A DNA stretch of 64,000 nucleotides from positions 20,295,673-20,359,672 of the forward strand of contig OX031070.1 in assembly GCA_943736015.1 (NCBI GenBank). Reading direction: 5' to 3'. The notes beneath the pieces are model-generated. The model did not search any database, was not told where the DNA came from, and was given only the letters and a program-made list of their open reading frames with translations. Of this stretch, positions 1 to 64,000 are shown in pieces. The DNA is from Tridacna crocea. Lineage: Eukaryota > Mollusca > Bivalvia > Cardiida > Cardiidae. Every line of letters starts with the position of its first letter. The stretch's first letter is position 1. The translations under genes and the position numbers were made by a program.

Positions 1-163
1 GAAGCCGTTTCCCACGTGTATATGACACCTTTTGATAGCATAGAAATTATTGTGGCAAAAGGTGAAATTGCTCGTGACGAGCAATTTCACCTTTGCCGCA
101 ATGTTTTCCAAAGGCTTCTACAAGCAATGCGTAGAAATGAGTATGTGTAGAGTAAAGGGTTAA
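1..163 (+). mobile_element. Family B copy, cut by the window edge
   Basis: Keeps the central palindrome GAAATTGCTCGTGACGAGC and the right end AGTAAAGGGTTAA; the left third is outside the window. Confidence 0.75.
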
Positions 164-372
164 GGATTGAGCACCTTAATGCGGATTCCTGTTACATTGC
201 CTTTTTTGGCCAAAAAACATATAGATTGGGCAAAGCCTCTGGTAGTCCATAATGGATCGGCTGATAGATGCTGGTTCCCCACATCAATTACAGATTTCTG
301 GAGTCTAAAAGCCGAATCCATAGGATGGAAGGTGATGTTACACACATCTCAATAGAGTGTTCTGTCTTTACT

Positions 373-603
373 TTAACTCTTTAGTCCACACAACAAAATT
401 TCAGACTGGTTCAAATTGAAAGCATTTGCAGACGATAAAATAAAGGTGACTGAAAAATTGAAATTTGTTCTAGGAAGGGTAGAAAACACTGTGGGAAAAG
501 GAGAAAATGCTGGTTACCAGCATTTTCTCCTTTTCCTACAGTGTTTTCAAAAGGCTTCTTTCTCAGGGACGTCAAAAGTAGGGATTGTGTGGTAATGGGT
601 TAA
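373..603 (+). mobile_element. Family A copy, complete
   Basis: TTAA at both ends. The palindrome carries paired changes: CACTG on the left arm, CAGTG on the right, where the consensus has CATTG/CAATG. Confidence 0.85.
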
Positions 604-1379
604 TGAATCGTGCATGATACATACCAAGAAGTAATCTCATACTTAATTGAAACTGATTGAATCATATGAGAGGATACTAAGGAGGAGTCTTCAGAAATGC
701 AGAAAATTTACAAATAACAAAATTCAACCCATGTCAGCCTGTTCAGACATGGGTCAGTACTTTTTTTGCAGATGCATTATGCCACATTTTCACAGAAGAT
801 GTATTTTTATTTCATGATTTCTATTAGGTTATCGAAAATTACCACTGAAATATTTCTTTATATTTGATAATTATGACTAGTTAAAATACATGTACCTTTA
901 TTTATATTCTAACGGTTTAATTGAAACTTTACAGCCAGATGGAAATATGATGTCATTTACCTTACATTTCTCATGCTTGACATAGTATTGTAATGCATTG
1001 CTAGGCAGAAGGGGTATGCCACAGGGAATTACCAAAAAAAACCCTGTACTCTATAGGTCTAAAAGGAAGCCAGAGACAGTTGCCAGAACTCAGCCTGTGT
1101 GGTGGGAGACACCATTTTCAGTATAATAATTTATCAAGAAATTTTCTCGATGCAATCCGTCAATATATTATCTTTGCACTTCTTGATTCCTAAAGGACTT
1201 GGTAGATTTGAGAACCTATCCGAGTTTCTGGCCTGAAATCAAAATCAATAGATGGTCAATTTAAGAATCCAATTTGCAGACTCTTTGATTTCTTCTTTTG
1301 AATCCCTAGCTTATGATGTGAATTAATCAAAGTACCAAGCAATCCTTTGTCTTAACATGGAGACTTTTGTAAATAAGGT
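604..1379. other. No gene or clear repeat seen
   Basis: AT-rich sequence with one small hairpin at 727-754; no supported exon. Confidence 0.5.
727..754. repeat. Short hairpin
   Basis: ACCCATGTC and GACATGGGT pair around AGCCTGTTCA. Confidence 0.5.
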
Positions 1380-1560
1380 TAGAGCAAGGAGAAAGATAGG
1401 AGAAAAGAAGTGGGAAAAGCCAGTTACCACCTTTTCTCCTTTCCATAAAATGTTTTCTATCTATCTATGGACAAAGGTCAATTTTTGAATTGCATTTTAT
1501 TTTACCATATGAAAAAATGTTTGAATTTCAAAAACTCTAAAATTCTGTCGTAAGGGTATC
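1380..1560 (-). mobile_element. Family A copy, heavily decayed
   Basis: Hairpin remnant 'gggaaaagccagttaccacc' and the distal 'aaaattctgtcgtaaggg' can still be aligned. Confidence 0.5.
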
Positions 1561-1661
1561 GAGTGTAGGATAGCCTGACCTTGTTTAGATCAATTTTGTT
1601 TCATGCTTTTAGAGCTTTTGTACTAAAAGGAAATCACACCAACAGCAAGACAATATTTTTG

Positions 1662-1905
1662 CTAACTCTTTACAACACACCAAAATTTTAGAGTTGTCAA
1701 AATTGAAAGCACTTGCGGATGAAAAGACAAAAGAGGACAAGACTGATGATTTAATTTATCAGTGACAATATTGTTGAAAAAGGAGACAATGCTGGTTAAT
1801 GGCATTATTTGTTTTTAGGCAATGTTTTTCAGCAATGTTTTCATGCTTTAAAAGCATGCTTCCTACAATTTTCTATCTAATCACAGGGTACTGGTAAAGG
1901 ATTAA
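1662..1905 (+). mobile_element. Family A copy, decayed hairpin
   Basis: Ends are clear, but the right arm is replaced by a short duplication of 'gcaatgttttt'. Shares its right TTAA with the next copy. Confidence 0.65.
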
Positions 1906-2094
1906 TCCATTGCCACATAATCCCTACTTTTGACGACCCTGAGAAAGAAGCCTTTAGAAAACATTGTGGGAAAAGGAGAAAATGCTGGTAACCAGACCAC
2001 AGAACAAATTTCAAATTTCCAGTCATTTTTATTTTGTCATCTGCAAATGCTTTCAATTTGGACATTCCAAAATTTTTGTCGTTTGGTAATGAGA
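1902..2094 (-). mobile_element. Family A copy, one hairpin arm deleted
   Basis: After 'aatgctggtaaccag' the second arm is missing and the sequence resumes at 'accacagaacaaatttc'. Confidence 0.7.
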
Positions 2095-2316
2095 TAAAGC
2101 AGTGTTATTTGAGGTCAGTCTGTGAAATAGGACTAAAAAACTTCAAACTGTACTGCATAAATCCATATTAGTTTTTAGCTCCTGCCATTGACAACAGTTT
2201 TGGCAATGTTTTTGATAAAGGGTTGTTTGTTTAGTTTCTTAGCTGTGAAATTTGTTACTACTTGATAATTTTCATCTAGAGTGCTTTTGCTTTCTACATG
2301 CAAATACTCTGATCTG

Positions 2317-2540
2317 TCAAGTCTTTACCAAACAACAAGATCTAAGACTTGTCCAATTTCAAAGCATTTGCAGACGACAACATAATATATATTGTTCAAA
2401 AGATAGAATTTGTTTTGGGAAGAGTAGAAAACATTGTGGGAAATAGAGAAAATGCTGGTTACCAGCATTTTCTCCTTTTCCCACAATGTTTTCAAAAGAT
2501 TTCTTTCTCAGGGTCTTTAAAAGTTGGGATTATGTAACAG
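2317..2540 (+). mobile_element. Family A copy, near complete
   Basis: Hairpin intact except GGGAAATAGAG in the left arm; the right TTAA is lost. Confidence 0.75.
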
Positions 2541-3287
2541 AGAGATAAACAAGAATGAAACAGGTGGTCATTTGACAAAGTCATTGAGCAAATATTATTC
2601 TACAGAATTTGATGTGAGATGAGTCATTTTCTGAGAAATAGGGCATCAGAAGTATTTTAAAATAAAATTTGATTAAAATCATAGGCAGATGTATTTACGC
2701 ACATTTATGACAAAGGTCATACCTTCTGGTGTTCTTGACATTACCACATCTGTATTTCCTTGCAGCATAAAATTAGGGCAACATGCAATTAATGTCTTAT
2801 AAACATGTCAGCCACTGACCTTGTATGACCTCAAAGTCAATATATTATTATATGTGCCTTATGGCTTTTTGGCTCCTAGTGTATTTGGGCAGTTTGTTAG
2901 TGTGAAGGTACATTATGGACTGGCTAGAAGCAGTGCCAGTGCAGCAAATTATCAGGTAGTTAATGGTTAAGGCAATTTAATTAGTACATTTAGTGAGATA
3001 TTACAAGCAAAAAAAAAGTGTTTTCTCCTCAAATTTTTCTCAAAGTTTTCAGTTGAGGGACATTAACCCCCTGTCCCATAACCCAGTTTTTAGGAAAGTG
3101 ATGGTGAAAGCCGTTGAGAGCAGTACAGGAAAGGAAAAAACCATCATACTCTCCATTGCTCACAATGTACATGTATTCTAAAGTTTCACAATCATACATT
3201 TAAACTCATAATTTGAATCATTGATGTAATAATTATGTACCTGCAGGCAATTAAAAAATCAAACAAAATTCAGTATCTCACAAAATA
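2541..3287. other. No gene seen
   Basis: AT-rich unique-looking sequence; short open frames lack any family resemblance. Confidence 0.5.
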
Positions 3288-3509
3288 TTAACCCATTACC
3301 ACAAAATTCATACCTTTGATGATCCTGGGAAAAGAAGCCTTTAGAAAACATAGTGGGAAAAGGGGAAAATGCTGGTAACCAGCATTTTCTCCTTTTCTCA
3401 CTATGTTTTCTAACATTGCAAATCAAATGTCAATTTTGGATACACATTTATTTTGTCGTCTGCAAATGCTTTGAAGTTGGACAAGTCCAAAATTTTGTCG
3501 TTTGGTTAA
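3288..3509 (-). mobile_element. Family A copy, complete
   Basis: Paired change in the palindrome: CATAGTG on the left, CACTATG on the right. Confidence 0.8.
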
Positions 3510-3618
3510 AAAAAAAGTTAAAAACCAATGGATCTAAGATCAGGCTGGACCATCCAGTTATGATCGCTGCCACAGGGATTACTTTTGTGCTTTCCTTTTA
3601 TATGTCCGTCATGCTCTG

Positions 3619-3779
3619 TTAACCCTATCCCAATCAATCCTTGGTTTTCATGGCTCAGAAATAGAAGCCTTTTGAAAACATTGTGGGAAAAGGAGAAAAT
3701 GCTGGTACCAGCATTTCCTTCTTTTCCCACTGTTTTCTGCCCTATCATATAGAAAAATCATATTTTTAGCAATTGTTAA
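3619..3779 (-). mobile_element. Family A copy, right third deleted
   Basis: The hairpin is present but shortened; the distal segment is lost and the next copy begins at the shared TTAA. Confidence 0.7.
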
Positions 3780-4004
3780 CTCTTTACCAAACGACAAATT
3801 TATAGATAGGTCCGAATTAAAAGCATTTGCAGATGACAAAATAAATATGAATAAAGAATCGAAATTTGATTTGGGAAGGGTAGAAAACATTGTGGGAAAA
3901 GGAGAAAATGCTGGTTACCAGCATTTTCTCCTTTTCCCACAATGTTTTTAAAATGCTTCTATCACAGGGTCGTCAAAAGTCGTCATTGTGTGGTAAAGGG
4001 TTAA
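3776..4004 (+). mobile_element. Family A copy, complete; best example
   Basis: A perfect 61-bp palindrome (30-bp arms, single central base) and TTAA at both ends, both shared with neighbouring copies. Confidence 0.88.
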
Positions 4005-4072
4005 TTCGTCATCTGCAAAATGCTTTCAGTTTAGTCTGGTCCAAGATTTGTGGTTTGGGAAAGGGTAATATG
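4001..4072 (-). mobile_element. Family A end fragment
   Basis: Only the distal 'cgtcatctgcaaaatgcttt' to 'tggtttgggaaagggtaa' portion remains, about 135 bp before the VWC gene start. Confidence 0.6.
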
Positions 4073-4206
4073 AGGGTTAAATATATCTGCAAAGAGTATT
4101 GATCAATGTCAGCCTGCACAGTTCATCTTACTCTCTTCAAAGGACCACTTTACAATCAACCTTATTTTTATAGAGCCACTGACTATCTAACGACTTTCTT
4201 GGTAAT

Positions 4207-4543
4207 ATGCATCACAGAGATTTAACTCCTTTATCCAGACCAGTGCTCATTTGTTTTCTGTTAATGTTTTCAGTGCTTGGAGAGAAGCCTAAACTGATGT
4301 GCTCTGACTGGCAGGGAAAGCTTATTTCCCCTGGTGTAGAGTATTACCCCAAGGCTGAAGACCCGTGCTACAGATGTTACTGTGGGGAGATGGGCTTCGC
4401 TACAGGCTGTATGACTGTGTCCTGCGCTCCACCAAGCTGTCCCATGGGTTATCGTACCGTGACTGGAAAATGCTGCCACTTTGAATGTACAGAGGTTGGT
4501 GACAACACTACAGGTCTAACACCGCCAAAACATGATGTGACAG
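4207..4543 (+). CDS. Exon 1: signal peptide and VWC domain
   Basis: The ATG at 4207 is followed by basic and polar residues, then a hydrophobic run (VLICFLLMFSVLG), as in a signal peptide. The mature part has ten cysteines in VWC order: one early C, then a CYRCYC cluster, GC, VSC, PSC, and the closing CC-x3-C. The exon ends after the first base of a Gly codon at the donor CAG|GTACTT (4541-4549). It is the only sequence in the first 14 kb with clear codon logic and clear domain content. The start is chosen because it directly precedes the signal peptide; an upstream exon remains possible. Confidence 0.85.
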
Positions 4544-7500
4544 GTACTTAACTTTTTATTTTACTAAATTGTCCTACAATTTTCCATTCCTGAGATAAAA
4601 GGTTTTGTACAAGATAGAAAAAAAGGAGATGTTAAGATAGAAATTATTCTTTATGTGCCGTATTTTAACCCACATAGTTTGAAATAGATCATTTAGATGA
4701 TCTAAGGCAGTACAATATTGATATTGCAATTTAAGAATATCTGGCAAAATAAAGGTACAGTGTATATCAAGATCAGACTGCAGGTTGAATAATTATGATC
4801 TGATCATAGTTAACAATGTACATGTATACACAAACATTTTGATCCAGGCTTTGGCCAGCAATGATTAAAATACAACAGACAAAACCTGCAAAGCTTATAT
4901 ACCGGTACCCCTTGCCAAGTAGTGTAGGGTCTCTATTCACAATTCTCCTTAGCTGATCAGATGATATCTTATGTTAACTCATTACCTAATGACAATATTT
5001 TAGGCATGTCCATATTGAAAGCATTTGCAGACCATAAAATAAAAGTGACTGAAAGTTTGAAATTTGTTTTTTGAAGGGTAGAAAATATTGTGGGAAAAGG
5101 AGAAAATGCTGGTTACCAGCATTTTCTCCTTTTCCCATAATGTTTTCTAAAGGCCTCTTTCTCAGGGTCGTCAAAAGTAGGGATTGTGTGGTAATGGGTT
5201 AAAAGAAATTAATGTTGAAAATCTTGGAGAATAAGACAAAGAACATTCTTAAGAATGATTGTTGAATGCAGATCCTTATACATGTATGTTTATGACATTG
5301 GGACAGAAAAATATGTTTGAAAACATACAGAAAAGGAAAAAAAATGCTAGTGACTAGTAGATATAATTTCCAAAACATCAGATTCGTCAGCAGTTGCTTT
5401 CAAAATAGAAGAGTCTGAGATATTGTTGATTGGAAAAGATTTATGAAAATTATCTCACATTTTGTGCAGTCTGATATTTTTCTTTACTCTTTTCCAAAAC
5501 TGGTCACAATGTAGGTGCATTATGACCATGGATCTGCTCTGTTGGATGTCTGTTTAACACTTTACCAAACAACAAAATTTTGGAATGGCCCAATTTGAAA
5601 TGACTTGCAGACAATAAATCAGATGTTAATAAAAAGTTGAATTAGTTTTTGGAGGGGTAGAAAACGTTATGGGAAAAGAAGAAAATGATGGTTACCAGCA
5701 TTTTCTTCTTTTCCTACAATGTTTTCAAGGCTTTCTTTCTCAGGGTTGTTAAAAGTCAGGATTGTGTGGTAGTGGGTTAAGAGATAATCAAGTCAAAATG
5801 GCCTTTGAATTGCTATAACATAGGGTTTGTTTCTTTTTACAAAATATCTCTATTATATACAATCCCTAAATACCTTTCAATTTATTGCCTTGAAAAATAG
5901 ACTTTAGCACAGCAATTTTCAGGTAGTGTGATTTATCAGTACTTATGAGGTAATCATACACTTTTGATAAAAATCAAAGATAGCTCAAATAATTTGTGCC
6001 TTGCTCAGGCAAAAGCGGGTTTAACCCTTTACCAAACAGTCCCTGGTTTATACAACCCTGAGATAAAAGCCTTTTGAATACATTGCGGGTAAAGGAGAAA
6101 ATGCTGTTTTCTACCCTTCCCAAATTCAATTTCCATTTTTCAGTCACATTCATTTTGTCAGTCTACAAATGCTTTCAATTTGGACCAGTTTATAAATTTG
6201 TCATTTGGTAAAGAGTTAACCCTTTACCCCATAAGGCATTTCTGTAGTATCTGTAATGGACCCTAAATAACAGCAAGGATGATGCCATTTCTTATGTGTA
6301 TATGACACCTTTTGATGGCATAGAAAAGATTGTAACAAAAGGTGAAATTGCTTGTCACAAGCAATTTCACCTTTTGACTCGATGTTTTCCAAAGGCTCCT
6401 ACAAGCAATGTGTAGAAATGAGTATCTATGGAGTAAAGGGTTAAGGCACCTGCATGATGCATTAACCAAACAAAACATTACATTATCATGAAGCTATCAA
6501 ATCAGTCTTGCCTAGCAAAGACTCAAATATGAGATAGAATGATCTTTCGAAATACACAAAATCCTTTAATCCTTTACCACACGATGACGACTTTTAATGG
6601 CCCTGAGGAAGAAACCTTTAGAAAACATCGTGGGAAAAGGAGAAAATGCTGGTAACCAGCATTTTCTCCTTTTCCCACGATGTTTTCTATGCTTCACAGA
6701 ACAAATTTCAAATTTTCAGTCACTTTTAATTTGTCGTCTGCAAATGCTTTCTGTTAAGACAAGCATTTGCTTGTCGTCTGCAAATGCTTTCTGTTTAGAC
6801 AAGCATTTGCTTTTTTTCCCCACAATGCTTTCTACCCTTTTAGAAGTAAATTTTTTATTTTAGAGTCACATTTATTTTGTTGTCTGCAAAAACTTTGAAT
6901 CTGGACTAGTGTAAAATAGTGTCGCCTGTAAAAGGGTTAAAAACCTCAGCATACTGTAGTTCAAATGAAAAAAAAGTTGCAAGGGCTTCATCAAAAAGTG
7001 GTTGTACTTTATGATGGTGCTTGGTGTCTAAATCATATCTCTGTGTAATCTGTCAATTATATTTTCCCTGTTGAAATTCCAGCATTCAGGAACCTTTTGA
7101 TCTTTTTTATTCTGTAAAAATTACTCGGGATTATACTTATTGAAAAGAATTTCTGTAGAAAAAAGAAGGCTATTTTTATTATAAACTTAAAGATAACCAG
7201 TGCTTCTTGTCGAGTAGGTTTTCCATATTACAAAAGGTTACAGAAAGAACGAGAAACGTATGATTTGAAGAAATATGTAATTATGACTGAAAGAAATCTG
7301 GCAGGCAACATGCAAAAAGCAAGATATAGAAAGAATGGCTGCAAAATAAGTGAAGAAGGTATCACATGTACTGTTTTGCTCAGGGCTACAGATAAGAAGA
7401 GGTGACGGCATTCAAAAGTCTTTATATCTCTTTAAAATCCTATGTTGTGAGTTATATGTTGTAGGTACTGACGTTAGAATCGTCTAATCGAGACGATTCT

Positions 7501-10500
7501 AATGAGCACCCACAACATAGGGTTCAGTGGACAAAAACTGATGTTATCAATTTTGAAATCAAACTCCCTCCCTCTATCTGGAGCTTTGTTTGCTGTTGTG
7601 ACAATTTTAGCCTTTTTTTGTATTTAAAAAATAAACTGCATATTTAAGTTCTAAGATAAGCCAACTAAATGAAATAGAAGGCAATCAAAGAAACACATTG
7701 CTTTATGATGAAATGGGTTTGACATTGGCAACGAAAAGAAACCAAGATTTTGCCTTTTCAAGGCTTTAATCAGACTTCATATTCTCTACAGTCTGATCTT
7801 GGTCATCTGTCTGTAAAAGTAAATATGTGTAAAGAAGTATGTGGCACTTTAACTCTTTACCAAACAACAAAGTCTTAGACTGGCCCAGTTTGAAAGCACT
7901 TGCAGACATCATGATAAATGTCACTCAAAAATTAAAATTCAATTTGAAAAGTATAGAAAACACTGCAGGAAAAGGAGAAAATGCTGGTTACCAGCATTTT
8001 CTCCTTTTCCTACAATGTTTTTAAAAGTTTTCTTTCTGAGGGTTGTTAAAAGTCAGGTCTGTGTGGTAAAGGGTTAAACTTTTCCTATTTCAGTCTGTCT
8101 GCTTTTCTATATGTTATAATATCCATGAAAATGTTTCCAATTTCTTTGAAGGTAAGGTATAAGATTATAGTATCAGTGATTCAGAAAGATTGTTCAAATA
8201 TGTCAACACTAGCTTAAAAATTTTATCAGAGATGCAGTGCACTGTTCAAACATGTCAGATATGATACTAACTCTTTAACAAACGACAAAATTTTGGACTA
8301 GTCCAAATTGAAAGCATTTGCAGACAACAAAATAAATGTGAATCAAAAATTGAAATTTGATTTGGAAAGGATAGAAAACATTGTGGGAAAAGGAGAAAAT
8401 GCTGGTTACCAGCATTTTCTCCTTTTCCCACAATGTTTTCAAAAGGCTTCTTTTTTAGGGTCTGAAAACAAGGGATTGTTTAGGAAAGGGTTAAGCAAAG
8501 ATACAATGTACTGATTATCTATAATTGTTTGTAGTGCAAGTAAACATTAACCATTTACCAAACAACAAAATTTTGCACTCGACCAAATTGTCAACATTTG
8601 CAGAAAATTTCATCTCACATGATGATATTTGTCTTTGCTTAGGATTGAAAACATGGTGAGAAAAGCAGAAAATGAATGTCACCGCTGCAACATTTTCAGA
8701 AGGCTTCTTTAATGGGGTCATGAAAAATCGGGATTGTTTGGGGAAAGATTGTTTTGAAAATTTAGGTTATACATTTAGCTGGGAAAGATGTCAAAATGTC
8801 CTGTGAACAAGAGAAGGGGTAACCCTTTGCTGCACAGTCACAAGTTTTACCTTCTCTGTGGAAATATGCTTTTGAAAAAGTAGAAAATGTTGGTTACCTG
8901 CAAATTCTTTTTTCCATAATGTTTCTACCCTATTAAGACCATATCCTGCCATTTAATCCTTTACCAAGCAATCCCTGGGCCCTGGGGACAATTCCTGGAG
9001 GTAGGAGAACATGCTGGTAGCCAGCATTTTTGGGTAATGGAAAAAATGCTGGGAGCTAGCATTTTTGCCTTTCCCCACAATGTTTTCTACCTTGCTGGAA
9101 ACAAACTTCAATTTTTGAGTAATGTTTATTTTTGCCATCTGCAAGTGCTCTAATTTGGACAAGTCTAAATTTTGTCAACTGGTAAAGGGTTTAGCAACAA
9201 TGAATTTGTAGTGTGCAAATGCTTCCAGTTTGGGCAAGTCTTATTATCTCTAGGATAGCTTTGAAATATAGGTTTTTGGAGAAAACTGATGGTCAGAAGT
9301 AATTATTTGTAGTAATAAATCAGTCACTAATCAGTGTTATAATTGTATCTGTCCATTTGATAATGATTTATGTTATTTTGCACTGGCTCTTTTCTTTAAC
9401 CCTTTACCAAACAATCCCTGGTTTTTACGACCCTGAGATAAAAGCCTTTTGAAAACATTGTGGGAAAAGGAGAAAATGCTGGTAACCAGCATTTTCTCCT
9501 TTTTCCACAATGTTTTCTACCCTGCTGGAAACAAATTTCAATTTTTGATTTACGTTTATTTTGTCGTCTGCAAGTGCTTTCATTTTGGACCAGCCGAAAA
9601 TTTTGTCGTTTGGTAAAGAGTTAAACCCTGTCAGTGTCAAATATACCTGAACAGCAACCTGGAAAAACAATGTTCAATGCATAGATCTACCCGATTTATA
9701 TTAACCCTTTACCCCATAAGGCATTTCTATGGTATCTCTAATTGACTCTAAATAACAGCAAGGATGATTCCGTTTCTTATGTGTGTATATGACACATTTT
9801 GATAGCATAGAAAACATTGTGACAAAAAGTGAAATTGCTCGTCACGAGCAATTTCACCTTTTGCCACAATGTTTTCCAAAGGCTCCTACAAGCAATGCAT
9901 AGAAATGAGTATTTATCGTGTAAAGGGTTAATATCGTCTAACAAGTCATTGTAATTATAGAACCATAAATCCATTTCTTCTAACGGACTGAATCATGAAA
10001 TAGATTGGTCCTTTGACAATCAGAAAATTTACAAATAGTGAAAAGTTTCTATAGGTAAGCCTATGTGGACTGTCCAGGCTGACTTGGGGTTGATACCTTT
10101 TCCTCATTTCCACAATTATACCTGACTAATATAAATTAGACCTCTAAAGAAAATTGAAAATACCAGCATTTTCTCCTTTTCCCATCTCTACCCTCTTAGA
10201 GACAAATCGCACCAATTGAGTCACAGTTAACCCATTCTACACAATCCATACTTTTGATGACTGAGAAAGAAGACTTCAGAAAACATTGTGGAAACAGGAG
10301 AAAATGCTGGTAATGCCATTTCACATATTAATTGCACATACAATGTATTATTATTAATGTTTCAGTTATATGGCAGTGACCATTACACATATTAATGCTG
10401 TATTCAACATTGTTTCAGTTACATGTGGGTAAGAAAGAAATTGGCAGTGCTGTTTTTTTGAACCAGTGGCCCTCTCAGTTCTCAATTGAACTACTAGGGC

Positions 10501-13500
10501 TGAACTACTATTATGGTAGAAAAAGAAATATACTGGCTTTTTTACCTACATCCTTGTGAGCCAAGGTTCTACGTGAATCTTACCTTGGCTGATTGAGCCC
10601 GATTTCGAGATTCCTGCGATGCACCCTCTATTGGATGCTGGTTATTACCCCCCTTTATTTCTAAAGGCAAATGAAATACCATTTTACAAACCACTTAAGA
10701 ATACACATGAAGCGATAAGCAGACATCCACGTGGGTTTCCATGTTTACATTCTATTCGAAAGGTAGCTCAACCTTGTTATATTTTTATCAAACCAACGGT
10801 AGAGTAACGTAGTGAATCGTTAGCCTTGGCTTGCGAAGATGTTTTACCTATGGCCTTTTTACCTATGGCATTTTTACCGATAGCCTTTTTACCGTTGGCT
10901 TTTTTACCTAGATTCCCCGAATGTGTTATGGGAAGAAGTTTCTACAAATATTCTCCCTTCAACTTTTTGTTCTTGTGATTTCATGATTGACACTTCATAT
11001 GAAGCCTTCTTTTCCATCAAGTCAAGTTGGGAAATCTCAGACCACCCAGACAGACAGATACAGTTTAAATGGATCAATTTTCACCTCTACTGTATGGTGC
11101 TGAGCAATTTTTATCTGACATCTTGAAGTCTCTGACATGGCAGTGTTTTAGTGTAAAGATACCAAATTATTTGAACTATTCTGTAACTCCTATTAATACA
11201 ACTGTGATGCATTTTATGCCCTTCAGTTATAGATAGTATTGGAAACGTGATAGGAACAGTAGCAATTGCTTGTAATAACTTCTTGTTCCTTTTTGCACAT
11301 TGATTTCCATATGGCTTGCAACACATGGAAAGGGGCATTGATACATTGGTGTAAAGTGTCAACTCGTATCAGCCTGAGCAGTCCGTGCAGGCTAATACGA
11401 GATGGCAATTTCCATTTTATATGTAATTTTCTATTTCACACAAGTCCACTGTAGGACAAAATGTAATGGAGTTGTGAAGTGCCAGACTGCGAAGGCTGAT
11501 CCGAGACGGCACTTTATGCAAATGCCCCTATTGCGTGTTACAAGCTATTTCACACTTTCCTGACACGATCCTGAGAAAGAAATCCTTGAAAACATCGGAA
11601 AATGAGAAAAAACTAGTAACCAGCATTTTTAGCTCACCTGAGCACGAAGTGCTCATGGTGAGCTATTGTGATCGTGCTGTGTCCGGCGTCCGTCGTCCGT
11701 CGTCAACTTTTTACCTTGTGTACGCTCTAGAGGCCACAGTTTTGGTCGGATACTCATGAAAGTTGGTCAGGATGTTTGTCTCGATGAAATCTCGGACGAG
11801 TTCGAAAATGGGTCATGTGGGGTCAAAAACTAGGTCACTAGGTCAAATCTTAGAAAAACCTTGTGTACGCTCTAGAGGCCGCATTTTGAGTCGGATACTC
11901 ATGAAAGTTGGTCAGGATGTTTGTCTCGATGATATCTCGGACGAGTTCGAAAATGGGTCACGTGGGGTCAAAAACTAGGTCACCAGGTCAAATCTTAGAA
12001 AAACCTTGTGTACGCTCTAGAGGCCGCATTTTGAGTCGGATACTCATGAAAGTTGGTCAGAATGTTTGTCTGGATGATATCTCGGACGAGTTCGAAAATG
12101 GGTCACGTGGGGTCAAAAACTAGGTCACCAGGTCAAATCTTAGAAAAACCTTTTGTAGGCTCTAGAGGCCACATTTTCAGTCGGATACTCATGCAAGTTG
12201 GTCAGGATGTTTGTCTGGATGATATCTCGGACGAGTTCGAAAATGGGTCACGTGGGGTCAAAAACTAGGTCACCAGGTCAAATCTTAGAAAAACCTTTTG
12301 TAGGCTCTAGAGGCCACAGTTTTGGTCGGATACTCATGCAAGTTGGTCAGGATGTTTGTCTGGATGATATCTCGGACGAGTTCGAAAGTGGGTCACGTGG
12401 GGTCAAAAACTAGGTCACCAGGTCAAATCTTAGAAAAACCTTTTGTAGGCTCTAGAGGCCACATTTTCAGTCGGATACTCATGCAAGTTAGTCAGGATGT
12501 TTGTCTGGATGATATCTCGGACGAGTTCGAAAGTGGGTCACGTGGGGTCAAAAACTAGGTCACCAGGTCAAATCTTAGAAAAACCTTTTGTAGGCTCTAG
12601 AGGCCACATTTTCAGTCGGATACTCATGCAAGTTGGTCAGGATGTTTGTCTGGATGATATCTCGGACGAGTTCGAAAGTGGGTCACGTGGGGTCAAAAAC
12701 TAGGTCACCAGGTCAAATCTTAGAAAAACCTTTTGTAGGCTCTAGAGGCCACATTTTCAGTCGGATACTCATGCAAGTTGGTCAGGATGTTTGTCTGGAT
12801 GATATCTCGGACGAGTTCGAAAGTGGGTCACGTGGGGTCAAAAACTAGGTCACCAGGTCAAATCTTAGAAAAACCTTTTGTAGGCTCTAGAGGCCACATT
12901 TTCAGTCGGATACTCATGAAAGTTGGTCAGGATGTTTGTCTGGATGATATCTCGGACGAGTTCGAAAATGGGTCACGTGGGGTCAAAAACTAGGTCACCA
13001 GGTCAAATCTTAGAAAAACCTTTTGTAGGCTCTAGAGGCCACATTTTCAGTCGGATACTCATGAAAGTTGGTCAGGATGTTTGTCTGGATGATATCTCAG
13101 ACGAGTTCGAAAATGGGTCACGTGGGGTCAAAAACTAGGTCACTAGGTCAAATCTTAGAAAAACCTTTTGTAGGCTCTAGAGGCCACATTTTCAGTGCGA
13201 AACTCTTGTAAGTTGGTCAGAATGTTTGTCTTGATGATATCTCAGACAGGTTTGAAAATGGGTCATTGGGGGTTAAAAACTAGGTCACCAGGTCAAATCT
13301 TAGAAAAACCGTGTATATGCTCTGGATGCCACATTTTCAGTCCAACACTCTTGAAAATTAGTCAGAATGTTTGCCTTTATAATATCTTGGATGAGTTTGA
13401 AAATGGGTCATGTTGGGTCAAAAACTGGGTCAATAGGTCAAATGTTATAAACACCTTTTGTATGCTCTGGAGGATACATTTTCAGTCTGATACTCCTAAA

Positions 13501-16500
13501 ACTTGTTCATAATATTTGTCCTGGTGATACCTTGAATGAGTTTGAAAATGGGTCATGTGGAGTCAAAAACTAGGTCAATGGCTCAAATATTAGAAAAACC
13601 TTGTGTACACTCCAGAGGCTACATTTTCTGCCTGATACTCTTCAGACTTGGTCAGAATGTTTGTTTTGGTGATGTCTCAAAAGAGTTTGATAATGGGTAT
13701 TTGTCGGTTCCAAAACTAGGTCACTTGATGAAATCTTAGAAAAACCTTTTGTACACTGTAGAGGCCACATTTTCAGTCCAATACTCATGAAACTTGGCCA
13801 GAATGTTTGTCTTATTGATATCTCAAAAGTGTTTGATGATGGGTAATGTCTGATAAAAAACTAGGTCACTGGGAAACTAGATGGTGCATGTTTGGTCAAT
13901 AAACTCAGGTGAGCGATTTCAGGGCCATCATGGCCCTCTTGTCTTCTTTTTCCCCCGCTGTTTTCAACTCTTCCACTGAAAAAATTTCAATTTTTGGAGT
14001 CACAAGGATGATCATGTCTGCAAATGCTTTGTATATAGGCAAGTCTAATATTTTGGTGTTTCGTAAAGAGTGAAAGTCTTAATCAATGAGAGGATTTTCC
14101 TCACAACTAAAAAATAATCCATTATTATTTACTTTCTGGCAAATGCAAAGCATGACATTAACTGCCACAGAGAAAGTTAGGAGGGAAAAAGAATTAATGT
14201 CATTTTGATATTTTTGAGCTCGGAAAGCATCTTACCAGGTGTTACAAATTTTAAATGTGTCAGGATTCATAGTATTTGTAGAAAACAGCTTACACTTTCC
14301 CAGATAGCAAAAGTTTAGAGTTGTCAAAATGAAAAGCATCCCAGATAAAAAGTTAAAGGTAGCTCAGATGATTGCATTTCCAATAGATATGGAAGACAAC
14401 ATTGTGCACGGGAAATGAGGGATTTGCTGGTTACCACCATTTCTGTATTTCCCACAATGTTTCAGAGGTATCTTTCAGACTCAATAGAACTTTAGAAAGT
14501 TTGCTTAACTCTTTACCAAACAACAAAATTTTAGACTGATCCAAATTGAAAGCATTTGCAGACGACATAGTAAAACTGATTGAAAGTTTGAAATTTGTTT
14601 TGGGAAGGGAAGAAAACATTGTGGGAAAAGGAGAAACTGCTGGTTACCAGCATAATTTTCCTTTTCCCTCAATGTTTTCAGAAGGCTTTTTTCTCAGGGT
14701 CGTTAAAAGTCAGGATTGTGTGGTAAAGAGTTAAAAATTGAATCTATGTGCGAAAGAGTAGAAGCCACTGTTTAAATAAGAGAAAATACTGCTGGTAACA
14801 AGCATTTTCTTCTTCTCTCACTAAGTTTTCAAAAGCCTTCCATTGACATTAGGTTCCTAAAACATGGGTTTTTCTGGTAAAGGGTTAATACTATTTGCCA
14901 TGGAAAAGAACATCAGAAAGATGACAATCAATTACAGTTTTTTCTATTTTCTTCAGGTAAAGCGTCGGAAGACTCAATGACAGACCTAGGTTTGAGACTT
15001 GTTGCCAGCACTGTTACAACATTCCTCATCCTTGCCGTTCTCCTTGTTCTTATCCACAGACTCAGACAACGTAGACTGCTGGTTGCTTTAAGACGTAAGT
15101 TTTCATTCTCAGAAACTGTATTGTTTAAATGTCCTTTTACCTCTCAATCCTGAGTTTTAATAACCTTTAGAAAGATTGCTGTTGAAAACATCTTTGGAAA
15201 AAGGAAAAATGCTGGTAACAAGTATTTATACCTCCGCAAAACGAATGTTTTCATGGTTATACTGGAATGATGTGGAATCAGTGTGTCGGTCTGTCAGTGT
15301 GTGCTTCCCTTTGTTTGTCAGCTTATCCACGGCGGGGAATCACGTGACACAACAACAAAAAGAATGACCGACATTTGAAGAAATTCCCCCCTTTCAGGTA
15401 AGAAAATCTTCAACAATTCCATTTATACGTGACCGATTGGAATTTGGTTTGAAGCAGAGAAGGCGGAAGGACTCCTGGGATTTGCTTGATGTGTTAGATT
15501 TTTTAAACAACACCTGATAAAAAAGTTATTGACGAGCAAACAAATTATCCAGGGTAAAAAGTTTGTTTGCTCATCAATAACTTTTTTATCGGGTGTTGTT
15601 TAAAAAATCTAACACATCAAGCAAATCCCTGGAGTCCTTCCGCCTTCTCTGCTTCAAACCAAATTCCAATCGGTCATGTATTAACGGAATTATTGAAGAT
15701 TTTCTTACCTCAAGTTGGGGAATTTTTTCAAATGTCGGGTCATTTTTGTTGTTGTGGTGTCATGTGATTCCTCGCCGTGTTATCCGTGTGTGCATCTGTG
15801 TACAAAATACTAATACATGTAATTATCTGTTTCTGTCAAAGCACTGGCGGAAATATTAGTCATATCCAGTTTATAACTATGGTTTCTCCTTTCCCCACAA
15901 TTTTTTCATTCCTACCAAAAATAATTTCATTCATTTTAGCAAAATTTAATTTGTCCTCTACAAATGATGTGGATTTGGACAAGTTTGTCTTCAGTAAAGA
16001 GTTAAGTATTTTAAGTGCAATTGTAGACATCACTTGAAAATTGGATCAAATGATGGAATTGTGTAATTGAAACACTGTATTAGAAAACCAGACTTGGAAA
16101 AGGGATGAATGTCTGTTATAAGGTTGATTTCCTTTTCAAACAATGTTTCCATGGCATCAAGCCTAATATATGTATAAGCAGAAATCATTCTGAAACAAAA
16201 ATTGTAATAATGAACTAAAACTTTTTTTTCTCAACAGATGGTAAATATCTTGACTATTTATGACAGGACAAAAGTTTCGACTCCTTAAATTCAAAGCCTA
16301 AGAATACAACACCTTAAATGTTACTCAGATGGTAAGATATGGCTCTTGTAGGGGTAGGAAACTTCTTTGGAAAGGAGAAGATGGGCTTTCCCATATTTTT
16401 TCTTTTCTTCAGATTTTGTTTGAAAGGAAGTTTACTTCAGGTTATGATTTTGTTTGAAAAGAAGTTTACTTCAGGTTATTTGAAACATGGAATTGCTTTG

Positions 16501-19500
16501 AAAAGGGTTTAAAAAAAGACCATTAAAAGTAAATTAACTCGTAGTACCACACAATCTGGACTTTTAACAAACCTGAGAAAAAAGCCTTCTGAAAACATTG
16601 AGGGAAAGGAGAAAATGCTGGTAACCAGTATTTTCTCCTTTTTATACGCCCGTCGAAGACGGGACATATTATGGGATCACCCGTGGCGGGCGGGCGGGCG
16701 GCGTCCAGTTCTTTGTCCGGAGCATATCTCCAAAACTATACTAGCTAGGGTTATGAAATTTCATGGGTGGATACATCTCATCGAGGGAGAGTGCAGTGCA
16801 CAAGAATCATAACTCTTGCTCGCTTAATTTTTGAGTTATTGCCCTTTGTTGTTTTTCCATACTTGAATTTTGTCCGGAGCATATCTCCAAAACTATAGTA
16901 GCTAGGGTTATGAAATTTCATGGGTGGATAGATCTCATCAAGGGGGAGTGCAGTGCACAAGAATCATAACTCTTGCTCGCTTAATTTTTGAGTTATTGCC
17001 CTTTGTTGTTTTTCATACTTGACTATCTCCAAAACTATACTAGCTAGGGTTATGAATTTTCATGGGTGGAAAGATCTCATTGACGGGGAGTGCAGTGCAC
17101 AATAATCATAACTCTTGCTCGCTTAATTTTTGAGTTATTGTCCTTTGTTGTTTTTCATACTTGAATTTTGTCCGGAGCATATCTCCAAAACTATACTAGC
17201 TAGGGTTATGAAATTTCATGGGTGGATAGATCTCATTGACGGGGAGTGCAGTGCACAAGAATCATAACTCTTGCTCGCTTAATTTTTGAGTTATTGCCCT
17301 TTGTTTTTTTTAATACTTGAATTTTGTCCGGAGCATATCTTCAAAACTATAGTAGCTAGGGTTATGAAATTTCATGGGTGGATAGATCTCACTGAGGGGG
17401 AGTGCAGTGCACAGGAATCATAACTCTTGCTTGCTTAATTTTTGAGTTATTGCCCTTTGTCGTTTTTCATACTTGAATTTTGTCTGGAGCATATCTCCAA
17501 AACTATACTAGCTAGGGTTATGAAATTTTATGGGTGGATAGATCTCATCGAGGGAGAGTGCAGTGCACAGGAATCATAACTCTTGCTCGCTTATTTTTGA
17601 GTTATTGCCCATTGTTGTTTTTCATACTTGAATTATGTCCGGAGCATATCTCCAAAACTATACTAGCTAGGGTTATGAAATTTCATGGCTGGATAGATCT
17701 TACCGAGGGTGTGTGCAGTGCATAAGAATCATAACTCTTGCTTGCTTAATTTTTGAGTTATTGCCCTTTGTCGTTTTTCATACTTGATTTTTGTACGGAG
17801 CATATCTCCAAAACTATAGTAGCTAGGGTTATGAAATTTCATGGGTGGATAGATCTCATCCATGGGGAGTGCAGTGCACAGGAATCACAACTCTTGCTTG
17901 CTTTATTTTTGAGTTATTGCCCTTTGTTGTTTTTCATACTTAAATTTTGTCCGGTGCATGCCCCACCTTTACAACTTGGGGTAAGACGGGCGTATCTTGC
18001 GACAATTTGCCGCTCTTGTTCCACAATGTTTTCATCCCTATCCAAAACAAATTTCAAATTTTCAGTCACTTTTATTTTGTTGTCTGCAAATCCTTTCAAT
18101 TTGGACCAGTCTGAAATTTTATCATTTGGTAAAGAGTTAATCTGTACCATATGAAGGAACTCATACTTGGCCATATTAAAAGCATTTGTAAACAATAAAC
18201 TGAATCTGGCCAAGATGATTGAATTTGTCTAAAGAATGGCAGAAATCATTGTTGGAAAAGGAGAAAATGCTGGTTACCACCATTTTCTCCTTTCCCAACG
18301 GTGGTTTCAAAAGCCGTCTTTTTCAGGGTTATTAAAAGTTTGGATTGTGTGGTAAAGGGTGAAGGGAAATGGTCTCTTGTAAACACTTAAAATAACTAAT
18401 TAAGCTGCAATATTTATTTATTTTTAATGTGTTAAAAATCTAGAAAGCAGTATGCAGTAGGCATAAACACAGAATATAAGATGATATGAGCCATGCTGTG
18501 AAAGGGGGTTTAACCCATTAACACACAATCCCTATTTTTGACTACCCTGAGAAAGAAGCCTCAAATTAGAAAACTTTGTGGGTAAAGGAGAAAATGCTGG
18601 TCACCAGCATTTTCTCCTTTTCCCACAATGTTTTGTACCCTTCACAAAACAAATTTCAAATTTTCAGTCACTGTTATTTTATTGTCTGCAAATGCTTTCA
18701 ATTTGGACCAGTCTAAAATTTTGTCATTTGGTAAAGACTTAACCCATTACCACACAATCCCTACTTTTGACACCCCTGAGAAAGAAGCCTTTTGAAAACA
18801 CTGTAGTAAAAGGAGAAAATGCTGGTTACCAGCATTTTCTACTTTTTCCCACAATGTTTTCTACCCTTCACAAACAAATTTCAAATTTTTAGTCACTTTT
18901 ATTTTATCATCTGCAAATGCTTTCAATTTGGACCAGTCTAAAATTTTGTTGTTTGGTAAAGACTTAATGCATGTCTATGATGCGTTACACAAAGCACTGA
19001 GTCCTTACATAATGATAGGTTCATGAAATGTAGGTTTTTAGCTCCACTGGCCGAAGGCCAGCGGGCTTATGTCATGGCCTGTTGTCCGTCGTCCGTCCGT
19101 CCGTCCGTGCGTTAACTTTTTCTTTAAACATCTTCTTCTCTGAAACTGTCCATTCAATTTTGATGAAACTTCACAGAAATGATCCTGCCATGGTCCTCTT
19201 CAGAATTTCATGAAAGAATTTAATTCCTTCAAAAACTCTGGTTGCCATGGCAACAAAACTGAAAAATTTTGAAAATCTTTGAAAATCTTCTTGTCTGAAA
19301 CTGTAAGGCCTAGGGCTACCAGATTTGGCATGTAGCTTTATCTAGTGGACCTCTACCAAGTTGCTTCAAATTATAGCCCTGGGGTCAAAATTGGCATGCC
19401 CCGGGGGTCACAATTTTTACATGGGCTTATTTAGGGAGAACTTTAAAATTCCTCTTCTACCTAGGCATAGGGTTTAGGGCTACCAAATTTGGCATGTTGT

Positions 19501-22500
19501 TTTGTCTAGTGGACCTCTACAAACAGTGTCTAAATTATAGCCCTGGGGTCAAAATTGGCCCCGCCCTGGGGATAACAAGTTTTACATGGGCTTACAAAGG
19601 GAAAACTTTAAAATTCTTCTTCCACCTAGCCATAGGGCCTAGGGCTACCAAATTTGGTATGTAGCTTTATCTAGTGGACCTCTACCAAGGGTGTCCAAAT
19701 TATAGCCCAGGGGTCAAATTTGGGCCCACCCCGGGGGGTAACAAATTTCACATGGGCTTATATAGGGAAAACTTTCAAAATCCTCTTGCACCTAGCTATA
19801 AGGGCTAGGGCTATCAAATTTTGCATGTAGCTTTATCTAGGGGTTCTCTACCAAGGGTGCCCAAATTAGAGCCCTGGAGTCAAATTTAGTCCCGTCACAG
19901 GGGGTCACAAGTTTTACACGGGCTCATATAGGGAAACTTTAATAATCTACTTGTACATAGCCATAAGGCCTAGGGCTACCAAATTTTGCATGTAGTTTTA
20001 TCTAATGGGCCTATACCAAGAGGGCCCAAATTTTAACTTTGCGGGGTCAAGTTTGACCCCACCCCAGGGGTCACAAGTTTTACATTGGCTTTATAAACCT
20101 GTCTCATGGGTCACATATTTTACTGGGCCTTTTATTGAGCAAACTTGTTTTACAGTGCTTTTTATTGGGCAAGATTAAAAAATCTTCGTGTTTATAACCA
20201 CACATACTAGTTTCATATTGCAGGCCTGGGGTCAAAATTGGCTCCATTCCGGGATCACAAGTTTAACATGGGCTTCAAAATATAGTCACTTCAATTTAAA
20301 TATTAATCAAGAGAAATAACTCTTTTTTATGAAAGATAAAGTTTGGTACTATTTACCTCCCTTGATTATAAAATTGCATTGATACATGATTGGTGCTAGA
20401 CATTAATTTTTTTGATAGAAAATACTCTGTTTTCAAGTGTGATTCATTTTGATTCTAATAGTTATGCTCACATGAGGGGAATAATAAATTCAGAGTAAGG
20501 TTTCTATCATTCAGCTTATATTTCCAAGGATCTTACCTTTCCTTCTAATGAATTGATCTGCTTGTACTGCCTGGCAGTGTTCATTGTTTTTGAAGGCCCT
20601 CTTTTTCATGGTCATGAACACTTCAACTTGTGTGGTAAAGGGTAAAAAAGCCAGTGGAGCGATACAGGGCCATCATGGCCCTCTTGTTTTTTTAAATGAC
20701 TGAATCTTGGGGTAAAATGGTCCTTCAATATGCTGAAAATTTTACAGATAGAACAAAAGTTCAACACGTATCAGCCTTTTGGGATTACACGGCTGACACA
20801 GTCTGTTCTTTTGCAGATGTATTAAACCTCCTTGTTCCAGGGAATGGCTCATGCAGTATATTGTATGCTGTGAATATGCCTCTCTGTAGTTTGCAGATAC
20901 TGTTTGATTTTCAATTTTCAGTTCGAATACACAAGTTTCTTGTAGTTTAATTGATTGCTTGATATTTCATGTTTCATATGATTGTATGACATGATTGATT
21001 GCTACATATTATTTTCTTCATAGAACTGCTTTCTTATTTGTCTGTGACAGATAGCTTTTGAAATTAGTTTGAAGGGAAAGGATTGTTGAATCTTACTAAT
21101 GCATCATAAAAAAAAAAACTTAGCAGAACCATATGGTCCCAAGTTTGATACATGGGAACAGATGTCGGCTTTCGAACTTTTCACTGGCCCACACACTTAG
21201 CACAAGTACTGGTGCAGTTCCCAGGAAGTAGAGTCAAGAGAGATAAGATTAAACTTAATCTAATTGACCTCTACAAAGTTCCTTCATATAATAGCCCTGG
21301 GGTCAAAAATGTCCCACCCCAGGGGTCACAAGTTTTATATGGGCTTTTATAGGGAAAAATTTAAAATCCTTCTGGTACCTAGCTAAAGGGCCTAGGGCTA
21401 CCAAATTTGGCATGTATATTTAGCATGTGGGCATCTACCAAAATGCCCAAATTATAGCCCTGTGGTCAAAGTTGGCCTGGCCCCAGGGGTCACAGGTTTT
21501 ATATTGCCTTATATAGGGGAACACTTTAAAAATCTTCTATTACCTAGTGATAAGGCCTAGGACTACCAAATTTTGCATATTGCTTTATCTAGTAGGCCTC
21601 TACCAAGACGGTCCAAATGATATTATAGGGGTCAAGTTTGTCCCAACACCAGGGGTCACAAATTCAACATGGGCTTTTGTGGTGAAGACTTTAAAACCCT
21701 CTTGTTACTAGCCATAATAAGACCAAGGGCTACTAGATTTAGCTCTGTCTCATGGGTCTCATGTTTTACAGGGCCTTTTATTGAGAAAAGTTCGAAAACC
21801 TTGTTTATACCCAGACATTCTAGACCTTCATTAAATGGTATGGGGCTTTATCTTGTGGATCTCCTCCAAGTAATTATAGCTTTGTGATCAAAACGGCTCT
21901 GCCTTGGGGTCATAAATTTCTCGTAGAGTTTTATAGAAAAAATATCAGAGAAGAAATAAATGAAATTTACTTTCATATTTTTCCAGGTTATGGTCACAGA
22001 AGGGAACACCTTGATGATTCAGATAATATTAGCTACTCCCCAGACTATTTTGGGATCCAGTGCCCACCCTATGTAGACCCTCCACCCCCATATACACTCC
22101 CAAAACCACCATATTACCAGCATGGGGAACAGCCACCTCCATATGAAGAGGTGGTGGAAAACAGTAATGAGAGTGCTACAAGAGACCAGATCACAACCAA
22201 TGGGAACCAAATGGGAACTTCTAGAAACTCAACTTCCAACAATGAATTGCAGACTGATACTTCAAACAGATACCTTGCAAGAGAATCAAGGGAAAGTAAT
22301 TCAAATTCATTTGTAACTGGTGTTACCCATCAATTTAATCAAAATAGAAATAATTCATCATTAGTGAGGGAAAATAGAGTTGGAGTTGGTTGTAGTGTTA
22401 GGGAACACAGCACTCACTGCAATAACTTGGTGGACCCATCTGATGGGATCATTACTACAGATAGGCATTCTGGGATTGTTCACTTTAGAAATAGCATGGC

Positions 22501-24796
22501 CAGTAACGGAGGACAGTTGAATATTACCATGGGTGTTCAAAACAGAGGAAGAAACAACCGAAATAGATTTTCAGATAGTCAGTTCAGTGTTGCACATAGT
22601 AGAAATGCTCACACAAGGAATCTCAATGTAAATCAAATAAATGGGTTGAATCTTGAAATTAGAACCGGCTTGCAGAATTTACGCCACCATGGTAACAGTA
22701 TACCACTCCAGCCAATGAGATCGTTCAAATCTAGTGTAAATCCTGGTGCCACACTGTCTTCCAGCTCAACTGATATTGGAGAATCATCTACATCTGCAGA
22801 ATCTCTAGAGAGTAGTCCTAATTTCACACCAGAATCACCAGATATGGATCGGGAACCAGTTGTGTCCAATGAGAATGGAAAGCAGGAGGCAAATGAAGAT
22901 GCAGATATTACAGTTAAACAATTTATGGATAAACAATTTGGACCTTTTTCTAGAGTTAGGCGGTACCCTACAACAATGTCTCAATCATGGACAAGTACAC
23001 AACTTGGTTCAGCTGGAATGCCTAACTTCAGTCATAGTGTCTCTCTAGGCTCTTTCTTACCTAACCAAGACATTTGTAGAAATAACAGTGATGATCGGAT
23101 AACTAGCGAGGAAAGAGTGTCCCAAATGCATGGAAGTGTTTTGTCAGATTGTAAGCTACAAGACAATCAGTTATTGAGATCAAAGTCAGAACAGTTAAAG
23201 ACAAATGGCAGTTTGAAAACACCACCTTTTAAAGGCATTGTCAGGAGTCAAACAACAAGTAGTAACTTACCACTGCCACAGGCAGGATACGGGGCTCGAG
23301 TATCATATGTTGAACCTGACGAAATTTCACGATTTATGAATGAACAGAGAAGGGCCAAATCAGGAGACTTTTCACATTTTCATCACAATACATGTCCTCC
23401 TGACAACATAGATTCAAATGTTAGTGAGTGCTCATCATCTTCTCAAAACAGTAAAAATATGTCCATTAGAAACCTTGATCCTGATAAAATTATTGTGTCT
23501 AAAAGACAAGATCTTCTGAGAGAGTTAAGACTGTCTCACTTACTTCAACATCCGGACCAGCCTGCATCACAGTTGACATCAGTTAAGGTCAGTAATCATG
23601 ACATTGATACAAATAAAGTAAATAAACATGTTAGTGAAGTGCAAAACACTGGCATAGCAATAAGTAATGATGCTCATTATCCAGATAACTCATACAGAAA
23701 AGTAACCAGACATACACAATTAAAATCTGATGACAGAAGTGAAGAGAAAGATGAGTCTAGTCTAAATGGTGTACCACATCAAACAATTTCAGATACAAAC
23801 TCTCTTATTTCTAATAGTGACTCTAGCAAAAATTCAACTCCAGTAAAAACTTTAAGGAATAAAGTCAAAGAAGCTAATAGAAATCCTATAATGAGTAAGA
23901 GTTGGCATGGCAGCCATGTTGAGTCATGTGAGGAGAACTTGCCTGAATGGATGCCTGGAACAGATACATTAGGGCGTAATGTAAATACTCATTTTGACAA
24001 GAAAGTTGTGGATAAGGATGTCTCAAATTTATTTTATCCTCCATATAAACCATCTCATGATATTGGTGTGATGCATAACACAGATGCAATTCCAAGCAGT
24101 GATATGAGAGCCTGTGCTGCACAAATGTACAACTATGAAACAGAAGACAGACTGTTGAAAAAAAGCAAGAGGAAACATTTACATAAGAGACATTCTGCGG
24201 GATGTTTTCCAGTGAAACGAGAATCAAGTGGTGTCCAATCAAATCATCAGTCTCCATCTAGACCAAAACTGTCTCACAAACTTAAGGGCTTCCAGATCAA
24301 AGATAGGAATTCAGGTCACAGATGCTGTGACAGTTTGACTGACAGTATGAAAGACCAGTGTTGTGATAAAATCAAAAAACATTCATTTGAGGATTTTGAA
24401 CCAGATGTGACTGAATCCAGTGAAATGCCATCATTATTGTACAGCAAAAACATTGCCTCACCTCCATGTTTAGTCGGCCCACATTTTGATCATATAAATA
24501 GTCCTGGGAACTGCGATAGGGCTGGGGATAGACATTCACTTTTTCCTTCAAAAAGTCAGAAAAGAAGATCAAAGTCACTTGGAAGGATTGAAAATGTTAA
24601 ATCCCCAGAGAGAAGAGCAGAGAATAGTTCAGGAAGACGACATCATCCAAGAGCCAAGAAAGCACAGCTATTACAATCAGGAAAGAGTAATCTATTGAAT
24701 GATGACATTGTGCGTAATAGGAATAATGTAGCTGAAATCACAGAGCCAGAGTTTGGGGTGACTGGTCCAGCAAGAACTGATTCAAAATTAATATAA
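4207..24796 (+). CDS. VWC-domain single-pass membrane protein with PPxY tail; join(4207..4543,14957..15094,21987..24796)
   Basis: Three exons splice in one frame with GT-AG junctions, all phase 1, giving a predicted 1094-residue protein. Order: signal peptide (about 1-26), VWC domain (about 31-95), short stalk, transmembrane helix (about 123-145) followed by a basic stop-transfer stretch RLRQRR, then a cytoplasmic tail of about 940 residues. The tail begins with three PPxY motifs (about 191-194, 199-202, 208-211) and is otherwise Ser/Asn/Asp/Lys-rich and low in hydrophobic residues, so probably disordered. By family knowledge, VWC domains bind extracellular ligands (often BMP-type) or matrix, and PPxY motifs recruit WW-domain proteins such as NEDD4-type ubiquitin ligases. 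A role as a cell-surface receptor or adaptor regulated by ubiquitination is inference. DGCR2 and other VWC or PPxY membrane proteins are possible relatives, but the lectin and LDL-A domains of DGCR2 are absent here. Further 5' exons, coding or untranslated, cannot be excluded. Confidence 0.82.
4974..5202 (+). mobile_element. Family A copy, complete (intron 1)
   Basis: Hairpin with near-perfect arms; ends TTAACTCATTACC and GGTAATGGGTTAA. Confidence 0.85.
5226..5275. mobile_element. Foldback element FB, half copy
   Basis: Only one arm ('agaataagacaaagaacatt' and 'cttaagaatgattgttgaat') is present. Confidence 0.4.
5554..5780 (+). mobile_element. Family A copy, complete (intron 1)
   Basis: Arms carry a paired G-to-A change: AAAAGAAGAAAAT on the left, ATTTTCTTCTTTT on the right. 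Confidence 0.8.
6021..6219 (-). mobile_element. Family A copy, hairpin half deleted
   Basis: The left arm ends at 'aaaatgctg' and joins directly to 'ttttctacccttccc'. Confidence 0.75.
6216..6444 (+). mobile_element. Family B copy, complete
   Basis: TTAACCCTTTACCCCATAAGG to GAGTAAAGGGTTAA, palindrome around GAAATTGCTTGTCACAAGC; shares its left TTAA with the family A copy at 6021-6219. Confidence 0.8.
6566..6940 (-). mobile_element. Family A copy with internal tandem expansion
   Basis: The 'gtcgtctgcaaatgctttct' block occurs twice (about 6733-6757 and 6773-6797), followed by a second run of the distal half. Hairpin arms have the paired change CATCGTGGG/CCCACGATG. Confidence 0.75.
6941..7848. 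other. Intronic sequence, no exon seen
   Basis: Only the hairpin at 7471-7500 stands out. Confidence 0.5.
7471..7500. repeat. Perfect short hairpin
   Basis: AGAATCGTCT-AATCG-AGACGATTCT within a non-repetitive stretch, itself flanked by 'tgttgtgagt' and 'acccacaaca' that pair loosely. Confidence 0.6.
7849..8077 (+). mobile_element. Family A copy, complete (intron 1)
   Basis: Standard ends; the arms have several unpaired changes near the base. Confidence 0.82.
8267..8494 (+). mobile_element. Family A copy, complete (intron 1)
   Basis: The left TTAA is mutated to CTAA; the palindrome is perfect. Confidence 0.82.
8547..8752 (+). mobile_element. Family A copy, decayed
   Basis: Outer segments align; the hairpin core is eroded to 'gaaaatgaatgtcaccgctg'. 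Confidence 0.6.
8818..8945 (-). mobile_element. Family A fragment, decayed
   Basis: Proximal end and partial hairpin ('gaaaatgttggttacctgca'). Confidence 0.5.
8952..9192 (-). mobile_element. Family A copy with duplicated hairpin centre
   Basis: Two tandem centre motifs, 'atgctggtagccagcat' and 'atgctgggagctagcat'. Confidence 0.65.
9396..9624 (-). mobile_element. Family A copy, complete
   Basis: Intact palindrome and both TTAA ends; belongs to the 'aaaacattgtggg / ctaccctgctggaaacaaa' subgroup. Confidence 0.85.
9701..9931 (+). mobile_element. Family B copy, complete
   Basis: Same termini as the 6216 copy; palindrome around GAAATTGCTCGTCACGAGC. Confidence 0.8.
10140..10230 (-). mobile_element. 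Family A right-half fragment
   Basis: Begins in the hairpin right arm 'accagcattttctccttttc'; shares the TTAA at 10227 with the next fragment. Confidence 0.5.
10227..10325 (-). mobile_element. Family A left-half fragment
   Basis: TTAACCCATTCTACACAATCC through 'gaaaatgctggtaatg', then broken off at the palindrome centre. Confidence 0.6.
10535..10553 (-). repeat. Solo terminus of the GGTAAAAAAGCC-array element
   Basis: Read on the - strand it is GGATGTAGGTAAAAAAGCC, matching the outer end of the 29073-30324 element. Confidence 0.5.
10611..10830 (+). repeat. Dispersed repeat R1, copy 1
   Basis: It shares long stretches with 51258-51580, for example 'gatgcaccctctattggatg' and 'cacatgaagcgataagcaga'. 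It lies between two termini of the GGTAAAAAAGCC-array type. Confidence 0.6.
10841..10913 (-). repeat. Solo terminal array of the GGTAAAAAAGCC motif
   Basis: Five units of 'tttttacctatggcc' type, in the same orientation as the terminus at 10535. No opposing array is seen within several kb, so this is a broken element. Confidence 0.55.
11314..11547. mobile_element. Inverted-repeat element (GGGGCATT...AATGCCCC), copy 1
   Basis: Left 'gcaacacatggaaaggggca' opposes right 'aatgcccctattgcgtgtta'. Inside are paired 'cagcctg..cagtccgtgcaggctaa'-type blocks. It resembles short dispersed elements I recall as abundant in bivalves. Confidence 0.55.
11631..13941 (+). mobile_element. Helentron-like element 1 with 145-bp tandem array
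   Basis: It starts in a T run with AGCTCACCTGAG and a small hairpin (GCACGAAGTGC), and ends CTCAGGTGAGC, then the hairpin GGGCCATCATGGCCC and TCTTG. The two subterminal segments are inverted copies of each other. The interior is about 15 tandem 145-bp units. This layout (subterminal inverted repeat, internal minisatellite, 3' hairpin, insertion in a T tract) matches non-autonomous Helentron-type elements as described in bivalves. No Rep/helicase coding is present. It is inserted in the central palindrome of a family A copy. Confidence 0.7.
11716..13890. repeat. Tandem array, 145-bp period, about 15 units
   Basis: The phrase 'agaaaaacctt.tgta.gctctagaggcc' recurs at 11716, 11861, 12006, 12151, 12296, 12441, 12586 and onward. 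Central units (about 12150-13150) are nearly identical, while units after 13166 are clearly diverged, the usual sign of recent homogenisation in the middle of the array. 145 is not a multiple of 3, so the repeated 71-residue open frames are not a protein repeat. Confidence 0.92.
14289..14508 (+). mobile_element. Family A copy, decayed
   Basis: Hairpin reduced to 'tttgctggttaccaccattt'; shares its right TTAA with the next copy. Confidence 0.55.
14505..14734 (+). mobile_element. Family A copy, complete
   Basis: Right arm interrupted (CAGCATAATTTTCC); both TTAA ends present. Confidence 0.82.
14740..14887 (+). mobile_element. Family A right-hand fragment
   Basis: From the hairpin to GGTAAAGGGTTAA, ending 69 bp before exon 2 of the VWC gene. 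Confidence 0.6.
14947..14956 (+). promoter_or_regulatory. Splice acceptor of exon 2
   Basis: The pyrimidine tract TTTTTTCTATTTTCTTCAG directly precedes the exon, and the frame matches exon 1. Confidence 0.75.
14957..15094 (+). CDS. Exon 2: transmembrane helix
   Basis: A 138-bp exon lies between a pyrimidine-rich acceptor (TTTTCTTCAG, ending 14956) and a strong donor GTAAGT (from 15095). It reads through in the frame set by exon 1. The product is a short acidic juxtamembrane stretch (KASEDSMTD), a hydrophobic helix of about 22 residues rich in V/L/T, and then RLRQRR on the presumed cytoplasmic side. It is phase 1 at both ends, so skipping it would keep the frame but remove the membrane anchor and give a soluble form (inference). 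Confidence 0.85.
15123..16005 (-). mobile_element. Family A copy split by the 15229-15881 foldback
   Basis: Left part ends 'ggtaacaagtattt'; right part resumes 'ttctcctttccccacaat' and runs to AGTAAAGAGTTAA. Confidence 0.6.
15229..15881. mobile_element. Foldback element with about 220-bp arms, inserted in family A
   Basis: Left arm about 15325-15544 and right arm about 15561-15793 are inverted copies separated by a 16-bp spacer; for example 'aacaacacctgataaaaaag' opposes 'cttttttatcgggtgttgtt'. The outer start ATACCTCCGC after a T run resembles the Helentron-like 5' ends, but the TCTTG end is not seen. No coding potential is recognised. Confidence 0.6.
16238..16263 (+). CDS. Possible alternative terminal exon of the VWC gene (short tail)
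   Basis: A good acceptor (CTTTTTTTTTCTCAACAG, ending 16237) is followed in phase 1 by codons for HGKYLDYL and TGA at 16261-16263. Joined to exon 2 it would give a protein of about 166 residues that keeps the VWC domain and membrane helix but lacks the PPxY tail. No nearby AATAAA is visible, so the case rests only on the acceptor and the frame. Confidence 0.22.
16534..18140 (-). mobile_element. Family A copy split by Helentron-like element 2
   Basis: Left part ends 'accagtattttctccttttt'; right part resumes 'ttccacaatgttttcatccc' and ends GGTAAAGAGTTAA. Confidence 0.72.
16644..18018 (+). mobile_element. Helentron-like element 2 with 157-159-bp tandem array
   Basis: It begins TTTTTATACGCCCGTC with a GTCGAAGAC hairpin and ends GACGGGCGTAT, then the hairpin GCGACAATTTGCCGC and TCTTG. 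The subterminal blocks are inverted copies. The interior repeats a unit containing 'ccggagcatatctccaaaac' at about 16712, 16870, 17167, 17321, 17480, 17637 and 17791, with one shortened unit near 17020. It is inserted in the palindrome of the family A copy at 16534-18140. Confidence 0.7.
18137..18362 (+). mobile_element. Family A copy
   Basis: Shares its left TTAA with the previous copy; the right end is mutated to GGGTGAA. Confidence 0.68.
18510..18742 (-). mobile_element. Family A copy, complete
   Basis: Head-to-tail with the next copy, sharing the TTAA at 18739-18742. Confidence 0.82.
18739..18967 (-). mobile_element. Family A copy, complete
   Basis: Same orientation as its neighbour; the sequences differ at many sites, so this is not a recent tandem duplication. 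Confidence 0.82.
19040..20686 (+). mobile_element. Helentron-like element 3 (AGCTCCACTGGC type)
   Basis: It starts AGCTCCACTGGC with the hairpin GGCCGAAGGCC and a GTCC/GTCCGT microsatellite, and ends GCCAGTGGAGC, then GGGCCATCATGGCCC and TCTTG. The interior has about five diverged units of 165-170 bp carrying 'agggctaccaaatttggcat' and 'agccctggggtcaaa'. The 3' hairpin is identical to that of element 1 although the interiors are unrelated. A family A end fragment (20566-20646) lies just inside its 3' end. Confidence 0.65.
20566..20646 (+). mobile_element. Family A right-end fragment inside Helentron-like element 3
   Basis: 'tgaaggccctctttttcatg' and 'cttgtgtggtaaagggtaa' align to the family A right end. 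Confidence 0.45.
21117..21262 (+). mobile_element. SINE S2 fragment in intron 2
   Basis: Contains 'cactggcccacacacttagc' and 'acaagtactggtgcagttcc', the body of the 32390 SINE; the tail is lost. Confidence 0.55.
21262..21960 (+). mobile_element. Internal fragment of the AGCTCCACTGGC-type element, upstream of exon 3
   Basis: Four diverged units ('agccctggggtcaaa', 'cccaggggtcacaagtttta', 'cctagggctaccaaatttgg') run up to about 25 bp before the exon 3 acceptor. No 5' or 3' terminus is present. Confidence 0.65.
21987..24796 (+). CDS. Exon 3: long cytoplasmic tail with PPxY motifs, terminal exon
   Basis: A 2810-bp exon begins after TTTTTCCAG (ending 21986) and stays open to TAA at 24794-24796. 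The split codon makes Arg159, followed by YGHRREH. Three PPxY motifs fall in the first 55 residues (PPPPY, KPPYY, QPPPYEE). A Ser/Thr/Glu/Pro-rich stretch lies near residues 415-446. Basic-x-x-Ser motifs recur (about 556 RSKSE, 612 RRAKSG, 893 KRHSAG, 1018 RRSKSLG), as in AGC-kinase or 14-3-3 sites (inference). The reading frame also runs open upstream to 21884, but that part is repeat DNA before the acceptor. The protein ends SKLI, which is not a C-terminal SKL peroxisomal signal. A family A element starts 28 bp after the stop. Confidence 0.85.
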
Positions 24797-24800
24797 TAAA
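24795..24800 (+). promoter_or_regulatory. Candidate polyadenylation signal overlapping the stop codon
   Basis: AATAAA shares its first two bases with the TAA stop at 24794-24796. If used, the 3' UTR would be only about 20-30 nt and would end at or just before the family A element at 24825. Downstream alternatives exist (for example 31165). Confidence 0.35.
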
Positions 24801-24824
24801 ATATGCTTTGCAAATGCATTCAAT

Positions 24825-25053
24825 TTAACTCTTTACCAAACGACAAAGTTTTGGACTGATCCAAATTGAAAGCACTTGCAAACGACAAAATAAACATAAC
24901 TAAAAAAATTGAAATTTGTTTCCAGCAGGGTAGAAAACATCATGGAAAAAGGAGAAAATTCTAGTGTCCAGCATTTTCTCCTTTTCCCACAATGTTTCCA
25001 AGGGCTTTTATCTCAGGGTCGTAAAAACCAGGAATTATTTGGTAAAGGGCTAA
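24825..25053 (+). mobile_element. Family A copy just after the VWC gene
   Basis: Starts 28 bp after the stop codon; hairpin centre changed to 'attctagtgtccagcatt'. Confidence 0.8.
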
Positions 25054-25084
25054 AGGAAGCCAAAATTTTGTTGGTTATTAAAGA

Positions 25085-25250
25085 GTTAAATAAGGCTCAA
25101 ATTGTGGAGCTTGTCTTTGGTAGGTTAGAAAGGGATATTGTGGGAAAAGGAGATAATGCTGGCTAACGGCATTTTTTCCTTTTCCCACAATGTTTATAAA
25201 GGCTTTTTCCTCTTGTCAATTTAAATTGATAATTTACAGGTAAAGAGATA
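25085..25250 (+). mobile_element. Family A fragment
   Basis: Hairpin 'gataatgctggctaacggca' and the right end; the left third is missing. Confidence 0.55.
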
Positions 25251-25474
25251 AACTTTCCAACAAAATTGTATTTATATGTTCAGATACTGTTAGACTTTGT
25301 ACAGGTGATTCTATTTGTGCCATTACAAAGTGCCAGTCTGAGAGCAAGGATGAAAAAGACAATGATATTGTTGTTTGCATGTAAGATTTGAAAAAGTGTA
25401 ATTTGAGTAAGTGAGAGAAAAATTTGAGGTTTTTTTTTTTAATTGTGTTTGTTTTGTCAGGAAATGAAATTGAA

Positions 25475-25701
25475 TTTACCCTTTACCAAACAACACAATT
25501 TTAGACTAGTCCAAATTGAAAGCACTTGCAGACTACAAAATAAATGCAACTCAAAAATTGAACTTTGTTTCCAGCAGGGTAGAAAACATTGTTGGAAAAG
25601 GAGAAAATGCTGTTTACCAGCATTTTCTCCTTTTCCCACAGTGTTTTCAAAAGGTTTTTTATATCAGGGTGATAAAAACCAGAGATTGTTTGGGAAAGGA
25701 C
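25475..25701 (+). mobile_element. Family A copy, near complete
   Basis: Strong palindrome with CTGTTTACCAG centre; TTAA lost at both ends (TTTA, GGGA). Confidence 0.75.
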
Positions 25702-25834
25702 CCTTTACTGCACAAACCCATGTATAATTGACCTTGTGGAGGAAGACTTTTAAAAATATTAAGGGGAAAGGAAAAAATTTGCAAAGTCTTTAATATTTAG
25801 TCTGTTAACCTCAACTTACAGAGCTTTTGCTAAT

Positions 25835-25890
25835 GGTGTAGATCAAGATCAGACTGCACAGAATGTGCAGTGTGATCTTTGATCTACACT
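25835..25890. repeat. Palindrome of the AGATCAGACTGCA family
   Basis: 'ggtgtagatcaagatcagac' pairs with 'gtgatctttgatctacact' around an 'acagaatgt' loop. Confidence 0.6.
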
Positions 25891-26576
25891 GTACAATAGG
25901 GAGATAGTATTCCCCAAAACATGCCTTTGAAATAGCAACATTTTAGTTTTAACTAGCAAATTAAAAATTGTTTTTAGTTATACAGCAGGATAAGGGTTAA
26001 AACTCAGGATCAATAAAGGATTAAGAAAGGATATAGACTTTATTTTGACTGCTTACAGCAGTTGACTGTTGAAAACAGGTGGTCTCTAAGACAGGCTCAA
26101 CTGTATTTTAGGTTGTATGACAGGGTAACTGGAAGGAAATGTAAGGGAGTATGAAGTGTTGAAAAAAGAGCCCCTCGTACTGTAAGTAGGTGTCAGAATT
26201 TCAAGTGTGAGTGTGCATCAGAGCCAAGCCTTCATACAAAGAACAAAAAGAAATTTCTTTAAAAACAGTAGAGCAGCAGTTCAGTTAGATCATAATTATG
26301 ACAGTGATCAGAAGTACAGTTACTTTTGTTTTTTTCCCAACACACATCTGGTCAGTACTTTAAAATATGATACAATGTTTTTATGCATTTTTGACATGTT
26401 AGCAATATTATGTAGATCTGTTAGAGGAACTTTTTTGTGTGTGTTTGTTATGACTTATCATTAGTGAGCCGTTATGTGTTTTTGTTAGAGTGTTAAGGTA
26501 CTGTCACTCTCCTGGTGTCATCATCATCAGTGTCATGTAAAACTTTGATATTTTTAAAAGCTTTGAATTATACGGC

Positions 26577-26797
26577 CTGCAACACATAAAAAGGGTCATT
26601 TTGACATTTTCGTAAAATTTCGTCTCAGATCAGCCTGCACAGTCCACGCAGGCTAATCAGAAACTGCATTTTATGACTACAGTAGATTTTGTACAAAAAC
26701 AGAGAGTATTGTTTCGGATTAGCCTTGGTTGACTGCACAATCGGCCTACACAGGCTGAACTGAGACAACTCTACGCAAATGTCTGAATGCCCCTCAG
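26577..26797. mobile_element. Inverted-repeat element (GGGGCATT...AATGCCCC), copy 2
   Basis: More diverged relative of 11314-11547. It keeps 'cagatcagcctgcacagtcc' and 'cgcaggctaatcag' and the 3' 'gaatgcccctcaggctgttg'. Confidence 0.5.
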
Positions 26798-27037
26798 GCT
26801 GTTGCAGTCCTTATGAAGACCTGTGTCATTACTGACAATGTTTCCCCAGACTTGTACAAGCTGTTCACTTTCAAAAGGGCAAGTAACCATGAAATTATTT
26901 TTAAAACATTTTTTCCCTTTATTGACTGAATTTTCACTGGTGTGAGAAAGCGGGGAGACACTTGTGTAGGTGCATTGGCCACCGTCTTTTGTGTACAAAT
27001 GCAATGAAATAAAGTAAATCTTGCTAGAAAATAGCAT

Positions 27038-27112
27038 TTAAGGTTGGTCCAAGGCAAATGCATTTGCAGACATCGTAAAGTTGTTTCAAAAGATGGGATT
27101 TGTTTTTTCATT
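27038..27112 (+). mobile_element. Family A left-hand fragment
   Basis: 'aggttggtccaaggcaaatg' followed by 'catttgcagacatcgtaaag'. Confidence 0.4.
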
Positions 27113-27127
27113 TTTGAGATTGATGAG

Positions 27128-27356
27128 TTATATCTTTACCAAACGACTAAATCTTAGACTGGTCCAAATTGAAAGCATATGCAGACGACAAAATAAGTGT
27201 AACTCAAAAATACAAATTGTTTCCAGCAGGGTAGAAGACATTGTTGTGTAAAGGAGAAAATGCTGGTTACCAGCAGTTTCTCCTTTTCCCACATGGTTTT
27301 CAAAAGGTTTCTGTCTCAGGGTCGTCAAAAGTCAGGACTATGTGGTAAAAAGTTAA
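27128..27356 (+). mobile_element. Family A copy
   Basis: Left TTAA mutated; hairpin arms mismatched near the base; ends AAAAGTTAA. Confidence 0.75.
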
Positions 27357-27415
27357 TTGTTTTTGGTACATGTGTGTACATTCTACATATCCTATCAATG
27401 AATATTATACAGAGG

Positions 27416-27644
27416 TTAACCCTTTACTAGATGAAAAAATTTTAGCCTTGTCCAAATTGAAAGCATTTGAAGATGACAATTTCAGTGTGGCTCAAATTTT
27501 GGAGTTGTTCTTTGATAGGGTAGAAAACATTGTGGGAAAAAGAGAAAAGGCTGGTTACCAGCATTTTCTCCTTTTCCTACAAAGTTTTCAAAAGGCATCT
27601 TTACAAAGGTTGTTCAAAGTTAGCATTGTACTGTAAAGGGTTGA
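27416..27644 (+). mobile_element. Family A copy, 'TTTACTAGATGA' subgroup
   Basis: Shares 'ttactagatga', 'agccttgtccaaat' and 'tctttgatagggtagaaaac' with 44418 and, less closely, 58592. Confidence 0.78.
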
Positions 27645-28112
27645 AAAGCTTAATTACAAATGAAAGCAACAGATAGAGTGGAATACTGTTTACTTCTTTC
27701 AAAGGAATCATCTGGATAAATAAGATGCATAGGCTGTTGTAAAATAACTGGACACATTGTTAATGCCTGATTGTTTGTATGGCTGATTTGGTATGTATTG
27801 CTATTTTCATCTGTTGTACATCATGCCAACATCTGTTATGTTCTTGAATTAATATTGATTATTGAACCATATTGTTTATGACTTCAGCATTTATGACAGT
27901 GTGAAGATGTTTGTTTTATGTTGTAGCCTATCAGTAAGAAATGCCGTCATAGCAGCTTATTTGTAAAATTTCTCACCAGACGAAATACTGTTCAACTTAT
28001 CCTTGTTGAAAGCATGTGCAGGTAACGCAGATGAATTGATAGATCTTCTGGTAAAGTTTGTCTTCAGGGTTGCGTCTTGAGCTGCAACATGGGATTGCTG
28101 CAATGTATATTT

Positions 28113-28150
28113 TGTCTTCCCCCCCCACCCCCCCACCCCCCCCACCCCTT
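28113..28150 (+). repeat. C-rich low-complexity tract
   Basis: Runs of C interrupted by single A bases ('ccccccaccc' repeated). Any Pro-rich frame across it is not a gene. Confidence 0.9.
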
Positions 28151-28201
28151 TCCCCAAATTATCACCAGGAAAATCCTGCAAATGTAAGTCTAAATTTCAG
28201 C

Positions 28202-28932
28202 TTAACTCTTTACCAAACGACAAATTTTAGGTTTGTCCAAATCCAAAGCTCCCCGTGGGGTCCCGGGGGTTTTTTACTTTATAGAATAGGACCTCGGCCT
28301 TTCTCTATGGCATGTCGTAGAAGGCGACTAAAATTAGAGACAAACGGCTGCTTTCCTCGTAATTCGTAGGATTGCAGCAGGCTGGGTAGTTCTTATTCCA
28401 AATCCTATATTTTTTTTCTTGATGTAAATAGGGTTTGGAATGGGAATCAGTTGGCCTGTGGGACCCCGTGTGGTTTAATCGGGGGGTATAAGAATAAACC
28501 ACTGCAGTCCCGCGATCGTCACATCTGCCATTTCATCTGGCGGAACAAAAGTGACAGCATGCATGTCGTAAAAAGCGACAAAAGGGGCATCATTTTGTGT
28601 TTCATCCATTCCTCATTTATCATGTTTGTCTTATGTTGTTGCACATGTATGTTATTTTCACCTCGCATTATTGTTTACTAAGTAAGTGCGCCCAATATGA
28701 CCTAAGTTGTCGACGGGCCATAAAACACTATTCATTCATTCAAATCCAAAGCATTTGCAGACGACAAAATAAAAATGATTGAAAATTTGAAATTTGATTT
28801 TTGAAGGGTAGAAAACATTGTGGGAAAAGGAGAAAATGCTGATTATCAGCATTTTCTCCTTTTCCCACAATGTTTTCTATAGGCCTCTTTCTCAGGATTG
28901 TCGAAAGCAGGGATTGTGTGGTAATGGGTTAA
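28202..28932 (+). mobile_element. Family A copy split by the retroelement at 28250
   Basis: The two parts rejoin exactly if one copy of the 12-bp duplication is removed; both TTAA ends present. Confidence 0.82.
28250..28740 (+). mobile_element. SINE or LINE-tail retroelement with 12-bp target duplication
   Basis: 491 bp flanked by CAAATCCAAAGC at 28238-28249 and 28741-28752, splitting a family A copy. It ends in an ATTC/CATT tandem tail (TATTCATTCATT), typical of non-LTR retrotransposition without poly(A). The body contains 'ggcatgtcgtagaaggcgac'. No reverse transcriptase coding is present. Confidence 0.75.
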
Positions 28933-29072
28933 AAAATCATCTCATTTTACAATTGCTCATAAAGAGAGGACATTTGAAACAAAATATATATCATGAGTTC
29001 ACTTATATATCATGAGTTTACCTATATCATAAAATTGTGGTATCTTCAAGGTTGAAGCTTGATGTTTTATAG

Positions 29073-30324
29073 GGTGTGTGGTAAAAAAGCCAGAGGTAAA
29101 AAAGCCATAGGTAAAAAGGCCATAGGTAAAAAAGCCAGAAGTAAAACGGTAAAAAGGCCATAGGTAATAAGGCCATAGGTAAAAAAGCCAGAGCTAGTTT
29201 AGTATATATGGTTTATTAAGAAAAAAAGAGCTAATTTAGAAGTATATGATGTAGAGAAAGCTTTTTGTTTCAGAAAATCTTTAGAAGTATTTTGGGAAAA
29301 GGAGAAGCCAATTTTTCCTTTTCACACAATGTTTTATATCCTACCTTGATGTGTTGTATGCAGATTATTTCAATATGTCAAGAGTCTGAAATTAGTTGTT
29401 TGATAAGGGGATCTTCTCCTGTCTTCAGCTACCGACTTTTGAAAACATTTAAGGAAAAGGAGAAACTGCCAATAACAAACAAGTTTTCCTTTTCACACAT
29501 TTCCCTATATTGATGTGTTGTATACAGATTTTTTCAATACTTAACCCTTTTCTAAATTCCCAAGCAATTTAAGACAGGCCTCCTTTTACTTTTCTTGCTT
29601 ATAACAAGAAACAATTTCTGCTTTTCCAACAATGTTTTATATCCTATCTTGATGTGTTTTATGCATGCTCTTTCAATATGAAAGAGTCTAAAATTAGTTG
29701 TTGATAAGTGAAACTGGTCATACTTAACACTTTTGCAGTTGCAGGTGATGAATTTAGAAAACATTTCGGGAAAAAGGGGAAACTGCTCAAAGGAAGCAAT
29801 TTCCTACAATGTTTGCAATCATTGCGTACCATTATCTAATACTTCAAAGTTTCCATGGAACAATCTTTCAATACAAGAAACAAACTAATTGCAAACAAGT
29901 GCAAAGTGTCATTTCACAAGTTCAAGTTTGAATCATAATTATGCCATTGGTCAATAACAGTTTGAAATAATACTGTTAAATTATGTAATAGGGCATTTCC
30001 TGCACCTATTATTGGTTTCAATTAATTTATCAACAAGTACTTGTACATAGATAAACAAATATAATTTCTATTAAATACAAATTATTTTGTTACCCATCCT
30101 TTTTGATAATATAAAAATCAGTCTTTAATATTATATTTAAAATATTTGGTATTTTCTTAATAAATCATATATACATGTACTAAATTAGCTCTGGCTTTTT
30201 TACCTATGGCCTTATTACCTATGGCTTTTTTACCGTTTTACTTCTGGCTTTTTTACCTATGGCTTTTTTACCTATGGCCTTTTTACCTATGGCTTTTTTA
30301 CCTCTGGCTTTTTTACCTACATTC
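29073..30324. mobile_element. Element with inverted arrays of a GGTAAAAAAGCC motif at both ends
   Basis: The left end (29081-29200) is a run of about nine variants of GGTAAAAAGGCCATA, and the right end (30190-30322) is the same run inverted. The flanks carry GTTTTATAG on both sides (29064-29072 and 30325-30333), a candidate 8-9-bp target duplication. The interior is AT-rich and holds degenerate hairpins of family A type. No transposase is recognised. Confidence 0.62.
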
Positions 30325-30341
30325 GTTTTATAGCATTGATT

Positions 30342-30570
30342 TACTCTTTACCAAAATGGTAAAACTTCAGACTTGTCCAAATCCAAAGGGTTTACAGGCA
30401 ACAAATTGAATATGGCTCAACTGGTAGAAATTTCTTTGAAATGGTAGAAAACATTTTGGGAAAAGAAGAAAATGCTGATGGTAAGCATTTTCTCCTTTTT
30501 CCCTGTAATGGTTTCAGAAGCCTTCTTGATTAGGGTTGTTAAGACATGAGATTGTTTGATAAGCAGTGAA
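30342..30570 (+). mobile_element. Family A copy, decayed
   Basis: Centre 'atgctgatggtaagcat'; outer segments recognisable. Confidence 0.62.
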
Positions 30571-30571
30571 G

Positions 30572-30794
30572 TATTTACTACACAATCCTGGGTTTAAGCA
30601 GTTGTCTAGAAAACCATGTGAGAAAAGCAGAAAATGCTGGTAGGCAGCGTTTTCTCCTTTTCCCACAAGGTAATAACCAAGGTACTGTGCACTTTCATAG
30701 GCAATTACCATTACTTACGCTAAATTTCAATTGTTGTGTCTGAATGCTTTCGATTTGGATCTGTCTAAAATTTCATGACTTGGTCAAGAGTTAA
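30572..30794 (-). mobile_element. Family A copy, decayed
   Basis: Centre 'atgctggtaggcagcgt'; right end GGTCAAGAGTTAA. Confidence 0.6.
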
Positions 30795-31164
30795 TAAAAA
30801 AATGTATTTTTTCACCGTTTGGTTGTTAATTGAGACTCAATATGTTGTTAAGGACAATATTCAAGATCAGAATGCACTGTTGATGCAATCTGACAATTGT
30901 AGCTACAATCTTAGGTACAGTGAGTTTTGTTTGTCATAAAGAACTTATACATCACAGTATTAGATTGTTTCTTTTACTATTGGCAGGAAATGTCCATTTC
31001 ATGTTCTTTATTTAGCAGCGAAAGAGACAAGATGCTTTTTTTATGCTTACAGTTTATTTTTTGTTTTTTTTTTCTATTTTTTTTTTTCATCCAATTTTGT
31101 TAGAGACTTTTGTTGTCTATGTACTGTTTTTGTCTTTCTTTTTCTGTAATTATTATATATGTAT

Positions 31165-31170
31165 AATAAA
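31165..31170 (+). promoter_or_regulatory. Candidate distal polyadenylation signal
   Basis: AATAAA sits in a very T-rich, repeat-poor stretch (31040-31200) with nearby TGTAAT and TGTA elements and a GT-rich tail. This resembles a real 3' end, but no upstream exon connects to it in the sequence alone. Confidence 0.2.
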
Positions 31171-31211
31171 ATATTTGAAATTGTAGTGATAGTTCTTTTA
31201 CACTCATTACT

Positions 31212-31428
31212 TTAACCCATTACCACACAATCCATACTTTTGACAACCCAGAGAAAGAAGCCCATAGAAAACATTGTGAAAAGGAGAAAATGCTGGTTAC
31301 CAGCATTTTCTCCTTTTCCCACAATGTTTTCTACCCTTCACAAAACAGATTTCAAATTTTGAGTCACCTTTATTTTGTCGTCTGCGAATACTCTCGATTT
31401 GGACAAACCTAAAATTTTGTCGTTCGGT
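31212..31428 (-). mobile_element. Family A copy, near complete
   Basis: Strong palindrome; the right end stops at TCGGTAAACC. Confidence 0.78.
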
Positions 31429-31450
31429 AAACCTGGGCACCAAGTACACC

Positions 31451-31650
31451 TTAACCCTATGCTATGCAATCTCGACCTTTAATAATCTCAGAGAAGAGAG
31501 CTTTTGAAAATATTGTGGGAAAAAGAGAAATGTTGGCAGCCACTACTATCACTGTTTCCAACAGTATTTTCTATCTTGTGAAAATCTTCAGTTCAGTTAT
31601 TCTGTTTTTGAATTTGTTGTCGATGTTTTCTCTTTCAAACAATCAATTGC
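31451..31650 (-). mobile_element. Family A copy, decayed
   Basis: TTAACCCTATGC and 'gaaaatattgtgggaaaaag' retained; second arm lost. Confidence 0.55.
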
Positions 31651-31821
31651 TTTTGGAGACATTGAAAACAAATATCGGACTCCAGGGAACAGGACTGTAG
31701 TCTCATCTTAGACCTATTCTGTGCTCTAATTTTACAGAAACTTCAAGTTGATATGAATCCTAGTTGCTCTAATCAAATTGCTGCAGAGGAAAAATCAACA
31801 AGAATCAACTTCCATTATTGT

Positions 31822-32366
31822 TTAAAGGTGGGTATTTAGAATTTTCACATCACACCAAATTAAAAAATATATATGTCTCTGAAATTTATATGAAAAAGCA
31901 ATACAAATCATCAGTAATTAAGAATCATAAAATTACAAAAAAAAATTTCTTTGGTGGTATTCCCTTAAAGGGCTACATAGCATCATAAGCTATTTTTAGA
32001 TTTCCTGCCAAAATCAAAAAAGCATTGTGGGAATGTTAAGTGACTTGCACGTGACTTATGACTATTAAATTCCATAAGATAACAAACATTTGATTATTTT
32101 CCATAATGTCTAGAACTTCGGATGCTATGTTTGAAGCTTCGTCTGTATATTTCCGGTATGTAAACGACTTGCTCATGTAAAAATAGACCGTGTTTCCCTT
32201 CAGTGTCGATCTGGGCTGTAGTAAATCTGCAATTTATCTAGCTGTCGGATGGTTTTCCACTACTGGGGTTAAACAATTTAAAATTATAAGACTTTGGGAG
32301 TACAAGGATGAATTTTTTTGTATTTTTTGTAAAACTTTGTCCCAAAATCTGAAGGGCCACCTTTAA
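31822..32366. mobile_element. Second TTAA family (family D), copy 1
   Basis: Bounded by TTAAAGGTGG and CCACCTTTAA. It shares most of its length with 43338-43822, including 'gcattgtgggaatgttaagt' and 'gaagggccacctttaa'. TTAA at both ends suggests a TTAA-targeting DNA element. A SINE follows directly (32390). Confidence 0.6.
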
Positions 32367-32389
32367 AAAGTAGAAAAAAGTTGAGTGGT

Positions 32390-32592
32390 GTCCGTGGTCA
32401 TGAGGTAGAGCGTCGGCCTCATAACCTAAGGGTCCTGAGTTCGATATCCGGGAGCGGGTGTCAACTTTGGGATTTTTCATTGGCCCACACATTTGGCGCA
32501 AGTACTGGTGTAGTTTCCAGGAAGCAGAATCGAGAGAGATTAGTATAAGTTGCAAGAACTTGTTTCTCAATCGATGTAAAATAAATATGTTT
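32390..32592 (+). mobile_element. tRNA-derived SINE, family S2
   Basis: Head with 'atgaggtagagcgtcggcct' and B-box 'gagttcgatatccgg'. The body 'cattggcccacacatttggc', 'gcaagtactggtgtagtttc' and the tail 'ttgtttctcaatcgatgtaa' recur at 21117 and 33010. Confidence 0.65.
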
Positions 32593-32689
32593 AAACTAAA
32601 AAGTAGAACAAGAAAAACATGAATAGGTGATATATTTATATGACTCTGGTAAATATTTTTCAACAGTTACTGTTTTTCTCACATTCCAA

Positions 32690-32949
32690 TGTTTAACAAC
32701 CTGGAGGAAAATGGTTTTGGAACTCTTGTTGTAAACAGAGGGAATACTAGTAAACAGCATTTTTCTCATTTTCCCGCAATATTTTTCACCCCTTCTTTAA
32801 AAAAAAAAAAAAAAAAATCCTGCAGTTTGAGTCACAATTCATTTTTTGTCTGCAACTGCTCTCAATTTAGAAATGTCTCAAATTTTATCGTGTAAGTTTT
32901 TATACTCTCAATTTTAGGTCTAAGAATTTGTTGTGCGGTAAAGAGTTAA
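32690..32949 (-). mobile_element. Family A copy with A-run expansion
   Basis: An A run of about 19 (32799-32817) and about 40 bp of extra sequence before GGTAAAGAGTTAA. Confidence 0.55.
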
Positions 32950-33167
32950 GAGGGAAGATGACTTTCTGGGAAAAGGAGGAAATTGTGGTAACCAGGATTT
33001 TCACCTTTAGTTTACTTTGAACATGTTTATTTTACATCGATTGAGAAACAAGTTCTTACAACCTATACTACCGGTAATCTCTCTCGATTTCACCTTTTCC
33101 TGCAATGTTTTCAAAAGGCTATCTACTCAGAGTCATTAAAATTCATGATTGGTGGTAACAGGTTAAG
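32950..33167 (+). mobile_element. Family A fragment split by a truncated SINE
   Basis: Left part ends 'aaccaggattttcaccttt'; right part resumes 'caccttttcctgcaatgttt'. Confidence 0.55.
33010..33087 (-). mobile_element. SINE S2, 5'-truncated, with target duplication
   Basis: On the - strand it is the SINE 3' part ('aacttgtttctcaatcgatg'). TTCACCTTT flanks it on both sides (about 33000-33009 and 33089-33098). It interrupts the palindrome of a family A copy. Confidence 0.6.
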
Positions 33168-33534
33168 ATAAATTGACTATTGATATTCTTGGAGGACCTT
33201 TTTGATTCGTTCGCTACTGGACAATAACATCACCCAAATTGAGAGTATTTGAAGAAATATAACTGTACCTCAAAAGTGCTGGAATTTGCCTCTGAAAGTT
33301 AATATAAAGTATTATTGGAGAAGGAAAAAATGCTTGATTTAAATGTAACAGATTCAAAGCATCTGTAGACAACAGAATTACATCTCGGTAATATGATGAT
33401 TTCTGTCTTTGATAGGGCTGGTTACCATAATCTTTCCTTTAGCAATTTTCTTGCGGTCGTTAAAAGGCGGGATTGTGTGGTGAAGCCTAACTAAAAGGTT
33501 AATCTTTTCCGATCAAAGCGAGGTAACCATCGAC

Positions 33535-35971
33535 GGATGTCAGAAGATTCGGACCCAAGAAGATTCGGCCCAGGGCCTTCCAGCGATTTTCGAGAAGATT
33601 CGGCCCAGCAGGTGAGAAGATTCGGCCCCGAGGGTGAGAAGATTCGGCCCAAGTTATATTATATCGTTTGTATCAGTAAAATAACTTGATTAAACTAATT
33701 ATTCTTAAACGTTATACTAATCCCACATATTGTTTTGCATAACGTTATGATTATTAGGTGTTCTGGTAACACTGTTATTAGTTGATTTTAGTGGTGTACT
33801 TCTCTTTTTTTTTTTTTAGAAGATTGGACCCGATCGTTGAGAAATAGAGAGAATTCGGACCAGTTTTCATATTTTTTTTTGTATTATTGACTGTATGTTT
33901 TATTTGCTTGAATGATTTAGGAGCGTAATTTTCTCTTTGTTCTGGAACGATTTCACTGAGATATTGAAAAAAATCGGCTTTGAACTTTATTTGCACTTTA
34001 TTTGGCGTGGAGAAAGTACTCTTGTCGTGAATTTCATGTAACTGAGTAATACATGCTTTAAATTGGTTTTACCTATTACTTCTTCAAACGAAAATGTTAG
34101 ACAGGAGAAAGATGTGAACTTGTCAATTTCAAAACATTTTGGGTCGACAATTTAATATAGCTCAAGAGTTAACATTTATTAAGGGATATGAAAAAAAAAT
34201 TAAGATAATTTATGAAACATGGTGGTCACCAGCAAATTCTCTCCATTCATGATGTTATGCACATTAAGACATCGGACATTAATTAACTTTTTTACAACTT
34301 TGAAAATGTAGACTAAATTGTCAAAAAAATTCATTTGCAATGGAGGAATTAATTAAATCTGGCTCATATGGTTGAGATTCATTTGAAGAGATATAAATTG
34401 TTTCAGGAAATGGAGAAAACGTTGCCAGCAATCTCTCCATAATCTTTATTGCCATACAAATGTTAAAAAGCCGAAAGATAACTTTTTTCTCAGAAAAATC
34501 AAAACTGTGAAAAATACGATAACATAATTATAGACCATCTCCAAGTCAATCAACAATAACACTCAACAAAGTGATAATGCGTGTCTCACTGTAATAAGAT
34601 TAAACCCTGCACCCCGTTTTACTCGCCGTTGCGAAGAGTGTACTTCAGCATCATAATACAATCTGGTCTTCAAGATTGGATCGCAATTTACTGCAGTCTG
34701 ATCTTACGCCACATTCTCTACCATATGTAATTAACCAAAAACAGGAACTATAGGTTAGAAGATTTTCTAACAAACCAAGCAGTAACACACAGACATACCA
34801 AAGCGGTGTAGCGTCAAGATCAGAATTGCAATTTAAAGCAGTCTGACCTAATGTCACAATCCCGACAGTATGTAATTAACTAAAAACAGTATCTAGATTA
34901 GGATTTTTCTGAAAAACCAAGCAGTAATTTGGCGATCCTATAAAGATGATACATGTATGTAGATTAGATCAGAATGCACCCTTTCTTTATGTCCCATACT
35001 ATGGTCATGAAAGTAACATTTGCAGACGATTTTTGAAAATTGTACCATGCTTAAAGACACCCAAGAACATACGAGAACGATGTAGATAAAGGAGAGAAAA
35101 AAAAAATACAAACAATTCCTCATTTTTCCAATTTCTTTTCAAAAGCCTAGTTTCACAGTGTTCTAAGAGTCAGACTTGTCAGGTTAAAACCCTTACAGTC
35201 TGGAAATTGAAACATTCGTAATATCAGACAGTATTTGTCCTAACTAGATAAAAACCTTTTTTTGCAAATGTTTTTATGTACATAATAAGATCACACATAG
35301 CAAGAAAGAGAATGTATAGCGGTGCATTCAGTTAATAAAATTTTTGGTTCTGTGTTATCTGATCACGATCTCCAGCAGGTTATATAGTAATATATAAATC
35401 TGATGCACATTCATTATACAATACTAACCATCAAATTTATCTACCCTCTCATATGAGAATATTTTTTTAAAAAAAGGACAAGATCAACAATTATTAAAAC
35501 AGACAGACAGACAAATATTTTTTATTCTCAAATCTGTAATACATAGACACATGAGAAAAACAATACATAACATTCATAATACATCAATACAATTACAAAT
35601 CGCTTATGTATGAAAAGTACTGCAAATACACCTTCAAACTGTGAAAATTGCATTAACAATCCTTTATACAAATACTTAAAATTGTTGTTTTCATCTTTAT
35701 ATGTATGCAAACATACATTACGTAACGATAAAGGTGGACAGAACCTGTATCAAAGTAACCCTAAAATTGGGCATTCTCCTTTAATTAAAAATTAAGTATA
35801 ATTGCAAGATATGGAACTCGCCTGTACAATACTGTTCTCAAAATTAGGGCCGAATCTTCTTCTACCTTGGGCCGAATCTTCTCGTAAGTGGTCCGAATCT
35901 TCTTGGGTCCGAATCTTCTCAAGATTTCGTGTTGGGCCGAATCTTCTTGGGTCCGAATCTTCCTCCACCCA
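33535..35971. mobile_element. Element with inverted arrays of an AGAAGATTCGGCCC motif at both ends
   Basis: Left (33541-33653) and right (35848-35965) ends carry inverted runs of AGAAGATTCGG(C/A)CCCA. CCATCGAC occurs immediately outside both ends (33527-33534 and 35972-35979), a candidate 8-bp target duplication. The 2.4-kb interior is AT-rich and has no recognised gene. The outermost GGATGT resembles the ends of the 29073-30324 element. Confidence 0.6.
34070..34270 (+). mobile_element. Family A-like remnant inside the 33535-35971 element
   Basis: Weak matches: 'aacttgtcaatttcaaaaca' and 'ggtggtcaccagcaaattct'. Confidence 0.35.
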
Positions 35972-35979
35972 CCATCGAC

Positions 35980-36980
35980 AAACACCGTTATTGATATGGA
36001 TTATTTCCCTTGGTCTACGTATAATCTGTGTCTCGTAGTTATTTTTTGAGTTTCTCAGAAATCAATTATCCTTGGTGAAAAACAGGCTGCCGGACAAAAA
36101 CTTATTTACAAACTCTATTGGAAAAATGGCTTTGTTGAATATAATAAGAAAACAAAACGAGATACAACGTTTTTTTTTTTTTTTAATGGCAAATTAACAG
36201 ACATTTAAGAAAAAAAAAGAAAATATTCGAAAGAAAATCATGAAAACTAAACTTATAGATTTAACTACATCCATACATTAAAACTTGGGATTTAATTTTA
36301 TTTTTAGAATTTACTCGCAAAGACATAAAATAATATGCGATAATTATGGAGGGACGACAACAATGCAAATGTAATAAATAAGCGATATTATACTATATTC
36401 TTAATGGCGGACAGAGAGATATACGATGTCAAATAGACCCCCAAACGAAAGGTATTACCTCCTCGTTCATGGTATTTTAATATTAGAACGTCTACATTTA
36501 GAAGCAAAAATCTTTCGACTTCAATTCAATTTGAAACAAATGCTGATATGTTATTGGAATAACGTGATCTGGTCTATTTCCTTCACCACTAACTCTATCG
36601 TTTTCCTTTTGTCACAATTTGTGGTCACACACAACTTGTCGTTTCATCTATTTTTAAAATTTGATGGTGTTTGATGATAAAGCATCAGTTGGTTTGCTCA
36701 TTACGTAAGTTATATACTTGTAGTGTACAAAGAAAGGCATAATACTGGCAACTCCCCACCAGTGTATTGCGAAAACCCATTATGTTTGAAAGAAAGTCTT
36801 ACTTTGAATCTTGAACTGCAGTACTGCCTAGTACAGATAACTACACCTAAGGCAATATTACTTTTGGACTGGTTGCCTCTGGGTACAGAGACGATCAAGA
36901 CAAAACCAGAAAGTACTGCACAGGTTTTGTGCACAAGTTTGAATTCTCATAATTCTGCAAACAGAGCACAATACCAGGAT
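35980..36980. other. Gene-free AT-rich stretch
   Basis: A T run at 36168-36184; no repeat or exon recognised. Confidence 0.5.
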
Positions 36981-37209
36981 TTAACCCATTACCACACAAT
37001 CCCTACTTTTGACGCCCCTGAGAAAGAAGCCTTTTGAAAACGCTGTGGGAAAAGGAGAAAATGCTGGTAACCAGCATTTTCTCCTTTTCCAACAGTGTTT
37101 TCTACCCTTCCCAGAACAAATTTCAATTTTTCAGTCACCTTTATTTTGTCATCTGCAAATGCTTTCAATTTGGACCAGTCTAAATTTTTCTCGTGTGGTA
37201 ATGGGTTAA
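36981..37209 (-). mobile_element. Family A copy, complete
   Basis: Partly paired arm changes: CGCTGTGGG on the left, CCAACAGTG on the right; both TTAA ends. Confidence 0.85.
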
Positions 37210-37525
37210 ACATACCATGCACAGTAAATTTTGTCAGTGTTTTTTCCAAGATTTACATGTTATAAACGACTTTTGCAAGCTTTTTATGTAATGAAAGGTT
37301 TAATAATTGTCTTTGGTCATGGTATTTACTTTTTTTAAAAATTTAATAGCATTTCGCTGCAATACAGATTAACAGGAGACACAGGAAGGCAGTATAATGT
37401 TTTATCTTTGCAACTAGAAAATTTATGATGATCTTGAGATAGTATGGTGCATAAGAAATGTCCAAATATGAAAAAAGTCACGGTAGCGTCTCATTATTGA
37501 AATTATTGTTTGGCCAAGGGAGGTT

Positions 37526-37751
37526 TTAACTCTTTACTACACAATCCCGTTTTGACGCCCTTGAAGAAAAAGCCTTTTGAAAACATTGTGGGAAAAGGAG
37601 AAAATGCTGGTAAACAACATTTTCTTCTTTTCTTGCAATGTTTTCTACCCTTCCCAAAATGAATTTCGTATTTGAGCAATGTTTATTTTGTCGTCTGCAA
37701 ATGCTTTGAATTTAGACTAGCCTGAAATTTTGTCATTTGGTAAAGGGTTAA
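37526..37751 (-). mobile_element. Family A copy, complete
   Basis: Centre mutated to 'atgctggtaaacaacat'; both TTAA ends. Confidence 0.8.
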
Positions 37752-38087
37752 GGGTCCAATGAATATCTGGAGTGTCATTGCATTATTGAAATAACTTAAG
37801 TTTTTTTCCTATTTGATTTGGAACGCAGAAGTTGTACCTATTGACATTCCTTCAGTATGAAAGTTTGTTCTGAAACTATTTTTTCTTTGTTTGTCTCCGT
37901 AAACCTTCAAAGCAGCCCTTGTGAAAGATATCTGGAATTAATGTGATTTTACAAGCATCTTTTCAAACGGCTCTATGACTGTGTGAGAAAACTACCAATG
38001 ACAGCCAATAAAATGCACATGGATCGTTAGGTACTTTTGATCCAGCTTGCATATAAAATGAAAAGAGGTTACAACGTTACATAAGCT

Positions 38088-38314
38088 CTAACCCATTACC
38101 AAACGACAATATTTTAGACTGGTCCAAATTGAAAGCATTTGCTGACAACAAAATAAAAGTGACTGAAAATTTGAAATTTGTTTTGTGAAGGGTAGAAAAC
38201 ATTGTGGGAAAAGGAGAAAATGCTGGTTACCAGCATTTCCTCCTTTTCCCAATGTGTTTTCTAAAGGCTTCTTTTCAGGACGTCAAAAGTAAGGATTGTG
38301 TGGTAATGGGTTAA
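38088..38314 (+). mobile_element. Family A copy, complete
   Basis: Left end CTAACCCATTACC; palindrome with one loop-proximal change (CATTTCCTCC). Confidence 0.82.
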
Positions 38315-38909
38315 AACCCAGGGACATAATACAACAGGACATTGTGAAGTATATGTAAGTTAAAAGTACTTGTAAATCTTCACTGAAATACCTCCTCTCC
38401 GTTTTAAATTTGGTTGAATCATTGAAATGTTCTTACCTTTTTACTTGCACAACAGAAACTTCAGTAGAAGTTTGATGTGTATTGCAAATATGCTCTCATA
38501 AAGAGATTGTGTTACGTTGCATATCTTCAGCCAGTCGCTCAAAACTCTCACAGGTAATCCCCAAGCAAGCCAATATAGATATCTAGGCCAAACCCTAACT
38601 ATGACTGCATGGGTTACATACTACTGGTACATATCTGTCTGAGTATCACTACATCAGTTCTACAGAACTAGTTTGCCTTTTGAAATTTTTATTTTTTATT
38701 ATACTATACTTGTGTAAAATAAAATTGTGTTGAATTCAGGGACTGTGTTGTCTTGGACAACTTTTCCAGAAAATTGAAAATGTTCACCACTATAGAACTT
38801 AGATTTATTTTATTATTGAGTTACTTCCCTTCTCCCATGTGTAACCTGTTACTGTAATTACCGTGTGAAAATCAAACACCATTGTAGATGTTATTAATAT
38901 TTGATATCA

Positions 38910-39132
38910 TTTAAATCTGTACCGGATGACAAAACTATATATAATTATTGCTTTGGAAGCATTTCCAGATAACAATTGTTCTTGAAATGATGAGGTTTGT
39001 CAGAAAATGAGAAAGAAAAATATTGTTGGAAAAGGAGAAAGTACTGGCACACTGCTTTTTCTCCATTTCAATGTTTTCGTAAACCTTTTTTAAGGATCAT
39101 TTAAATTTACGACTATTTGGTAAAGGGATAAG
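38910..39132 (+). mobile_element. Family A copy, decayed
   Basis: Centre 'gtactggcacactgctttt'; right end GGTAAAGGGATAA. Confidence 0.55.
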
Positions 39133-39140
39133 TTCATCAT

Positions 39141-39205
39141 AACTCTTCACCAAACAATTCCTGGTTTTTACCTTATAAAAGAGTTTTTGCAAACAGTGTT
39201 AAGAG
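39141..39205 (-). mobile_element. Family A left-end fragment
   Basis: 'ctcttcaccaaacaattcct' through 'aaagagtttttgcaaaca'. Confidence 0.4.
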
Positions 39206-39817
39206 AAATGTTTGTCAGTGTTCCAGCTCATGCAAATTGTTACATAAATCATGTAATAGAATTAAAATCCACATGGCAAATTTTTATTACATGCAAAATC
39301 TCATGTAAGAAAAGCAGAAAAATGTAAACAAAATTCATTATCCGCTTTACTTGTGTAAAATGACGGGATTTAAAGTTACTTGCTGCCCCATTTATAAATT
39401 ATTGTCAAATCATGTGGAATAACCAATCCATAAATTAATACACAAAATGCTTCATGCAAAAATCAGGGGAAACCCATGACACAAAATGTTCCTTTTGACA
39501 TTGTCCGATCAGAGTCACTTCAGACAGTCTTTTCAACTTTTTAATGACTTTGAACAGTAAATGTCCACAGATATCTTATAATAACATACTTTTATGGTGC
39601 AAAACATCATTATTATTGATTACTTCGAGTATGCAACCGTTATTGTCATATCCTCTAGTATGAAATTATTCCCAAATTTACAGTTCAGGGAGTAAGTGTA
39701 CTCTTCAAATAAAAAGCCAGTGGGAACACTGGCTTGTGGTTGTGGACAGCATCTCCTGTTTTTCCATTGTTTTGTACTCTTTTAACCCTTACCCTGCTGA
39801 ATAACTAACATGCACTT

Positions 39818-40040
39818 TTAATCCTTTCTCAAATGACAAATTTAAAACTGTCCCAAACTAAAAGTGTTTGCAGGTGACAATTTTGAATTTGATGAGAATG
39901 GCAAAAAGTTTTCTAATAGGCTAGAAAACGCTGTGGGAAAAGGAAAAATTGCTCATTACAGGCAATTTCTCCTTTTCCCACAGTGTTTTCTAAATACTTG
40001 TACTGCAGTATAAACCAGGGCTTGTTCGGGAAAGAGTTAA
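39818..40040 (+). mobile_element. Family A ends with a family B-like hairpin centre
   Basis: Outer parts match family A; the centre is 'aaattgctcattacaggcaa', closer to family B. Arms carry the paired change CTGTGGG/CCCACAG. Confidence 0.65.
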
Positions 40041-40120
40041 AGTTGACAGGGAAAACCCAAATGTTATGGTTTCAAAATGAATTTTTTGGGGTAAAAATAC
40101 TAGTAGTATTTTTACTGGAT

Positions 40121-40176
40121 AGTGTAGATCTAAGATCAGACTGCATGTTCTGTGCAGTCTGATCTTAATCTACACT
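40121..40176. repeat. Palindrome of the AGATCAGACTGCA family
   Basis: AGTGTAGATC(T)AAGATCAGACTGCA pairs with TGCAGTCTGATCTTAATCTACACT around TGTTCTG. A separate perfect palindrome, GTAAAAATAC-TAGTA-GTATTTTTAC, lies just upstream at 40091-40115. Confidence 0.65.
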
Positions 40177-40210
40177 GTCCACTAAAGGTCAGTGAATCAC
40201 ATTTAGCAGT

Positions 40211-40440
40211 TTAACTCTTTACCACAAGAGAAAATATTATACTGGTCCAAATTCAAAGCATTTGCAGTCGTCAAAATAAAAGTGACTGAACAATTGAAAT
40301 TTGCGCTGAGAAGGGTAGAAAACATTGTGGGAAAAGGAGAAAATGCTGGTTACCAGCATTTTGTCCTTTTCTCACAATGTTTTCAAAAGGCTTCTTTCTC
40401 AAGGGTCGTCAAAAGTCGTGATTGTGTGGTAAGGAGTTAA
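40211..40440 (+). mobile_element. Family A copy, complete
   Basis: Good palindrome with one right-arm change (TTTTGTCC). Confidence 0.82.
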
Positions 40441-40616
40441 ATTAATGAGTTAAAAAGATTTGCCAGCATTTGAGCTACGTTTGTCCTCTACAGACGCATT
40501 AAATTTGAATGTGTAACATGTTGTCTGCGAAAGAGTTATTTAAAAACAAAGATAAAAAATAAATAATGTGTGAGAGAAAAGGCAAGAATGAATATTTTTG
40601 CAAATAGAGATATTTT

Positions 40617-40710
40617 GCCCCTTAACCACACATCCCTGTGTTTAAACGACCATAGGAAGAAAACTTTTGGAAATGTGCGAAAAGGAGAACATTTAGGTAA
40701 CCAGTGTACA
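40617..40710 (-). mobile_element. Family A left-half fragment
   Basis: 'ccttaaccacacatccctgt' to 'aggtaaccagtg', broken at the palindrome centre. Confidence 0.5.
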
Positions 40711-40872
40711 ATTGATAGAATTGAGCTTTAGCTCTTTGACAGAGTGGAAAACATTGAGGGAAAAAGGTTAAAATGCTGTTGACCACCATTTTCTCCTTTT
40801 TCTGACTATGATTTCAAAAGCTTTCTCCCCTTAGGGTCATTAGAACTCAAGATTGCTTGGTGAACAGTTTTG
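40711..40872 (+). mobile_element. Family A right-hand fragment
   Basis: Starts within the left arm region and ends near 'gattgcttggtgaacagtt'. Confidence 0.5.
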
Positions 40873-41408
40873 AGCCTAATTCTCTGTTTGAGACCAGAGA
40901 GACTTGAAAGATTTGAGTTTGGTCTCATCCAAAATTTTGTGGTTTTGTGATTTGAATGCTGTTGAAAGTGACAAGAAATACCATTCAAACAAATCTAAAA
41001 CCATATCTCTCACTTTTTTTTTTTGCCAGTAAAACTGGGTTACAGAAAATTGAATTCAGACAGCTTTAGTGTTATAGCTTAGAAAAGAAGCCCTATTGAA
41101 GACAGAAGCCTTAGATATGGGACATTACCCAGTGTGTTGAATTCCTTCACTACTGTAATGTTACATACAGGATTTTAAACATTTTTTCCATCAGTAGAAG
41201 CTTTTTTCATTTATTGCAAACCAATTTAGAAAAAAAACTGAAGAGAAGGAGAAATTATACTTATTACTGATAATTATTTACTTGCCTGTCCTGAATCTTG
41301 TGTTGGGTAGTTGAACTCCAAACCCGAAGTATTAATGTAAAGAAGTCCTTAGGGCCCAGTGAAATTATGACAAGAGAATGGTATACCTTGGGCCTATTAC
41401 TAAAAAAG

Positions 41409-41621
41409 CTAACCCTTCGTGAAAAAATTAGGGAGTTTAGACGACCCTTGGAGACGAAGCATTTTTAAAACACTGTTCAGGAAAGAGAGAAAGATGCTGG
41501 TATCCAGCATTTTCTCCTTTTCCACAAAGTTTTTGTCACCCCGAAAAAGACAAGTTCTGTCATTTGAGTCAGACCTAAATTGTCATTGCAAATTCTTCTT
41601 ATTTGGACAATTCAACATTTT
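41409..41621 (-). mobile_element. Family A copy interrupted at its right end by the 41622 element
   Basis: Runs to 'ggacaattcaacattttt', where AGCTCCACTGGC begins; the terminal segment is not found downstream. Confidence 0.6.
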
Positions 41622-41955
41622 TAGCTCCACTGGCCATTGGCCAACTTTCAGCAAGCTTATGTCAAGGCCCTGTGTCTGTCATCCATCCATCTTCCATCGA
41701 TTCTTGTGATAACAGTAATTTAGATCCACTTCTTCTCTTGAACTACCAATTTGATGTTGAGATTGTTTTACAGAAAATAACCTTATCACATTCCCCATCA
41801 GAATTTTTTGAAATAATTTCATTCATGTTAAAACTGGTTGCCATGGCAACAAATTTTAAAATGTTGAAAACCTTTGAAAATGTTGTTATCCGAAACTATG
41901 ATTATCACTATATGGAAACTCTGTACGGGAAATTTCTTCGGTGAATTCAAGATGG
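41622..41955 (+). mobile_element. 5' fragment of an AGCTCCACTGGC-type element
   Basis: It starts AGCTCCACTGGCC in the T run of a family A copy. It keeps the GGCCATTGGCC hairpin, the 'tgtctgtcatccatccatc' microsatellite remnant and the 'gttgccatggcaacaaa' motif shared with 19245-19262. The 3' hairpin and TCTTG end are missing. Confidence 0.55.
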
Positions 41956-41996
41956 CAGACACATGTTATAACTGTTATTGTCAAAGTAAGTGTCAT

Positions 41997-42225
41997 TTAA
42001 GCCTTTCCCAAACAACAAACTTTTGGATTAGACCAAATTGAAAGCTTTTGCAGATGACAATTCATCTCTTGCTGGAAAGATGATTTCTGTCTGTGATAGG
42101 GTAGAAAACATTGTGGGAAAAGGAGAAAATGCTGGTTACAAGCATTTTCTCCTTTTCCCACAATGTTTTCAAAAGGCTACTATTCCAGACCCATAAAAAC
42201 CAGGGATTGTTTGGGAAAGGGTTAA
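41997..42225 (+). mobile_element. Family A copy, complete
   Basis: Palindrome with one centre change (GGTTACAAGC); both TTAA ends. Confidence 0.82.
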
Positions 42226-43337
42226 TGTTGGTCCAAACTTGTTTCAAATTGCATCCCCTACAACGAGTAAGGTACCAGTCTTAAGAGCTTTGATTGAAAA
42301 ATCAAGCGATAGTAGCTTATGAGAAAATGGGAGTGCCTCTTGTCCGTAATTCCTTGCTGAACATGATGTTTTGATAAAGTTGCAAAACTAAGCATGAGAC
42401 CGGAAGAAAACAGGCTTTATTTCATCGAATGGAAAGCTAATGATAAAAGAATGTGCCTTGATCGGTGGGGAAATGTCATATTCTTACAATTGTACCAAAA
42501 TACGTTGTTTACATTAACTGATTTAGCTGTTATAAATTTTTGAAATTTTACATGGTGCACTCTTCGGTGCAAACCGAAACTAAACTACTGTACGGTTGGG
42601 TGGTCAGAATTTCTGTACGCTTTGGTAATAAATATTAAGTCAAAAATCTGTACGCTTCCGTGAAAATTATTAAAGGAGAAAAATGTAAGAACAGTCTACT
42701 TGTATTTTCTAGACAACAGATGTGATTAATGGCTCAATAGCCAATCCCTGATGAGCCTCCATCTTACTACCATGAAAGTTTGCAACAAATGCATAGCTAA
42801 AATTTTAAAAGGCATCTGGCAGGATTCTAACCCATGTCGGACAAATATCCTTGTTTTTAAAGGTTTGAAAGACCTGAATACCACTAAGCTAAAGAGACGT
42901 CTCCCTGATGTTGTTGTTGGGTATTGTATTTAAATCGGGATGAAGCCATGTATGGAGGAGTGGTCCAGTATAACATGTTATTACAATGAAGACTGATGCA
43001 AAATAGAAAAATGTTAGGGATATGACATTTTGATATATTTGGAGCTCTTAAAAAGGATTAATTACTGTCTTTCAAACGAAAAGAAAAAACTATCAAGGTT
43101 CCTAATTTGAGACAGCATGAAAAATATAACAAATATGTGTGCCGTGCTCTGAGACAAGGGGCTTAATTCATCTGCAAAAAATATTGTGCCTGGATCAAAA
43201 CTTTTTGCTAGGAGTCAGTTTTCTGTATGTCAAAGGGCCACTCTTTCTCTGAATTCAGTCATTCATTAGACTTAACGGATTTTATGTGTCCCTAATTATG
43301 TGAGGACTTGCTTGGTGTAATGCATCACAGAAATGTA
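42226..43337. other. Gene-free stretch with one SINE
   Basis: Contains SINE S4 (42770-42965); elsewhere no feature is supported. Confidence 0.45.
42770..42965 (-). mobile_element. tRNA-like SINE, family S4
   Basis: On the - strand: 'tttagcttagtggtattcag' (A-box-like) and 'gggttagaatcc' (B-box-like). The 5' flank 'cccgatttaaatacaatacc' also occurs at 48319-48338. Confidence 0.45.
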
Positions 43338-43822
43338 TTAAAGGTGGGTATTTAGATTTTTCACATCATATCAAATTAAAAAAAATATATATCACTGAAA
43401 TTTATATGAAAAAACAATACAAATCATCAATAATTAAGGATAATAAAATTACAAACAAAAAATCTTTTTTGATGGTATTCTCCTAAAAGGCTATGTAGCC
43501 TCTTAAGCTATCTTTAGATTTCATGCCAAAAATCACAAAAGCATTGTGGGAATGTTAAGTGACTAGCATGTGACTAATGATACTTAAATTACGTCATTAC
43601 GTAACAAAAATATAATTACTTTCCAATTTGTCTTTTTCGGAGGCCATGTTTGAAGCTTCGTATGCGTATTTCCGGTATTTGAATGAGCGAGTTGCTCATG
43701 TAAAAATACATCGTGTTTCCGTTGGTGTCGACCTGGGCTGTAGTGAATCTCTAATTTCTTGTGTTGTCAGATGGTTAGGGACTACTGGGGTTTTATGGAA
43801 AAAAATGAAGGGCCACCTTTAA
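43338..43822. mobile_element. Second TTAA family (family D), copy 2
   Basis: Same termini and body as 31822-32366, about 60 bp shorter near the 3' end. The shared blocks differ at many positions, so both copies look old. Confidence 0.6.
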
Positions 43823-44417
43823 GTCCTCTTTTGCCAGCGTATGATAGACTTAGAATCAGTGAACAGAATGATACTTTATATTAAAAATTTGGTAGAAAAA
43901 TGTCCTGAAATGTAAAAATAAAACAAGAAAAATCATCTCAGAAAAAAAGAGCCATTAGTGATGACATTTTCCAGAGAGTTCATTAGTTTTCTAAATTCAA
44001 AGAGGCTGATTGTTGAAAGATAGTGATGTGAAAGGATGAGAATTCTATGAGAATGAAGACCAGATGGTGTGTCTTTAATTGAAGCTGACATTTCTTTAAG
44101 AATTATTTTTTATATGATTTTTTTCTACCTTAAAGGCTTTCTTTGTGACCAAAATAGATCTCTACTGTTCCAAGATCACGAAAACAAGATGATCACATTT
44201 CCATTTTCATTATCCCTGAAAGTGCTGAGCCAGACTTTGTTTGCTATTTTGTAGACAGTGTACAGTAAGTTCAAACTGACCAGAATGTGCTGTTTGACCT
44301 TCAATCAATGCTGTTCATAATTTTGCTAGTTCCTTTGAAAAAGAAAGAGCTTTAAAATGGCAGTACTTTATGTACCACTTGAGAATTTTTTTTCAGTTAT
44401 TAAAAAAAGTAGCACAT

Positions 44418-44627
44418 TTAACTCTTTACTAGATGACAAATTTTCAGCCTTGTCCAAATCGAAAGCATTTGCAGAGGATAATTTCAATGTGACTCAAATG
44501 AAGCAATCTTTCTTTGATTGTGTAGAAAACATTGTGGGGAAAGGAGAAAATGTTGGTTACCACAATTTTTTCAAAAGCCCTCTTTCCCAGGGTTGTTATA
44601 AGTTGGCATTGTGTGGTAAAGAGTTAA
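44418..44627 (+). mobile_element. Family A copy, right arm deleted
   Basis: 'gaaaatgttggttaccaca' joins directly to 'attttttcaaaagccc'; 'TTTACTAGATGA' subgroup. Confidence 0.72.
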
Positions 44628-44954
44628 CAGCATGCAGTTATGAGATATTACTTCCTAGTGCAGACGCCTGTCATGACATGTCTGAAAACTAAGAAATGCA
44701 AAAGTACAAATACTAGGGTTCTAGTTAATGTATTTATTTATGGCTTTTCAAAACTTTGTGGGAAAAAGAGCAATGGCTTGGCTTTGTCTTACACAATGCT
44801 TTCCTTAGTAACCCTCAGTGTGCCAGTGTCCAACAGCTTTGCTTTTACAGTCAGTGCAGATCAAGATCAAACTGCAAAATTTTAATATATCTAAATCTGT
44901 CTGAATCAGTGTAGTGGATAATACATCAGATTCTGCTCACCAGAAATATTTCAG

Positions 44955-45183
44955 TTAACTCATTACCAAACGACAATATTTTAGGCTTGTCCTAATTGAA
45001 AGCATTTGCAGACAACATAATGAAAGAGACTGAAAATTCAAAAATTGTTTTGTGAAAGTTAGAAAACATTGTGGGAAAAAGAGAAAATGCTGGTTACCAG
45101 CATTTTCTCCTTTTGTCATAATATTTTCTAAGGGCTTCTTTCTCAGGGTTGTCAAAAGTAGGGATTGTGTAGTAATGGGTTAA
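44955..45183 (+). mobile_element. Family A copy, complete
   Basis: Shares TTAA at 45180-45183 with an inverted neighbour, giving a tail-to-tail pair. Confidence 0.82.
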
Positions 45184-45400
45184 CTCTTTACTACACAATC
45201 CTGACTTTTAATGACCCTGAGAAAGAAAGCCTTTGAAAACATTGCGGGAAAAGGATAAAATGCTGGTAACCAGCATTTTCTCCTTTTCCCACAATGTTTT
45301 CTAGCCTTTCCTATCCAAAATTCAGTTTTTGGTTCATATTTATTCTCTTCAAATGCTTTGAAATTGGGCGAGTCCAAAATTTTGTTTGGGTTAGAGTTAA
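45180..45400 (-). mobile_element. Family A copy, complete
   Basis: Inverted partner of the previous copy; short deletion before TTAGAGTTAA. Confidence 0.78.
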
Positions 45401-45504
45401 AACTTTTTAGACTTTTTCATAATCTAGGCTACTTAACATCATGGCTCAGTTTTGATTCATGTGAGCCACTATTAAAGGAAAATTGCGTCATGTGAGCCAC
45501 TATG

Positions 45505-45570
45505 AAATTGTCATCTGCAAATGCTTTCAGTTTGGATAGGTATAAAATTTTGCCATGTGGTAAAGGATTA
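45505..45570 (-). mobile_element. Family A right-end fragment
   Basis: 'gtcatctgcaaatgctttca' to GGTAAAGGATTAA. Confidence 0.6.
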
Positions 45571-45843
45571 ACTCTTATGGCAGCGAAAGGGTTAGTAGTG
45601 TATCCTGATTTTTCTCTTTCAAATATTACTTGTTACCCAAATTAGCCTGTGACTGTCTGATAATAAGACGGTGCATCAGAGTATTGCTAAATTCTCAGAG
45701 AATAGAGCTACTTAGATTTGTTCAAATCCTACTGCTTACCTAATTTAGCCAGGCTCTGTTTCTAAGGTAACCGTCTTAAATCAATAGTTTAAAGGTCTGC
45801 TATATTTTTCAAGAGTCTCCATTTTTCAAGAAAGTATTATTTA

Positions 45844-46020
45844 GTTTAACCTTTTACCAAGCATACCCATGTTGGTACAACTCTTGAGAAAAAAGCCCTT
45901 TGAAACATTATGGGAAAAGGAGAAAATGCTTGTTTTTCTGTCCTTTCTGATACAAATCCAAAGACTTTGTCATCTACAAATGACTATAATATGGAAAGGT
46001 CTGCATTTCAATCAAGTTAA
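45844..46020 (-). mobile_element. Family A copy, hairpin half deleted
   Basis: 'gaaaatgcttgtttttctgt' marks the deletion; shares TTAA at 46017 with the next copy. Confidence 0.65.
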
Positions 46021-46245
46021 CCCTCTACCAAATGACAAAAACTTAGTCCAATCCAAACTGAAAGCATTTGCAGACAACAAAATAACTGTGACCCAAAAAT
46101 CGAAATTTGACTTTCGAAGAGTAGAAAACATTGTGGGAAAAGGAGAAAATGCTGGTAACCAGCATTTTCTCCTTTTCCCACAATGTCTTAAAAAGGCTGC
46201 TTCTTTGGAGCCGTAAAAACCAGGGATTGCTTGGTAAAGGGGTAA
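46017..46245 (+). mobile_element. Family A copy, complete
   Basis: Perfect inner palindrome with a GGTAACC centre instead of GGTTACC; right TTAA mutated to GTAA. Confidence 0.8.
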
Positions 46246-46454
46246 TCTGTCAAGAGCCAAAATGAGGGAAATGGTTATGAAAGTCTTTGTACTTTCAAGG
46301 AACTTAAGTGTTGGCAAGACTGTTTCACAAAATACCAGATAGAGTAGATGCAAGATTGGACTGCATGCTCTGTATCATCTGATTTGATAAACATTGTTCA
46401 GAGAAGAAAGCCAAGTCACTTGAATTCTTGACCTTTAATTAATAAAATGAATTG

Positions 46455-46735
46455 AACATTCATGCCTGGCAGGATAATCTCAATGGTTACTGGTTAGCAT
46501 ATCTTGCTTGTTACCTGGAGGTTGCAGGTTCGATACCAGGCTATGGCGGAGTTCCTTTTTGGCAGCTTTCCCCCCTCACCTCTGATGCACATGAGAAAAG
46601 AAATAAGTGGCGTTGGAAAGAGAGTTGTTTCAGTACTGATGAGAGAAAGGCAGGAAACAGATAGGTGCATCACTGACCACTATGATACAACTTAAACTGT
46701 TAAAATGGTGTTAAGCTCGAATACAAACCAAACAT
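46455..46735 (+). mobile_element. tRNA-derived SINE, family S1
   Basis: Polymerase III A-box-like 'ctcaatggttactgg' and B-box 'ggttcgatacc' are followed by a body ('aagtggcgttggaaagagag', 'caggaaacagataggtgcat') shared with 55150-55412. The cloverleaf is not intact, so this is not a working tRNA. Confidence 0.65.
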
Positions 46736-47044
46736 TTATGGCTCTTGAGTAATGTCCATGTACTGGAGTTTTAGAGCTGTATTCCATTAGTAAAAAGCTC
46801 TTTAAACTTTGATAGTGCAAATCTAATATCAGATTTACATTGATTTTTGAAAAAGAACTTGCCAGACCTGAGCGGTCAAAAGTTTAAAAAACACCATTAT
46901 AAGCGTCATAATTGACCTCCACAGGGTAAGCTTTGATAATGATGGTATTAACTTATTATTAAAGTTCATTTGTGTGTTTTTACTCTGTTTATGTAAAGTA
47001 GCAGCCAGTGGTTTTGAGAGTGCAAAGCAAATGAAGAACAAGAA

Positions 47045-47225
47045 AACATTGATCAAAAGATTGTTCGAATAATAAAAGCATTCGTTGACAAAAAAATTGA
47101 TGTGGTTCACATGCTTAGGTTCGACTAAGAAAAGGTAGAAATTATTGTGGGGAAAGAAGAAAATGTTGGTTTACAGTATTTTCTGAGGTCTTTTTCACCA
47201 GGTTTGTGAAAGAAATGGTAGAGGT
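47045..47225 (+). mobile_element. Family A copy, decayed
   Basis: 'agaaattattgtggggaaag' and 'aaatgttggtttacagtatt' remain. Confidence 0.5.
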
Positions 47226-47537
47226 ACTCTTAACTCCGAAAATAAATTCAAAGGAGACAACTTTGAAAACATCCCTGTGAAACATGGATGATTCATATGA
47301 ATAACAATTTGATACAATGTACATGTGCAAGTAAAAAACATTGCAGTAATAGGAGACATTATTCATAATAAGCAATTACAAGTTTTCCAGTTCTGTTTTT
47401 CAGAGTGATCTGATGCAAGACGCAAAAAATTGTCTGTGGGAGGTAATATGGTAATTAGGGAAGGGAATTAAAAGAACAAAAGACAAGAAATTAGCAGAAT
47501 ATAGAAAGGAAATAACAGGGGAAAAGCTCAGGTGTGC

Positions 47538-47760
47538 CTCAACGCTTTACCACACAATCCGGAGGTTTAATGACTGAGAAAAAGGGCTTTAGAAAACATT
47601 GTGGGAAAAGGAGAAAATTATAATTTCCTTTTCCCAAAATGTTTTTTATCCTATTAATGATAAATTCCGTCAATTGAGTTACATTTAAATTGTTGTTTGC
47701 ACATGCTTTTACACATGCTTTTAATTTAGAAAAGTCCGTATTTTTGTGCCGAGTTTACGG
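47538..47760 (-). mobile_element. Family A copy, hairpin centre deleted
   Basis: 'gggaaaaggagaaaattata' followed by 'atttccttttcccaaaatgt'; arms shortened to about 25 bp, still paired. Confidence 0.6.
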
Positions 47761-47761
47761 T

Positions 47762-47905
47762 TTTACCCTTTATCAGACTATGCAATTGGGAACATTTGCA
47801 GAAAAGCTCAATGCAGCACAGATGAGGGTGCTTGTCTTTGAAAGGGAAGAAAATTTTGTAGGAAAAGGAGAGAATGCTGGAAACCAGAATTTTCTCTTTA
47901 AAACG
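47762..47905 (+). mobile_element. Family A left-hand fragment
   Basis: Broken off in the right arm after 'gaaaccagaattttctcttt'. Confidence 0.5.
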
Positions 47906-48304
47906 AAGAATATGGTTAGCGTGCTTCTGTATCATAGTCTTTGGTATAGACTGTACCTTGTCATTACTGCCTTGTTTGATTTTTATCAGTCAAAACAAAA
48001 TATTTTCATCTTTATTCAGGAGAAAGGGATATATTAATTATATGTTTTCCTATGGTAACATCTTGTGCTTGCTATGTTAGTATGAGTATAGATTTCAGAT
48101 CAGACTGCACAAAACTTTTAATCTTATTTTGGATATATATTGCCATTATTGTTAAAGATATTCTTGTAGAAGCATACAAATGGCATTGTAAAAAATGTTT
48201 TATTCCTCGGACCAAATCTATTCTTTTCAGTTAATTTGCAGTATCAGAGTTTACCAGCTTTACCAAATAAGCACTTACCTTTATGTTATGGGAGACAACT
48301 ACTT

Positions 48305-48420
48305 CATGCATAGCTTCGTCCCGATTTAAATACAATACCTGACCACTTGGGAGATCAATCTCTGAGCAGAGTTGTCGTTCGTTACTCTCACCATACATCT
48401 CTGCAGTGGGCTAAATGACA
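48305..48420 (+). repeat. Fragment related to SINE S4
   Basis: Shares 'gcttcgtcccgatttaaata' and 'caatacctg' with the - strand of 42935-42965. Confidence 0.4.
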
Positions 48421-48939
48421 AGAATCTTGTCAAACCGAGCAAAAGATGTTTTGTTACTGTTTGACTGTTTCATGTGTAACATTATAAAGTGGACAAAAGA
48501 AATGTGATTCTGGATACATTATAGGTGCATTCAAACTGATGAATTTACCCGTGTACAATGGAACTATTTTTTCCGAGCCTCTACTAATGAGAATCGTACG
48601 CCACTTTTAACAGAAATGGCTGCGCCCATGAATGATGACAGCCGTTTTGACACACCGATGGATCTTAGTTTATAAGATTAAAAAACAAGTTATGGTCCTT
48701 TAAAAGACATTCAGCCTTTTCAGAAAATCCCTCCCTTTCACATTTCGTACTACTTAGTCTGATTTGCGGTATGCTGTTTGAACAGCAAATAAAGTAATCG
48801 ATATTGGTCTTTCTTTCACTGGCGTTTGTGTCACCATTTTGAGTTCTGGTCATGTGATGAAAGTATCACATAATGACGGACTACCTTCTGAGCCCACTAC
48901 AGAGGTGAATGTGAATGATCCTGAGTGCAAGAGAGTGTG

Positions 48940-49100
48940 GGGAGATATCTCTTTGGCTCAGTGGTTATGGTATTGGTCTGGTAAACCTGAAAAAAAAAAA
49001 CCGAGGATATTTGCCCATCTTGGGTTCGAACCTGGCCTGAGGAAGATTGTATTTCAGCTCTGCATTTGTTTCTTTGTTACAGACTTTGTTAGTAAGATTT
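48940..49100 (+). mobile_element. tRNA-derived SINE, family S3
   Basis: A-box-like 'tttggctcagtggttatggt' and B-box 'gggttcgaacctgg' with an A run between them; the body after 49035 is not shared with S1 or S2. Confidence 0.5.
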
Positions 49101-49109
49101 GTAAGACAC

Positions 49110-49445
49110 TAAAGAAGGTTTTTGAAAACACTGTAGGGAGAGGAGAAAATGCTGATAACCATTTTCTCCCATCCTTGGATACCCCGGGGTCTCCCTATTT
49201 GCTACGCTACATCGACCCCTGGGACAATTGACTAATAAAACTTTGAATCGGCCGCCGAAAATCGATACGAAACGTCATAGCGTACAGTCCACTCGCCCAT
49301 CACAAAGTGATGATGGAACCAATGAAAAGCCAGCATTCGGCCAGCGGTAAAGCGAGGGAAATTCAATTAATTGTCCCAGGGGTCGATGTAGCGCAGCAAA
49401 TAGGGAGAGCCCGGGTATCCGAGGATGATTTTCTCATATTCACAT
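49110..49445 (-). mobile_element. Family A hairpin remnant split by the 49169 element
   Basis: 'gaaaatgctgataaccattt' on the left; 'attttctcatattcacatgc' on the right. Confidence 0.5.
49169..49427. mobile_element. Short inverted-repeat element with CATCCTYGGATACCC termini
   Basis: About 60-bp termini are inverted copies ('ctccctatttgct' and 'gctacatcgacccctgggac' in each). ATTTTCTC flanks both sides (49161-49168 and 49428-49435), an 8-bp target duplication. It is inserted in a family A palindrome arm. Confidence 0.65.
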
Positions 49446-49479
49446 GCTGTTTTCTTTCTTTCTAAAGACAAATGTCAGT

Positions 49480-49690
49480 TTTGGGACTTTTAACGACCCT
49501 GATAAAGAAGCCTTCTGAAAACATTGTGGGAAAAGGAGAAAATGCTGGTAACCAGCATTTTCTCCTTTTCCCATAATGTTTTCTACACTTCACAAAACAA
49601 ATTTCAAATATTTAGTCACTTTCACCTTGTTATCTGTAATTGCTCTCAATTCAGACCAGTCTCAAATTTTGTTGTTTGGTAAAGGGTTAA
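49480..49690 (-). mobile_element. Family A copy, left end missing
   Basis: Starts at 'gggacttttaacgaccctga'; palindrome intact; ends GGTAAAGGGTTAA. Confidence 0.75.
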
Positions 49691-50117
49691 ATGCCTTTAA
49701 TTGGGACAAGTTTTAATTTTGGTGAGAATGGAAGCCACACTTTGTCATCTAGCTTTGATTCTGGAAATGTTACTATAGACTTTCATATACCCTAACATTG
49801 CAGACAGCATAAAAACATCATTGTTAAAGGAATCATGGCATGTAACAAGCAACTGCTGCTTTTTTTTCTACAATGTTTTTGATACAATTATACTTAATGT
49901 ACTTTGTAGCTGATTTTGATACTAGATCATACGCTATTTTGGACATCAATGGGTTAAGTATTAAGCACTTAAGCACTGCAAAGATAGTTCAGATCATATT
50001 AATCATCTATTTTTTCATGTGATAAAAAAAGGCCTTTCATCAATCATTTCTAAAGCTGGAACAAACGTCAGGAGGTAAAAAGAAAGTTAATGATGCCATT
50101 TCCATGGCAATGATCCT

Positions 50118-50179
50118 TAACACTTTATCAGATGACAAAAAATAACTGTTGCTCTTTAGCGGTCTATACTAACATTGAC
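50118..50179 (+). mobile_element. Family A left-end fragment
   Basis: 'ttaacactttatcagatgac' then other sequence up to the FB element. Confidence 0.4.
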
Positions 50180-50385
50180 CAGGGTCCGTTACTTCACCAA
50201 CCATTTTTAAGAATATTCTTTGTCTAACTTTTCAAGATTTTCTAACTGTGAAAGTAACAGAACTTCTGATTGGCTAGACCGTTCAGTTTAGCCAATCAGA
50301 AGTTTTGTTACTTTCACATGGACAAAATTCTGAAGAATTAGACAAAAGAAAGTTCTTAAGAATGGTTGTTGAATACAGACCCTGG
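50180..50385. mobile_element. Foldback element FB (CAGGGTC...GACCCTG), copy 1
   Basis: The arms run from 'tcaccaaccatttttaagaa' to 'ttcttaagaatggttgttga', with the centre 'gattggctagaccgttcagtttagccaatc'-like palindrome split over 50268-50300. No coding. Confidence 0.6.
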
Positions 50386-50635
50386 TATCACAAAGTCAGC
50401 AACATTTGGAAGAGGTACCTGAAACTCACATCTTGTGGAGTGGCATGTACTAAATATTGCAAGATATATATATAAAAGTAGAGTCCAGCCTGTCCAAATA
50501 ATGTTGACTTCAGAAGAGAAGAAGAGTCTGTGGGCAAAAAAAGAAAAATTAATGCTAGCAATAATGTTTTCAGAACTTTTTTTACCTCATAGTCGTCAAA
50601 TTAACAATAGCAGCCAAAAGTAAGCGAATCAGATT

Positions 50636-50851
50636 TTAACTCTTTACCGAATGACAAATATAGACTGGTCCAAACTGAAAGCACATGCAAATGACAAATT
50701 ATATGTAACTCAAAAATATAAATTTGGTTCCAGCAGGGTAGAAAACATTGTGGGAAAACGAGGAAATGCATTTTCTCCTTTTTCTACAGTGTTTTCAAAA
50801 GGCTTCTTTCTCAGGTTCGTTAAAAGGTGGCATTGTGTTGTAAAGAGTTAA
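50636..50851 (+). mobile_element. Family A copy, palindrome centre deleted
   Basis: 'aaacgaggaaatgcattttctccttt'-type junction at 50756-50781 has lost the CTGGTTACCAG centre. Confidence 0.72.
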
Positions 50852-51199
50852 ATGCATGTAAATTCAAATCAAATACCATGTGCTAATTATTGTGAAGATG
50901 AAAATCTGTTCTTGTAAGCTCATTCGGAGTGTTAGTCCATGGCAGTGGAATCATTTTCAAAACTAGGTTAAAAGTTGCCACGTTGCTCTGTTTGTTTACT
51001 TTTTACCTGAATTTGAAATTTGTTTAACTGCCAGCAATGATGTATACTTGGACAGACCACATAATAACCAATTGCTAGTGATTATCTGCAGTTGTAATCA
51101 ATCTTTAATGGCAATAATTTGAAGCCTTTCTTCTTTGAGACTTATAACAGATCTATTATCTTTCCTTTTACATTTTCATAAATATTATGACATTATCAG

Positions 51200-51580
51200 C
51201 TTTTCTGGGGCTGTAGATCGAGACATCTTTTTCGGGGGGTGTAGATCGAGACATCTTTGTGATGCACCCTCTATTGGATGCTGGTACTGTAATTACCCTC
51301 CTTTACATTATATTTCTAAAAGTCAGTGAAATATTGTTTTACAAACCGCTTACAAATACACATGAAGCGATAAGCAGACAACCATGTGGGTTTCCATGTT
51401 TACCTTCTCTTCGAAAGGTAGCGACCTTATTCTATTTTTATCAAAGATGAAATGCTACGAGTGATTTCATTCGTTACAGTTAGAGCTGGCTGCATCCAAT
51501 GAAAAAGGGATGGGGGGGGGGAAGTAAAAATCAAGCTCGATCCGTCAAGGGTAGACTAGCATAGTGAATCGTAAGCCTTG
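51200..51580 (+). repeat. Dispersed repeat R1, copy 2
   Basis: The second copy of the repeat at 10611. It is preceded by a short tandem duplication 'gtagatcgagacatcttt' and contains a G run near 51510-51520. Confidence 0.6.
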
Positions 51581-51852
51581 CCTTGACTTTCAGCTATTAA
51601 ATTGCAAAACACTCAGCTGAGCATCACTAGTCTAATTTAAAGTGGATCAACTTTTTTTTGTAAATTATGATTGGCTGCGCACGAGAGATGTGTCAAACTG
51701 TGTTCATGCGTGCATTAAAAGAAGAAATACATGGGCAAATGAGTCTGGCCACAAGCTCTCATGTACATTGGTAATTTACGTTTGATGAACATGATGAACA
51801 TTGACAAACAGTTCAGGAACAATTTGTGAATGTGCATCAACAGTTAAGCAAC

Positions 51853-52091
51853 CTGAGTCCATATTCACCAAGCATTCTCAAGAATGTTCTTTGTCTTATT
51901 CTTCAAGTTTTTTTGAGATATTCACCATATTCACCAATCATTCTCAAGAACGTTCTTGACTTTGACAGTGAAAGTAACAGAACTTATGATTGGCTAAACC
52001 GTATATCAGAAGTTCTGGTACTTTCACACTGAGGAAATTCTTAAGAATAAGACTAAGAATGTTCTTGAGAATGGTTGGTGAATACAGACCC
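51853..52091. mobile_element. Foldback element FB, copy 2
   Basis: Related to the copy at 50180. The left arm is partly duplicated: 'atattcacca' occurs at 51861, 51919 and 51928. The central 'tgattggctaaaccg' is kept but the opposing 'cggtttagcc' is damaged. Confidence 0.55.
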
Positions 52092-52129
52092 AGTTCTTAC
52101 AGATTCTTTACAGTGAAACTATAATGGAT

Positions 52130-52276
52130 TCAAAGCAATATAGAAAACCGTAACCAGCATTTTCTCCTTTCCCAACAATATTTTCTACCTCACTTTTTGG
52201 AACACATCTGATTGTTCATCGCCAAGTCCTTTCAACTTAGAAAAATCTAAAATTTGGTTGTGTGGTATAGAGTTTA
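52130..52276 (-). mobile_element. Family A right-half fragment
   Basis: Begins 'aaccgtaaccagcattttct' and runs to 'ttgtgtggtatagagttta'. Confidence 0.55.
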
Positions 52277-52653
52277 TAAATGCTAAGAGTCAGGTTCTGA
52301 CATTGACAGCTTTCCTTGTTTTACTGTGATGAAGTGTCAGATGCAGTATTTGGTAATTTCCCCTTCCTAACCCCTTGTTGATTGATCCCATGCTTTCATG
52401 TTATCCAGAGGAAGAGGATTTTTGAAAAAGATTTTTGCATTTTCTCGTCAAGCCATGAGGTTTTTAGAAGCCCTTCCTCGAGATCATCAAAACATTGGAT
52501 TGTTTGCTGAAGGCAAAACATTCCTCCATGGCTTTACCATGTACTCAAAAATCCTTGAATCAACAACCCTGGCTTATTAAAATGTTCTGAAAGAAGCAGA
52601 AACCAGCATTTTTTCTCTCTTCCCAAATAGTTCATTGGAAAAATCTTATCAAA

Positions 52654-52885
52654 TTAACCCTCTACCATGCAATCCCGACTTGTAACACCCCTGGGAAAGA
52701 AGCCTCTTGCAAACATTGTGAGAAAAAGAAAAAAATGCTAGTAACCAGCATTTTCTCTTTTTCCCCTCAATGTTTTATACCCTTCTCAAAACAAATTTCA
52801 GTTTTTGAGCCACATTTATTTTGTCGTCTGCAAATGCTTTCAATTTGGACCAGACTAAAATTTTGCCATTTGGTAAAAGAGTTAA
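52654..52885 (-). mobile_element. Family A copy, complete
   Basis: A-rich left arm (AAAAAGAAAAAAATGC), right arm CATTTTCTCTTTTT; both TTAA ends. Confidence 0.8.
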
Positions 52886-53482
52886 CCACATTTGATTTTC
52901 TCTCTATGACATGAATGCTTTTAATATGGACAAGTCAAAGACTTGTGGCTCAAAAACTGAAATTCAATTTTAGACTGTTATCTCCTTAGCTAAAGGTCCT
53001 GTGCTTGGATGACTTTAGAGAAGAAAAATTAAACGTTTACAGCTCTGAATTGAAATAATGGACCATTTCAGCAAATGCTTTCAATTTGGAGAATTCTAAA
53101 ATTTTGTCATCTTGTTATTAATTGCAAATTAACACTTCATTAGGATATCTGATGTGAAAACAGCCGAGTCTGTAATTAACCTTGATGTCAATGAAAACCT
53201 TTCACAAATCACTGAAATACCCCAAGTTGTTAATTTGACATCTGATTCATAGGACTTAATTTGGCACATGTGAGGTTCAAGTACTGTAACAGATTGTAGA
53301 TCAAGGTCAGACTCCATCATATGTTAGGAATCTGTTTGAAATTCTGGGTAGATCAGCAATTACTCTTTACAACAGCTTGTTCATGGATTGTTATTAATGT
53401 CTGATCTTTTAAGATGAAGCATATTAGACTACATGGATTTCAAAATCTTGATCTTTAACTCTGTCTGGAAATAAATATTTCA

Positions 53483-53545
53483 TTTAACTCAATACCATAC
53501 AGCAAAATTTTGGATTCATCCAAATTCAAAGCATCTGCCATCTAA
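53483..53545 (+). mobile_element. Family A left-end fragment
   Basis: 'ttaactcaataccatacagc' to 'caaattcaaagcatctgcc'. Confidence 0.5.
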
Positions 53546-54250
53546 TAAGTTGTATGTATTTAATATGAAGGCATATTGTGAAGACTTATATTCTGCCATT
53601 TTGGCAACACTACATTACAGTGGTGCAAAAATGGCAAAACTAGCCTTTAGCTATTCAGCATAATTATATACCTTGGGTGATGGGAGCCATCAAATCCCTC
53701 TGCTGTATCTGGTGGATTGATACGCACTAGATCGGGTACATACCGTGAAATATGCTGGTTACCGTTCTGATAATTGTAAGGCTTCTATTAAAAAAGAGAA
53801 CTTGAGTTACAATTTTCCATAGAAATCTTTCTAATTGTATTTCATTTGAGATGACAAACAGTTCCTTCATTCGTTATTAAACATGGTTTATCAATTCCAA
53901 TTTAAGTTGTCACCGACAGATAAACAGATGTGAGTAAATGATTTCACCAAGGTTGTTTATGTCGACTGACAGTGGCGCGCCATGTATAAGATCACGTGAT
54001 TGGCAGTTCAAATGGAAAAGACCATTATACGGATATGGTTAGATTTAGGTACAGACTTGCCTGAGTTGTGACAAGTGGCCTTCAACAAGACAGGGGAAAG
54101 GCAATAACCAGTAGTGTGAAGACAATTTCTATCATTTTATTTACAGCTTTGCTGCCTGGAAGATTTGTTCGAAAATAATACTTCAATGTTGGCCTCTGGA
54201 AAAGAGTTGAGTTTCAATTCATGTTTATTATCTACTGCTATATTTATAAT

Positions 54251-54474
54251 TATCCCTTTACAACACAATCCTAAGTTTTAACAACCCTTCAGACAGAGTA
54301 TTATGAAAACATCATGGAAAAAGGAGAAAATACTGGTAACCAGGATTTTCTCCTTTTTCCACAATGTTTTCTACCCTGTCAAAGAATAATTGTGCCATTT
54401 GAACCGCACTGAAATGTCTGCAGATGCTTTCAGTTAGAACAAGGCTAAAATTCTATCCTCTGGTAAAGGGTTAA
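54251..54474 (-). mobile_element. Family A copy, near complete
   Basis: Left TTAA mutated; centre 'atactggtaaccaggat'. Confidence 0.72.
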
Positions 54475-54888
54475 GAACGTTACGAAGTCGTCTACTGCAA
54501 ATTTGCTTCAGGAGGACTGGTAATGAAGGTAATTAGCACACCAAGGGTTAATGGCTCTGTCATGCTCTGTTATAGATACAGACATATATTGGAAAAACTT
54601 GAGGAATATCAGGGTTGACAGTTTTCTGCATTTGAATGGTCACATGATATTGTCATTCGAAGAATAGAACTGAAGTTGTCATGTTCTTGACAGTTTTTTG
54701 TCGAGATTTTTAATAAATGGATGTGCTTAGAGAAATTTAATGAGGAATTTGGATTGAAAGTGCTTGTTAATTGTTGTTGTAAAATTGTGTTCCAGATTTC
54801 AAAATTCTGTATAGAATTAGATAATACCGTATATTCTTATTTTTTGATCTGTGCCGAAAAAATTGTAATTCATATTTTGACTGTTATG

Positions 54889-55115
54889 TTAACTCTTTAC
54901 CAGACGACAAAATACAAGACTGGTCCAAATTGAAAGCATTTGCAGAAGACAAAATTAATGTGACTCAAAAAATGAATTTTTTGGGGAAGGGTATAAAACA
55001 TTGTGGGAAAAGAAGAAAATGCTGGTTACCAGCATTTTCTCCTTTTCCCATAATGTTTTCGAAAGGCCTCTTTCTGAGACTCATTACAACTCGGGATTGT
55101 TGGTTAAAGAGTTAA
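54889..55115 (+). mobile_element. Family A copy, complete
   Basis: Palindrome intact apart from AAAAGAAG in the left arm; both TTAA ends. Confidence 0.82.
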
Positions 55116-55149
55116 TATATAACATTGAACATAAAGATAGTTGGTTGGT

Positions 55150-55412
55150 TGGTTAGTTGTATTAGGGTTTAATGCCACTTTAACAGCTAAGGTCATAATT
55201 TATCATGGGGGTCGGTGATGCACATGTGTTTCCTGGCTTTCTCATACCAGTACTAACACAACTTTCTTTCCAAGGCCACTGACTTCTTTTCACACATGCT
55301 TCAGCAGAGGTGACAGGCAAAACGGAAAGAAAGTTCGCCTCAACCGGGTATCGAACTCAATCACCAGGCCATGAGTCCAACACACTCACCACTGAGCCAC
55401 CCTAGCCAGCCA
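55150..55412 (-). mobile_element. tRNA-derived SINE, family S1
   Basis: On the - strand: head 'ggtggctcagtggtgagtgt', B-box 'gagttcgatacccgg', then 'gtcagtggccttggaaagaa' and 'gccaggaaacacatgtgcat'. It ends near the repeated 'ttggttggttgg' at 55141-55152. Confidence 0.65.
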
Positions 55413-55463
55413 TAAAGCTAGTAGAAATTAAAGTAAAGGGGATGTGGACAAAGCTTACTGTTG

Positions 55464-55707
55464 TTAACTCTTTACCAAGGACAAATTTTTGCAATTTTAC
55501 AGTTAGACCCCATTCAGAACAGCTTTTAAAGACAACAAAATAATTGTGACTCATGAAATTGAAATTCAAATTGGAAAGGATATAAAAAATTGCAGGAAAA
55601 GGAGATGATGCTGGCTACCTACATTTTCTCACTTGTTCTGCAAACTGTTTTCAAAGGCTTTCTTTCTTCGCTTGATGAAAAAGTGGGATTGTTTGGTATT
55701 GGGTTAA
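55464..55707 (+). mobile_element. Family A copy, decayed
   Basis: Centre 'gatgctggctacctacattt'; both TTAA ends; small insertion in the left part. Confidence 0.65.
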
Positions 55708-56973
55708 AAGTTGTTAGCTGTTGCAATGGTCCGTGTACATCAGGTCACTTCCCAGTGTTCCAACCAAGGAAGTCAAAGACCTCTGTACGCCTACCATTCT
55801 GAGTTCCATCTGATTTCTAGTTCTCAGAAATTACCATAATGTAATCATCAAGTGCTTCAGAAATATTTTCTATGGTCTTGCAGTTGGTATATCCTAAAAA
55901 GTTTAGAATGAAAGAGCTTTGTTATTGTTTGACAAAATTAAATTGAGATATTTCCATATGTCGTAACCTTAATTACTTACAGCTTCATGCAGTGCACAGG
56001 TACATTTGAAGATATGATACAGAAATTAATTTACTTCAGTTCAATATTTCCACAAGATACTTTGCTGTCCTCTACTGATGCAATGTCATATTGTGTAATA
56101 AATTAAAGAATCAGTGAGTAGCAGAATCTTTAACTTACTGGATGCAATTTTATTTGTATGTTAGACTAGCATTTGTTACAAATTGTCACAATTGTTACAA
56201 GACTTTTGGTTGTAAGCATGAACAAGGGTGATCATCACTTGTCAACTGCTGATATATCTTGTTAACGTTCATTATCAGGTTTCAGTAACACATTCAGATT
56301 GTGAAGTATTTATTAACAACCCAGCATGAAACTTGAGAAATAACACTGGTCAGCAGCTAGTAATGTTTCCATTCAAGTTATGATAGTAATTCTAACAGAT
56401 ACCGGTCAATTCCCAAGTATTGGGTGTGCATCTCGCACCTTTCTTATTGATATCATGTTACATGCTAAGTTTTTGTATAATCTGAATCATTGCTGTATAT
56501 TAAAATTTATGAAACTATGGAAGATTATCCAAATTATTTACATGCATCAAAACAGTCATTAGAATATTTTTTTGTGTGCATTTTAGGACATTGTTTTAAT
56601 GCGAATTGTGCAACTTGATAACACAAGTAACATAAATTATACAGTAACAGAGCATGGTTGGATTATGTTCTTTCAGTTGTGATGCCTTTATTTATGCACA
56701 AAAGTAAATTTAAATGCAAAGAATTTAAAGGTTTGTACAATAGGATCAGGGAAATAAACATTTAATAATGTATGACATGTGAAAACAGCACAAACTTTAG
56801 GTCATAATAGAAAATGAAACTTAGTTCATAATATAGATGAAAATAACGCAGTTCATAATTTTTCATTCATAGTAGAAGAAAATGAGACATCATAAGCTCA
56901 GATATTGGAGGGGCAGTAGCTCTATAGATGTCCCATGAAATAAAGGCTTGGCTCCTGCTGCTTGTAGGGTTGT
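55708..56973. other. Gene-free AT-rich stretch
   Basis: One of the longest parts without family A; no exon signal seen. Confidence 0.5.
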
Positions 56974-57203
56974 TTAACCCATTACCGCACAATCCCCACT
57001 TTTGACGACCGTGAGAATGAAGCCCTTGGAAAACATTGTGGGAAAAGGAGAAAATGCTGGTAACCAGCATTTTCTCCTTTCCCCACAATGTTTTCAACCC
57101 TTCACCAAATTAATTTTCAAATTTTCAGTCACTTTAAATTGGTCCTCTGCAGATAGTTTCAATTTGGACATGCCTAAAATTTTGTTGTTTAGTAGTGACT
57201 TAA
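56974..57203 (-). mobile_element. Family A copy, complete
   Basis: Strong palindrome; right end changed to AGTAGTGACTTAA. Confidence 0.8.
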
Positions 57204-57225
57204 GGAGGGCCCTATCTTTATTCTT

Positions 57226-57455
57226 TTAACTTGGGAACAGTTTGGACTAGCAGAAATTACCGATGAGAGCATTTTGTATACGTCAAAATAGATGATGCAA
57301 AAATCGAAATTTGCCTTTGGAAGATCATCTATAGAAAAACATGGTGGGAATAGGAGAAAATGTTGGTCACCAGTATTTTCTCCTTTTCCCACTTTGTTTT
57401 GAAAAGCTTTCTTTTTTTGGGTCTTTAAAACTGGGGATTGTGTGATAAAGGGCTA
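57226..57455 (+). mobile_element. Family A copy, decayed
   Basis: Centre 'gttggtcaccagtat'; right end GATAAAGGGCTAA. Confidence 0.6.
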
Positions 57456-57696
57456 ACTAATACTAGTATCTTGTAACTTATAATAATTTGCCCTGTGGTA
57501 GCAGTGCTGCAAGCTGGGATAATTGCTTTGCATTTTCAATTTTTCATCGCCTCATTGTTCAGGTATTGAATTGTCTAGAACTCCAAGATGACCTTGTTTA
57601 GTGAAAACTGCTTGGAACATTGTTTTATATGCTGACAAACTGTAAGTTCATTCTTGAAGTGCAACTCCAAATGGAATGGAGACTTGAATTTGCCAG

Positions 57697-57925
57697 TTAA
57701 CTCATTACCAAACAACAATATTTAAGGCTTGTCCAAATGGTAAGCATTTGCAAACAACAAAATAAAAGTGACAGAAAATTTGAAATTTGTTATGTGAAGA
57801 GTAGAAAACATGATGGGAAAAGAGAAAATGCTGGTTACCAGCATTTTCTCCTATTCCCACAATGTTTTCCAAGGGCTTCATTCTCTGAGGGTCGTCAAAA
57901 GTAGGGATTGTGTAATAATGGTTAA
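57697..57925 (+). mobile_element. Family A copy, complete
   Basis: Good palindrome with short arm indels; both TTAA ends. Confidence 0.8.
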
Positions 57926-58061
57926 GACCCAAATAACAGTGTAAATCCAAGATCAGGGGACCATCAGTATGGAATAGTGTATGAGAACTACCACCTAATT
58001 GGTTAAGAATTTTGAGAAGGACCACCTAATTGGTTAAGATTTTCATTAGCAGCTAGTCAGA

Positions 58062-58292
58062 TTAACCCTTTCCCAAACCACAAATTTTAGACTTCCAAGT
58101 ATAAAACATCTGCTCACTGCAGATGACCTAGTCAAAATCAGCACAAATGAGAATAAGTTAAATGAAAGGGTAGGAAACATTGTTGGAAAGGGAGAAAATG
58201 TTTTTTACCAGCATTTTCTTCTTTTACCCTGATGCTTTCAAAAACCCTTCTGCCTAGGCTCATTTAAATTTAGGATCGTGTTACAAATAGAT
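58062..58292 (+). mobile_element. Family A copy, decayed
   Basis: Centre 'gttttttaccagcat'; left end TTAACCCTTTCCC kept. Confidence 0.6.
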
Positions 58293-58591
58293 TATCTTAG
58301 AAACAGAACTGGTGAATGACAAAGTTTCTGACTGCTGCATCTGTTTTTTACAGAAGAACATGATTTTCTGAGCAGTGAGGGTTAATGTGATTCAAGAAAT
58401 TTGATAAATCTAATTATTGAAAGAAGTGGCACAATTACTGTCTTTCTAGTAAATAGAACGAAATTTCTGCTTCATGTTGCCTCATTATGTTAACATGAAC
58501 TGCTAGTCATAATCATATTCTGCACAACTGTTTGTCTGTATCCCCTGTAAAATATTATAAAGAATTGTGCAAGAGAACCAGTGACTGGTGT

Positions 58592-58818
58592 GTAACCCTT
58601 TATCAGAAGACAAAATTCAAGCCTTGTCAAAATTGAAAGCATTTATTTCACAGGCTACAATTTCAACTTGACTCAAATGTTGCAATTTTTCTTTGATAAG
58701 GTAGAAAACATTGTGGGAATGGAGAAAATGTTGGTTACCAGCATTTTCTTCTTTCCTACAGTTTTTACAAAAGGCTTCTTTCTTGGTATTGTTCAAAAGT
58801 CTGCATTGTACTGTAAAA
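58592..58818 (+). mobile_element. Family A copy, 'TTTACTAGATGA' subgroup relative
   Basis: Shares 'tctttgataaggtagaaaac' and 'gcattgtactgtaaa' with 27416. Confidence 0.65.
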
Positions 58819-60016
58819 CAACCCACTGTTCCCGATATAGATTACCATTGCTTTTGTTGAAAAGAAACAATAAACTTGCTGAGATGAAGTCTTGTTGCAA
58901 GTTGTTTTGTTTTAGATTTAGCCCTACATTTTGTTCTAAAAGATAAATCATTAGAAGTTTTGTGGGAACTGGAAGAGCCATCCTAGTGATACCAGGATGA
59001 AGTATTTCTATCATATTGAAAGTCTGTTTTGGTGTGTTTCTTAAACAGGAGTTTCTAGTATTTTGTGACATTTTCCCTTAAATATAATTATGCAATTGTT
59101 TCTTTGCCTCCTAGAGTGACTTTGACATTTGTTGGTCCATAATTACATGCATAACTGAGGACTTGATTCAAATTACTTGGACACTTGTGCTGAAGACACT
59201 GAAGCAGGTTTTGTTGAGTTAGTGTATTGCTTTGTAACTATCATGGATACTGAAAAGATGAATTCACTTGGACAGTATTATCATAACATTTGGCCTCATC
59301 CTTATATGAGATTTTGGAGACATGCAGGTGTTGGAGTGAGGTGACCAGTAAATATTGTTTTGTGTTTGCCAAGAGTGGGATGACCAGTAAATATTGTTTT
59401 GTGTATATACCATTCCCCATCCCCACCCATGGCATCTACGTAATTCTTTGTACATACTAGTATACCACAGCAGGACAATATGAGTGCCAAGTTCTGATAA
59501 TTATGAGATGTTGGTATAGTACATAATGTTGTTGGAGCAACATGCACATTTTACATCTATTCAACCAACAGAATGAAATGCAGTCACGGTAACAATGTTT
59601 AGACAAACATATTTATGAGATATTGTGGGGTAAGATGGCCAGTTCAATGGTTCATATGGCCTTGTGTTCACCATCCTTTGACCCAACTACCCATTTCATT
59701 GTTCATGTATAGTCAGTCATCTTTATGTATGGATGTATTTTCCCAATTTTTTCCGTTTAGAAATTGAATCTCAGATTGCTAAGTAAGTAGAAATGATAAC
59801 AAACCCCACCCCCTACATAATTATTGCAGTTTGAAGACTTTTTTCATGAAAATTTGTATAGAATCATTAGAATCAAGATCCAGATCCTTAATTTTCCTGA
59901 TCCAGCAGAAAGGCAACAAGTGGGGGTATACATCAGCATGCAACCATTTATAGTTGTTTATTTCTGTTTGCATCTGGCAGGCCTTTATAATATGATCACT
60001 TGAAGGTTTACGTACA
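58819..60016. other. Gene-free stretch
   Basis: A local direct repeat 'gaccagtaaatattgttttg' at about 59342 and 59388 is the only structure seen. Confidence 0.5.
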
Positions 60017-60217
60017 ACTTAACGAAATAGCAAAATTTGGGACTAAATTAAGTTGAAAGAATTTGGCTCAAACTATGATTTTTGTCTTCTGTAGGGTAAA
60101 GAACATAGTGAAAAGAGGAGAAAATGCTTGTTGCCAACATTTTCTCCTTTTCTTTATGTTTTCAGAAAGCTTTGTTCAGAGGGCCATTGAAACTGGAGAT
60201 TGTATAGCAAAAGATTA
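60017..60217 (+). mobile_element. Family A copy, decayed
   Basis: Centre 'gcttgttgccaacatt'; end AGCAAAAGATTAA. Confidence 0.55.
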
Positions 60218-60257
60218 AAGAATATTACCCAAAAATAGCCCAGGTATCCAAATTTCC

Positions 60258-60490
60258 ACCCTTTCATCCTTTATAAAATTATCACAAATTTCAACAACTC
60301 TAGGGATGAAGGGTTCTGAAAACTTTGCGGGAAAATGAAAAAAATGCTGGTAACTGGCATTTTCTCCTTTTCTCACAACATGCTCTACTCTCTCAGTCAA
60401 ATTCTATCATAAAAGACCACATTAAACTGGTCATCTAGAAATGCTTTAAATTTAGACAAGTCTGAGATTTAGTTTTACAGTCATCTTGTA
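60258..60490 (-). mobile_element. Family A copy, decayed
   Basis: Centre 'atgctggtaactggcat'; TTAA ends lost. Confidence 0.5.
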
Positions 60491-60642
60491 AGAATTTAAA
60501 GCAATCAGACAGAATAAAGTTGTTTTACTAGAAACTGTAAATCAGATTTGAATTCTCAGCTCTTCACGGTCAGCTGTCCTAAATTTTCTTTTTGGTCGAT
60601 TGATTAATTTCTTTGACAGGCTGTAATGTCATGAGTTATTTA

Positions 60643-60805
60643 AGAAGTAATCTTCTTCCTATTGTGGTTTATCGTTCTATAAACTACAGGTGTGAGTTAT
60701 GGGGCACAATGAATAATCCACAAGGGCGATAGCCCGAGTGTTTTATTGCGCCTCATAACTCACATGGTTTATTGAATGATAAACCAAGATAGAAGATTAT
60801 TTCGA
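60643..60805. mobile_element. Short inverted-repeat element
   Basis: Imperfect inverted arms: 'aatcttcttcctattgtggt' on the left opposes 'aagatagaagattatt' on the right, and 'tgtgagttatggggcacaat' opposes 'attgcgcctcataactcaca'. Arms are about 75 bp. A smaller hairpin 'gggcgatagccc' lies at the centre. Confidence 0.55.
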
Positions 60806-61159
60806 TTCTAACATGGCCAATTCTTAATGAAAGGAAAACAAGCTCAAACTTGGAGTAAACACTCCAATGAAAAATCTGTTCCATTGAATATTAACCCTTT
60901 CAACGAATGACGATACTCGATATAGAATGACGTCACTCTGCATGGAATGTCGCAGATTTTACCATGCTTTCCTTGCACTGTGTTTATAGACACAAATTGG
61001 CGACTCATGTTAGAATATGCTTTGAATTTTTTGTGTTATTTGAAAAAACCTTATAAGCACATCAAAACTAGAACCTTAGCAAATGAGGGTTTCACGCTTC
61101 CTTCTCGATGTACGATACCAAGCATGTCATTACGGTGTAATGGATCCATAAAATCCATT

Positions 61160-61390
61160 TTAACCCTTTACCAAACAATCCCTGTTTTTTTCGACCCTAA
61201 TATTATTAAGCCTTTTGAAAACATTGTGGGAAAAGGAGAAAATGCTGGTAACCAGCATTTTCTCCTTTTCCCACTATGTTTTCTACCCTGCTGGAAACGA
61301 ATTTCAGCTTTTGAAGTACGGTTATTCTATCATCTGCAAGTGCTTTCAATTTGAACCAGTCTAAAATTCTGTCGTTTTGTAAAGGGTTAA
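61160..61390 (-). mobile_element. Family A copy, complete, 48 bp before the 61439 exon
   Basis: Near-perfect palindrome, both TTAA ends; same subgroup as 9396-9624 ('ctaccctgctggaaac'). Confidence 0.85.
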
Positions 61391-61438
61391 GCTGGCTTTT
61401 ACAGAGCATGGCTTAGTTCAGTTTTGTTCTCCTTTCAG

Positions 61439-61637
61439 GGGACCAGGGGGCTCCCAACATGATGCTTCATCCCCATACAAGAGAAGTAGGCCCCAGAGCC
61501 CATCAAGCTCTGTAATGCAGGGAGCCATGAGACCCGGAGCAGCTTATTACCAAGATCCTAGATATGGTCTGGCAGTAGCAGCAGTGGCTTCAGGGGGCTT
61601 TGAAAGTATTTACAGGAACCCTTTCCAGACTGCTGGG
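61439..61637 (+). CDS. Internal coding exon of an unrecognised second gene (partial)
   Basis: The acceptor TTCTCCTTTCAG ends at 61438 and the strong donor GTGAGT starts at 61638. Only one of the three frames is open: one base completes a previous codon, then 66 codons end in phase 0. The peptide begins GPGGSQHDASSPYKRSRPQS, continues with a Ser-rich stretch and an MRPGAAYYQDPRYG segment, and ends IYRNPFQTAG. GC content is visibly higher than in the flanking DNA, as expected of coding sequence. The Gly/Pro/Ser/Tyr-rich composition resembles low-complexity regions of nuclear or RNA-binding proteins, but I do not recognise the family. The partner exons are not identified in this window. Confidence 0.7.
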
Positions 61638-61661
61638 GTGAGTATAGGATCCACTACCTAA

Positions 61662-62830
61662 TTAATCCTTTACCAGACAACAAAATTTTAGACTGGACGT
61701 AATTCACACTGATCAACGTGAGCCGCAGACACCATGTGTTCTTGGTACACCAGATCAAATTTTTACATGGAAGAACCGGTGGTGGTGTAAGTATTTTCAT
61801 TTTTGTGGACCTGGTTTACCTAGATAGAAATGTTGATTTACAGCAATGTCAAGACAAATGATTGATCTGTTTACATACATACTACGGAATAATAATACCA
61901 TCATCTAAGCGAGCTGTGGCTTTATGAGCAACTGGGGTCTTATTGTTTTGCAGTTTATTGCCAAATTTTGGACAAAATTCCAAACCATTGTTCATTTTAC
62001 AAGTTTGTATGATAAGATATATGTATTCCCTAAAGGAACACAAAATTTCACTTAGAAATGTCCATCCAAAGCGAAGATATGTGTTTTTGAATGGACCTGG
62101 GTAGAGGAAAGTATGCTAACAAGACACCAATTTTATTTTCAATGTATGCACATGGACACCAGATCAGAAAAAGCTTGGGGTAACTGAACACCAACGTTTA
62201 AATCATCAATATTTCTGCCTGAAACTCGATGCATGGGCTGTGTACGAAGACTATTTTTGTAAACATTATGTCTCTACGGTCCATTACCTGATAAAGAGCG
62301 TGTTCAACCCAACTTCATTACTTCTAGCACTTGCTTTTTTGAAATATTTGCAATATTACTGCAATTTACGAAGTAGACTTACGATGCTTGATCACAATTG
62401 TCCGGTCATTGCCTCCAATGGTTTGGAATTTTGTCCAAAATTTGGCAATAAACTGCAAAACAATAAGACCCCAGTTGCTCATAAAGCCACAGCTCGCTTA
62501 GATGATGGTATTATTATTCCGTAGTATGTATGTAAACAGATCAATCATTTGTCTTGACATTGCTGTAAATCAACATTTCTTTCTAGGTAAATCAGGTCCA
62601 TAAAAATGAAAATACTTACACCACCTCCGGTTCTTCCATGTAAAAATTTGATCTGGTGTACCGAGAACACATGGTGTCCGCGGCTCACGTTGATCAGTGT
62701 GTAATTGAAAGCATTTGCAGATGACAATTTCACTGTGGCTCAAATGGTGTAATTTTTCTCTGATAGAGCAGAAAACATTATGGGAGAAAAGGAGAACATG
62801 CTGGTTACAATGCTGGTAGCTTAGGGTAAT
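61662..62830 (+). mobile_element. Family A copy split by the 997-bp element
   Basis: Left part 61662-61704; right part resumes at 'taattgaaagcatttgcag' (62702) and decays after the hairpin left arm. Confidence 0.68.
61705..62701. mobile_element. 997-bp element with 286-bp terminal inverted repeats and 5-bp target duplication
   Basis: The left arm 61705-61990 and right arm 62416-62701 are inverted copies with only a few differences, both starting CACACTGATCAACGTGAGCC from outside. TAATT flanks both sides (61700-61704 and 62702-62706). It splits a family A copy, whose two halves resume exactly at the target site. The 425-bp interior has no recognised transposase; the 94-codon frame at 62240-62524 partly reads the right arm and looks fortuitous. 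It is probably a non-autonomous DNA transposon, and the arm similarity suggests it is young. Confidence 0.75.
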
Positions 62831-62848
62831 ACTTCTCAATGCACCAGC

Positions 62849-63000
62849 TAAACTCTTTACCAAACAATCCCATGTTTTAAACGACCTGGAGGAAAATGGC
62901 TTTTGAAAAAATTGTAGGAAAAGGTAAAAATGCTGATAACTAGCATTTTCTTCTTTGTTTTATAATAATATCTGCTCTTTCAAAGTTGTTCCATCATTTT
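62849..63000 (-). mobile_element. Family A fragment, decayed
   Basis: 'aactctttaccaaacaatcc' to 'gctgataactagcattttct'; right third lost. Confidence 0.55.
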
Positions 63001-63002
63001 AG

Positions 63003-63560
63003 AGATGGCCCCTGGTAGAGTACAGGACTTTAGAACAGGGGCCGTATTCACCAACCATTCTTAAGAACATTCTTTGTCTCTCCAGAATTTTCTACATTTG
63101 TAAGTAACACAACGTCTGATTGGCTAAACCATTCAGTTTAGCCAATCAGAAGTTGTGTTGCTTACAAATTTAGAATATCTTGGAGAATAAGACTAAGAAT
63201 ATTCTCAAGAATGGTTGGTGAATACAGACCCTGCAGGAGGTTGGTGGTTTGACCCTTGGCTCAGTCATTTTCTTTCCAAGATCTGATGATAGTCATTATG
63301 ACTTGAGAACAGGACGTTGGTGGTTTGATCAGTAATTTCTTTCCGAGATCTAATGATAGTCATTATGAAAAGATTCATTCCTCGCTTGCTGCTGACCATT
63401 GTTATGACAATGGAAAGCAGACCAAGGGTGTGGAAAGGATATTGTGCGGATTACTGGAAATAGAAACCCCAGGAAAGCATGAATAGGTGCACTGGCCCCC
63501 TGTGGTATAACTGAAATGTTGAAAATAGTGTTAAACATCATACAATCAATAAATCAACCA
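63003..63560 (+). mobile_element. tRNA-headed repeat related to S1, interrupted by FB
   Basis: Head 'ggcccctggtagagtacagg', then the FB insertion (63036-63233), then 'aggttggtggtttgaccc'. A direct duplication of about 75 bp (63240-63315 and 63313-63370, 'gttggtggtttga...gatagtcattatga') precedes the S1-like core ('ggaaaggatattg', 'gaataggtgcactggcc') and the tail 'caatcaataaatcaacc'. Confidence 0.55.
63036..63233. mobile_element. Foldback element FB, copy 3, inside a SINE
   Basis: Arms 'gtattcaccaaccattctta' and its inverse, centre 'ggctaaaccattcagtttagcc'-type palindrome. It separates the head of a tRNA-like repeat (63003-63035) from its body (63234 onward). CAGG lies at both junctions and may be part of the element or a 4-bp duplication. 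Confidence 0.6.
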
Positions 63561-64000
63561 TCATTTGTCTTATGCAAATGCTTTCTAGTTGAACCTCTTA
63601 AATGGTTTATGTATACTCATTTGTACCATGTTTTGGGCGATGTAAATATAGGTTGTAAGGTATTGTGTTGAACTTTGAATCCGAAATTAATCTCAGGACC
63701 TCTGACCAAAAAATGAAGATTTCTTTTTAAATATGCACACAGTTCATAATTCCTGGTTCTTCCTACAATCTTTTTGCCCTTTGTAACAAAACTTCCATAA
63801 TTTAAACAACATTAACTTTATTTATATTGAAATGGGCTGGCCTAGAATTTAGTAATGTTGTACATAATTGAATAGGCCCATAACTGTTGTAAAATATGTG
63901 GAGTAATGTGCTGCAATATTTCAGAACTGATGGAATTACCTAATAACCTCTTCATGCAGGAAGTTCAAAGAATTATGGGTAAACAATGTTTTTCTCAGGC
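63561..64000. other. Gene-free AT-rich end of window
   Basis: No exon or recognised repeat, apart from weak family A-like words near 63570-63600. Confidence 0.4.

Follow-up and report, generated by a model that had tools for sequence, protein, structure and literature searches.

The window, i.e., the whole stretch of 64,000 bases analysed here, carries many copies of a TTAA-bounded repeat with a central palindrome. An iterated profile search finds 114 copies and fragments, where copies of a sibling family are counted in and any hit sharing over 25 bases with a better one is discarded. They occupy 18,957 of the 64,000 bases (29.6%), such that the 85-90 copies and "about a quarter of the window" of an earlier, sequence-only reading are fair but slightly low. 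Both arms of the palindrome are retained in 60 main-family window copies. The repeat belongs to the non-autonomous piggyBac-type elements (MITEs). Copies referred to by position are the following:

29..162, plus strand: sibling-family copy, extent as aligned by the main-family model
373..603, plus strand: MITE, TTAA to TTAA; palindrome 482-548; matched change at pair 26, CACTG/CAGTG (C-G)
3288..3509, minus strand: MITE copy; palindrome 3341-3413; matched change at pair 25, CATAG/CTATG (A-T)
3777..4002, plus strand: MITE copy; perfect 65-bp palindrome 3884-3948
4975..5200, plus strand: MITE copy; palindrome 5079-5149 with unmatched changes
5554..5780, plus strand: MITE copy; palindrome 5660-5726; matched change at pair 14 (A-T), several unmatched
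6217..6443, plus strand: sibling-family copy; flanks differ; palindrome AAAAGGTGAAATTGC...
6566..6764, minus strand: MITE copy; perfect palindrome 6619-6689; matched change at pair 25, CATCG/CGATG (C-G); exact 65-mer of this palindrome at 64 sites genome-wide
8268..8492, plus strand: MITE copy; perfect palindrome 8374-8440
9702..9930, plus strand: sibling-family copy
39818..40039, plus strand: MITE copy; palindrome 39922-39992; matched changes at pairs 8 (T-A) and 26 (C-G)
46018..46241, plus strand: MITE copy; palindrome 46128-46186
61162..61389, minus strand: MITE copy; palindrome 61217-61283

The element is small and uniform (about 228 bp; 227-column model) and has no transposase gene. TTAA is present on both sides in 75/103 copies spanning both model ends, with main and sibling families pooled and duplicates kept in. 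The termini read CYCWTTACCA in the consensus and the listed copies, i.e., the second position takes either C or T, making the motif looser than CCYT, and the TIRs are short (about 13-15 bp). The palindrome, first described as 61 bp with 30-bp arms, measures 65-67 bp, with arms of 32-33 bp flanking one unpaired base (T or A, depending on orientation).

An element of 6.4 kb on contig C7 of the same genome is flanked by TTAA at either end and encodes a PF13843 transposase domain (E 3.7e-89) that runs uninterrupted, without stops. One MITE end is identical to its left end at 34/38 positions, with TTAA counted and its first T supplied, while the opposite MITE end has only about the terminal 17 bp in common with it, mismatches included. 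The end motif of the 6.4-kb element recurs three more times inward, the last repeat diverging partway, and an exact 23-mer of this end repeat is found at 6,705 sites genome-wide. Eight transposase genes are at least 77% identical to the best partner over at least 435/481 residues, which is a lower bound since 89/192 candidates were scored. The piggyBac assignment of the sequence-only reading is hence supported by the TTAA sites, the PF13843 domain and the end match, and a candidate for the autonomous transposase it had proposed to search for is present, with a similar end on one side. Kolobok elements also use TTAA. A Kolobok-type origin of the MITE is unlikely because its end matches that of a piggyBac element.

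In the assembly of 1.05 Gb, the 31-bp core has 183,553 exact matches. Elements make up 21.6% of eight 10-kb regions, which were hand-chosen at round coordinates and not drawn at random; extrapolation from these regions gives a genome total of about 1.4 million MITE copies.

For the arm analysis, 197/344 copies were kept, the rest being without both arms; loci near-identical to, overlapping or inside others were left out (11 in the first round, 15 thereafter). Taking out seven sibling copies leaves 190 main-family copies. Six of these are near-duplicates (L039 copies repeating L040), such that 184 remain for the arm-mismatch count; the L039/L040 repeats were also left out of the neighbour, tree, consensus, base-class and singleton/shared analyses. 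At least 195 of the 227 model columns are aligned in 154 main-family copies.

All five matched changes quoted in the sequence-only reading (at 373, 3288, 5554, 6566 and 39818) are present, but its statement that the family keeps its arms paired is wrong for individual copies. Fully paired arms are found in 13/184 copies, a median of 5 of 33 pairs is broken, and one-sided changes amount to 992. Among the window copies, 4/60 pair perfectly (median 4.5 broken pairs). Host-level selection on each copy is therefore not supported, given that 171/184 copies are mismatched. Matched double changes are modestly above chance: we count 105 cells versus a permutation mean of 70.7 (sd 7.4; maximum 95 in 500 permutations) when right arms are shuffled among similarly diverged copies (190 copies, six of them near-duplicates). 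A dozen of the 105 cells are a single variant, namely C-G at pair 26. Both sides are changed in 2.75% of cells, compared to 1.6-2.0% with eight slid partners (190 copies).

At the level of lineages, pairing looks conserved. We compared the consensuses of three flank-defined clusters of 48, 18 and 6 copies (72/154), using columns in which one base reaches 60% or more. Over the three cluster pairs taken together, they differ at 39/343 flank, 6/68 TIR and 0/196 arm positions. The same holds for two tighter clusters (flank 12/120, TIR 2/22, arms 0/66) and for looser ones (15/108, 1/22, 0/64). The consensus of the sibling family, the flanks of which are barely homologous, differs at 4/33 arm pairs, and 4/4 of these differences are symmetric, i.e., compensated (chance about 3e-7 when four changes per arm are assumed to be placed uniformly). 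With regard to the selection on the hairpin suggested earlier, the idea thus stands for spreading lineages, as the consensus arms and the sibling's compensated differences indicate, and fails for individual copies with their mismatches.

This is also reflected in divergence between close neighbours (n=23), which is 0.044 for arms, 0.104 for held-out flank and 0.116 for TIRs; the arm rate is about 0.42 of the flank rate. Copies with well-preserved arms may be favoured throughout, as the search profile contains the palindrome. Within the 48-copy cluster, singletons per 1,000 bases are 17.3 in the flank and 14.8 in the arms, and shared changes 92.7 and 31.5, respectively. On the flank tree, changes per site on internal branches are 5.5 (flank) versus 1.5 (arms), and 16.8 versus 11.2 on terminal ones; its internal branches carry 74 pair-breaking versus 5 matched changes, the tree being weak. 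Support from the singleton/shared contrast depends on the clustering threshold: counted by alleles, it is not significant at 0.18-0.22 (p 0.41-0.54) but significant at 0.24-0.28 (p 0.004, 5e-5 and 3e-5). At 0.28, the consensus of one 11-copy cluster is unpaired at pair 20, with 50% support. Equal rates in the youngest pairs, taken as private changes at a neutral rate, were dropped because these pairs had been picked by low flank distance. CpG is absent from the arms, one side of which is rich in purines, and part of the slower arm change may thus be mutational, though the arms are also slower within like base classes. The TIRs are scarcely better conserved than the flanks, in the neighbour as well as the cluster comparison. 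Since the transposase should need its TIRs, constraint on the arms without constraint on the ends is odd for a reading based on hairpin selection.

How matched changes arise was assessed at single pairs, where mutant types at pairs 6, 10 and 11 were counted by eye among the matches listed, in contig order. Pair 6 has 282 double mutants genome-wide; 27/50 of those listed are matched, and about 53% is predicted from the single mutants listed, where 50 cases would miss an excess of about 15 points. Pairs 10 and 11 show more matched doubles than expected, and one type dominates among those listed (C-G in 41/50 and G-C in 35/50, respectively), as subfamily ancestry gives. A matched fraction at chance is thus clean at one pair, while pairs 10 and 11 are possibly confounded by subfamilies. 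Seven of the eight pair-10 C-G copies fetched share related flanks, those of the eighth being unrelated. The same flank group also includes one G-C copy each for pairs 10 and 11, and C-G carriers are thus not distinguished by their flanks. On the flank tree, the change from T-A to C-G at pair 26 falls on two clades, one of 11 and one of 4 copies. Given pair 6, gene conversion between arms after insertion, as proposed in the sequence-only reading, is unsupported. Its own counter-hypothesis, that paired changes reflect subfamily ancestry, likely holds for many, though not necessarily all, of them.

If arms corrected each other after insertion, by hairpin opening and repair or by template switching, one would understand matched changes in little-diverged copies (6566, 3288), the excess over permutation, and the 64 exact C-G doubles at pair 25 next to 513 exact left singles, a comparison without right singles and unchanged 65-mers. 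We regard such correction as very unlikely in view of the chance-level match at pair 6 and unrepaired mismatches in 171/184 copies. That ancestry alone made the matched changes, i.e., a few sources chanced on symmetric variants and the hairpin is unconstrained, is possible though doubtful: the dominant types at pairs 10 and 11, the two pair-26 clades and the related flanks of the C-G copies agree with it, but it leaves unexplained why cluster consensuses differ in flanks and not in arms and why all four sibling differences are symmetric.

We consider it probable that the MITE is mobilised in trans and that its central palindrome is a cis feature favouring amplification, with inserted copies decaying. 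The transposase of the 6.4-kb element, or that of a close relative, would have moved it to more than 1 million copies. The palindrome with its 33-bp arms would act in cis by raising the odds that a copy begets new copies, and for this reason lineages still spreading would stay symmetric in the palindrome while spacers drift; after insertion, a copy would decay and its arms mismatch independently. The hairpin might bring the ends together by snap-back of single-stranded DNA, provide a symmetric site for the transposase or a host factor, or help to escape silencing. We favour an action at the DNA level, in transposition. No homologous palindrome was found outside MITE-like insertions in the autonomous-element stretches examined, and the transposase thus apparently does without it when moving its own element.

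This observation also speaks against the idea that the palindrome serves as a symmetric site for transposase binding instead of a hairpin, by analogy with the end palindromes of the piggyBac family. As far as the sources consulted in part describe it, piggyBat and PGBD3 transposases bind palindromes within their own ends and MER85 MITEs are bound via a 5' palindrome (PMC11707139, PMC3459987); these known palindromes span about 14-19 bp close to the element ends, compared to 67 bp at the centre here, and we hold a binding site to be a tentative alternative. It is unlikely that transposition copies the sequence of one arm onto the other, making each new source symmetric in one step. Minor matched types in low numbers (two at pairs 10 and 11, one at pair 6) would fit, as would the sibling's four differences, which are pair flips disfavoured by stepwise wobble intermediates; but four events are few, the second type at pair 6 lies within chance, and neither intermediate nor mechanism is seen. 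Its extended form, in which the hairpin is the amplification's unit of heredity, a single-stranded stage lets one arm template the other so that successful lineages gain their symmetry at once, and a few piggyBac genes could drive more than 1 million copies, is a long shot. Selection on small RNAs from transcribed hairpins is just as improbable as arm correction after insertion. Five of five folded copies have predicted energies of -33.7 to -57.9 kcal/mol (shuffles as stable: 0/200 each) and some copies may be intronic, but an Rfam search of the 64-kb window returns no family at gathering thresholds, and one-sided changes to G-T versus A-C (295 versus 246, p 0.04; 184 copies) are a weak signal of strand-specific wobble tolerance.

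If the copy estimate holds, one non-autonomous piggyBac family and its sibling account for roughly one fifth of a gigabase-sized genome, beside at least eight similar transposase genes (89/192 candidates scored). With far more than 100,000 replicas, the family is a natural experiment on which parts matter for spread, and drifting spacers versus an invariant, compensated palindrome point to a directly testable cis feature.

Within the open-licence literature, we recognised no paper describing this MITE, and we do not claim that it is unpublished. Made1 is mariner-type, its palindrome being terminal rather than central. It is comparable in that MITE-derived sequences there give microRNA genes, hsa-mir-548 (PMC1784062, in the part consulted). 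Bacterial REPINs, mobilised by RAYT transposases, are hairpin-forming miniature DNAs with compensatory stem changes described as common, the three commonest 16-mers totalling 1,067 in the strain studied (excerpts of PMC3116915); with a 1.05-Gb, non-bacterial genome here, the comparison is one of working principle only. MER85, a human MITE of 140 bp with 889 elements, is an internal-deletion derivative linked to PGBD3 and shares short length, TTAA sites and a transposase-bound palindromic motif, which in contrast is an imperfect palindrome, 16 bp long and located close to the 5' end (sections seen of PMC3459987). Also close by description are the CMITE families of Acropora corals, i.e., piggyBac-type MITEs with TTAA sites, CCCTTT-like ends and short TIRs, one of them tied by its ends to a piggyBac-like element (PMC2872659, in part). 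They are about 100 bp long with an estimated 1,600 or so copies in A. millepora, compared to about 228 bp and an extrapolated total of more than 1 million here, and the word "palindrome" is absent from the text of PMC2872659 as far as consulted. As in this MITE, CMITE interiors are conserved, more so between families than the TIRs.

Dispersed through the window is a repeat about 228 bp long with TTAA at each boundary, i.e., a piggyBac-type MITE (the main family). At its centre lies a palindrome whose arms of 32-33 bp are separated by a single unpaired base. Iterated profile searches yielded 114 copies and fragments covering 29.6% of the window's bases (30.8% for an earlier profile model). Outside the window, 107 copies or fragments account for 17,300 of 80,000 bases (21.6%) in eight 10-kb regions at hand-chosen round coordinates, with coverage per region ranging from 2% to 44%. 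Extrapolation to the genome gives about 1.4 million copies and 230 Mb, counts that include fragments as well as sibling-family copies and carry a wide uncertainty (roughly 0.8-2 million from the spread of the eight regions). Across the genome (1,048,827,098 bases), there are 183,553 exact matches to the 31-bp core and 0 to its reversed-pattern control. Since the 144 kb of window and regions contain 27 exact cores, i.e., 188 per Mb compared to 175 per Mb genome-wide, this sample is not atypical.

The sequence-only reading held that the family keeps its arms paired, which fails at the level of individual copies: among the 184 main-family copies having both arms, 13 show perfect pairing and the median copy has 5 of 33 pairs broken. 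When changes are mapped on a tree of 154 copies built from flanks only, pair-breaking changes number 581 on terminal and 74 on internal branches, matched doubles (both arms changed, pairing kept) 27 and 5, and unmatched doubles 23 and 0. Sliding the partner by 1-3 columns as a control results in 23-37 terminal and 1-3 internal doubles. Permutation inside divergence bins predicts 70.7 matched cells vs. 105 observed.

Arm-to-arm gene conversion, also put forward by that reading, finds no support in a genome-wide count of double mutants, for which every other core position was required to be exact. At pair 6 (counted from the centre), 8,740 single mutants and 282 doubles occur. Pair types at pairs 6, 10 and 11 were taken from the matches listed, first in contig order. 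Among 50 distinct doubles listed for pair 6, 27 are matched (22 A-T, 5 T-A) and 23 unmatched. The singles listed, of which 100 were tallied by eye as roughly 69 A, 19 T and 12 C, predict about 53% matched; no excess over this is visible, where with 50 cases one of about 15 points would escape detection. The total of doubles is 2.7 times that of simple independence (about 104), as differently aged copies would give. Pair 10 shows 2,442 singles and 289 doubles, with 45 of 50 listed doubles matched (41 C-G, 3 G-C, 1 T-A), and pair 11 shows 205 doubles, with 39 of 50 listed matched (35 G-C, 3 T-A, 1 C-G). In both cases one matched type dominates, as ancestry gives. Of eight pair-10 C-G copies fetched, seven lie within 0.10-0.24 of each other in flank distance and one stands apart at 0.35-0.41; among three G-C copies, one is apart at 0.40-0.43 and the other two are separated by 0.18. 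The flanks are thus compatible with subfamily descent, yet they do not define the C-G carriers, since one of the two close G-C copies and one pair-11 G-C copy fall within the spread of the seven. Pair-10 single mutants are also unequal by genome strand (1,339 vs. 1,103), which is unexpected if insertion orientation is random. At pair 25, the double of the type seen in the window copy at 6566 (CATCG/CGATG) has 64 exact copies vs. 513 for the left single; because C-G at this pair creates a CpG, some of these singles may be decayed doubles.

Pairing looks better preserved at the level of lineages. Between the consensuses of three flank-defined clusters (72/154 copies; columns with 60% majority, summed over pairs), differences occupy 39/343 sites in the flanks, 6/68 in the TIRs and 0/196 in the arms. 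The respective values are 12/120, 2/22 and 0/66 for two tighter clusters and 15/108, 1/22 and 0/64 for two looser ones; in the looser clustering, the consensus of one 11-copy cluster contains a position that does not pair (support 50%). Tree-mapped changes per site amount to 5.5 (flank), 4.25 (TIR) and 1.5 (arms) on internal branches, and to 16.8, 11.1 and 11.2 on terminal ones. Within a 48-copy cluster, shared changes per 1,000 bases are 92.7, 70.1 and 31.5, and singletons 17.3, 20.9 and 14.8. For close neighbours (n=23, held-out flank sites), the divergence of the arms is 0.044, compared to 0.104 for flanks and 0.116 for TIRs. When alleles are counted, the difference between arms and flanks in singleton vs. 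shared changes reaches significance with clusters cut at 0.24-0.28 (p = 0.004, 5e-5, 3e-5) but not at 0.18-0.22 (p = 0.41-0.54).

We read this pattern as probable constraint at the level of lineages, followed by decay of the copies. A lower mutability of the arms could likewise produce their slower change; within clusters, arms are slower than flanks at like base classes, too. The poor TIR conservation is unexpected and sits awkwardly with lineage-level constraint. Among close copies, TIRs vary about as much as spacers, though the transposase should need them. Older divergence is accessible via the sibling family (16,020 genome-wide occurrences of its 35-base core pattern), which has termini in common with the main family, a homologous palindrome and different spacers. 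In its consensus, built from nine copies with left flank (membership of the two weakest is doubtful), the palindrome departs from that of the main family in the central base and in four pairs (3, 8, 13 and 20). Each of the four is a complementary flip, exchanging G-C for C-G or A-T for T-A, whereas hardly any of the spacer sequence can be aligned, i.e., the symmetry of the palindrome outlasted an old divergence.

At least 118 PF13843 matches were found in the genome (116 of 196 candidates scored), and at least 8 loci show at least 77% identity to the query transposase across at least 435/481 residues, 7 of them without stops. A 6.4-kb stretch on contig C7 (locus L041, 1265-7640), running from TTAA to TTAA, encodes a transposase whose frame is open across the entire PF13843 domain. 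Its left end is identical to one MITE end in 34 of the first 38 bases (including the TTAA, whose first T was added to the MITE consensus by hand); at the other end, only about 17 terminal bases are common, with mismatches. A second type of about 7.2 kb with related ends was pieced together from its left end in L045 and its right end in L039 (position via alignment to L040, 99.9% identical across 7.2 kb). Both types contain MITE-like insertions. Loci L025, L026, L027 and L029 are each 99.6-99.9% identical to L028 across 4.1 kb, and L025-L029 (contigs C15, C3, C5, C9, C10 of G000, the same genome) carry MITE-like insertions at common places, which together suggests recent movement. Another piggyBac family (L014-L018) has ends TTAA-CCCTTTATATAC with about 2.8 kb between them.

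The sequence data show the structure and ends of the MITE, its partner element, its abundance and its pattern of decay. The MITE would be moved in trans by the transposase clade of its partner element, and the palindrome may contribute to its amplification. In the 6.4-kb element the end motif recurs three further times inward (the last diverging partway), i.e., four copies vs. one in the MITE. For piggyBat, PMC11707139 describes how activity is restricted by a site for transposase binding in the interior of the left end, and cysteine-rich domains that bind palindromes in the end; by analogy, the MITE may have lost such a restraint. Human MER85 elements are bound via a palindrome, according to PMC3459987. 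The nearest known system are the coral CMITEs, for which PMC2872659 likewise reports an internal region better conserved than the TIRs; the MITE studied here differs from that account in its long central palindrome, compensated between-family change and scale.

Further features of the window are as follows.
12159-13512: tandem array of units of about 145 bp, with overlapping open frames giving near-identical 84-aa translations each 145 bp
15490-15616: inverted repeat, its 60-bp arms flanking a 7-base loop, unlike the MITE palindrome
50247-50318 and 63079-63186: two inverted repeats with TGATTGGCTA / TAGCCAATCA in common, perhaps another MITE-like family
4183-4551, 14881-15153 and 21824-24796, + strand: candidate exons, from open frames and Pfam comparison
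61882-62115 and 62120-62524, opposite strands: a 35-aa stretch (NGLEFCPKFGNKLQNN...) encoded twice

The candidate exons possibly belong to a single gene, with a VWC-like domain scoring 24 bits (below the Pfam cut-off of 27.6), a hydrophobic segment, and an open frame of 990 aa that matches nothing in Pfam. The 35-aa stretch, given its two opposite strands, indicates an inverted duplication.
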